Below, in pieces: positions 1-40,125 of a stretch of 40,125 nt of DNA. Under the pieces are notes generated by a model. The model was not told where the DNA came from, did not search any database, and worked only from the letters and a program-made list of their open reading frames with translations. The position numbers and the translations under genes were made by a program. The stretch's first letter is position 1; each line of letters starts with the position of its first letter. Source of the DNA: an uncultured Opitutia bacterium (lineage in GTDB: Bacteria; Verrucomicrobiota; Verrucomicrobiia; Opitutales; CAJWYM01); the NCBI GenBank assembly GCA_913049555.1, contig CAJWYM010000034.1, positions 1-40,125 on the forward strand, written 5' to 3'.

Positions 1-1
1 T

Positions 2-607
2 GATTCTAACGGCGATTTAACGGCAAGTTATGAATACGGCCCATTCGGTGAATTAATCTCAGAATCATGGGTATATTCGACTATGAACACATATAAGTTT
101 AGCACCAAGCCACAAGACGAAGAAACAGGGTATTACTATGGATTTAGATATTATGATACAAACCAAGGTAGATGGCTGAGTCGAGATCCTTTGGGTGAGT
201 TTTATATGAGTAGATCTGAATTTGATTCTATTATTCGTTATTTGAAATCACTTCATAGGCTTGCTCAGTCTAATATATATGCTTTTATTCAAAATGAAGC
301 TCTGGATAATTTTGATATTTTGGGAGAAAGAACGGGCAAATGGAAGACTTATTACACCATAAAATGTTCAGCAATTTCTAAAAAAAGTTGTTCAGAAGCA
401 GTACTTGGATGTCCATGCACTGCAGGTTCTCAGGGTGATGGATCTGGTATTGCAGACAATGTAGATGAAGCTCAATCTAAAGCGAGAAGTAATGCTGAGT
501 CGAAAGCTGGTCCTTGTGGCAAAGGGTGTGTCGATAATGGCACCTATGATAATGCGGATAATGGTTGTGAAATTCTTGATGAATTTACAATTATAGAGTG
601 GAATTGA
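2..607 (+). CDS. RHS repeat protein, C-terminal end (5'-partial)
   Basis: The reading frame is open from the first base of the window, so this is the 3' end of a longer gene; the internal ATG at 83 is not a real start. The 201 visible residues begin with a YD-repeat-like YEYGPFGE segment, followed by the RHS core signature (GYYYGFRYYD, then GRWLSRDPLGE) and a NIYAF...FDILGER boundary. After that boundary come about 94 residues unlike the core, with seven cysteines. RHS proteins usually end in a variable tip that often acts as a toxin released from the RHS shell. The tip here is not one I recognise; the spaced cysteines suggest a metal-bound or disulfide-stabilised fold. About 22 residues sit between DPLGE and NIYAF, more than in a compact core. 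The next gene begins 7 bp downstream and may protect the cell against this tip. Confidence 0.9.
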   Translation, partial: DSNGDLTASYEYGPFGELISESWVYSTMNTYKFSTKPQDEETGYYYGFRYYDTNQGRWLSRDPLGEFYMSRSEFDSIIRYLKSLHRLAQSNIYAFIQNEALDNFDILGERTGKWKTYYTIKCSAISKKSCSEAVLGCPCTAGSQGDGSGIADNVDEAQSKARSNAESKAGPCGKGCVDNGTYDNADNGCEILDEFTIIEWN

Positions 608-614
608 TATTCAA

Positions 615-1142
615 ATGAAAAGTTGTTTTATATTAATTGTATTCTTTTTAATACTAAACGCTACGTCTATTCGTGCAGATGAATATTGGTTAGGGGTTAG
701 AGTTTTAGATGATAATGGAAAAGCGACAGGGGAATTTCCTGTTGTAATAAATTATCAAGGTCATGGTTTCAAAGATTATGACGCAAAATTAGAATATACT
801 ACTACTTTTGATTCTATTAGCTTGGAAGAAAATGCATTGAAACCATTAACTTATAATATAGAATCTTTAAACTTTGGAATGAAGTTTGAAATTCATCTGA
901 GAAAAATTGGTGAGTCTTCTTACTCAGGTTCTTTTAGTTTTGAAAATAAACAATTAATTCATCTTGACGGCAGTTTAGGTGGCCGTGCTTTTCCTCGAAT
1001 GAGTAATTATTCAATAAATCGAAAATTTAAGAATCTTGTATTTGGGAAAGAAATGGAGTTTGATTTTAATATTGGAAAACATAAAGGAAAGATCATATTA
1101 AGGTTAGAGCAAGACGTTATAGAAAATCTTAAAATAAACTAA
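615..1142 (+). CDS. Secreted protein of unknown function, candidate RHS immunity partner
   Basis: This 175-residue protein begins with a Lys-containing N-terminus and a hydrophobic stretch (about residues 4-18) that reads as a Sec signal peptide, with likely cleavage near SIRA/DEYW. The mature part alternates short polar and hydrophobic segments as in an all-beta fold. I do not recognise a family. It starts 7 bp after the RHS stop codon, so the two are very likely co-transcribed, and RHS tips are commonly followed directly by a cognate immunity gene. A periplasmic immunity protein would fit a toxin acting outside the cytoplasm. The role is inferred only from position; it could equally be an unrelated exported protein. 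Confidence 0.6.
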   Translation: MKSCFILIVFFLILNATSIRADEYWLGVRVLDDNGKATGEFPVVINYQGHGFKDYDAKLEYTTTFDSISLEENALKPLTYNIESLNFGMKFEIHLRKIGESSYSGSFSFENKQLIHLDGSLGGRAFPRMSNYSINRKFKNLVFGKEMEFDFNIGKHKGKIILRLEQDVIENLKIN

Positions 1143-1316
1143 AAGGAATTAATAACTAAATTTTGTTCAGACTATTTGATGTTTTGACGAATTTCTTCCT
1201 CTTGAATTTATTCTACTAACAAACAGTCGGCCACTCGCAAGTTAGATGCCAGCTGAGCGTGTCATCAGCCTTGCACTCTTCAGCCGTGGCTAAGTCGCCA
1301 CTATTCGAATTTAATT

Positions 1317-1338
1317 ATAGGGACAGGCAATATATGCT
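1317..1338 (+). repeat. 22-bp direct repeat, copy 1
   Basis: This copy is identical over 22 bases to 1558-1579. It begins ATAGGGACAGGC and ends with TATGCT. A shorter imperfect relative occurs at 3429-3445. The GGGACAGGC core (reverse complement GCCTGTCCC) resembles sequences I remember near REP-associated tyrosine transposase (IS200-like) genes, but no transposase is present here, so that link rests on memory. Confidence 0.7.
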
Positions 1339-1557
1339 AAAATTTAAGTCTTATTCTCGGATTTTCGAGGCACCACACAATGAAGGTGCGCGTGAATATC
1401 CTTCTATTATAACATTTGGTGGCTCTTGCCCGTAAATTTAGAAAAATGTCTATTTTTTTCAGAGTTTTAGGTTTTTTTACTGTGCTTTTTGGTCTGTTTG
1501 CTATTTCTGCTAGCTATGATAATTTGAAAGTAAGAGAGTCTGGAGGCAGGGTTAAAA

Positions 1558-1579
1558 ATAGGGACAGGCAATATATGCT
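1558..1579 (+). repeat. 22-bp direct repeat, copy 2
   Basis: This is an exact copy of 1317-1338 in the same orientation, 241 bases downstream. It ends 16 bp before the open frame of the recombinase remnant begins, so it may mark the junction at which that gene was truncated. Confidence 0.7.
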
Positions 1580-1594
1580 TAAGAATTTACTTAA

Positions 1595-1876
1595 GTCGAA
1601 AAAACCCTCTTCCCTAGCAGTTATGGCGAAGCCATCAACCCTGATGTATTAAGGCGAAAAGTCAGCCGTTATATTGAATCCTCTGGAATAGGAAGGGAAA
1701 AGAGCTGTCACCTTTTCCGCCTAACCTGCGCAACCCATATGCTCGAAAACGGAGCTGACATAAGGTTTATTCACAAGCTCCTCGGTCATGAATCCCTCAA
1801 AAGCACCCAGACCTACACCGAAGTAAACATCAAAAAACTACAAGAAGTCCACAGCCAGACTCATTCTGGTAAATAA
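1595..1876 (+). pseudogene. Tyrosine recombinase/integrase, C-terminal remnant
   Basis: A frame open from 1595 (just after an in-frame TAA) to the stop at 1876 encodes about 93 residues matching the C-terminal catalytic part of XerC/D-like tyrosine recombinases. Visible hallmarks are HLFRLTCATHMLENGADIRF (the HxxR box), then HKLLGHESLKSTQTYTEV with the conserved LLGH histidine and the nucleophile tyrosine in TYTEV. The N-terminal core-binding domain and the first catalytic arginine are missing and there is no plausible start codon, so this is a broken gene. It points to a mobile element or phage-type integration event between the two RHS tips. The remnant runs close to the toxin-antitoxin pair, whose first ATG lies 31 bp downstream. 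Confidence 0.8.
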
Positions 1877-1907
1877 AAATAGCTGTAGACTTGCTAAAAT
1901 ACAAGAA

Positions 1908-2114
1908 ATGAAAGATAATATGAGCATTATGACGATGAAAGAAGCAGCCTTAAAAACCATTGAAGAAATGCCGGAAACAGCTTCATGGGAAGAAATTGAG
2001 GAAAAAGTTCGCTTTGTTGCAGCCCTTGAAAAAGGGCTTGAGCAAGTGGATAAAGGTCAAGTGATCCCTCATGAACAGGTGAAAAAGAATCTTGAGTCAT
2101 GGCTTACGAAATAG
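1908..2114 (+). CDS. Small antitoxin of a RelE/ParE-type module
   Basis: This 68-residue, acidic, helix-rich protein ends in IPHEQVKKNLESWLTK, a tail typical of short antitoxins paired with RelE/ParE toxins. Its stop lies 16 bp inside the next gene, the usual overlap of toxin-antitoxin operons, which keeps the antitoxin translated first. The start at 1908 is one of three nearby in-frame ATGs (1908, 1920, 1929) and the later ones are possible. Antitoxins of this type bind and neutralise the toxin and often repress their own promoter; no clear operator is visible in the 31 bp before the start. The family is assigned from the C-terminal motif and the partner. Confidence 0.8.
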   Translation: MKDNMSIMTMKEAALKTIEEMPETASWEEIEEKVRFVAALEKGLEQVDKGQVIPHEQVKKNLESWLTK

Positions 2115-2398
2115 ATTGGACTGAATTAGCCAATCAAGATCTCGAAGGTGTTGTTCGCTACATAGCTGAAGATAATATCGATGCAGCCAGAGAACTAGGT
2201 TTGAAAATTATCTCAACAATTGAAGATACTGCAGCCTTTCCCTTCTCAGGTCGCAAGGTTCCAGAAAAGAATAATCCACTGATACGAGAAAAGATCGTTC
2301 GTTCCCATTATCGTGTTATTTACCGTTTGAACGAAGAAGAAGGCACATTATCAGTTGCCAGAGTTTGGCGAACTTCTCAGGGTGAACCTGAATTGTAA
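2099..2398 (+). CDS. RelE/ParE-family toxin
   Basis: These 99 residues follow the RelE/ParE pattern: an opening beta strand and helix (IDWTELANQDLEGVVRYIAE), a second helix ending in FPFSGRKVPE, then REKIVRSHYRVIYRL and a final strand SVARVWRT. ParE proteins poison DNA gyrase and RelE proteins cleave mRNA at the ribosome; the sequence alone does not separate these, though the FP..GR.VPE and RE.IV..YR.IY pattern is closest to ParE-like members. The length is complete for the family. It is translationally coupled to the upstream antitoxin by a 16-bp overlap and followed 45 bp later by a terminator, so the pair forms a self-contained module. Confidence 0.9.
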   Translation: MAYEIDWTELANQDLEGVVRYIAEDNIDAARELGLKIISTIEDTAAFPFSGRKVPEKNNPLIREKIVRSHYRVIYRLNEEEGTLSVARVWRTSQGEPEL

Positions 2399-2442
2399 AC
2401 CCTTTTTCTTTTAGTCACTTTTTTCTGAATAAAGCCTTAGTG

Positions 2443-2462
2443 AGAAGCAGGGCTTCTTTTTT
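2443..2462 (+). terminator. Rho-independent terminator of the toxin-antitoxin operon
   Basis: A 6-bp stem (AGAAGC with GCTTCT) closed by an AGG loop runs straight into six Ts. It lies 45 bp after the toxin stop codon on the same strand. Confidence 0.8.
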
Positions 2463-2471
2463 GATAGAATT

Positions 2472-2669
2472 ATGTCTCCAATGATTGATCCAGCCAATCT
2501 ACTCGCCAATGCAATGCTAGGTTGTCTATTGAAGGGAGCCATTGAAGATTTACAAAAGGAAGGTTGGCAGCCAGAAAAGCCCAAACTTGAAACTACAGGA
2601 AAAGTTCTTTATCTGACAGATAGCAAGTCAGGAAAACTCCCTGTCTGGCAGAAAAACCGCAAACAATAA
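2472..2669 (+). CDS. Small hypothetical protein
   Basis: This 65-residue frame starts 10 bp after the terminator T-run. It has a mildly hydrophobic N-terminal half and a basic C-terminus (VWQKNRKQ). I see no recognisable motif and no clear ribosome binding site. It lies among fragments, so it may be a chance frame or the remains of a larger gene. Confidence 0.25.
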   Translation: MSPMIDPANLLANAMLGCLLKGAIEDLQKEGWQPEKPKLETTGKVLYLTDSKSGKLPVWQKNRKQ

Positions 2670-2730
2670 AATTTACCGATCCTCAGAACTTCGTCAAGAA
2701 AAAATCCCTGTAGTCCGCCAAACACAAGCG

Positions 2731-3048
2731 GTGAAGTTTGAAAATGGCGTTACGACTGCGTCAGGTTGGAGATTGTTCCTACAAAGAGATCTTCTAGGTT
2801 ATGTCGATGGCATGGGTCTATATTCTTATGTGGGTGGTTGGTCTATTAATCGAGTTGATCCAAAAGGAATGCTATTTGATAGTTCTAACAATTTGGATGA
2901 CGGACCAAATAGTTTAGTCGATTTTCCTGACTTTATGACTGATTTTGCTGCTCAAGCATGGAATGGGGTTTCTGGAATTCTATCTCAACTTGCAGCCGAA
3001 GGTCATAAAATTAGAAGTGAAGCATTTCAACAGATGAAGAATGCATAA
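2731..3048 (+). pseudogene. Displaced RHS core fragment with its own C-terminal tip
   Basis: From about 2764 the frame reads GWRLFLQRDLLGYVDGMGLY, then SYVGGWSINRVDPKG. This is the last part of an RHS core (FLQRDPLGY, LYSYVGG, NRVDPxG) and is followed by a 59-residue tip rich in Asp and Phe. The YYGFRYYD part of the core is missing, and residues before GWR are not RHS-like, so a recombination junction lies near 2760. The frame stays open upstream, so the GTG at 2731 is only a nominal start. RHS loci often keep such orphan tips downstream of the full gene as a store that can be recombined onto it. The tip is short and has no toxin family I recognise. Confidence 0.75.
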
Positions 3049-3556
3049 GACCCATTAACAGCGAACATTGCTACTACTACTTGTTAATTTCCAAATTAAC
3101 GTCGTAGAAACGACCGAATTGTAGTCGTATAAGTTTTTGTATTATTACCACATTATGGTCGTATTTTGAGTCCATTTTTATCGTATAATTTGGTTAAAAT
3201 TAAAGCGGTCAAAAAACGAGACATAAAATGACTTGTTCGTTGGATTTGATTAAATTGGTAATTTTTGACTAGAATAGATTCCTTTGTCTTGGATCTTGTT
3301 TTTGAGGGCTTTTTTATGATTTTATGATTTTTTTACTTCTATGATAATGGTGACAAAAGAAGGTTCGTTTTCATTGATGTGGAGTTTTTTTACGATGCTT
3401 TCGAGTCGACACAAGATATTAATAAAACACAGGCAATCTATGCTTGATGGAGCTCTGAACCCAAAATGGTAGAGTTTACAAGCTCACTGTTCATTTTCTA
3501 ATTAGCTAGAGTTTTTGAAGTTTAATTCCTTCATACGATTAAGATCCTATTTCGAT
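3049..3556. other. Intergenic stretch with short repeats and a hairpin
   Basis: No gene is supported here. A perfect inverted repeat GTTAATTT-CC-AAATTAAC lies at 3083-3100, just after the RHS fragment. GTCGTA recurs at 3101, 3124 and 3158, and TCGTATAA follows at 3181. An imperfect partial copy of the 22-bp repeat (ACAGGCAATCTATGCTT) lies at 3429-3445. These support the view that the accessory region ends shortly before the transporter gene. No terminator for the minus-strand transporter is obvious. Confidence 0.5.
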
Positions 3557-5332
3557 TCAATCTCTCCTTTCTAAGGCAAGTTTGATTTCGTGGCATCTTT
3601 TTTCAGTCAATGGATAAAGAAAACAAAGAAAAATCGAAATTATACATAAAATAAGAGGGAGTCCAATTTCTATGATTCTTAAAATCAACAATGTTTTTGG
3701 AGATTGCTTGGAAAGAGCGCTGACTTCTTTTTTCAATTCCTTCAAGGTTTCTAGGGTCTCCTTTTTCTGCTCATCGGAAAAAGGAGTTTCCATAGAAATT
3801 GTATTGAATTTTATTGAGGTTTGATTCAAATCAAACCTCAAATTATCTAAGAATTCAGTGTCTTTAGGGAATTCCTTTTGACGCTTTATAAGATACTCGT
3901 TGAGTTCTTGGGTCTTATTTTGAATCGAATTTTTCAATTCTATCCTTGTATTTGAGGAGGCTGGTATTTCTGAAGCGATCTCTTCACTCAAGATCTCTAT
4001 TTTCCCAGAAATTTGATCTACTTTAGGAATTCTTTTTTCATCAAAGTCAGTGGTAACCAAAAGAGCCCCTGTAACGAAACTGGCAAAAGCAGTGCCCATT
4101 TTAATGAACCACCAAAACACTGAATAGTAACTCCCTTCAGATCGAGTCCCTGTATGGAGCTCATCCTCATCGCAAATGTCCCCAACCATAGAGGCTCCGA
4201 GGGTAAAAAACATAAGCATCCCTGCAGAGAGTAAAATTGTAGGAATGAGCACCAGGTAGGGAAGGTTCGGATTGTAACAAAAGATCTTGCTTAGTTGAGC
4301 TGAACTCATCAACAGAATCGCTAAAATCAATGTGTGTTTTTTACCGATTTTTTTACTGATTATGTTGAGTGGAATAACCGCTAGTAATCCTGTTATGGCC
4401 CAGACAGTGCCACTGATTCCTAGCAGAGAACCGGCCATTACTTTGTCTCCTCCGAAAAGGTAATAAATACTGATATAGTAGTTGAATAAACCTACAAAGT
4501 TGAAACCCATAGCGAGGGTGAAAATAATGATTACTAATTTTAGAAAGGTTTTATTGGAGAGAGTTCTTTTCATCTCCTCCCAAAATTTTGATTTTTTTTG
4601 TTTTGAAATTTTCTCCTCATTCGCCTCTTTTAAAGCAAAAAACCACCAGATGGACATGGGTATAAGCACAATTGCGATCATAATGGAAACATAGCGCATG
4701 CCATCTACCTCATTGCCTCCTGTTCCTTTGAATATTTTTAAGTTTGCCAAATAAAACAACCAAGGGGTTCCCATTGCAAAGAGATTCCCTAGAAAGCTTT
4801 TTGCACTGAAAAGCTTTGTCCTTTCATGAGAATCTTTAGTCATTCCCATCCCCAATGCTCCATGAGGGATTTCGAATACCGTGCAAGAGGTGTAAAAGAT
4901 CAATAATCCTGTGAGGATAAACAGGAGCTGAAACCAAGTGTATGCTTGTTCGGAAGGAAAAAGACTTTGAACAAACGTTCCCTTTGGAACCCACCACATC
5001 AAAACAAAGCTAAGAGCAACTGCAATTCCTCCCACGAGAATAAAAGGTCTTCTACGTCCCCATCTGGAACGATAGTTGTCTGAAATATGTCCTATCAAAG
5101 GATCGGAGATGGCATCCCAAAGTCTTGGAATAATCAAAATCACTCCAAGCCAGAAAGCGCTCAATCCTAGACCAATATTTCCTATCAAACTGATTAATTG
5201 TCCAGCAACATTAAAAAGTGCGATCGGGATCAATCCGCCAAAACCAAAAGCGATTAAGGTGTTCCATGGCAAGGGTTGGTTGAGTTTTGTTCTATTCACA
5301 ATGTATCTTTTGGTGTTTTTATCCTCAGTCAT
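3557..5332 (-). CDS. GPH-family sugar:cation symporter with a large periplasmic insertion
   Basis: This 591-residue multi-pass membrane protein belongs to the glycoside-pentoside-hexuronide (MelB-like, MFS_2) symporters. The signature after TM2 is clear: PRLWDAISDPLIGHISD followed by the basic SRWGRRRPF loop (residues 69-97). Twelve membrane segments can be traced. Between TM11 (about 403-426) and TM12 (about 547-575) sits an extra, highly charged, helix-forming segment (about 433-540) where relatives have only a short loop. By MFS topology this loop faces the periplasm. The gene diverges from the GH3 gene with 307 bp between them, so shared control is likely. From context it probably imports sophoro-oligosaccharides released by the GH144 enzymes; the substrate is inferred. 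Confidence 0.92.
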   Translation of the reverse strand: MTEDKNTKRYIVNRTKLNQPLPWNTLIAFGFGGLIPIALFNVAGQLISLIGNIGLGLSAFWLGVILIIPRLWDAISDPLIGHISDNYRSRWGRRRPFILVGGIAVALSFVLMWWVPKGTFVQSLFPSEQAYTWFQLLFILTGLLIFYTSCTVFEIPHGALGMGMTKDSHERTKLFSAKSFLGNLFAMGTPWLFYLANLKIFKGTGGNEVDGMRYVSIMIAIVLIPMSIWWFFALKEANEEKISKQKKSKFWEEMKRTLSNKTFLKLVIIIFTLAMGFNFVGLFNYYISIYYLFGGDKVMAGSLLGISGTVWAITGLLAVIPLNIISKKIGKKHTLILAILLMSSAQLSKIFCYNPNLPYLVLIPTILLSAGMLMFFTLGASMVGDICDEDELHTGTRSEGSYYSVFWWFIKMGTAFASFVTGALLVTTDFDEKRIPKVDQISGKIEILSEEIASEIPASSNTRIELKNSIQNKTQELNEYLIKRQKEFPKDTEFLDNLRFDLNQTSIKFNTISMETPFSDEQKKETLETLKELKKEVSALSKQSPKTLLILRIIEIGLPLILCIISIFLCFLYPLTEKRCHEIKLALERRD

Positions 5333-5639
5333 GGATATGATTTAGATTTTTCTAATTTACTGGATGCTTTTTGTTAAGATAGGTACGCCCAAAGATAAAA
5401 TTTTTATATGATTTATTCTTTAATAAGCTCTCTTTTGAGTTCTAATTTTCTTTGAAGCCAAAAGATCAAAAGAAGTTTTTATAATTCGATCTTCAGGTTC
5501 TCATTTTAATTTTAATGGACACCTGAGGAGCAGCCTAAAATTTGAGAAGAGGGTATCTCATAAGAAATCTTTGTATAAATATCAGTGTTGCTGCCATATG
5601 TATATTTAAAATCTAGTATCTATAAAAATTTACAAAAAG
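5333..5639. promoter_or_regulatory. Divergent promoter region between transporter and GH3 genes
   Basis: These 307 AT-rich bases separate two genes transcribed away from each other, so both promoters must lie here. I cannot single out a -35/-10 pair with confidence and see no strong palindromic operator. No gene is supported. Confidence 0.5.
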
Positions 5640-7757
5640 ATGAGTAATCCAAAAAAAAACACCGTTGAGGAGATTCTATCCAGACTGACAGTCAAAGAGA
5701 AGGTCGGTCAACTCATACAAATTTCTATTAAAGATCCTGACTTGATTGAAAAGGTGAAATCTGGAACTGTGGGAACTGTTATCCTTGCAGAATCTCCAAC
5801 GGCTGGGAATGAGGTTCAAGATAAAGTTTTGCTTTCAGAGCTGAATGCAATTCAAAAAATTGCTCTGGAATCCAGCCCTGCTCTGCCTTTAGTTTTCGCT
5901 CGGGATGTCATCCATGGTCACAGGACGGTTTTCCCGATTCCGATTGGACAAGCAGCGACCTGGAACAGAGATTTAGTTAAAAAGGGTGGAGAAGTTTTAG
6001 CCAAAGAGGGTCGTGCTAATGGGATTCATTGGACCTTCACTCCTATGCTTGATATTGCAAGAGATCCAAGGTGGGGAAGAATTGCAGAAAGTTATGGAGA
6101 AGATCCATTTTTATCGGCTGCATTGGGGGAAGCTTGCATCACTGGTATTGAAGGACAGTCTCTTTCGGATACGACTTCTATGATTGCATGTGCCAAGCAT
6201 TATATTGGATATGGGGCTGCTGAAGGGGGGCGGGATTACAACACAACTGAAATCGGCGAAAATACACTTCGGAATATTTATTTGCCTCCATTCAAGTCTG
6301 CAGTCAAGGCCGGGGTCGGTTCTGTAATGGCCTCTTTCAATGAAATTAGTGGTAGTCCAGTCACAGGCAATCAAGACCTAATCAGAAGATTATTGAAGGA
6401 GGAATTGTGCTTTGAAGGGGTGGTATTGAGCGATTGGGAAGCAGTAGCAGAGTTGCTATTTCATGGAGTGTGTGAGTCCATGGAGGAGGCTGCTAATTTA
6501 GCATTGAATGCTGGAATCGATATTGAGATGGTCTCGACTTGTTACGAAAAGCATTTGGAAAAATTGGTTCATTCTGGTTCAGTAAAGCTTGAAATTTTAG
6601 AGGATTCCGTCCGTAGGGTTCTCGAAATGAAATTAAAATTGGGTTTGTTAGAAAATCCATACACTGCTGAAAATCTGGGAGTGGATGTGTATTTGAATGA
6701 GCATCATAAAAAAATAGCACTGGATTCGGCCACTGAGTCGATGGTTTTACTTGAAAACAAAAACAACCTTTTACCGCTTGAAATAGAATTGCAGAAAATT
6801 TTGCTTACAGGACCTATGGCTCATGCTCGTGAAGAATTATTTGGAACTTGGACGCTTGATGGCAAAAAATCAGAAGTCGAAAGTCTTGCTGATTTTTGTA
6901 AAAGTTTGCAGGCTTCAAACATTACAATTGGGGAATCAGTTCTCCACAGTGATCGCTTGCTTAAGGAAGTTTTAGACCATGAGATCACCCTCATTGCTTT
7001 GGGAGAACATCCGCAGAGAAGTGGAGAAATGAATTCGGTCAGCGATCTTAGTTTGCCTGCTGGCCAGCTAGATCTTTTGAAAAAAGTCAAGGGTATCGGA
7101 AAGCCTGTTGTGGTTCTTTTATTCTCAGGAAGACCCTTAGATCTAAGTGAAGTCAGACTCTATGCAGATGCTATCTTGTGGGCCTGGCACCCCGGAACAA
7201 TGGGGGCTCAGGCTTGCATCGATCTTACTTTTGGTATTGAAAGTCCTTCAGGACGATTGCCCGTATCCTTTCCTAGGAGTGTTGGGCACCTCCCTTGTTA
7301 TTACAATTATAAGAATACGGGTAGACCGCATACTAGATTCCCTTCCAATTATATCGATTCTCTCAGCAGTGCTCTCTATCCTTTTGGATATGGGTTGAGT
7401 TACTCGAAAGTGAAATACAGTCCAATCTCATTGTCCAAACAGGAGAAAAAAAAGGGAGAGACACTGACCGCTTCCATTTCCCTAACAAATACAGGCCCTG
7501 TTGCAGTTCAGGAGGTGGTTCAGTTGTACATTCGGGATTCTAAATCATCTATGACAAGGCCTGTAAAAGAACTGAAAGGATTTCAGAAAAGATTCCTTAG
7601 CCCTAACGAGACTGTCACGGTATCCTTTACGATCGATGATTCATTATTGAGTTATTACAATCATGAAAATAAATGGGTTGTCGAAAGTGGCTCTTTTGAG
7701 ATTTGGATTGCCCCCGATTCTGTTACTGGTGAATCCGTGTCATTGGATTTTATTTGA
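5640..7757 (+). CDS. GH3 beta-glucosidase, cytoplasmic
   Basis: This 705-residue enzyme has the full GH3 layout: a TIM-barrel domain (about 10-335), an alpha/beta sandwich domain (about 365-560) and a C-terminal fibronectin-III-like domain (about 600-695). The conserved KHYIGYGAAEGGRDYN block is present, and the nucleophile motif VLSDWEAV places the catalytic Asp at residue 265. There is no signal peptide, so it should act inside the cell. GH3 enzymes hydrolyse terminal beta-glucosides with retention; several members encoded beside GH144 or GH94 genes act on sophorose and short beta-1,2-glucans. Here it diverges from a sugar symporter and precedes GH144 and GH94 genes, which supports that specificity. 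The family is firm; the linkage preference is inferred. Confidence 0.93.
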   Translation: MSNPKKNTVEEILSRLTVKEKVGQLIQISIKDPDLIEKVKSGTVGTVILAESPTAGNEVQDKVLLSELNAIQKIALESSPALPLVFARDVIHGHRTVFPIPIGQAATWNRDLVKKGGEVLAKEGRANGIHWTFTPMLDIARDPRWGRIAESYGEDPFLSAALGEACITGIEGQSLSDTTSMIACAKHYIGYGAAEGGRDYNTTEIGENTLRNIYLPPFKSAVKAGVGSVMASFNEISGSPVTGNQDLIRRLLKEELCFEGVVLSDWEAVAELLFHGVCESMEEAANLALNAGIDIEMVSTCYEKHLEKLVHSGSVKLEILEDSVRRVLEMKLKLGLLENPYTAENLGVDVYLNEHHKKIALDSATESMVLLENKNNLLPLEIELQKILLTGPMAHAREELFGTWTLDGKKSEVESLADFCKSLQASNITIGESVLHSDRLLKEVLDHEITLIALGEHPQRSGEMNSVSDLSLPAGQLDLLKKVKGIGKPVVVLLFSGRPLDLSEVRLYADAILWAWHPGTMGAQACIDLTFGIESPSGRLPVSFPRSVGHLPCYYNYKNTGRPHTRFPSNYIDSLSSALYPFGYGLSYSKVKYSPISLSKQEKKKGETLTASISLTNTGPVAVQEVVQLYIRDSKSSMTRPVKELKGFQKRFLSPNETVTVSFTIDDSLLSYYNHENKWVVESGSFEIWIAPDSVTGESVSLDFI

Positions 7758-7963
7758 AGATGAATGATGCCTTAGAAATAGAGCCTAATATACGAAGTTC
7801 TTCCCTTTTTAAAAGCTCTTAAATCTCTTGGAGCGTTTCTATTTTTAGGAGTCTTTTGAACGCTTGTATTTATGTGTGTACTTATCCTTTTTCAAAAAAA
7901 TGTAGAATACCCAGTTGGCAAAGCGTATTGAGGTTAATAACAGTCATCGACTCATTTGAAATT

Positions 7964-9988
7964 ATGAATAAAACCCAAGTCCAATTTTTTAGAGTGACGC
8001 CACTCTTTTTTAAAATGGTTGTTTGCATACTTCCTTTGTTATGCTGCTTTCCTTTGTCTGGAAATTCCAAAAAACCGCATGTTGTCTTCATTACAATCGA
8101 TGATCTAAGCAAAGACAGTCTTGGGGTGTACGGATGTTCGGTTCCGGAGATCACTCCCAATATGGATAAGTTGGCGAAGGCGGGTTTGATGTTTGATCAT
8201 GGCCATGTGCATGCAGCCAATTGCACGCCTTCAAGAAATATCATGCAGACGGGCCAATATATGCACAATACTGGTATGAGTCGGGTGAGCGGTCCGGGAT
8301 CTGGGAATCACAAGGTGTTTCCAATTATTCCTGATATTTTCAAGGCTGCTGGTTACCACACTGGTTTGTTCGGTAAAAATTCTCATATGTCTCCTTACGA
8401 TCCCTACTCTGGGTTCGATGTGGAATATGGAGATTATGGGGAGGGGAAATTCCCTGAAGTCGTCTATGAAAAAACGAAGTTAGCATTTGCAAAAGCCAAA
8501 GATTTAAACCAGCCACTGTATTACAATATTAATATCTACGATCCACACGTGAAGTGGTATGGATGGGATAGTAAAAAGAACAAACCTTTTAAAGAATTGA
8601 GCAATCATCCGAGTCGTATTTATCAGTCTCATGAAATTCCATACCCGAGTGTTCTGCCCATGATTGAAGAACCTTACAAAAGCAAATTACTGGAGGAAAT
8701 TACTGCTTATTACAATACGGTCAAACGTGCGGATGATTCTATAGGGAAAATTTTAAAAGCAATCGAAGAAGCTGGAGAAATGGACAATACAATTATTGTC
8801 TTGGTGTCGGACCATGGAGCAGAGATTCCCGGCGTCAAAACTCAACTCAACCATTTTAGCACCAATGTTCCTTTTCTTTTTTACTGGCCTGGAGTAACCA
8901 TCCCGAATTCTGTCAATCTTGAGCATATGGTTGGAACCATCGATCTTTTACCGACTTTTTGTGAAATTGTGGGACAAGCGATTCCGCCGAAAACGGATGG
9001 AAAATCTATGGTCTCTATTCTGAAAAATAAAGAAATGGCCTCTTGGAGAGACTATATTTACAAAGAGCATGACTCGATCAATGTTATGCGAGCGATCGAG
9101 ACAAAAGAGTTTCTTTATCTTTTCAATCCATGGTCTAATGGGAGTCGGACTACTCGAGGAGTTACTAGGGGTAGACTGAGTTGTCAATTGATTGAGGAGG
9201 CAGCAGAAGATGGGAATTCTGAAGCTGCTGCGTGGATGAAACATTTCTTATACAGGACTCCTGAGGAGTTGTATGATGTTCAAAAAGATCCGGATTGTAA
9301 GGTAAATCTGATCGACAATCCAGAATTCTCCAAACCATTAATTAAGATGCAAAAGCTTTTTCAAAAAGTAATGACGGAATCTGGAGATCAACAATTTTAT
9401 GAAGCCTTTCCTAATAACAAGCTCTCTTCAATAGAAGATTCTTATGTAAAATATACAAAGAATTTGGAAGCATTGACTTATGATGCGAGCAGAACAAGGG
9501 CTCTTTTTTATGACCCAAGGGATGGGTATCGAGAAATTGGAAATACCTTGTTTGATCCTAAGGGTAACATGGATATTTGGAAGGTTGAAGATGCAGGGAT
9601 TTCATTGACTGTAGATGCAACCAAAAGAAGTAAAATTGCTAAAAAATTCAGTAAAAACCAGTTGACCTTTGATGCTAAGCAATCCAATCAATCTAGGTTG
9701 ATTTGTGAAGAGTCGATCGACGGAAGCTCTATAAATAGGATCCGTGTCAATGCTTATGCAACCACCTCAAATATTAGCAATGATACCCAATTGACTCTTC
9801 AGTATCACAATGGAAAAGACTGGGTAGATCTGACCAGATTAGCGGGTGGGAAGTTAAAAAAAGGGGCGGTTCAATTAGAAATAGAGGGGCCCTTTGTTAA
9901 AAATCTCAAGCTAGGAATCCAATGCAATTTTGGAACGGATACTCAGGGTCGAGTCGCCTTCTATGCACTCCGATGTGCTGTTAATTAA
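7964..9988 (+). CDS. S1-family sulfatase, sulfamidase-like, with extra C-terminal domain
   Basis: The formylglycine motif CTPSR follows the metal-binding IDD strand; with the start at 7964 the modified Cys is residue 87 of 674. The frame is open upstream to 7856, but those residues are not signal-like, whereas from 7964 (or 8015) a hydrophobic export signal precedes KKPHVVFITIDD. The DPH and SDHGAE metal and substrate segments are present. The layout most resembles heparan-N-sulfatase-like members of the alkaline phosphatase superfamily. About 130 residues after the sulfatase fold (from roughly RALFYDPRDGYREIG onward) look like an added beta-sandwich, possibly sugar-binding. It needs Cys-to-formylglycine maturation by an enzyme not encoded in this window. 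It probably removes sulfate from the glycan handled by this locus, in the periplasm. Confidence 0.88.
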   Translation: MNKTQVQFFRVTPLFFKMVVCILPLLCCFPLSGNSKKPHVVFITIDDLSKDSLGVYGCSVPEITPNMDKLAKAGLMFDHGHVHAANCTPSRNIMQTGQYMHNTGMSRVSGPGSGNHKVFPIIPDIFKAAGYHTGLFGKNSHMSPYDPYSGFDVEYGDYGEGKFPEVVYEKTKLAFAKAKDLNQPLYYNINIYDPHVKWYGWDSKKNKPFKELSNHPSRIYQSHEIPYPSVLPMIEEPYKSKLLEEITAYYNTVKRADDSIGKILKAIEEAGEMDNTIIVLVSDHGAEIPGVKTQLNHFSTNVPFLFYWPGVTIPNSVNLEHMVGTIDLLPTFCEIVGQAIPPKTDGKSMVSILKNKEMASWRDYIYKEHDSINVMRAIETKEFLYLFNPWSNGSRTTRGVTRGRLSCQLIEEAAEDGNSEAAAWMKHFLYRTPEELYDVQKDPDCKVNLIDNPEFSKPLIKMQKLFQKVMTESGDQQFYEAFPNNKLSSIEDSYVKYTKNLEALTYDASRTRALFYDPRDGYREIGNTLFDPKGNMDIWKVEDAGISLTVDATKRSKIAKKFSKNQLTFDAKQSNQSRLICEESIDGSSINRIRVNAYATTSNISNDTQLTLQYHNGKDWVDLTRLAGGKLKKGAVQLEIEGPFVKNLKLGIQCNFGTDTQGRVAFYALRCAVN

Positions 9989-10490
9989 AAAAAAGCCTCC
10001 TTTTAGAAGAATGGATTTCCATTCATTCCTTAAATCTTAAAATCAGCAATCACAATTGATTCGTTTTACAGAAATGTTCGCATCTTCTTTTGGGATTTAT
10101 TCCAGAGGATGTGATAGAAAATGAGTTTCAATCAAATGAGATTAGTGCGAGATGGGTGGTTTCATTCTTAATTGGAAACGTTTGGTTTTGTAAAGTTTCT
10201 ATATAATTCACTGCAGCCTAATCTTTGAATTTTAAAACTTAAGTTTTTAAAAGGAATCCGAATTTATCAAAACACCGTTTCCTAATTCCGAAAAGCTCTC
10301 AAATTTTCCCGTTGTAGTTTACTTTTGGCCCATCTTTCAAACTCTGAGCGGATGGATTTAAAGTGGATGCAGATTTTTAACAGAATTTATATAATTTATC
10401 TTTTAAGGGGAGTATTGACTGTAATGAATTTTTTAAATTTTAACAGAGAACCAATCTTCAAGGATCGATGCCCAATCAAAACGAATTAAG
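9989..10490. other. Intergenic region upstream of the second sulfatase
   Basis: I find no gene in these 502 bases. A perfect 14-bp palindrome (AAAACTTAAGTTTT) lies at 10234-10247. A TATAAT sits at 10390-10395 and a TTGACT at 10415-10420, but neither has a good partner box at normal spacing. The length suggests that the second sulfatase has its own promoter here. Confidence 0.4.
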
Positions 10491-12068
10491 ATGAAAAAAT
10501 TAATATTATTACTAACAATCAGCAGTGCGATTTGTATTTTCCTAAATGCTAAATCTAAGCCAAATATTTTATTCATATTCAGTGATGATCATGGATTGAG
10601 GACAATTGGGGCTTACAATCCTCAATTCAAAGGTACTCCTAACATCGACAGAATTGCAGATTCTGGGGCGGTCTTTACTAGAAGCTATTGTGAAAATAGC
10701 ATTTGCCAACCAAGCCGAGCTGCTGTTTTGACTGGTAAAGTAAGTGCTCATCATGGGGTTGTAAAGAATGGTGCGCATTGGGATAATAAACAGCAGATTT
10801 TTACTCGTTTGATAAAAAAAGCAGGCTACCAAACGGCGATGATTGGAAAGTGGCACATGCACCCTTTGCCCTCGGATGAATTTGATTACCACAAGACACT
10901 GACAGCCAATGCTGGACAAGGCAGGTATTACAATCCAGCTTTTGTAGAACATGATGGGAGTATCAAGATCGAAGAGGGTTATTCAACGGACGTGATTGCA
11001 TCGGAGTCTATCGAATGGATGAAAAATGCTGACAAAGAAAAACCTTTTATGATGATGTGCCAATTCAAAGCGCCTCACACCAATGTGATGCCTCCAATCA
11101 GGAATCTTCATATGTATAAAGACGAGGATGTATTCATGCCTGAAACCTACTTTGATAATTATCAGGGTCGCAACCCTTATGTGGCTAAAAGTTGGATGAA
11201 AATGCATGGAATGAAATCTTCAAATGTAGTCAAAATTTCACCTCCTATTGGGGAGTATCAATTGCCGACTAATGCAAAAGGTCCAGAGCGTAACTTCAAA
11301 GGAGATTTTAAATATTTGGCTGAGATGAATCCCGAACAGAGAAAAAAATGGCACGAACATTATGATCCTGAAAATGAGGATTACAGGGCTCGGGTTGCCT
11401 CTGGAGAACTTACAGGAAATAATCTATTTAAATACCGCTATCAAAGATATATGAAAGATTATCTTCGCGTCGTCTCTGCGATTGATCAGAATGTGGGTCG
11501 CTTGCTTGATTTTTTAGATGCGAGTGGTTTGGCTGAAAATACAATTGTTATTTACAGTTCCGATCAGGGATTTTTCCTGGGAGAACACGGGTGGTCTGAC
11601 AAGCGATTGATGTATGAAGAGTCTTTTCAAATGCCTTTTGTGATTAAGTGGCCCAATCAAATCAAGCCAGGCTCCAGAATAAACCATATGATTCAGAATA
11701 TTGATTATGCCCCAACATTCCTTGATATTGCGGGTCTCAAAATCCCAAGCGATATGCAAGGAAGGTCGTTGCTTCCATTGTTGAGAAACGAACCTGTTGA
11801 GGATTGGCGAGATTCTGTCTATTACCACTACTATCATAATGGAGCTTACAATTTACCAAAAATTGAGGGGGCTCGGACTGACCGATACAAACTGATTCGT
11901 TATTATGATCATAAGACATTGAATTATGGGGAGCAATGGGAGTTGTTTGATCTAAAAAAGGATCCCCAGGAGATGAGTTCCGTGTTCGATGATCCAGAGT
12001 ACTCCATCGTTCGAAATAAGATGGAAAAAGAACTCATTGCATTGAGAACACAATATGGAATTCAATAA
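10491..12068 (+). CDS. S1-family sulfatase
   Basis: This 525-residue protein starts with a clear Sec signal (MKKLILLLTISSAICIFLNA). It has the metal-binding FSDDHG, the formylglycine motif CQPSR with Cys72, the GKWHMH strand that normally contacts sulfate, and YSSDQGFFLGEHGW near the C-terminal metal site. The C-terminal region ends in the usual WELFDLKKDPQE segment. It appears complete and active, acting in the periplasm or at the cell surface. The KAPHTNVMPP segment resembles members that act on sugar 6-O- or 2-O-sulfates, but the position cleaved cannot be read from sequence. It is clearly a different subfamily from the sulfatases at 7964 and 21133. Confidence 0.92.
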   Translation: MKKLILLLTISSAICIFLNAKSKPNILFIFSDDHGLRTIGAYNPQFKGTPNIDRIADSGAVFTRSYCENSICQPSRAAVLTGKVSAHHGVVKNGAHWDNKQQIFTRLIKKAGYQTAMIGKWHMHPLPSDEFDYHKTLTANAGQGRYYNPAFVEHDGSIKIEEGYSTDVIASESIEWMKNADKEKPFMMMCQFKAPHTNVMPPIRNLHMYKDEDVFMPETYFDNYQGRNPYVAKSWMKMHGMKSSNVVKISPPIGEYQLPTNAKGPERNFKGDFKYLAEMNPEQRKKWHEHYDPENEDYRARVASGELTGNNLFKYRYQRYMKDYLRVVSAIDQNVGRLLDFLDASGLAENTIVIYSSDQGFFLGEHGWSDKRLMYEESFQMPFVIKWPNQIKPGSRINHMIQNIDYAPTFLDIAGLKIPSDMQGRSLLPLLRNEPVEDWRDSVYYHYYHNGAYNLPKIEGARTDRYKLIRYYDHKTLNYGEQWELFDLKKDPQEMSSVFDDPEYSIVRNKMEKELIALRTQYGIQ

Positions 12069-12185
12069 GTAAAATTCATTAAGAACTGGATTTTATAAAA
12101 TTTCTTCCTTCAAGCCCTTTAGGCAATTCACTTTAATTTTGGGTGAAATTGCGCAAATGAAATCTTTATAACTACAATTTATTTT

Positions 12186-12208
12186 TACGAAAAAATTTGT
12201 ATTTCGTA
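12186..12208. promoter_or_regulatory. Palindromic operator-like site upstream of GH144
   Basis: TACGAAA at 12186-12192 and its exact reverse complement TTTCGTA at 12202-12208 are separated by 9 bases, 66 bp before the GH144 start. Such spaced dyads are typical of homodimeric repressors or activators. I did not see a second copy upstream of other genes in the locus, and no regulator gene is nearby. Confidence 0.35.
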
Positions 12209-12273
12209 TAAAATTTTGGATCCCATGCGTAGCTAATAGATAGAATCTTTGATTAAACCCAAGACCTGCATTT

Positions 12274-13890
12274 ATGAAAAAAATACTTACTTTATGGTTC
12301 GCATTTATCAGTCCTTTTCTTCCATTAATTGGGAAGGAACTTCCGGTTCCTTATGGATTGGAAGCTCTATCTAAGCAGTGGAGAGTGGATCTTTACTGGA
12401 CAGAGGATCCTGTCTGGACTGCGAACAAGCTTTATTTTTATGAAGTTCAAAAGGGCAGTGCGATTGAGGGCCCTTACCAACCTTTACATGAAGGGGTCCA
12501 GAAGTTTCCAGCAATCAGTGATTTTATGGGTAAGGAGAGTTCAGATTGTTTTTACCGAGTTCGCACCGTGGAGGTTTTGTCTGAAAAAGACATGACTCCG
12601 GTTTCTTTTTCAAGTTGGAGCCAACCCGTAATCGGAAAAGCATTGGAACTGAATCTGGATACTTTAATTACAGAAATCCAAGAAGCGAGTTTTCGTTACT
12701 TCTATAATTTTTCCCATCCTGTCTCTGGATTGCCCAGAGAAGGAGCTCATGGATGGTGGAAAGATTGTGCCTCTGCAGGATCCACTGGAATGGCCTTTTT
12801 TAACTTTGTTGTTGGGATTGAGCGTGGATTTATAACCAGGGAACAAGGAGTCGACAGAGTTTTAAAAATGCTTCGTTTTCTCGATCAAAAAACAGAGAAA
12901 TTCCGCGGTGCTTTTCCTCACTGGATTGACGGAACCGAGGGCTATGCCCATGTTTTTAGTGAGTTTGACGATGGTGCCGATTTGGTTGAGACCGCTTTTA
13001 TTGCCGAGGGGCTCTTATTGGCTCGAGAATATTTCGAGAAAGAGAGTTTCAAAGAAGCAGCCATCCGAGAAATTTCAGATCGCTTGTGGAAGGGAATCGA
13101 TTGGGAATGTTTTGTTCACGAAATCAATCCGGGACAAAGAGCTCTTTTGTGGCATTGGTCTCCGAAGCATGAGTGGAAAATGAATTTACCAATTCAGGGC
13201 TTCAATGAGTGTGTGATTGCTTATGTTCTTGGCATTGGTTCTCCAACCCATCCAATCGATCCTGAGGTTTACTGGGAAGGTTGGGAAAAGAAGGGAGACA
13301 ATTATGGAAAGAATTTTGAAGTTCTGGGGGTCCAGATGGATTTGGCTTTTGGTTTCGGTTCTCCATTGTTCTTAACTCATTATTCTTATATGGGGCTCAA
13401 TCCTAAAGCTGTCACCTACAAGGGCACAGACTATCACGACATATTTTCCAGAATGTGTTTGGCTCAAAAAAGATATATGCCCACAAGAGCGAATGAATTT
13501 AAAGGCTACGACGGAGATCTTTGGGGTTTGACGGCTTCATTAAGTCCGGATGGGTATAAAGTGCATGGGCCCGGACATGATGACAACGGAACCATCACTC
13601 CAACTGCATCGCTTTCCTCTTTTCCCTATTTACCTGAGTCTTGTGAATCTGCATTGATTGAAATGTTTGTAAAATATGGAGAGAAATTGTGGGGTCCTTA
13701 TGGATTTTATGATGCCTTCAATCCAACCAGAGATTGGGTCGGTGAAAATTTCATAGGCATCGATGTGGGTCCGATTGCACCGATGATCGAAAATTATAGA
13801 ACGGGTCTCTGCTGGAAGTATTTTATGAAAGCTCCAGAGATTCAAAAGGCAGTAAAAATACTCAACAAAATGGACCGAGATCGTAAATAG
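12274..13890 (+). CDS. GH144-like endo-beta-1,2-glucanase (glycoamylase-fold), exported
   Basis: This 538-residue protein has a signal peptide (MKKILTLWFAFISPFLPLIG), an N-terminal fibronectin-III-like domain (about 25-125) and a glycoamylase-type (alpha/alpha)6 domain (about 130-525). Blocks typical of GH144 are present: HPVSGLPRE, STGMAFFNFVVGIERGFITR, FRGAFPHWIDG, DLVETAFIAEGLL, LLWHWSP, ANEFKGYDGDLWGLTAS, DDNGTITPTASLSSFPY and GPIAPMIENYRTGL. Asp236 and Glu239 of DLVET correspond to acidic residues reported as important in the GH144 enzyme CpSGL, from memory. Such enzymes cut linear beta-1,2-glucan into sophoro-oligosaccharides. The GH94 gene follows after 51 bp and is almost certainly in the same operon. 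A 205-bp gap with a palindrome precedes the start. Confidence 0.9.
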   Translation: MKKILTLWFAFISPFLPLIGKELPVPYGLEALSKQWRVDLYWTEDPVWTANKLYFYEVQKGSAIEGPYQPLHEGVQKFPAISDFMGKESSDCFYRVRTVEVLSEKDMTPVSFSSWSQPVIGKALELNLDTLITEIQEASFRYFYNFSHPVSGLPREGAHGWWKDCASAGSTGMAFFNFVVGIERGFITREQGVDRVLKMLRFLDQKTEKFRGAFPHWIDGTEGYAHVFSEFDDGADLVETAFIAEGLLLAREYFEKESFKEAAIREISDRLWKGIDWECFVHEINPGQRALLWHWSPKHEWKMNLPIQGFNECVIAYVLGIGSPTHPIDPEVYWEGWEKKGDNYGKNFEVLGVQMDLAFGFGSPLFLTHYSYMGLNPKAVTYKGTDYHDIFSRMCLAQKRYMPTRANEFKGYDGDLWGLTASLSPDGYKVHGPGHDDNGTITPTASLSSFPYLPESCESALIEMFVKYGEKLWGPYGFYDAFNPTRDWVGENFIGIDVGPIAPMIENYRTGLCWKYFMKAPEIQKAVKILNKMDRDRK

Positions 13891-13941
13891 AATTTACTTA
13901 AAAATTAAAACTTTCAACAAATACAAAAATTATTAATCGAG

Positions 13942-16900
13942 ATGATGGAAACAATTTTAGAAAAAAAAGATTTAGAAAAAACCTTTCACTTTTTAGACAG
14001 TGAAAAAATCCCATTGGTGAAAATCGAAAATAAGAATGGATTGGCGTTTCATTTTCATCCAAACGGGAATTTATTCTGCATAAAGAAAGGGGATCTATTA
14101 ATCAATCAATCCTTGGGGTGTCCTCTGGCTGGAAGCTTGACTCGTCTTTACCTTCGGGATCTAAAAGGAGGGCAATCCTCTTTATTAAACCAGAGTCCAG
14201 GAGCCGTAGAATTTGCAAGAACCGAAAATGGAGTCGAATGGTCTGGAAATTTTAAGGAAGTTGAATTTGTTTGTTCTCTTCATCTTTCGGAGACTGAAAA
14301 TTTTTGGAAATGGGCCATTGAAGTAAAAAATGTCTCTAGCAAACAGGCAGAACTAGATTTGTTTTTAGCTCAAGATTTTGGCCTCGCGCATCAGGGAGCG
14401 GTTCGAACCAACGAAGCTTATACTAGCCATTATTTGGATCATTTTGCACTTGAGGACTCTGACCTTGGCTGGTTGGTTTGCTCAAGGCAAACTCAAGCTC
14501 AGGGGGAGGGTTCTTTTCCATGGGCACTGACTGGATGCCTAGAAGGGGCTTCCTCTTACTGCACGGACGGAAGAGATTTTTACGGCAATGAATTTCGGAT
14601 GGATAGAAAGCCGATGGCACTTGAGCAAGAGTCCTTGACGAACCGGGTTTTGCAATACGAGATGGCGATGGCAGGAATCCAGAACAAACCCGTTCTTTTA
14701 GCGCCTGATCAGAAGGAGCAGTTCCATTTTTTCACCTATTTTGTAGAGGATCACGATCAACCCTCTAGTAGTAAAGACCTTCATTATGTGGGAGAAGTGA
14801 AGAAAATTATAAAAGACTTTGTCCCTGCCTCTGTGGTTGGAAGAGTCGATTTCGCAAAAAATGCTTATCAAACTTCAGAGTTTCTAAATGGAATGGAACT
14901 TACGGATTCTGAAGTCAGGGATCTTTATCCTTTAGATTGGAAGCAAGAGGAGAGGAACAATCAAGGACTTCTTTCATTCTTTTATCGTGACAGCCGACAC
15001 ATCGTTTTGCCCAGAAAAGAGGTGATTGTGGATCGTCCTCATGCAAATATGCTGGCAACATTTGGGGAGGAGATGATGCCAAACGAGAGTGCCATGTGTT
15101 CCACAAATTATATCTACGGCCTCTTCAATGCCCAAATCACTTGTGGAACGAAGAGACCTCCTGCTATGCTTTCTTTTGTTCGAAACCCTTATGACATTCT
15201 TCCTTCCTCGGGACAAAGAATTTTCGTTCAGTCAAAAGGAGGATGGCACTTATTGGGAATGCCAAGTCTTTATGAGTGCGGCTTGAATCATTCGACATGG
15301 CTTTATAAATTTGAAGATGGAATCATCGAGGTGAAATCGTATGCGAAAATGAAAGAAGCGTCCGTTTACATGAAGATTCTTTGCCATGGAGAGCCAAGAG
15401 CTTTTGCGATTTCTCATCAAGTTGCTTTTGGTGGAAATGAAATGGATGCATGTGGAACCATTAGTTTGAATCAAGATCAAATTTGCTTTCAAGAAAAAGG
15501 AAGAAATCATCCTGATTATTTTCTTAAAGTATATCACCCTGATAAAGTGGCTCGTATTTCAGATGCTACTTGGTTTGGTGATAAAAACTCGAACTATCCT
15601 TTTCTCGTGATCGAAACGGAGTCTGTCGAATCCTTTGAAATGGGCTTCTCGGGCGAAGCTTTTAAAAGCGACGAAGCCCCTGAATCTTCTGAAGTTTGTC
15701 AGAGCTCGGTGAATTCATTTTATCAAAAAAATTTACTAAACTTCGAGATAACCCATCAGGATAAATCTGTGGATAAATTCAATGAGATTATGCCATGGTA
15801 TCTTCACAATGCATTGATCCATTTTATTTCCCCTCATGGAATTGAACAGTATAAAGGAGGGGCGTGGGGAGTTCGAGACGTGAGTCAAGGATCCGTGGAA
15901 CTTTTACTGGCTACTGGCCAACAGGCTCTCGTTAAAGAAGTTTTGAAAATTGTTTTTTCAAGACAGTTGTTGAATCGTCGAGATTGGCCGCAGTGGTTCA
16001 GCCCGGGGAATGTTAAATTCTTGCAACTTCATTCCCATGGGGATGTGGTTGTTTGGCCACTAAAAGCTCTTTCTGACTATATCATTGCTACCGGAGATCT
16101 AGAGTTCCTTCAAGAAAAAGTGCCTTATCTGGAGGACGAACTTCTAGAGTTGACCGAAGAGAAGTTCACAATCGCTCATCATTGTAAATCAGTGGTGGAT
16201 GAAATTGTGGATCGATTTGTCGGGGATACCCATTTGATCTCTTATGGAGAAGGGGATTGGAATGATTCCTTACAACCCGCCAATAAAACCTTAAAGAAAC
16301 GACTTGTCAGTAGTTGGACAGTGGAATTGGTCTATCAAACTTTTTCATCTTTTCAGGAAGTTTGTAAGAAGTCAGGAGATGAGAATCAAGCCCTTGAACT
16401 CGATGAGCTTTGTGGGAAAATTAAGAAGGATTTTAATCATTACCTGATTCAGGAAAATGTTGTGAGCGGTTTTTCACTCTTTGACGAAAGTTTTACGGAT
16501 TGTGAGCCTATGCTTCATCCAAAGGATACAAAAACTGGAATTCACTACCGATTGCTTCCCATGACACGAGGAATGATCTCAGAGATCTTTGACCCAAAAC
16601 AAGCAGAACATCACTTAAATCTGATTGAAGAACATTTGTTATTCCCGGATGGGGCTCATCTAATGAATAAACCGCCCAAGTATCAGGGAGGTGTGGAAAC
16701 TTATTTTAAAAGAGCAGAGTCCGCATGTAATTTTGGCAGAGAAATTGGTTTGCAGTATGTGCATGCACATATCAGGTATGCTGAAGCGATGGCAAAATTA
16801 GGAAAACCGGATGAACTGTTGACAGCTCTGTATACGATCAACCCTATCAATATTAAAGAGGCAGTTAAAAATGCTGAGCTTCGACAAGCCAATCTTTATT

Positions 16901-17334
16901 TTAGCAGTTCGGATGGAGATTTTGCAAATCGCTATGAATCTTATGAAAAGTTTGACGAATTGAAAACTGGAGAACGATCCGTGAAGGGCGGATGGCGTTT
17001 GTATTCTAGTGGTCCTGGATTGTATATCAATCAGGTAATTACAAGGCTATTAGGGATTCGTTGGTCTTGGGATCACTTCATATTAGATCCTGTGATTCCA
17101 AAATCACTGGATGGATTGAATTTGTCTATTAATTTTTGTGCTTATCCCACACAGTTCGTTTATAAGGTGGAATCAAAAGGTTTTTCCCCCAGTAAGGTTC
17201 TTGTCAATGGAGCTCCAGTTAAAGAGTTTTCCTTGGATGCAAATCCTTACAGATCTGGAGGTGCAAAGATTCCTAAAGATAAATTTCTCAGCTATTTTAA
17301 GAATGAGGACAACCTCGTGGAAGTGATTTTATGA
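13942..17334 (+). CDS. GH94 phosphorylase, 1,2-beta-oligoglucan phosphorylase-like
   Basis: At 1130 residues this matches the unusually long GH94 proteins of the 1,2-beta-oligoglucan phosphorylase type (about 1,100 residues) rather than cellobiose phosphorylases (about 800). The N-terminal half has the blocks GWLVCSRQTQAQGEGSFPWA and LTGCLEGASSYCTDGRDFYG. The C-terminal catalytic barrel has KGGAWGVRDVSQG and GEGDWNDSL; the general acid should be an Asp of GDWND (Asp772 or Asp775, most likely the latter). There is no signal peptide, so it is cytoplasmic and uses phosphate to release alpha-glucose 1-phosphate from imported beta-1,2-gluco-oligosaccharides, saving ATP. It is in an operon with the GH144 gene. 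The ATG at 13945 is an equally possible start. The family is firm; linkage specificity is strongly suggested by the length and neighbours. Confidence 0.92.
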   Translation: MMETILEKKDLEKTFHFLDSEKIPLVKIENKNGLAFHFHPNGNLFCIKKGDLLINQSLGCPLAGSLTRLYLRDLKGGQSSLLNQSPGAVEFARTENGVEWSGNFKEVEFVCSLHLSETENFWKWAIEVKNVSSKQAELDLFLAQDFGLAHQGAVRTNEAYTSHYLDHFALEDSDLGWLVCSRQTQAQGEGSFPWALTGCLEGASSYCTDGRDFYGNEFRMDRKPMALEQESLTNRVLQYEMAMAGIQNKPVLLAPDQKEQFHFFTYFVEDHDQPSSSKDLHYVGEVKKIIKDFVPASVVGRVDFAKNAYQTSEFLNGMELTDSEVRDLYPLDWKQEERNNQGLLSFFYRDSRHIVLPRKEVIVDRPHANMLATFGEEMMPNESAMCSTNYIYGLFNAQITCGTKRPPAMLSFVRNPYDILPSSGQRIFVQSKGGWHLLGMPSLYECGLNHSTWLYKFEDGIIEVKSYAKMKEASVYMKILCHGEPRAFAISHQVAFGGNEMDACGTISLNQDQICFQEKGRNHPDYFLKVYHPDKVARISDATWFGDKNSNYPFLVIETESVESFEMGFSGEAFKSDEAPESSEVCQSSVNSFYQKNLLNFEITHQDKSVDKFNEIMPWYLHNALIHFISPHGIEQYKGGAWGVRDVSQGSVELLLATGQQALVKEVLKIVFSRQLLNRRDWPQWFSPGNVKFLQLHSHGDVVVWPLKALSDYIIATGDLEFLQEKVPYLEDELLELTEEKFTIAHHCKSVVDEIVDRFVGDTHLISYGEGDWNDSLQPANKTLKKRLVSSWTVELVYQTFSSFQEVCKKSGDENQALELDELCGKIKKDFNHYLIQENVVSGFSLFDESFTDCEPMLHPKDTKTGIHYRLLPMTRGMISEIFDPKQAEHHLNLIEEHLLFPDGAHLMNKPPKYQGGVETYFKRAESACNFGREIGLQYVHAHIRYAEAMAKLGKPDELLTALYTINPINIKEAVKNAELRQANLYFSSSDGDFANRYESYEKFDELKTGERSVKGGWRLYSSGPGLYINQVITRLLGIRWSWDHFILDPVIPKSLDGLNLSINFCAYPTQFVYKVESKGFSPSKVLVNGAPVKEFSLDANPYRSGGAKIPKDKFLSYFKNEDNLVEVIL

Positions 17335-17361
17335 TGGATCCTATGGATTTCAATAGATCCA
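17335..17361 (+). promoter_or_regulatory. Intercistronic hairpin after the phosphorylase gene
   Basis: Starting on the base after the stop codon, TGGATC-C-TAT pairs with ATA-GATCCA across an 8-base loop, giving a 9-bp stem with one bulged C. No T-run follows, so it is not a classic terminator. It may protect the upstream mRNA 3' end or tune read-through to the esterase gene 66 bp downstream. Confidence 0.4.
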
Positions 17362-17427
17362 TACTGTTATGAACTCAAAAAATGTATTTTCTGATGTTCG
17401 ATTCCTTTTAAATTCTAATCTTTATTA

Positions 17428-19155
17428 ATGACAACTAAATTTATGCAAATGACTCGTATCCTTATTTTCTGTTTATTATCCATTTTTATAATAAATCCAC
17501 TCATTGCTGAGATCCGAGTGAACAAATTATTTTGTGATCATATGGTTCTTCAGCAAGAAATGAAAGTGGCTGTATGGGGAACGGGGACTGCCAATCAGAG
17601 GGTAAGTGTCCTTGGGTCATGGGGGAAAACAAGTGAAGGCTCGGTAGATGAGGACGGAAGGTGGAAGTTGTTTCTTCAAACCCCTTCTCATGGAGGTCCT
17701 TACACACTTTCTATTCAAGGTGAAAAGACCGAAATCCAAATAAAAGATGTTTTAATTGGTGAGGTGTGGCTTTGTGCTGGGCAGTCGAATATGGGTTGGT
17801 CATTGGGCCAAACTTTTCTTGGGGATGAGGAAGCCCAAAAGAGTGAGCATCCCAATTACAGAATCTTTAAATCACAGAGGGAACATTGGCATGAACCCTT
17901 AGAGGAATCTAGAGATCGATTGGCAAGCTGGAAAAAATGCAATGCTGAGACTGCATCCAAAACTTCTGCTGTTTCTTACTATTTTGGAAAGAAATTACAT
18001 CAAGAGTTGGGGATTCCAATAGGAATTATTGTTCAGGCGTTTGCAGGAACCCCCATTGAAGGTTGGATGCCTTGGGAAATTCAAAATGAGGATCCAAGGA
18101 CTGTTGTTCATAAAAAAGAATTGGACGACTTGAGCCAACGGCTTGCTGAGAGAGGCAGGGAGTCCTTGGAGAAATCTATGGCTAAGTTTGAGAAAGAACT
18201 TTCTCTTTACAATCAAAGAATTGATAAAGGAGAGACCATGAAGAGTAAATTAAGAGTTCTTTCTCCTCCAATCATTACTAAACCAGCAAATCTCGGACAT
18301 CAGTATCCTCAGCATATTTACAACGCTATGATTCATCCTATTCGACCCTTTGGTATTCGCGGTATGATCTGGTATCAGGGAGAGCGTAATTCGAAAACAG
18401 TCCAACAGGCTTCTAATTATAAAAATCAGTTGGCTTTGCTGATTGAATATTACAGATCTTCTTGGTTTGAGAATTCTGAGGGCAATATGGAAAAAGATTT
18501 CCCTTTCTTTTTTACCCAATTACCAAGCTGGCATGCTGAACAAAAAAAACCTGTTGAGGGTTTGGAATCTCCTTGGGTTGTCAATCGAGAGATGATGCGG
18601 CATGTCACACAGCAGGTTCCAAAAACTGGAATGGCTGTTTCTATTGATACTGGGGACGCAGTTTCTTTGCATCCTAAAAATAAGAAACCAATTGGTATCC
18701 GACATGCCTATTTGGCACTGAAGCAAGTGTACAATTTTGATTTGGTAGATTACGGACCTCGTTATGAAAAATTCCGAGTCAATGAGAACCTAGCTGAAAT
18801 TGAATTCTCATCAATTGGCTCTGGCATCATGGGAGACAAGGGTGATTTGATCGATTCATTTGCCTTAGCAGGTGAAGACAAAGTTTGGCATTGGGCGAGT
18901 GGAAAAATTCAAGGAAACAAGGTTGTTGTAAGTTCTCCTGAGGTAAATAAACCAGTTGCAGTCAGGTATGCGTGGGCAATGAATCCCTCTAAAAGGAATT
19001 TGCTTTATAACAAGGAAGGGATTCCCGCATCTCCATTTCGAACGGATGATTGGCCTTTGTTTGAAATGGATGCCGAGGAGGTGATGATTGGTAAGCCTGC
19101 AAAAGATTTGCCTAAATCTACGAGCGACTGGTCGCGACCTTTGATGACTCAATGA
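17428..19155 (+). CDS. Sialate-O-acetylesterase-like SGNH esterase, exported
   Basis: This 575-residue protein has an N-terminal signal (start at 17428, with alternatives at Met6 and Met8) and a beta-sandwich lead (FCDHMVLQQEMKVAVWGTG) typical of the SASA/sialate O-acetylesterase family. Catalytic landmarks are CAGQSNM with Ser120, FAGTPIEGW, MIWYQGERN and DAVSLHPKNK with His415. These enzymes remove O-acetyl groups from sugars. No sialic acid genes are nearby; in this locus it more likely removes acyl substituents from the glucan or a co-occurring glycan before import. It lies 93 bp after the GH94 gene and may belong to the same transcript. Activity is expected because the Ser and His are in place; the substrate is inferred. 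Confidence 0.9.
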   Translation: MTTKFMQMTRILIFCLLSIFIINPLIAEIRVNKLFCDHMVLQQEMKVAVWGTGTANQRVSVLGSWGKTSEGSVDEDGRWKLFLQTPSHGGPYTLSIQGEKTEIQIKDVLIGEVWLCAGQSNMGWSLGQTFLGDEEAQKSEHPNYRIFKSQREHWHEPLEESRDRLASWKKCNAETASKTSAVSYYFGKKLHQELGIPIGIIVQAFAGTPIEGWMPWEIQNEDPRTVVHKKELDDLSQRLAERGRESLEKSMAKFEKELSLYNQRIDKGETMKSKLRVLSPPIITKPANLGHQYPQHIYNAMIHPIRPFGIRGMIWYQGERNSKTVQQASNYKNQLALLIEYYRSSWFENSEGNMEKDFPFFFTQLPSWHAEQKKPVEGLESPWVVNREMMRHVTQQVPKTGMAVSIDTGDAVSLHPKNKKPIGIRHAYLALKQVYNFDLVDYGPRYEKFRVNENLAEIEFSSIGSGIMGDKGDLIDSFALAGEDKVWHWASGKIQGNKVVVSSPEVNKPVAVRYAWAMNPSKRNLLYNKEGIPASPFRTDDWPLFEMDAEEVMIGKPAKDLPKSTSDWSRPLMTQ

Positions 19156-19184
19156 CAAAAATCAGAACAGTGAGGGGAACAAAG

Positions 19185-19202
19185 ATTCTAATTACTTAGA
19201 AT
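19185..19202 (+). other. Perfect AT-rich hairpin after the esterase gene
   Basis: ATTCTAA and TTAGAAT form a 7-bp stem with a TTAC loop, 29 bp after the esterase stop. It lacks a proper T-tract, so termination is possible but weak. Confidence 0.3.
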
Positions 19203-19298
19203 TATGATTTTTATCCTAAATGAATTTAAATTATTTGGTCAGAACGATCATAAATTTAAAATACAATCTTACTAGAATTTTAAACTATTTTAATCCCT

Positions 19299-21077
19299 GT
19301 GAGTTTTAATTACAAAAAACCCTTTTTTTGGCTCTTCATTTGCCTTCTTTCTTTTAGAATGGGTCTTGGCTATGAATTTACGTCCAAAGATGGCCGAACT
19401 CTATCTGGACGCTTGATACAAGTGGCCAAAAATCAAGTGACAATCGAAAGAGGATTTGATGGGAAAGTTTTTTCACTGCTAAAATCTCGCTTTACTATGC
19501 AAGATCAAAATTATTTTAATTCATGGAGTGAGCGAGGAATGGGTCAAAAATATGAGTTAAAATCTGGAGAGAAAATTAAGGCTTCAGCCAAGTCTCTGCG
19601 AATTGATTTGATTTGGCTGCGGGAGAATTGGAATCATTTTGAGGTGCAACGCTCCCAATCGATGGATGGACCTTGGGATCTAATGGAGAATCCAACGAGT
19701 TCTTTTCATCTTTTTAGTGATTATATTGGCGAATCAGGGAAAACTTTTTTTTATCGTGTTCGTGGATCCAATCTCAAAAAAAATAAGATCATAAAGTCTG
19801 GAAAATGGTCCGAGGTAGTGAGTGCTACAAGTTTGGAGTATGATAGAAGTTCTTTGCTGGATGATGTTCAAGAGGCAGCGGTTCGTTTTTTTGTGGAGGA
19901 AGCTCACCCGATGTCCTCATTGGCGCCAGAAGGGAAACCTGGCTGGGGGAATGTGTGTGCAATTGGATCCTCTGGTATGGGTATTACAACCTTGATCGTA
20001 GGTTCTGAACGACAATTTATATCTAGAAAGAAGAGCGCATTTTTAGTTTGTAATATTTTAAAATTCCTCGTCGAGAAAGCAGAATCCCACAAAGGTGCTT
20101 TTGGTCATTGGATTGATGGCGAGAGTGGTTTGACTAAGAATTTTGGGGGTCCTAAAAACTCCGTAGACATTGTAGAAACTAGTTTTATTTTACAAGCGGC
20201 TATCATTTCTAGGGAATACTTTGACCGAGACAACGCAGTAGAGTCCTCTATTCGAACTTATGCGGATTATTTAAGTGATTCAATGCAATGGAATCACTTT
20301 TTGGTGGATGGTAAAAATGGTCCTCATTTGGTTTGGCATTGGCACCCAGATCTTGGTTTTAGTGATTTGCCTATAAACGGGTTCCATGAGGCGATGATGC
20401 CTTATATCTTAGGCCTAGCTTCAGAGAGATATCCTATACCTGTTGAGTCTTTTTTGAGTGGATGGATGAATGGGGGACGTTCATTTGGTCCTGATTTGGA
20501 GCACTTTGGAATCAAACATAGTTTAGGCAGAGGAATTGGCTGGCCTTTGTTTTTCGCTCATTATTCTCATATTGGGTTTGATCCGAAGAAGTTGATTTTT
20601 AAAGAGAAAACTTACTTTGATCATTTTACAGATGCGGTTCGAATCCATAAATTGTATGCGGAAAGTAGAGCTTCGGAGTTTAAAGGATATGATAAACTGT
20701 GGGGATTGGCTGCAAGTTTGAGTCCGAATGGCTACCGTGCAAATCATCCTGGCAAAAACGACGATGGCACGATTGCTACAACAGCATCTTTGTCTAGTAT
20801 GCCTTATTTACCGGAGGAGATTTTGGATTCAATGGATACCATGTATCTAGACTATGGGCATGAACTTTGGGGTTGCTACGGATTTTACAATGCAATCAAT
20901 CCGACTGACAATTGGGTTGGAAAGAAATATATTGGGATCGAATTGGGTCCAATCGCTCCTATGATTGAGAACTACAGAAGTGGCTTGTTCTGGAATTTAT
21001 TTATGAAATCAAGAGAGGCCAAAAGAGCTTGTGCTCTAATCGCTGCGGATGAGAAAATGAAAATATACATAAAATAA
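19299..21077 (+). CDS. Second GH144-like enzyme with SHD1-like N-terminal domain
   Basis: The start is a GTG; the first 23 residues form a signal peptide, and no upstream ATG fits. Residues about 25-75 (FTSKDGRTLSGRLIQVAKNQ, then VTIERGFDGKVFSLLKSRFT) match the SHD1-like (SLA1 homology) module common in exported planctomycete and verrucomicrobial proteins. A fibronectin-III-like domain and a glycoamylase/GH144 domain follow. Conserved blocks include HKGAFGHWIDGESG, VDIVETSFILQAA (Asp290 and Glu293), HLVWHWHPD, SEFKGYDKLWGLAASLSPNG, DDGTIATTASLSSMPY and GPIAPMIENYRSGL. It differs from the 12274 paralogue at HPMSSLAPEG (versus HPVSGLPREG) and before DIVET, so its chain-length or decoration preference may differ. 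It ends 55 bp before the third sulfatase, probably in one operon. Confidence 0.87.
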   Translation: MSFNYKKPFFWLFICLLSFRMGLGYEFTSKDGRTLSGRLIQVAKNQVTIERGFDGKVFSLLKSRFTMQDQNYFNSWSERGMGQKYELKSGEKIKASAKSLRIDLIWLRENWNHFEVQRSQSMDGPWDLMENPTSSFHLFSDYIGESGKTFFYRVRGSNLKKNKIIKSGKWSEVVSATSLEYDRSSLLDDVQEAAVRFFVEEAHPMSSLAPEGKPGWGNVCAIGSSGMGITTLIVGSERQFISRKKSAFLVCNILKFLVEKAESHKGAFGHWIDGESGLTKNFGGPKNSVDIVETSFILQAAIISREYFDRDNAVESSIRTYADYLSDSMQWNHFLVDGKNGPHLVWHWHPDLGFSDLPINGFHEAMMPYILGLASERYPIPVESFLSGWMNGGRSFGPDLEHFGIKHSLGRGIGWPLFFAHYSHIGFDPKKLIFKEKTYFDHFTDAVRIHKLYAESRASEFKGYDKLWGLAASLSPNGYRANHPGKNDDGTIATTASLSSMPYLPEEILDSMDTMYLDYGHELWGCYGFYNAINPTDNWVGKKYIGIELGPIAPMIENYRSGLFWNLFMKSREAKRACALIAADEKMKIYIK

Positions 21078-21120
21078 TTTCCTCCGTTTGCGTATTCATT
21101 GTATAGATCCAAAATTTAAT

Positions 21121-21126
21121 AGGAGA
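21121..21126 (+). promoter_or_regulatory. Ribosome binding site that sets the sulfatase start
   Basis: AGGAGA lies six bases before the ATG at 21133. This favours that start over the in-frame ATG at 21088, whose extra residues carry charges ahead of the signal peptide. Confidence 0.75.
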
Positions 21127-21132
21127 TTTTTT

Positions 21133-22611
21133 ATGAAATTTAAAAGTTTACATTGTTTTTTTGTTCCCTCCACACTTTTTACTGGGTGTCGTTTTTTAGC
21201 TTTCTTTTTCATTTCATTTGGAATGAGCTTGGAAGCAAAACTTCCTAATTTCTTATTTATTGTAGCGGATGATCTTGGCTATGGAGATGCCAGTTACCAA
21301 GGGGGAGATTTAGAAACTCCTCATATTGACTCGATTGCCAAGAATGGAGTTGTTTTTACAGATGGTTATGTGACCGCTCCTGTTTGTGCACCCTCTAGAG
21401 CTGGGTTTCTGACTGGAAAATACCAACAAAAATTTGGTTTTTGGGACAATACAGGTCCTTATCAACTGAGTAAGGAGATTGTTCAAGGAATTCCTAAAGA
21501 CCTACCCATTCTCTCTGAGCGATTGAAGCCTCTTGGATATGTGACTGGATTGTTTGGCAAGACTCATGATGGTAAAGCGGAAGAGATTATGCCTTTCAAT
21601 CGTTGGGATGAGTTTTATGGTTTTAACAATGGAGCTTCTAATTTTTTGGCAGGATTGAATCGAACCCACAATCCTATTTTTCATAATAAGAAAATTGTTT
21701 CTGAAACTTATAAATCCAAAGGGATCTCTTCCTCTTCCGTGAATAAGAATGGAATTCTTCAAATTGACAGAGAGGAATATTTGACCGATAAATTAGGGGA
21801 AATGGCAGTTCGTTTTATCGAGGAGAATAAAGAAAATCCATTCCTATGCTATATCCCATTCAACGCGGTACATGGGCCCTTCCAAGCTCCTAAGGAGATG
21901 GTTGACAGTTATTCTCATATTGAGGACATGGAGAGACGTATCGTTTGTGCTATGCTCGAATCTATGGATGACAATATTGGGGAGGTTCTCGGATGTTTAG
22001 AAAAAAATGATTTGATTAAAAACACCTTGATTGTTTTTATTTCCGACAATGGAGGACACCAAGCATCTCCTTGCTTCCCTCTAAATGGAAAAAAGGGAAC
22101 CTTTTGGGAGGGTGGGCTTCGGGTTCCTTTTTGTGCTCGATGGGAGGGTGTGATTCCAGCCGGTAAGGTTTATAAGGCACCTGTGAGTTCTCTGGATGTT
22201 ATGCCAACTTTCATTGAAGCTGCTGGTGGGAAGGTGGATCCGGATTGGGGCTTGGATGGAGTGAATTTATTGCCATTTATTTTGGAGGAAAAGGAATCTC
22301 GTCCTCATGAAGTTTTGTATTGGGTTTGGGGGAATGGTCAAAAAAAGGCAATCAGAGAGGGTGATTATAAGGCTGTTACTGTCAATGGGGGTAAAGTTTA
22401 TCAGCTTTATGATCTGTCTCAGGATGTGGGCGAAAAAGAAAATATCGCTTCATTGTTTCCAGAAAAATTGGCAGCTTTGATTGAACGCCAATTGGAATGG
22501 GAAAAAACTTTGGCTCCGCAAAAATGGGGATGGAGCAAAGCTCTTGGCTACAAAAATCCATCTTTTGGAAAACCGGAACCCTATCACGATCCTAATTACG
22601 AGATCAAATAG
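21133..22611 (+). CDS. S1-family arylsulfatase-like enzyme
   Basis: This 492-residue protein begins with a long hydrophobic export signal, then NFLFIVADDLGYGD (metal-binding DD) and the formylglycine motif CAPSR with Cys85. Further on are LFGKTHDG, PFNAVHGPF and FISDNGGH, and the GKKGTFWEGGLRVP segment that is characteristic of arylsulfatase-type S1 enzymes. The C-terminus carries the usual YQLYDLSQDVGEKENIAS block. It seems intact. It would remove sulfate from a glycan in the periplasm after modification of Cys85 to formylglycine. It follows the second GH144 gene by 55 bp and ends 10 bp from the convergent kinase gene, so it closes the catabolic island. The exact sulfate position is not readable from sequence. 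Confidence 0.92.
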   Translation: MKFKSLHCFFVPSTLFTGCRFLAFFFISFGMSLEAKLPNFLFIVADDLGYGDASYQGGDLETPHIDSIAKNGVVFTDGYVTAPVCAPSRAGFLTGKYQQKFGFWDNTGPYQLSKEIVQGIPKDLPILSERLKPLGYVTGLFGKTHDGKAEEIMPFNRWDEFYGFNNGASNFLAGLNRTHNPIFHNKKIVSETYKSKGISSSSVNKNGILQIDREEYLTDKLGEMAVRFIEENKENPFLCYIPFNAVHGPFQAPKEMVDSYSHIEDMERRIVCAMLESMDDNIGEVLGCLEKNDLIKNTLIVFISDNGGHQASPCFPLNGKKGTFWEGGLRVPFCARWEGVIPAGKVYKAPVSSLDVMPTFIEAAGGKVDPDWGLDGVNLLPFILEEKESRPHEVLYWVWGNGQKKAIREGDYKAVTVNGGKVYQLYDLSQDVGEKENIASLFPEKLAALIERQLEWEKTLAPQKWGWSKALGYKNPSFGKPEPYHDPNYEIK

Positions 22612-22621
22612 TTTGGTTTGT

Positions 22622-24673
22622 TTACGGATTCAGTAGGAAATATCTTTTAAAATCTTGGATCGTTTTGGCACTGAAATTTTCCTCCGTTAAATAGATCGTT
22701 CGAAGTCCATTTTTGTGCAATCGTTCCATCATAGTTTTAGTAAAATACTTTACCGGAGTTCCGCTTATGTTTAAGACCTTTATATGGGTTCCGTAGAGGG
22801 ATCCTGAATCTTTAAAATTGGTATTGCTAAGGTCGAGTGTTTCCAATCGGAAATTTTTGAGAAGAGTTCTGTATTTATAAAAGTAAGGGAGTTGAAATGT
22901 GTTGAGAGGGATATTGGATAAATCAATGGAATATCCACTTTTTGTAGAAATCAATTTTCTATTCTTTAAATCCACTAGGTGGACCCTGTTGATGCAAAAC
23001 AAGATGCTTTTAAGCAGTTCAAAATCCCCAGCAGGATTTTGCTTTTCGGATTTTCTTTTTTCTAAGTAATAGTTGTAGGCAGCTATAGACAGAGTGCGAT
23101 TGTAGACTCCCAAGTTGAATAAAATTTCAGAAAGAGTTCCCGCTGGGAGTAGATCTGAATCCTTTTTGTAAGTCCTGTATTTTTCAGAAAGATCCATTAT
23201 ATTTTGCTCCCTTTTAATCAAAGAATCCAATTGACTGTAAGTAGAGTAAGCGCGGTCAAATTGTTGGGTAATAAAGCATAGCAGACCCTTCTTTTTTAAT
23301 AATTTCTCTTTTTCAGATGTTTTATTGGTCTGTTGCAATCCAACTTCCATTAGAGAGATTTTTAAATCTGGGTAGGAGTAATCATTGTCGATTGCTATTT
23401 GATGAAGCACTTGTCTCAATTGTTGGTTCAAGCTTTCATTCAATCGAATCTCATCTTGTAATTTTACCAATGCTTTTTTTGTATTGTATTTTGCAATTTC
23501 AGCATTGTTTTTAGCAGCAATGGCATCATTTCTACTTTTGGATAAATTCGAAACATAAAGGGTGCTTAGAGAAAGAATGAGTATGAAGCTCGCTAATAAA
23601 ATTTTAGAGATAACTTTGTTTCGCTGAATCAGTAATTGAATTTGGGTAAAAAAACTAGCTTCCTCTGCTAAAGTCGCAAAACCGTGTAAATAATTGTTGA
23701 TTTCATTTTTAAAATCTTGGGCAGTTGCATATCGGTCCTCTGGATCTTTGGAAATGGCTTTCATAACAGGAGCTTGGAGACGATTGCTGATGGATGATCC
23801 CATAGGGATGATTTTGGCATCCAGAGTGTTTTTTATCAAATCTTCATGACAGTCTCCAGGGACACATTTATTTTGTGTAAGCATCGTGTACAGAAGGGCC
23901 CCTAAGGAGTAAATATCTGTTCTTTCTTTTTTATCATGGTTTCCCACGCATTGCTCTGGAGCCATGAAGCCAGGAGTCCCTTTGATATAACCTGCCAAAG
24001 TCATATCATTGATTATATTTGGATCTGGTGTATCTAGAGTAATTTCAGCATCAGGATCTTGATAGAGAAGTTTCCCTAAGCCCCAATCACATACGGTCAC
24101 CTCACCATAATTTCCAATTTGAATATTTTCAGGTTTTATATCTAGATGCAAAACCCCTTTTGAATGGGCATAACTGATTGCGTCACAGATGGTAGTAAAT
24201 ATGTGTAGCAATGATGTTCGATTGAATTCTTCAAGTGTCTTTGGGTCACCATGGCTTAAATCCTTTAGAATGGAACTTAGATTTCTACCTTGGAGCAATT
24301 CCATCGTAAAGAACGGTTGTTTTTTCTCGTTGATACCCGTATCATAAACGGAAATTATGTTTGGGTGTTCTAGGAGTGAGGTCAACCGGGCCTCACAAAG
24401 AAAACGCTCCACTTCTTCAGGTTTTGAATTTTCTTTTAACAGGGCCATGGCTAAAGATCTACCAGTATTCTTGTCGTGAACCTTGTAGATTTGTTTCATG
24501 CCTCCTTCCCCGATCCAGGTAAAATCCGAATAACGAGCCTCAGAGTTTTTTAGTTCGAACTGGATGGGGAATGCATGTTCCAGTTCCAGTTCTGAAATGT
24601 CTTTTAATTCTTTATCATAAAAATCAGTGATATCATAATCGACTTTGAACTTTTCAGTTTTTGATTCAGACAT
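22622..24673 (-). CDS. Transmembrane Ser/Thr protein kinase with WNK-like lysine placement
   Basis: The 683 residues comprise a cytoplasmic kinase domain (about 50-330), one membrane helix (about 354-376), a coiled-coil-like stretch and a C-terminal region with leucine-rich-like repeats (LETLDLSNTNF, IKVLNISGTPV). Kinase motifs are GEGGMKQIYKV, Glu94 in the C-helix, HLDIKPEN (Asp178 and Asn183; Leu replaces the Arg of HRD), DWG (Asp196) and GTPGFMAPEQ. The usual strand-3 lysine is absent: the VAxK position reads AMA (Ala77). Lys60 in the glycine-rich loop sits where WNK kinases carry their catalytic lysine. It diverges from an ECF sigma factor gene across 131 bp, so it may control that factor by phosphorylation. 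The part after the membrane helix would be a periplasmic sensor. Kinase fold certain; activity not proven. Confidence 0.92.
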   Translation of the reverse strand: MSESKTEKFKVDYDITDFYDKELKDISELELEHAFPIQFELKNSEARYSDFTWIGEGGMKQIYKVHDKNTGRSLAMALLKENSKPEEVERFLCEARLTSLLEHPNIISVYDTGINEKKQPFFTMELLQGRNLSSILKDLSHGDPKTLEEFNRTSLLHIFTTICDAISYAHSKGVLHLDIKPENIQIGNYGEVTVCDWGLGKLLYQDPDAEITLDTPDPNIINDMTLAGYIKGTPGFMAPEQCVGNHDKKERTDIYSLGALLYTMLTQNKCVPGDCHEDLIKNTLDAKIIPMGSSISNRLQAPVMKAISKDPEDRYATAQDFKNEINNYLHGFATLAEEASFFTQIQLLIQRNKVISKILLASFILILSLSTLYVSNLSKSRNDAIAAKNNAEIAKYNTKKALVKLQDEIRLNESLNQQLRQVLHQIAIDNDYSYPDLKISLMEVGLQQTNKTSEKEKLLKKKGLLCFITQQFDRAYSTYSQLDSLIKREQNIMDLSEKYRTYKKDSDLLPAGTLSEILFNLGVYNRTLSIAAYNYYLEKRKSEKQNPAGDFELLKSILFCINRVHLVDLKNRKLISTKSGYSIDLSNIPLNTFQLPYFYKYRTLLKNFRLETLDLSNTNFKDSGSLYGTHIKVLNISGTPVKYFTKTMMERLHKNGLRTIYLTEENFSAKTIQDFKRYFLLNP

Positions 24674-24804
24674 TTCTTAAGGAGTGAAATCGGAGTGAAC
24701 GAACATTTTGGATAACCTAAAAGGATTCTTTAAAAATCGCAATTAATTCTGATACGCCTTTACAAATTGTCCCGTTCAATTCATATTAATACCCATACCT
24801 TCGT
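24674..24804. promoter_or_regulatory. Shared divergent promoter region of kinase and sigma factor
   Basis: These 131 bases lie between two genes transcribed apart and must contain both promoters. Specific boxes cannot be assigned with confidence. The arrangement suggests joint or autoregulatory control. Confidence 0.5.
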
Positions 24805-25422
24805 ATGAATACTTCCCCAAAAAATGAATATGCTACTCGTCTAACCCTACTAACGAGGGCTAAAGATCAAAAAGATGACTCCGCTTGGGTTGAGTTTATT
24901 GATTACTACAAGAAGTATATATTTGCGATTATAAAATCGGTAAATATCGGTAATTCTGATGCGGAGGACATCCTTCAGATGGTAATTGTAAAGCTTTGGA
25001 AGGTATTGCCTGAATTTCAGTATGAGGAGGGCAAGAATGGCTTTCGATTTTGGGTGGCTAGAATCACCAAGAATGAAGTTTATTCTTTCTTAAGAAAGTC
25101 AAAAAGCCAATCCAGCCGAATAGATAACTTTAAAAATGAACCGGACCGAGAGTATATGAATGATCAGCAGGTTACGGATATTGATGAGATTGCTGAAAGG
25201 GAGTGGAGGACCTTCATCATGAATGAAGCGTTCGCAGCCATTGAAAAGCAATTTACGGAACAAGCAATGCAGGCTTTTCATATGAAAGCCTCCGGGAAAT
25301 CAGTCAAAGAAATCTCAGAGGCTCTACAGGTAAAAGAAGTTACAATTTATAAGTATGTTAACAAAGTTAAAGTTCGGCTCATTCACAAAATTGACCAACT
25401 TAAAAAAGAATTGGATATATAA
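24805..25422 (+). CDS. ECF-type RNA polymerase sigma factor
   Basis: The 205 residues show the sigma-70 region 2 pattern in YATRLTLLTRAKDQKDDSAW and DAEDILQMVIVKLWKVLPEF, then FRFWVARITKNEVYSFLRK. Region 4 has an HTH (SVKEISEALQVKEVTIYKYV) for -35 recognition. The sequence style is that of the ECF sigma factors expanded in planctomycetes and Verrucomicrobiota, many of which are encoded beside Ser/Thr kinases instead of anti-sigma factors. No anti-sigma gene is seen here, so control by the divergent kinase is plausible. Target genes are unknown; the adjacent glycan locus is a possibility only. Confidence 0.92.
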   Translation: MNTSPKNEYATRLTLLTRAKDQKDDSAWVEFIDYYKKYIFAIIKSVNIGNSDAEDILQMVIVKLWKVLPEFQYEEGKNGFRFWVARITKNEVYSFLRKSKSQSSRIDNFKNEPDREYMNDQQVTDIDEIAEREWRTFIMNEAFAAIEKQFTEQAMQAFHMKASGKSVKEISEALQVKEVTIYKYVNKVKVRLIHKIDQLKKELDI

Positions 25423-25460
25423 ACCTCATTTTTCAAATCCAAAAATCAATTTTTTTGTTC

Positions 25461-26660
25461 TTAGATTTTTCCAAACAAGGCAGGGATTACTCTTTGCCCA
25501 GCTAATTTGAGCATTTGACCCATTCCCTTATTGTGAGCAGTCGTAACGAGTATAAGTTCTAACTGAGGAAAGATCAGTATCAATTGTCCTCCGGCTCCTC
25601 GACCACTTGTGCATGAATATGTTTTGGAACCTACTTTGACTTCGTGACCCCACCAGAAGTAACCATAGGTTCGGTTTGGGTTTTTGTCCAAAGCTGAAGT
25701 GGCTATTTCAATAAATTCTGGATCGATCAGTGGCTGATCGTTGAAGACTCCTTTGTTCATCATTAACATTCCAAATTTAAGCATGTCTCTGGAACAAATT
25801 GAAGAACCTGCAGCTGATTTGGGCAATCCACTCACATCCTCTTGCCAACTGTAATTGGTGATACCCATTGGCTTGAGTAATTCATCCCGAATAAAATCTT
25901 CAGCACTTCCAGGAACTTTTACTTCTAAAATCTGCATCGCAATCGATGGATCTGCACCTTGGTATTTAAAAGTGACTTCAGAGGACTTTATAGGTTGGGT
26001 GTATTGTAGGTAGGCCTGAATTTGACCTTGCTTTTTCAAGCTTTCAGGATCTTTCATCAGTTCTTTTGATATTTTTTTGTCGATTCGAATTCCTGACTTC
26101 ATATGCATGGCCTGATGCAAAGTAATTTCTTTAGTTCCTGAGGCAATAGAACTGAGGTCTAAATCCTTTAAGAAATGGACAATCGGTTTGTTTAAATCCT
26201 CCATATCCATATATCCTAGTTTGATGGCTCTGCCAATAGCGAGAGCCGTGTATGATTTAGTTATGGACATCTGATAGTGAGGATAATTGATCCTTCCTCT
26301 CTTAAAATAGGACTCAACCAGCAAATGGTTCTTATGAGAGATTAAAAAACTATCTGTGTTGCCATGTTTTTCATCTGCAATTTCTTGAAGAAAAGATTCA
26401 ATGGCTTCTTTGTTTACAGAATCTGAGTCTAAAGTGCCTACAGGTATGAAATCATCAAGATCGTTAGGAACAAAATCAACAAATGCCGTCTTCAGGTAGG
26501 GGATCTTTTTCTCCAAACTATAGGATACATCCTCGGCGTTTAGATCTGTAACCTCTGGGGCTAGACCATTGCTTGTATCCGCAATTAAAAAGCCGGTTAA
26601 CAATAAAAAAGAAAGCAATGAGAACATTTTTTTAGAGGGTTGCATTTTAACTTTATTCAC
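25461..26660 (-). CDS. Secreted beta-lactamase-fold serine hydrolase
   Basis: This 399-residue protein has an N-terminal export signal (about residues 8-27) and the class C beta-lactamase/esterase fold. The nucleophile motif SITK places Ser132 and Lys135, preceded by the typical FLISHKNHLLVESYF strand. A GRGAGGQ segment stands where KTG-like motifs occur. Such proteins act as esterases, D-amino-acid peptidases or amidases, rarely as antibiotic resistance enzymes. Its start overlaps the stop of the upstream minus-strand gene by 8 bp, so the two are translated together. It is convergent with the sigma factor gene, 38 bp apart. The substrate is unknown. Confidence 0.9.
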   Translation of the reverse strand: MNKVKMQPSKKMFSLLSFLLLTGFLIADTSNGLAPEVTDLNAEDVSYSLEKKIPYLKTAFVDFVPNDLDDFIPVGTLDSDSVNKEAIESFLQEIADEKHGNTDSFLISHKNHLLVESYFKRGRINYPHYQMSITKSYTALAIGRAIKLGYMDMEDLNKPIVHFLKDLDLSSIASGTKEITLHQAMHMKSGIRIDKKISKELMKDPESLKKQGQIQAYLQYTQPIKSSEVTFKYQGADPSIAMQILEVKVPGSAEDFIRDELLKPMGITNYSWQEDVSGLPKSAAGSSICSRDMLKFGMLMMNKGVFNDQPLIDPEFIEIATSALDKNPNRTYGYFWWGHEVKVGSKTYSCTSGRGAGGQLILIFPQLELILVTTAHNKGMGQMLKLAGQRVIPALFGKI

Positions 26661-27192
26661 AGATGGATACTTTTCTAATACAGAATGTCCCAGAAGCGGT
26701 TTCTATTTTGTTATTGATTGAAAGGCCGATTTGCATAATTTCCGAGAATGTGTAGTTTGGATTTTTTTTCTTGTTGTATTCTAACTCTCCTGATTGGATG
26801 ACAATTTCCTTCCAGTCTTTGCCTAAGGATTGCATAGAAATCGTTTTGGTAAATCTCTCTTTATCAGGATCTAGAACGCTTATTCTGAGCTCTCCGCTCT
26901 TTACCTTTTGTTTAGATAAAATTTCTAATTTTATTTTGAATGATGGAGGAACGGAAATATATTCTAAATCCTTGTGTATGGCTACATAGCCACGCTTTTT
27001 TATTGGGGTGATTGTATACTCCCAAAACTGGCCAGTGTCATCATCTTCGAAGTAATTGCTGCAAATAGAGTCTCTAAAGCCATAAGACTTCCAGCCGTCA
27101 AATATTTCTATATCTTCGATCACTTTATTCGCATTCAAAGAGCCGGCAAAAAGAACTAGTATAAATAGGGTTTTTAATTTTTTAAGAATCAT
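26653..27192 (-). CDS. Secreted beta-sandwich protein, possible carbohydrate-binding
   Basis: The frame is open upstream to 27426, but from the ATG at 27192 the protein opens with a good signal peptide (MILKKLKTLFILVLFAGSLNA); the longer N-terminus is not signal-like, so I choose 27192. The 179 residues alternate short strands, and the GKDWKEIVIQSGE segment and closing GTFCIRKVSI strand resemble galactose-binding/CBM-like jelly-roll domains. I cannot name a family. It overlaps the downstream serine hydrolase gene by 8 bp, so the two probably work together outside the cytoplasm, for example binding and de-esterifying a glycan; that function is inferred. Confidence 0.65.
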   Translation of the reverse strand: MILKKLKTLFILVLFAGSLNANKVIEDIEIFDGWKSYGFRDSICSNYFEDDDTGQFWEYTITPIKKRGYVAIHKDLEYISVPPSFKIKLEILSKQKVKSGELRISVLDPDKERFTKTISMQSLGKDWKEIVIQSGELEYNKKKNPNYTFSEIMQIGLSINNKIETASGTFCIRKVSICE

Positions 27193-27737
27193 AATTTTAG
27201 AATCATTGAGGGTTTGTTTGAGTATCTTATTAAAAGATACGAGAACAAAATGGATTTTTATATAAAAACTTAACTTATAATAAAGAACTGTTTGAATATT
27301 TAAAATTTTCAATTGTCGGTCATTTAAAGAAAATGGTCTTAGTAAATCTCGAAGTTTATTGAGAGAGAATGGTTCAAATGTAAAAAAGAGAAGTGCCGAC
27401 TCAATGTATGCATGAGCCAAAAACAAACCCCTTTCTCTTTTAATTTAAATGAATGACTTTCTAAAAGCTCAGAATTTATAGGGATAAAAAAGAAAGGGAA
27501 CGATACACAATTGAAAGGCTTTAAAAGGGTTAAGAAATGAATTTTGCAAATTTTAAAGAGGAATCGTATAAACCAACAAAATCATTGCGTATTGGATATA
27601 ACCATTCCCATTTAAGTAGGAAACTTATAAATAGATAACCTTTAAAAGACCTACCTTGTAGAAATGAATCATTCAATAAACAGACTCATGAACGGGAATT
27701 TATCCTACACATTCAATTAAATCCTAAGCTAAAAACG
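27193..27737. other. Divergent intergenic region
   Basis: No gene is supported, apart from the doubtful upstream extension of the minus-strand gene (27193-27426). An imperfect 13-bp inverted repeat pairs 27429-27441 (CCCTTTCTCTTTT) with 27486-27498 (12 of 13 matching) across 44 bases. Promoters for the minus-strand pair and for the plus-strand 27738 gene should lie here. Confidence 0.4.
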
Positions 27738-28121
27738 ATGATTTATAACCAAGTCTTTAATTACCTTTATTGCAATAACAGAGATCTAGCCGAGGAGCTA
27801 AAAAAAGAGATCTGGGGATTTGAGGAAATCATAGATACTTATAATGGGGAGTCTCTGCAATTGATTCTGCTTCATTTTATAATGGATTATGATACCGATA
27901 TTCTAGCTGTTTGTTTGCATGGAGTCGACGAAGCATTGAAATGTAAAGTGTTCTCTTGCTTGTCCCTCCGATCCAGAAGAGACGTATTGTTTGAATTGGA
28001 GTCCGATCCATTATTGCCTGTTAAATATGTTCAATCGATGCAAAGTCGTTTCTGTGACACAGCAATGAATTTAAATGCAGAGGGTAAAATTTTAGCGATT
28101 TTTGAAGAAATTGTTAGTTGA
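27738..28121 (+). CDS. Small protein resembling a free-standing FliG C-terminal domain
   Basis: This 127-residue protein reads like the C-terminal (torque) domain of the flagellar switch protein FliG. A FEEI segment (28-31) matches the FED(V/I) opening, DILAVCLHGVDEALKCKVF (54-72) matches the LLIALKGA...REKFL helix pair, SLRSRRDVL follows as in MSQRAADIL, and PVKYVQSMQ then LNAEGKI match GPVRLSQVE then LAETGEM. The FliG N-terminal and middle domains are missing. There are no flagellar genes in the window. It lies 12 bp before the Verru_Chthon A-like gene and is probably in its operon, so it may serve a pilus-like or envelope machine. The similarity is seen by eye and needs a profile search. 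Confidence 0.6.
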   Translation: MIYNQVFNYLYCNNRDLAEELKKEIWGFEEIIDTYNGESLQLILLHFIMDYDTDILAVCLHGVDEALKCKVFSCLSLRSRRDVLFELESDPLLPVKYVQSMQSRFCDTAMNLNAEGKILAIFEEIVS

Positions 28122-28133
28122 ATTTTATATTGG

Positions 28134-31100
28134 ATGAGAATATATCCCAGTCCCCAGTTTAAAAACCATGGATTTGCTTTGATAATCTCTCTAGCAATTT
28201 TGTCTTTAGTTTTATTATTAATCCTTTCCATTTCCTTTTTGATGCGGGTTGAAACGAATCGTTTAGAGTCTTCTCTCAATTACGATAAAGCCAAGATGAA
28301 TGCTCTTTTTGCTTTGAAAGAAGCATTGTCTCAATTACAAATTCATGCAGCCCCTGATCAGCGAATAACTGCGACCGGTTCGCTCTGGGAGAGTCCCGGG
28401 ATTGGAAAAGGAAATTATGTTGGCGTATGGGATCAAAATGGAGACTTCAATTCTTGGTTGGTTTCAAGGACTGGGAACGATGCTGCAAGAATTCGAATGA
28501 TTCAAGAAGACCTTCCAATCACATTTGGAGAGGGGAATTACAATGTGAAAGGCTCAGAATATGCATTGCTGTTGGGAAAAAAATCCGTTGTAGAAAAAGA
28601 GCAAGGAAAAGAAATTCAAGGAGTCGCATGCCAGAAGAAATCTCTTGGAGATTCATCAAATGGTAAATATGCATGGTGGATTGGGGATGAGGGAGTTAAG
28701 GCAAAGCTCAATGTCACAGATCCTTATTCTTATGGAGCCGGTCAAGTTGAAAAAGGAATGTCCGTATTTGAAAAAGCGATCTATAGCAGTCGGTCATTCA
28801 AAGGCATTGGAGTGAATGGTCTGGATGCTTTTCAGGAATTCGATTCTTGGTCTGGATCTCATGATGAAAAAGTACGCAAAATAATAAATTTTGATCAATT
28901 AGGGCTGATTGGTATTCAAGGCAATCAGCATTTAAAGCATTTCCATGATTTGACGACTCATTCTTTTGGCTTATTGACAGATACAAAAAATGGGGGATTG
29001 AAGAAAGATTTGACGCGTTTGTTTGAGCAAGAGGATTCGATTTATGAGGATCCTGAAAATCCGTTCTATACATTTTTAGAGAAGGAGGACCTCATGTATC
29101 AAGAAGCACCAGGTCCAAAAACAACCATCCCTTTAATATTTCAAAAGTCTGTTCCAGTCGGGAATGGCAAAATTTATGGACCCTCTTGGGATTTATTGAG
29201 GGATTATTACCGCTTGTATAAAGGGATCCAGAATCGCGCTTCGCAGCCCACTCTTAGGGAGGAATGGGTTCACAGTTTTTATCCCGGTAAGGCTTGGTTT
29301 TATAAGAATGCTTCCAATTCGGATCCGGGAGATGCTTGGGCGAAAACTTTAGGAGTGGTGAATTGGAGAAATGGAAGTGCCATCAATTCCCCTGAGGCTA
29401 ACAAAGAGCTAGAATTGTCGAACAATTATTGGAACCAGAAGAGTCCTCTACGGGTAGTTCGCCCAACAAAAGGATCCTATTATCCCCATATGACTCGATA
29501 TAGTTTTTTCGCCTCTACGGTTTCAAAATCCAATGGAACCGGTTTCGATATGGATATCGTTTTGCAACCATTTATTGTCATGCACAATCCATACAATGTA
29601 ACCTTGGAAACCCCGAAAATGAGAATTCTTACCGAAAACGCGCAGGTTGGCATGAATGTTAGAAGGGGAGGAAGCGGATGGTCTACAGCAAAGGTTTTTA
29701 AAGACGGAAATCTTAGCAATCAGGCCAGTAAATACTATGGCAATATGTATCGATATGCAGACTCTAACGATCCCAAAAAAAAGTATTTAACACACTCTTC
29801 CTCTGTACTTAGTGGTTCTGTGACAACGCCTCAAGCATTTGCTAATAATACCCAGGAACTGATCTTTAACATCCCAGAGACCTCCTATGATCCAGGTGAA
29901 TTAAAATTGTTCGTAGCTAATTCTAAAACCTCTTTCAAAAGTCGAGAAGTGGACCTGCAACTCTTTGGAGGGAATTACAATCCATCGGATGGGGTGTATT
30001 TAGAGATTGACCAAGACGACCCTTACTATGTTGACCATGATGGGGACAACAATACACCTAGAAGAAACTTATTGCAGGGGATTCCCGCTGGATCTGACAT
30101 TTCAATGAAATTTGAGATGAGCAATTGGATCACTTTTGGAACTGAGATCTGGAATGAGGATCTGAATGAATATGACACTGCGGTCAGTTATTACAAACAA
30201 TCCAGTGTGCAGGATGGGGACAATGTGTCTAAGGAGCCATTCAGTACATTAACAGCAGAAACCGTAGGCGAATATGCACCCTATCTGGACTTTGTAGAGA
30301 ATTATTCAACCAATCCAATGCCTCAATTTGTTTTAGATATATTTTTAAAACCCTGTAACTTCAACGAATCTTTGATCGATTCTAGTAATTATACGCAGCG
30401 TCAAAAGACCTTTCCAAATTATATAATGAGCAATCCTTTAGCGGCATCTATCAGCGTTGGAGCACTCGCATCCGATTCCGCAAACGGTTCTGCTACCATA
30501 GAAAGATCTGGTTTGGGGAATATGTATCAGGTTACGAATGAGCGTTTTGTAGGCTCGGAGGGTCTCAATTCTATTCAAGAATTATTTGATGCGGACACAG
30601 GGTCTTGGGGCAATGATGTAGGTCGTTATGGATCTAAAAGATGTATCATGCTAGGCATTCCTTTAGCCCCTCTAGAGTCTATTGGGGATTTGCAACATGC
30701 CTCTTTAAATCCATCTCCTTATTACCCAGCTCTTTCAATTGGTCAGTCATTTCCATCACCCTACTTAAAGAGTAACAATGATTTGGTTAACTACTACACT
30801 ACTTTTTATGGTGGAACCGAGCGAGAGTTCGTGTTTTATGACCAAAATTTCCTAATCAATGAAGCCCTATGGGATCGTTACTTTTTTTCAACACTTGCTC
30901 CCAATCCCTCACAAAGTAGTTTCTCTGCCAAAAGCCCCTCCCAGGAATCCACTTCATATTCGGAGGATTTATTGAATCGTACCCAGAAATTCATTGGGGG
31001 AGAAACTCATTTACAAAATACGCGAATGAAATTGTTTCGTGGTAATACAAACAACTCTGAAATAACGGAGCATCTACTTAGTTTTGAAAAGGCAGCAGCG

Positions 31101-31880
31101 AATTTAAAAATGGAGGGTGCGTTTAATATCAATTCTACCTCGGTAGAGGCTTGGGCCTGTATTCTTTCAGGATATCGAAATTCTTATCTAGCCAAATTTG
31201 ACGATTTTTACAAAGCGGTCTCTCCAGATGACGAGGCAAGATTCCCAAAGACCTCTATTTCTGGGGCTTATGAGTCCGATACCTCTACTCCAATTTCAAA
31301 TCCAGAAGCATGGAATGGCTTTTTAACTCTCTCTGAAGATGAAATTTTTGAATTGGCTGAAGCGATTGTTAATCAAATTAGAAAGCGCTCTCAATTTAAG
31401 GGATCGGTGAGTGAACCAGTCCCTTTTCTTTCACTGGCTGATTTTGTAAATAGGATCCCAAGCAATCATCCAGAATTTGGAAATTCTGGACTTCTGCAAA
31501 GCGCTATAAATTCGACAAAAATAAATAAAGCAAAGACGATCGATGGGACTGAATTCAATGCCGTAGATATGAATCAATTGTCTTTCACGAACACTATGAA
31601 AAATAGATATCCGAATGCTGATTATTCTCTGAACAGCTCTTTGGCATCTCCCACAAGCTTGACCCAGGGGGATCTTTTAAAGTTGATGGGAGCTTCTATT
31701 TCTCCTCGGTCTGATACATTTAGAATCCGGGCTTATGGAGAACACGCTGGTAGCTCAAATCTTACCTCTATTGTTTGCGAGGCCATCGTTCAAAGAGTCA
31801 TCCAAAAAGAAAAGGGTGCTTTTGATAAGCGGGCCTTCCAAGTGTTATCGTTCAAATGGATTTCAAATATCAATGAATAA
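28134..31880 (+). CDS. Verru_Chthon cassette protein A-like giant prepilin-type protein
   Basis: The 1248 residues begin with a short basic leader, then HGFALIISLAILSLVLLLIL, a single hydrophobic helix like type IV prepilins and PilX-like proteins. Next come the conserved ALFALKEALSQLQIHAAPDQ and RITATGSLW segments that I associate with Verru_Chthon cassette protein A. The rest is a large mature region of low-complexity-free beta/loop character without other known motifs. Such proteins occur in verrucomicrobial cassettes with other small pseudopilin-like proteins and probably belong to a type II secretion or pilus-like assembly; the function is not established. Here the other cassette members (B, C, D) are not evident. 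The next gene overlaps its stop by 8 bp. Confidence 0.8.
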   Translation: MRIYPSPQFKNHGFALIISLAILSLVLLLILSISFLMRVETNRLESSLNYDKAKMNALFALKEALSQLQIHAAPDQRITATGSLWESPGIGKGNYVGVWDQNGDFNSWLVSRTGNDAARIRMIQEDLPITFGEGNYNVKGSEYALLLGKKSVVEKEQGKEIQGVACQKKSLGDSSNGKYAWWIGDEGVKAKLNVTDPYSYGAGQVEKGMSVFEKAIYSSRSFKGIGVNGLDAFQEFDSWSGSHDEKVRKIINFDQLGLIGIQGNQHLKHFHDLTTHSFGLLTDTKNGGLKKDLTRLFEQEDSIYEDPENPFYTFLEKEDLMYQEAPGPKTTIPLIFQKSVPVGNGKIYGPSWDLLRDYYRLYKGIQNRASQPTLREEWVHSFYPGKAWFYKNASNSDPGDAWAKTLGVVNWRNGSAINSPEANKELELSNNYWNQKSPLRVVRPTKGSYYPHMTRYSFFASTVSKSNGTGFDMDIVLQPFIVMHNPYNVTLETPKMRILTENAQVGMNVRRGGSGWSTAKVFKDGNLSNQASKYYGNMYRYADSNDPKKKYLTHSSSVLSGSVTTPQAFANNTQELIFNIPETSYDPGELKLFVANSKTSFKSREVDLQLFGGNYNPSDGVYLEIDQDDPYYVDHDGDNNTPRRNLLQGIPAGSDISMKFEMSNWITFGTEIWNEDLNEYDTAVSYYKQSSVQDGDNVSKEPFSTLTAETVGEYAPYLDFVENYSTNPMPQFVLDIFLKPCNFNESLIDSSNYTQRQKTFPNYIMSNPLAASISVGALASDSANGSATIERSGLGNMYQVTNERFVGSEGLNSIQELFDADTGSWGNDVGRYGSKRCIMLGIPLAPLESIGDLQHASLNPSPYYPALSIGQSFPSPYLKSNNDLVNYYTTFYGGTEREFVFYDQNFLINEALWDRYFFSTLAPNPSQSSFSAKSPSQESTSYSEDLLNRTQKFIGGETHLQNTRMKLFRGNTNNSEITEHLLSFEKAAANLKMEGAFNINSTSVEAWACILSGYRNSYLAKFDDFYKAVSPDDEARFPKTSISGAYESDTSTPISNPEAWNGFLTLSEDEIFELAEAIVNQIRKRSQFKGSVSEPVPFLSLADFVNRIPSNHPEFGNSGLLQSAINSTKINKAKTIDGTEFNAVDMNQLSFTNTMKNRYPNADYSLNSSLASPTSLTQGDLLKLMGASISPRSDTFRIRAYGEHAGSSNLTSIVCEAIVQRVIQKEKGAFDKRAFQVLSFKWISNINE

Positions 31881-32565
31881 GAATAAACGATCTATCGCCT
31901 TCGCTTTTGTTTTAATTCTGCAGAGTTTATACGCAGATTCGATCCCCTTTCGAGTATTCAGCGTCAATTCTCGTCTGGATGATTGGGTCTATTTTTCAAA
32001 TGAAAAACGAGTTGAGATTTCTGTTCCAAGTCATCGTAGGTCAGGCATTTATAAATATGAGGGCGAAAGAGAGATTCATTTTTACTCCAAAAAAACCAAG
32101 TTGTTTTCTGAAAAAATCAGACCTGTAGTGACGGCTTCAATTCCAAAAAATTGTAAAAATCCATTGATTCTTTTTCTTTCCAATGAAACGAAAACTCAAT
32201 TCAAAGTTTTTGTTTTCAATGATGGATTAGATCAATTAAAGATAGGTTCAGGAAGGTTTGTAAATTTATCGGACCAAGCTCTTATTTTGGTATTAGGGGA
32301 TTCTTTGGATGAAAAAATAAAGATTGATGCCTATAAAGATCATTTTATGTACTTTGATCAAAAATCAGTGAATGTTAGGATTCGAATGGCAAACGTAATT
32401 GATGATAAAATGAATAAAGCAATGGATAGTAGAATTTTCCCACTTTCAACTCATCGAGATTTGTACTTTATCTACCCTGTAGAGGGAAAGAGAAAGGGGC
32501 TTGTTCGTTTAAAAATCTTGAGAGAACACGGACTCACTGCCCAAAGAATTCTATCGGGAGGTTAG
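31873..32565 (+). CDS. Secreted protein of unknown function coupled to the Verru_Chthon A-like gene
   Basis: From the ATG at 31873 the protein has 230 residues and starts with a signal peptide (MNKNKRSIAFAFVLILQSLYA). The open frame extends upstream to 31735 inside the preceding gene, but that part lacks a signal, so the later start is preferred. The ATG lies within the last codons of the previous gene (8-bp overlap), showing translational coupling. The mature part has many short beta-strand-like segments (VTASIPKNCKNPLILFLSNE) and no motif I recognise. It is likely a periplasmic partner of the prepilin-like protein. A terminator follows directly after the stop codon. Confidence 0.7.
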   Translation: MNKNKRSIAFAFVLILQSLYADSIPFRVFSVNSRLDDWVYFSNEKRVEISVPSHRRSGIYKYEGEREIHFYSKKTKLFSEKIRPVVTASIPKNCKNPLILFLSNETKTQFKVFVFNDGLDQLKIGSGRFVNLSDQALILVLGDSLDEKIKIDAYKDHFMYFDQKSVNVRIRMANVIDDKMNKAMDSRIFPLSTHRDLYFIYPVEGKRKGLVRLKILREHGLTAQRILSGG

Positions 32566-32585
32566 TCCATCCGGATGGAATTTTT
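32566..32585 (+). terminator. Rho-independent terminator after the Verru_Chthon operon
   Basis: Directly after the stop codon, the perfect palindrome TCCATCCGGATGGA folds into a hairpin and is followed by one A and five Ts. It should end the transcript that includes the prepilin-like gene. Confidence 0.75.
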
Positions 32586-32833
32586 AATAGGAAGCTTCCC
32601 ATTTTGAAATTCATTCTTAGCTGTTAAATGAATAGATCAATTAAATAGATATAAATGAATTTTCGCGCATGAAACCAACAAATAATTGAAGTCACAATCC
32701 ACTCTAAAGCATTTAATTTTTATCAGCAGTGTCTTGGATCCTCCCTAGAAGCTCCTTATGAAAATTTTGAATTCCGGTCTAGCGTTGCCTAACAAGACCT
32801 CCTCTAATCAAACTCAAAAAAACGGAAAAAACT

Positions 32834-33607
32834 ATGAAAAAGCGACTTAATATTTTAATACTTTTATGCATCCTAACTTTCAGTTTGTTTGGCTCTGATT
32901 CCGGAAAGTATTTGTTTTTGTTGTCTGGGCAATCAAATATGCAAGGGATGGACCAAAAGCTCACTTTCGAACCTAGATTGATCGAAGAGTATGGAGAGGA
33001 AAACATTGTGGTCGTAAAAGAGGCTATTGGAGGAAGGCCGATTCGGATGTGGGTCCATGATTGGGTTGCACACCCAAACTGGACAATAGACCCAGAGATC
33101 CCCAATACGAAAGAGCCTCTACCAGAGGAAAATGGAATCCTATACAACTCTTTGTTAAAAAAGGCAGAGGATTCAATTCAAGGCAAATCAATCAAAGCGG
33201 TTGTGTTTTGTTGGATGCAAGGAGAAAGGGATTCGCGTGAACGACATTCTGTTGTGTATGAAAAAAGTTTAAGAAAATTATTCAGTCAATTAAAAGAGGA
33301 CTTTGAAGACATACCCGTTGCATTTGTTATTGGTAAATTGAGTGATTATGGCAAAGGGAATAAGCAGAAGTTTTATCCAGAGTGGGAAGAGATTTGCCAA
33401 GCACAGGAAAAAGTGGCTGCAACAACTGAAAATTGTTCGATTATCAATACCGATGATCTAAACACTGGAGAGTCACCGCCTCATTGGAAAACAAAAGAAG
33501 TATCCATGAGGGTGGATGACTTGCACATGTCATTGGAGGGCTACAAAACTCTAGGCCTTCGATTTGCCAATGAATCCATCCGGCTTCTAAAAGAAATAAG
33601 TCCATAG
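32834..33607 (+). CDS. Small SGNH carbohydrate esterase, exported
   Basis: The 257 residues start with a signal peptide (MKKRLNILILLCILTFSLFG) followed by the SGNH blocks: LSGQSNMQG with Ser34, EAIGGRPI, FCWMQGERDS and a C-terminal DDLHMSLEGY giving Asp228 and His231. This matches the SASA/CE6-type acetyl-esterase group, half the length of the esterase at 17428 because the extra beta-sandwich is absent. It should remove acetyl groups from a polysaccharide in the periplasm or outside. It stands alone between two terminators, so it is probably monocistronic with a promoter in the 248 bp after the previous terminator. Confidence 0.9.
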   Translation: MKKRLNILILLCILTFSLFGSDSGKYLFLLSGQSNMQGMDQKLTFEPRLIEEYGEENIVVVKEAIGGRPIRMWVHDWVAHPNWTIDPEIPNTKEPLPEENGILYNSLLKKAEDSIQGKSIKAVVFCWMQGERDSRERHSVVYEKSLRKLFSQLKEDFEDIPVAFVIGKLSDYGKGNKQKFYPEWEEICQAQEKVAATTENCSIINTDDLNTGESPPHWKTKEVSMRVDDLHMSLEGYKTLGLRFANESIRLLKEISP

Positions 33608-33682
33608 TTTTGGCTCTTTTCTTTTTGCAATGGATACCCCTTTTTATCAATGAATTGCTCTTTTTAGCCGGATCTAATAAGG

Positions 33683-33720
33683 CCTACCAATCTCGTAATG
33701 AGGGAGTAGGTTTTGTTTTT
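33683..33720 (+). terminator. Probable terminator of the small esterase gene
   Basis: CCTAC (33683-33687) pairs with GTAGG (33706-33710), with an inner CTC/GAG pairing, and is followed by TTTTGTTTTT. It lies about 75 bp after the esterase stop. Confidence 0.55.
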
Positions 33721-33855
33721 CAAACCTTTTAATAGCAATTACGAAAAGGTTTTGTAATTCAAAAAAAGATTCGATTGGATTTTTATTCATGGATGAAATG
33801 AAAGAGTTGCTTGATGATTTCAACCTTTATAAAGTGGGGTTGATTTTAGTAAACA

Positions 33856-35517
33856 ATGATTCAGTATATAAATATTCGAAATGTAGCTCTCATCGAGGAA
33901 TTAACTCTTGATTTCGGTTCTGGTTTGATCACTGTAACGGGTGAAACTGGGGCTGGCAAATCCGTTTTATTAGGAGCTCTTAGTATGCTTGCAGGAGCTA
34001 GAATGGAGAAAACAATCATTGGAAGTCATGGAGATGCAGCTGAGGTGCAGGCTTCTTTGTACATAGAGAATTCTTCCACAATGGATCCTTATTTAGAATC
34101 TTTGGGATTGCCTTGTTGCGAGGACAATACCCTAGTGCTGCATCGAGTGATCAATCGAGGTAAAATGGCTCGTATTTCTGTGAATGGAGTTTTGACTACC
34201 TTGGGCAATCTCCAGAAGTTAGGAGAGTTTTGGGTTGATTTTCATGGGCCAGGAGAACCCCAAAAACTTTTTAAAAATTCAATCCAATTGGAACTTTTAG
34301 ATTTATTTTCAGGTCACAAAGCGGTCTTGGTTGAATATAAAAGCCTATACAGTAATTGGACGGGAGTGTTGTCAGAAATAGATCATTTAAAGAATACTAC
34401 GGCAATTTCACCAGACGAGATGGATTTTTTACGTTCGCAACTGGATCAGATCGAGGCTTTTGAATTGACGGATGAAGCCGTCGAAAGATTGGAGGATGAC
34501 TACAATCGAATTGAGCGTGCACAAGAATACCAAGACAATTTAGATATCATTGAGGAGGCATTCAATGGCTCGAATGGAATCCTAAGTCGAACAGGCCAAT
34601 CATTAAAAGCGGCCAAGGAATTGGCTGAGATTGATTCGACCTTAGATGAATTTTTGGATCGTATTGAAAATTTACAAGTGGAGACCGAGGATCTATCTAC
34701 GGAGGTTCGCGCCTTGTATGCAAATATGGATATTGATGTCCACTCTATCCAAGAGATTAAAAGAAAAATGAATCGTTGGATGGAACTTCGAAGACGATAT
34801 GGTCAGAATGTCCAACAAGTTCAGGCCAAGCGGGATTCTATGCAAAAAAGAATTGCAGATTCATCCAATATGGATGAGCGCTTGCATGAGTTAGAGAAAG
34901 AGGCAGATGTTTGGAAAAATCAATTGGAAGAAAAAGCGGCCATAATTAGAAAGCGCCGAAAAACATGTGCTTTGGAACTTTCAAAGAGAGTTGCAAAAAT
35001 TTTGAATGATCTTGGCTTTAAAAAGGCTCAATTAAGAATCGAAATTGTACCTGAGAAAGATTTAAAAGAATGGGGGGATTGTTATTGTGAGTTTATGTTC
35101 TCAGCAAATGCAGGACACACAGTGCAGCCATTGAGAAAAATTGCATCCAGTGGAGAAACCGCTAGGGTTATGTTAGCATTTAAGACAGTGTTGGCAGAGT
35201 TTGATAACACGCCGGTTCTTGTCTTTGATGAGGTGGATGCAAATGTCGGGGGAGAAGTGGGCAGCTCTGTTGGTGGACTTTTAGGAAGTTTATCCTCGGA
35301 TCATCAGGTCTTTTGTGTGACTCACTTGCCTCAAGTTGCGTGCCAAGGAAATGAGCATTATCTTGTTGAAAAAGTGCAGGGAGATGCGTCAACAGATGTC
35401 AGTATTCGTCCAATCCATAAGAAAAAATCAGATCGTTTGACGGAGCTTGCAAGAATGCTTGGAGATCGAAATTCAAAGACAGCTCAATCCATGGCCAAGG
35501 AATTATTACAAAAATAA
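33856..35517 (+). CDS. recN: DNA repair ATPase RecN
   Basis: The 553 residues have the RecN plan: an N-terminal ABC half opening IRNVALIEELTLDFGSGLIT, Walker A GETGAGKS at 29-36, a long coiled coil (about 160-370) and a C-terminal half with IASSGETARVMLAFK (signature region), Walker B VLVFDEVDANVGG and CVTHLPQVA. The length is normal for RecN. It is an SMC-like cytoplasmic protein that holds broken DNA ends for recombinational repair. The small gene at 35525 starts 7 bp later and leads into sbcD and sbcC, making a double-strand-break repair operon. No LexA-type site could be recognised upstream. Confidence 0.97.
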   Translation: MIQYINIRNVALIEELTLDFGSGLITVTGETGAGKSVLLGALSMLAGARMEKTIIGSHGDAAEVQASLYIENSSTMDPYLESLGLPCCEDNTLVLHRVINRGKMARISVNGVLTTLGNLQKLGEFWVDFHGPGEPQKLFKNSIQLELLDLFSGHKAVLVEYKSLYSNWTGVLSEIDHLKNTTAISPDEMDFLRSQLDQIEAFELTDEAVERLEDDYNRIERAQEYQDNLDIIEEAFNGSNGILSRTGQSLKAAKELAEIDSTLDEFLDRIENLQVETEDLSTEVRALYANMDIDVHSIQEIKRKMNRWMELRRRYGQNVQQVQAKRDSMQKRIADSSNMDERLHELEKEADVWKNQLEEKAAIIRKRRKTCALELSKRVAKILNDLGFKKAQLRIEIVPEKDLKEWGDCYCEFMFSANAGHTVQPLRKIASSGETARVMLAFKTVLAEFDNTPVLVFDEVDANVGGEVGSSVGGLLGSLSSDHQVFCVTHLPQVACQGNEHYLVEKVQGDASTDVSIRPIHKKKSDRLTELARMLGDRNSKTAQSMAKELLQK

Positions 35518-35524
35518 AAGCATT

Positions 35525-35722
35525 ATGCTCATTATTCGTAGAGAAGTTACTAAAACCAAAAGTTACACAGTCATCGTGTGCGGGGATTACATTAAAAAAA
35601 TTCCAACCAATAATTATGAGCATGGTGAAATTATGAAAATTTATAAGCAGGACAAACCTTATCAAGATGTCCTCAATGATTTTGATGATTTTGATATCGG
35701 GCCCAAGAAAAAATCCGAATGA
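35525..35722 (+). CDS. Small hypothetical protein between recN and sbcD
   Basis: The preferred start at 35525 gives 65 residues; the longer frame would overlap recN. The protein opens LIIRREVTKTKSYTVIVCGD, has a middle basic part and ends in an acidic DFDDFDIGPKKKSE tail. Its stop overlaps the sbcD start as ATGA, which shows translational coupling and supports it being a real gene. I recognise no family. Its position suggests a link to DNA repair or simply a conserved operon member. Confidence 0.65.
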   Translation: MLIIRREVTKTKSYTVIVCGDYIKKIPTNNYEHGEIMKIYKQDKPYQDVLNDFDDFDIGPKKKSE

Positions 35723-36969
35723 CTCAATCGGGTACAAAATTGGAAAAACCGTTCCGAGTGCTTCATACTGCAGATTGGCATTTAGGGAAAACTTTAAGCG
35801 ATCGAAATCGTTTAGAGGAGCATCGTCTGTTTTTAGACTGGTTGCTTCAGCAAGTGAAGAAAAAGTCGGTGGATTTAATTTTGCTCGCTGGAGATGTTTT
35901 TGATTCAGCGAATCCACCCCAATCTGCTCAATGGATGTATTTTAATTTTATTTCAAGATTATACAGGCAAGGTGGATGCAGGTTAGCAATCATTAGTGGA
36001 AATCATGACTCGGCTCAACAACTGGAATCTCCAGCAAATGTTTTATCTGCTTTAGATGTTTCTATTGTAGGCTTTCTACCAGAGGATCCTAAAGATAGAA
36101 TTCTTTATATTCCAGACCGAGATTCTCCTAAGCTTGCGATTGCTATGATCCCATTTTTAAGAGATCGGGATTTGCGAATTGGAAACTCCGGTGAAAATAT
36201 TGATAAAATCAAACAGAATTTGGCTGCTGGTATTCGAAATTCCTATCACGAAACTTCAGAAGTTTTTATCTCTCAAGGTATCGATTGTCCTCTGTTGGCA
36301 ACTGGGCACTTAACTGTTTTGGGCTCTAAAACTTCTGAGAGCGAGCGATTGATCCATATTGGAGGCCTTGGAGATGTTGGCACAGATGTTTTTTCAGATT
36401 TTTTCTCTTATATTGCACTGGGGCACATCCACAAGCCTCAAATGGCTGGAGCTCATGAATGGATTCGCTACTCGGGATCTCCAATTCAATTAAGTTTCAG
36501 CGAAGCTGGTGATATTAAAGAAGTCAGGATTTTAGATTTTGATTCTAAGGGTTTGATTGAAAATCAGCCTTTAGTGATTCCGAGATTTCGCGAGCTGAAG
36601 CAAATTAAATGCTCTTACAGTGAAATTGAGTCCACTTTATTAGCTTCAAAATTCAACAACTTACAATTGCGTCCTTGGGTGGAATTAATGGTTCAAGACG
36701 GTAGTCTTGAAACGGATATTCAGGAGCAGGTTTCGAAGCTGCAAGAAAAATTAGATTTCGATGTAATCAAGGTGGTCCGCGCAACGACCTATAAAACTTT
36801 AAGTTCAGCATTTGGGGGAGAGATAGAGAATTATTCAAAACTAGAGGAAGTTTTGAGTGATCCTAAAAGTGTATTCGATCAATTGCTTTCACAAACAGAC
36901 GAATTAGATTCTGATTCAAAAGAGTCTTTGCAAATTGCATTTTCAAGTCTTACTGAGGAGATTGAATGA
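35719..36969 (+). CDS. sbcD: Exonuclease subunit SbcD (Mre11-like)
   Basis: The 416 residues carry the metallophosphoesterase motifs in order: HTADWHLGK (Asp19, His21), LLAGDVFDSA, IISGNHDS, and later LATGHL and ALGHIHKPQ. A C-terminal capping domain follows. SbcD is the two-metal nuclease of the SbcCD complex, which trims hairpins and blocked DNA ends. It begins within the stop of the upstream small gene (ATGA) and ends within the start of sbcC (ATGA), so three genes are translated in tight coupling. The length is normal for the family. Confidence 0.96.
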   Translation: MTQSGTKLEKPFRVLHTADWHLGKTLSDRNRLEEHRLFLDWLLQQVKKKSVDLILLAGDVFDSANPPQSAQWMYFNFISRLYRQGGCRLAIISGNHDSAQQLESPANVLSALDVSIVGFLPEDPKDRILYIPDRDSPKLAIAMIPFLRDRDLRIGNSGENIDKIKQNLAAGIRNSYHETSEVFISQGIDCPLLATGHLTVLGSKTSESERLIHIGGLGDVGTDVFSDFFSYIALGHIHKPQMAGAHEWIRYSGSPIQLSFSEAGDIKEVRILDFDSKGLIENQPLVIPRFRELKQIKCSYSEIESTLLASKFNNLQLRPWVELMVQDGSLETDIQEQVSKLQEKLDFDVIKVVRATTYKTLSSAFGGEIENYSKLEEVLSDPKSVFDQLLSQTDELDSDSKESLQIAFSSLTEEIE

Positions 36970-39899
36970 GAATATTAAAAATTCGCATATTCAATTTAAA
37001 CTCACTGCGTGGGGAACATATCGTTGATTTAACTTCAGAACCTTTAGCAAGTTGCGGTATTTTTGCAATTGTTGGCGCAACCGGTTCTGGAAAGTCAACA
37101 ATTTTGGATGCCATCACGCTAGCCCTTTATGGACGTGCTTCCCGGTATGGGCATGAGAATCCCCATAATATGATGAACCGACAATCGGGGGAATCGGTAG
37201 CCGAGGTAGCTTTTGAAGTTAAAAATCATGTATACAGAGCCGAGTGGCACCTGCACAGGGCTAGAAAAGAAGCCAATGGTAAATTCCAATCTGTCAGTCG
37301 ATATATTTATAACCATACTGGAGAAACACTGGCTCAAAATGTGCGTGAATGTGCATTGAAAATAGAGGAAATTCTTGGATTAGATTATGATCGATTTCTT
37401 CGGAGTGTTCTATTGGCTCAAGGAGAATTCGCTCGTTTTTTAAAAGCAAAATCAAATGAAAGAGCCGAGCTTCTAGAGAGTTTGACGGGAACAAAAATCT
37501 ATTCACAAATTGGAACTCTTGCTTTTGAAAAACATAAATTCTTAGAGCTCAGCTTAGAAACAAAAAAAAGAAGTGTTCAAGAAATATTGCTTTTTGATGA
37601 GGACCAGTTGATTGAAATCAAGCAAGTTTTGGAGGAATGTGAGCATCGATTGTTAGCCGTTGAAAAAACTCTATATGGCTCGGATCAAAAAATTCAAAAG
37701 ATTGAAAGCTTGAAGCAATTGAGATCAGAAATAGAAAAATCCTTAGCTTCTCAGGAAAAGGTTCTCTTGGAAAAACAAAAGAAACAGGAATCCTTCAGAA
37801 AGCTCGATCTTCATAAACAAGCAAATCCTTACCTAGTTGATTTAGGTTTGTTTTTGGACAACAAAAAACGCCTAGATCAAGCAGTCAATCAATTCAATGA
37901 GACAGAAAAGCAACGAAACCACTCTCAAAAGCAATTGAAATCTGTGGAACTCAATCTTTTTTATGCATTGCATTCAAAATTGGATGCTGGAAAAAAGATT
38001 TTAGATCAGTACAGTTCTCAGTGGAATACTGTGAAATTACAATTGTCTGAAGTCGAGAGTTGGCTACGGGAAAATTCTGGAGACCAAGAAATTACCAATC
38101 ATTTGCCTGATATCATAGGCATAATTGGGTTTAAGGAAAATGCACGTAAGTCTGCAAACACTCATTTCAATCAATTTTTAAAATCGCTTCGTTCCATTTT
38201 AGGTCCAGTCAAAATTAATTTTGAGGTCTCTCAGAGTGAAAAGACTGCCTGTGAAGAGTTTGACCGCTCTCTTTTGAAAGGAGTGGAAAAAGCAAAGCAA
38301 AATCAATCGGAAATCGAGATTTTAAAAAGAGATCTTTTGCTTAAAAAAGACCACTTTAAAAAAACGCAATGGATCGCCACTTTTGATGAACATCGCTCCG
38401 CATTAAGAGAAGAGGAAGAATGCCCTCTGTGTGGTTCCAAAGAGCATCCTTATACTCAGGAAGACAACCTATCAGAATTCAGCTTAAAAGACCTTGAGAA
38501 AGAATGTCAGCTTGCAGAGGATAGCTATCAAAAACAACTTAGATCTCAAGAGAATCAAAAAAATGAAATCATAAACAGCAAAGAATCCTCAAAAAATTGT
38601 ATCGTAGAACTAAAATCATGGCACAAGCACCATCTCAAACTTTTAGGAAAAATTGAAAATTTTGGTTTTAACGAAACGTCGCAAGAGATAGATCCTTTTG
38701 TTTTAGACCTAAGAAAACGCGCGCAATTTTACTCCAATAAAAAGAGTCAATTGGATGCGCTTAAACTCAAAAAACAAGAGTTGCAGGATAAGAAAATTCG
38801 AGCGGAAGACGGCATCGAAAGATTGGAAGAGCAGTTGTTGCAAATGCCCGAAATTGTTTTTGAAAAAGACAAGTTCGCATCGATGAGTTTTCGCAAAGAG
38901 TCTTTGCTTGAATTTAAGACTTCTTATTCCGAATTAGGGAATAAATGTAGATCCTTTTCAGTGAAACTGACAGAGCATGAAGAAATTGTAAAACGACTAA
39001 AATCAACTTATGAAATCAATTTAAAATCTTTGTTATCCAAGATTCAAAGTTCTAGTTTTAAGACCATAGAGTCTTTGCAAAATGCTCAAATAGATGAAAA
39101 GACATTTCTCTCTTTAGAAAAAGATCAACGAAGGATTGAGGATCGCCTTGTAGAATTACAAGCAATTATAAAACAGGGACAAAAAAAAATATCAGAATTA
39201 TTAAAAGAGGGTGTCTTAGAGGGGGAGAATGCACAAAGCTTCTTAGAGGGAATTAAAAACAGCAAAATACAAAAGGAGCAAGATCTTCTAAATAAAGGCA
39301 ATCTTCAGAATAAGTTAAAAAGCGACCAAAAAAATCGGGATTTGAAACGGGCTCGTACCAAAGCTTTAGAAAAAGAAGAAATTCAATTAGCGGTTTGGAG
39401 GAAACTAAAGGATTTAATTGGATCTGCGGATGGATCCAAATTTATGAAATTTGCTCAAACGATCTCCCTCGATATTTTGATTCTCCATGCAAACAAACAT
39501 TTAGTTCATTTAAACAACCGATATTCCATTCAAAAATCTAAAGAAGGTGAGGATTTACAATTAGAAATAGAGGATCATTATCAAGCATCTGAAAATAGAC
39601 CTATGGAGAGCTTATCTGGTGGAGAGAGTTTCCTTGTAAGTCTTGCTTTAGCCCTAGGTCTCTCGGATTTAGCAGGCAGATCCATTCGGATTGATTCTTT
39701 GTTCATTGATGAAGGTTTTGGAACTTTAGACTCGGAAGCACTTGAGGTTGCTATCGATGCTCTAGAGCGATTGCGTCAACGAAATAAAACGGTAGGGATT
39801 ATTTCACATGTGGATTTGTTAAAAGAAAGAATAGCTACTAAGATCTCAGTTGAAAAGCTTTCAACTGGACAAAGTCAACTTCAAGTCATTCGAAATTGA
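36966..39899 (+). CDS. sbcC: Exonuclease subunit SbcC (Rad50-like ATPase)
   Basis: The 977 residues show the Rad50-type plan: Walker A GATGSGKS at 37-44, two long coiled-coil arms, a zinc-hook CPLC with Cys486 and Cys489 between them, the ABC signature LSGGES at 883-888, and Walker B LFIDEGFGTLDSEAL. It drives ATP-dependent opening of the SbcD nuclease at DNA ends and hairpins. The start overlaps the sbcD stop by 4 bp. The length is typical of SbcC. It is the last gene of the operon; no clear terminator is visible after it. Confidence 0.97.
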   Translation: MRILKIRIFNLNSLRGEHIVDLTSEPLASCGIFAIVGATGSGKSTILDAITLALYGRASRYGHENPHNMMNRQSGESVAEVAFEVKNHVYRAEWHLHRARKEANGKFQSVSRYIYNHTGETLAQNVRECALKIEEILGLDYDRFLRSVLLAQGEFARFLKAKSNERAELLESLTGTKIYSQIGTLAFEKHKFLELSLETKKRSVQEILLFDEDQLIEIKQVLEECEHRLLAVEKTLYGSDQKIQKIESLKQLRSEIEKSLASQEKVLLEKQKKQESFRKLDLHKQANPYLVDLGLFLDNKKRLDQAVNQFNETEKQRNHSQKQLKSVELNLFYALHSKLDAGKKILDQYSSQWNTVKLQLSEVESWLRENSGDQEITNHLPDIIGIIGFKENARKSANTHFNQFLKSLRSILGPVKINFEVSQSEKTACEEFDRSLLKGVEKAKQNQSEIEILKRDLLLKKDHFKKTQWIATFDEHRSALREEEECPLCGSKEHPYTQEDNLSEFSLKDLEKECQLAEDSYQKQLRSQENQKNEIINSKESSKNCIVELKSWHKHHLKLLGKIENFGFNETSQEIDPFVLDLRKRAQFYSNKKSQLDALKLKKQELQDKKIRAEDGIERLEEQLLQMPEIVFEKDKFASMSFRKESLLEFKTSYSELGNKCRSFSVKLTEHEEIVKRLKSTYEINLKSLLSKIQSSSFKTIESLQNAQIDEKTFLSLEKDQRRIEDRLVELQAIIKQGQKKISELLKEGVLEGENAQSFLEGIKNSKIQKEQDLLNKGNLQNKLKSDQKNRDLKRARTKALEKEEIQLAVWRKLKDLIGSADGSKFMKFAQTISLDILILHANKHLVHLNNRYSIQKSKEGEDLQLEIEDHYQASENRPMESLSGGESFLVSLALALGLSDLAGRSIRIDSLFIDEGFGTLDSEALEVAIDALERLRQRNKTVGIISHVDLLKERIATKISVEKLSTGQSQLQVIRN

Positions 39900-40125
39900 G
39901 TGTTAGGATTTCATCTTAATTGGGAATCTTAGAAGAAGAACTGTTTAAAATTTATACACAAATGGTAAATTTATTTCAAATTGGTTTAATTTTCAGCCTA
40001 TTGAGATAGATTTTTTGCTAAATTATTAAATATTTAAGAATATAAATGATTATTGATACGTTATTTATTGTAATGTGTAAAAATAATTTACAAATAGTTT
40101 GACGAGATTCTTTTAAAGTGATGTT
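39900..40125. other. AT-rich end of the window
   Basis: The 226 bases after sbcC hold no gene that I can support and no clear terminator; the last part is strongly AT-rich. Confidence 0.5.

What the first reader, a model, noticed from the sequence alone, without database searches (positions are those of the whole stretch)
3557..22611. Candidate locus for a decorated (possibly sulfated) beta-1,2-glucan
Two exported GH144-like glucanases, a cytoplasmic GH94 of oligoglucan-phosphorylase length, a cytoplasmic GH3 and a GPH symporter form a complete beta-1,2-glucan route by known families. Interleaved with them are three sulfatases of different subfamilies and an exported O-acetylesterase-like enzyme. 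Known beta-1,2-glucan clusters I recall do not carry sulfatases. This suggests a natural sophoran bearing sulfate and acyl groups, or a mixed sulfated glycan containing beta-1,2-glucose.
Basis: partly seen in the sequence, partly recalled or inferred. Interest (0 to 1): 0.85.

Follow-up and report, generated by a model that had tools for sequence, protein, structure and literature searches.

The report
Gene cluster for decorated sophoran degradation
This is a bacterial gene cluster that very probably breaks down beta-1,2-glucan and, because a matching set of sulfatases and esterases sits beside the same kind of glucanase in a freshwater relative, probably a sulfated and acylated form of it that has not been isolated; the idea of such a polymer was already proposed in 2019 for marine Bacteroidetes.

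Summary
The genes are there as described. Core: two exported GH144 proteins with the E142/E211 positions of CpSGL kept, a cytoplasmic GH94 of the SOGP type (all LpSOGP substrate residues I could check are conserved), a cytoplasmic GH3 and a GPH symporter. Three sulfatases and a SASA esterase lie between them. The beta-1,2-glucan reading of the core is strong.

The sulfatases alone prove little: this 3.1 Mb genome has about 114 sulfatase genes, and about 8% of random 19-kb windows hold three or more. Thirteen related SOGP+GH144 loci lack sulfatases. Against coincidence: a Prosthecobacter MAG, found by its GH144 only, carries SASA (58% identity), SulfA-like, SulfB (47%), GH144, a PF00144 hydrolase (52%; its window relative lies outside the given interval) and a SulfC-like gene in one short run. 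SulfB recurs in the SOGP+GH144 locus of a distant genus; SulfC-like genes adjoin GH144 in two more genomes. S1_11-type sulfatases are over-represented beside GH144.

The claim that known clusters lack sulfatases is wrong: Lapebie et al. 2019 reported GH144+sulfatase PULs in marine Bacteroidetes and proposed a sulfated polymer. This is a new, richer variant, not a new idea. No activity was tested.

The parts
3557..5332 (-). GPH (MFS_2) symporter, 591 aa, divergent from the operon, with an unusual 124-aa segment before the last helices
   Evidence: PF13347 1.4e-70; nearest relatives 53-55% in the G249/G355 SOGP+GH144+SulfB loci; long segment in G249 too (98 aa; 18 aa in eight others)
5640..7757 (+). 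GH3 beta-glucosidase, no signal peptide
   Evidence: PF00933/PF01915/PF14310; PDB relatives include 5xxl and Lin1840 4zoa
7964..9988 (+). SulfA, exported sulfatase, subfamily not assigned, extra C-terminal region
   Evidence: PF00884 2.2e-44, CTPSR; relatives 44% in G413, 33% in the Prosthecobacter MAG gene run
10491..12068 (+). SulfB, exported S1_11-type sulfatase (6-O-sulfatase type)
   Evidence: best PDB relatives 9s03, 7p24, 5g2v (N-acetylglucosamine-6-sulfatase); orthologs near GH144 in L108/L109 and L257
12274..13890 (+). GH144a, exported beta-1,2-glucanase-type enzyme
   Evidence: PF10091; 365 bits to CpSGL 5gzh; D135, D139, E142, E211 equivalents kept
13942..17334 (+). [quoted passage not shown]
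   Evidence: SOGP_N/SOGP_2nd/SOGP_4th domains; 5h3z 679 bits with catalytic and subsite +1/+2 residues conserved
17428..19155 (+). exported SASA-type O-acetylesterase
   Evidence: PF03629; 58% relative in the L257 gene run; class background at most about 41% apart from G261 (52%) and G521 (61%, partial)
19299..21077 (+). GH144b, exported beta-1,2-glucanase-type enzyme; D135 equivalent is lysine, E142 and E211 kept
   Evidence: PF10091; 5z06 and 5gzh relatives; residues
21133..22611 (+). SulfC, exported sulfatase nearest to carrageenan sulfatases (S1_19 region of the family)
   Evidence: PDB best 6prm, 6bia, 9hh3; SulfC-like genes directly adjoin GH144 in G399 (L051) and twice in G413 (L089)
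22622..24673 (-). Ser/Thr protein kinase with C-terminal extension, candidate regulator
   Evidence: PF00069; kinase + ECF sigma pairs also flank the G249/G355 locus
24805..25422 (+). ECF-type sigma factor, candidate regulator
   Evidence: PF04542; 33-34% relatives in L108/L109
25461..26660 (-). exported PF00144 serine hydrolase (beta-lactamase fold, likely esterase); member of the co-conserved set, outside the given interval
   Evidence: PF00144; 52% relative between GH144 and the SulfC-like gene of L257

Best explanation
The locus degrades a beta-1,2-glucan that carries sulfate esters and O-acyl groups. Shown by sequence: family membership, catalytic and subsite residues, compartment signals, and recurrence of the set SASA + SulfA + SulfB + GH144 + PF00144 hydrolase + SulfC in another genome. 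Inferred mechanism: outside the inner membrane the SASA and PF00144 enzymes remove acyl groups and the sulfatases remove sulfates (SulfB probably from O6 of D-gluco-configured units at non-reducing ends), which lets the two GH144 enzymes cut the chain to sophoro-oligosaccharides; the GPH symporter imports these; SOGP phosphorolyses oligomers of three or more units to glucose 1-phosphate and sophorose, and GH3 hydrolyses the remainder to glucose. The kinase/ECF sigma pair is a likely regulator.
For: GH144, SOGP, GH3 and GPH families; SOGP subsite residues; GH144 E142/E211. SOGP with GH144 recurs in 16 other genomes. The module recurs in the Prosthecobacter MAG L257, fetched by GH144 similarity alone. 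SulfB ortholog (best of 114 own sulfatases, 521 v 360 bits) plus the GPH ortholog in the G249/G355 SOGP+GH144 loci. SulfC is the best of 114 for sulfatases directly beside GH144 in G399 and G413; four independent loci of about 14 with such best hits, rough binomial 0.002. S1_11-type sulfatases are 6 of about 24 independent GH144-adjacent sulfatases against 4 of 114 in the genome (p about 1e-4; 0.005 if the background is 7%), including all four sulfatase-bearing Bacteroidota loci seen. FGE-type maturation enzymes are present. No cyclic glucan synthase-type PF10091 match and no MdoG in the genome, so the locus looks catabolic rather than for its own glucan.
Against: The genome has about 114 sulfatases, and 8-15% of 19-kb windows hold three or more. 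Thirteen related SOGP+GH144 loci carry no sulfatase. On the GH144 tree the sulfatase-associated rows are scattered (17 changes). SulfB and SulfA also occur together without GH144 in G413, and the SASA relative of G261 lies beside another sulfatase without GH144. L257 has no SOGP in its (possibly incomplete) genome. The clade of the window's GH144s has no characterised member among the rows compared. No isolated sulfated beta-1,2-glucan was found in the papers searched.
Confidence: 0.58

Rival explanations
1. An ordinary beta-1,2-glucan locus into which unrelated sulfatases of a sulfatase-rich genome have been shuffled; the sulfatases act on other glycans.
For: About 114 sulfatase genes in 3.1 Mb; three or more in about 8% of random 19-kb windows; sulfatase-free core loci lie almost all in genomes with few sulfatases (1-21, one with 86) and sulfatase-bearing ones in genomes with 77-340.
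Against: The same specific sulfatases, not random ones, recur near GH144 in L051, L089, L108/L109 and L257, in L257 together with the SASA and PF00144 relatives; S1_11 enrichment.
Confidence: 0.22
2. The substrate is a different sulfated glycan (a heteropolysaccharide of an alga, cyanobacterium or bacterium) in which beta-1,2-linked glucose stretches are only a part; the sulfates sit on the other sugars.
For: Three different sulfatase types; SulfC is nearest to galactan (carrageenan) sulfatases; Bacteroidota GH144 PULs with S1_11 sulfatase also carry GH43, and Maribellus has a GH95 next to the sulfatase.
Against: No glycoside hydrolase for another sugar in the window cluster; GH43 also occurs in GH144 loci without sulfatase, so it does not track the sulfation.
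Confidence: 0.15
3. The S1-family enzymes remove phosphoglycerol or other phosphodiester groups from osmoregulated periplasmic or cyclic glucans, not sulfate.
For: Beta-1,2-glucans of proteobacteria carry phosphoglycerol, succinyl and acetyl groups (general knowledge); some members of this superfamily are phosphodiesterases, and the PehA profile matches weakly.
Against: All three score far below the PehA cut-off (101, 172 and 86 bits against 900), have sulfatase-type CxPSR motifs and match solved sulfatases best; SulfB is S1_11-like.
Confidence: 0.04

Closest known systems
GH144-containing PULs with an added sulfatase in marine Bacteroidetes (Lapebie et al. 2019, PMC6499787; Maribacter dokdonensis, PMC8072126)
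   Same: GH144 + GH3 + sulfatase in one cluster; the same inference of a sulfated beta-1,2-glucan; in the four sulfatase-bearing Bacteroidota loci examined here the sulfatase is S1_11-like, as is SulfB.
   Different: No SusC/SusD gene recognised in the window cluster; phosphorolytic SOGP and GPH symporter; three sulfatase types, a SASA and a PF00144 hydrolase; the closest cluster found here is in a Prosthecobacter MAG, so the trait is probably not only marine.
Listeria innocua / Lachnoclostridium beta-1,2-glucan enzymes: SOGP with an adjacent beta-glucosidase (PMC5309861)
   Same: SOGP with conserved subsite residues plus a beta-glucosidase.
   Different: No sulfatases or esterases in what I read there; an exported GH144 pair here.
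GH144 enzymes CpSGL and BDI_3064
   Same: Fold family, E142 and E211 equivalents; the same large GH144 branch of the tree.
   Different: The window's two proteins lie in a separate six-row clade without a characterised member; GH144b lacks the D135 equivalent.
S1_11 sulfatases BT3177/BT4656 (GlcNAc-6-O-sulfatases)
   Same: SulfB is closest to these among solved structures, after 9s03.
   Different: Substrate unknown; about half of the subfamily, especially aquatic members, lacks the region that binds the N-acetyl group (PMC10154612), so a non-acetylated gluco unit is conceivable.

Membership tests
GH144 | PF10091 catalytic domain and best solved relatives in GH144 | tested here: met
GH144 | Catalytic glutamates equivalent to CpSGL E142 and E211 | tested here: met
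   both proteins keep both; roles from PMC12102758
GH144 | D135 and D139 equivalents (mutation reduces CpSGL activity) | tested here: inconclusive
   GH144a keeps both; GH144b keeps D139 but has K at D135; [quoted passage not shown]
GH144 | Activity on beta-1,2-glucan | not testable with these tools
   no characterised member in the six-row clade
[quoted passage not shown]
   PF21958, PF21250, PF21270
[quoted passage not shown]
   identical in the printed alignment to 5h3z, read by eye; roles from PMC5309861; Y1004/S1005 lay in the cut part of the printout and were not checked
S1 sulfatase (FGly type) | CxPxR maturation motif and PF00884 domain | tested here: met
   FGE homologues in the genome
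S1_11 subfamily (SulfB) | Closest to S1_11 reference proteins | tested here: met
   no SulfAtlas profile was available, so the subfamily is by nearest relative only
S1_11 subfamily (SulfB) | His + Asp/Arg recognition triad | not tested
   residue numbers were not available in held papers
GH144+sulfatase PUL of marine Bacteroidetes | GH144 and sulfatase in one cluster | tested here: met
GH144+sulfatase PUL of marine Bacteroidetes | SusC/SusD pair | tested here: not met
   no such gene among the Pfam-scanned ORFs 3557-39899

The most novel reading that the evidence does not exclude
There is a widespread, chemically undescribed beta-1,2-glucan that is 6-O-sulfated and O-acylated, in fresh water as well as the sea, and a conserved stripping module (SASA + PF00144 hydrolase + three sulfatase types) that travels with GH144 in Verrucomicrobiota-like genomes is dedicated to it.
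Probability: 0.33. Interest if true: 0.72.

Novelty: new variant of a known kind. Interest (0 to 1): 0.5.

Why it matters
A sulfated beta-1,2-glucan has been proposed since 2019, but no isolation of it turned up in the papers searched here. This cluster gives a compact, testable enzyme set (two GH144, SOGP, three sulfatases, two esterases) and names which sulfatase type (S1_11) accompanies GH144 across phyla, so both the existence of the polymer and the position of the sulfate can be tested with defined enzymes. It also suggests that the trait is not only marine and not only in Bacteroidetes.

Tried and rejected
Chance as a full explanation: disfavoured, because the sulfatases and esterases recur as relatives of the same genes although their number is unremarkable. 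GH43 as a marker of decoration in Bacteroidota: rejected, present without sulfatase too. GH144 phylogeny as a marker of sulfatase association: led nowhere, scattered. Phosphodiesterase reading: not favoured. Own cyclic-glucan or OPG synthesis: no support. RNA elements: none. Promoter and terminator scans: below the shuffle means, no information. Structure of the small secreted protein 26653-27192: poor model (pLDDT 53), no fold search made. Papers on sulfated cyclic glucans with sulfatases: none found.
Full report
Observation. On the plus strand lie GH3 (5640-7757), sulfatase A (about 7964-9988), sulfatase B (10491-12068), GH144a (12274-13890), a GH94 (13942-17334), a SASA esterase (17428-19155), GH144b (19299-21077) and sulfatase C (about 21133-22611); the GPH symporter (3557-5332) is divergent. 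Gaps between the plus-strand genes are about 50-500 bp. The esterase, both GH144s and all three sulfatases start with signal-peptide-like segments; GH3 and GH94 do not.

The core is a beta-1,2-glucan route. The two PF10091 proteins are the only ones in the genome, match the solved enzymes CpSGL (5gzh) and BDI_3064 (5z06) with E-values of 1e-77 to 1e-107, and keep the equivalents of CpSGL E142 and E211, whose mutation drastically reduces activity (PMC12102758; residues). GH144b has lysine at D135, a residue that is not conserved in the wider clan. The GH94 has the domains that define the SOGP type, and every LpSOGP residue for subsites -1, +1 and +2 that I could read off the printed alignment (N138, Y141, Q621, R630, D631, W758, D760, R907, R916, E917, Y922, H924) is identical (roles from PMC5309861). 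GH3 is related to 5xxl and Lin1840, among many others; its linkage is not settled by sequence. In a sample of 388 genomes of the phylum plus near relatives, SOGP lies with GH144, often with GH3 or GPH, in 16 other genomes.

The base rate weakens the naive argument. The genome has 118 PF00884 matches, about 114 genes, in 3.1 Mb. Thirteen SOGP+GH144 loci carry no sulfatase within the stretch read; their genomes have 1-21 sulfatase candidates (one has 86). The three other loci that do carry one lie in genomes with 77-340. On the GH144 tree sulfatase-bearing loci are scattered (17 changes).

Specific co-conservation argues the other way. I compared each sulfatase near a GH144 elsewhere with all 114 sulfatases of this genome. 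SulfC is the best match for the sulfatase directly beside GH144 in G399 (L051) and for both in a tandem pair beside GH144 in G413 (L089), though by small margins (345 v 320 bits). SulfB is clearly the best match (521 v 360 bits) in the SOGP+GH144 loci of G249 and G355 (one genus), where the GPH symporter is also the closest relative found (53-55%). The window's GPH has a 124-residue segment before its last helices and G249's has 98, where eight symporters of other SOGP+GH144 loci have 18.

The strongest case is L257, a contig of a MAG titled Prosthecobacter debontii, one of the 80 loci returned by a search with GH144 alone. Within 10 kb it has, in order and on one strand, SASA (58% identity to the window's), a SulfA-like sulfatase (33%), SulfB (47%, best of 114), GH144 (39%), a PF00144 hydrolase (52%) and a SulfC-like sulfatase (38%, rank 4). 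The SASA match is well above the class background of about 41% or less, with two other exceptions: G521 (61%, short contig) and G261 (52%, beside another sulfatase without GH144). No SOGP was found in the L257 genome, so the stripping module and the phosphorolytic core are separable.

SulfB is nearest to S1_11 enzymes, which remove 6-O-sulfate from GlcNAc. Sulfatases of that type make up 6 of about 24 independent GH144-adjacent sulfatases but 4 of 114 in this genome (p about 1e-4; 0.005 with a 7% background). All four sulfatase-bearing Bacteroidota loci in the 80 (Maribellus, Lewinella, two Pontibacter) have this type. The background share comes from one genome, so this is suggestive, not proof. 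A review notes that the N-acetyl-binding region is missing in about half of S1_11, especially in aquatic members (PMC10154612), which would leave room for a non-acetylated sugar; that is inference.

What is known. Lapebie et al. [quoted passage not shown] Maribacter has GH3, two GH144, susCD and sulfatase genes together (PMC8072126). What is new here is the richer set with two esterases and three sulfatase types, the phosphorolytic/GPH route without SusCD, the recurrence of the set in a Prosthecobacter MAG, and S1_11 as the recurring partner type.

Regulation is inferred only: a Ser/Thr kinase and an ECF sigma factor lie at 22622-25422, and two pairs of the same kind lie at the G249/G355 locus; related genes also lie near other sulfatases, so they are not specific for this substrate.

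Verdict. Beta-1,2-glucan core: very likely (about 0.9, inference from families and residues). Dedicated removal of sulfate and acyl groups from that glucan: more likely than not (about 0.58). No activity was measured, and the position of the sulfate is not known.

Noticed in passing
window 3557-5332; L246:606-2261; L356:10597-12369: The GPH symporter has a 124-residue hydrophilic segment before its last helices; the G249 ortholog has 98 residues there, eight others 18. The G355 ortholog is equally long overall (591 aa from a possible start), but its segment was not measured. Function unknown.
   Followed up: partly
window 22622-25422; L108:6944-9504; L246:2422-4847; L356:8123-10548; L233:16180-18809: Ser/Thr kinase plus ECF sigma factor pairs repeatedly flank sulfatase or glycan clusters in this and distant genomes; possible shared regulatory logic.
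   Followed up: partly
window 25461-27192: PF00144 serine hydrolase overlaps a small secreted protein (179 aa) with no Pfam match; the hydrolase has a 52% relative inside the L257 GH144 gene run, the small protein has none recognised there.
   Followed up: partly
G000 whole genome: About 114 sulfatase genes in a 3.1 Mb genome, a very high load, with three FGE-type matches.
   Followed up: partly
L231:7026-13109 (G413:C47): Two SulfB relatives (55-57%) and a SulfA relative (38%) in tandem without GH144; in the same genome two GH144s of the window's clade lie elsewhere, one with two SulfC-like genes.
   Followed up: partly
G233:C1:2290415-2291914 (L232:9485-10915): The closest SulfC relative found (61-64% identity) lies among unrelated genes in a distant genome; the genome search counted five stop codons in its frame, but a 477-aa open frame covers most of it.
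   Followed up: no
window 28134-31880: 1248-aa protein with a pilin-like hydrophobic N-terminus and no Pfam family at the cut-off.
   Followed up: no
window 32834-33607: A second, short SASA-type esterase, next to a RecN-like gene and SbcD/SbcC genes; probably unrelated to the cluster.
   Followed up: no
L286:12565-14382, L302:11480-13210: GH43 with an F5/8-type C domain is a frequent partner of GH144 and GH3 in Bacteroidota loci, with or without sulfatase; its role on a beta-1,2-glucan is unexplained.
   Followed up: partly
window 19299-21077: GH144b has lysine in place of CpSGL D135, unlike GH144a and the three solved enzymes compared; it may differ in mode of action.
   Followed up: no
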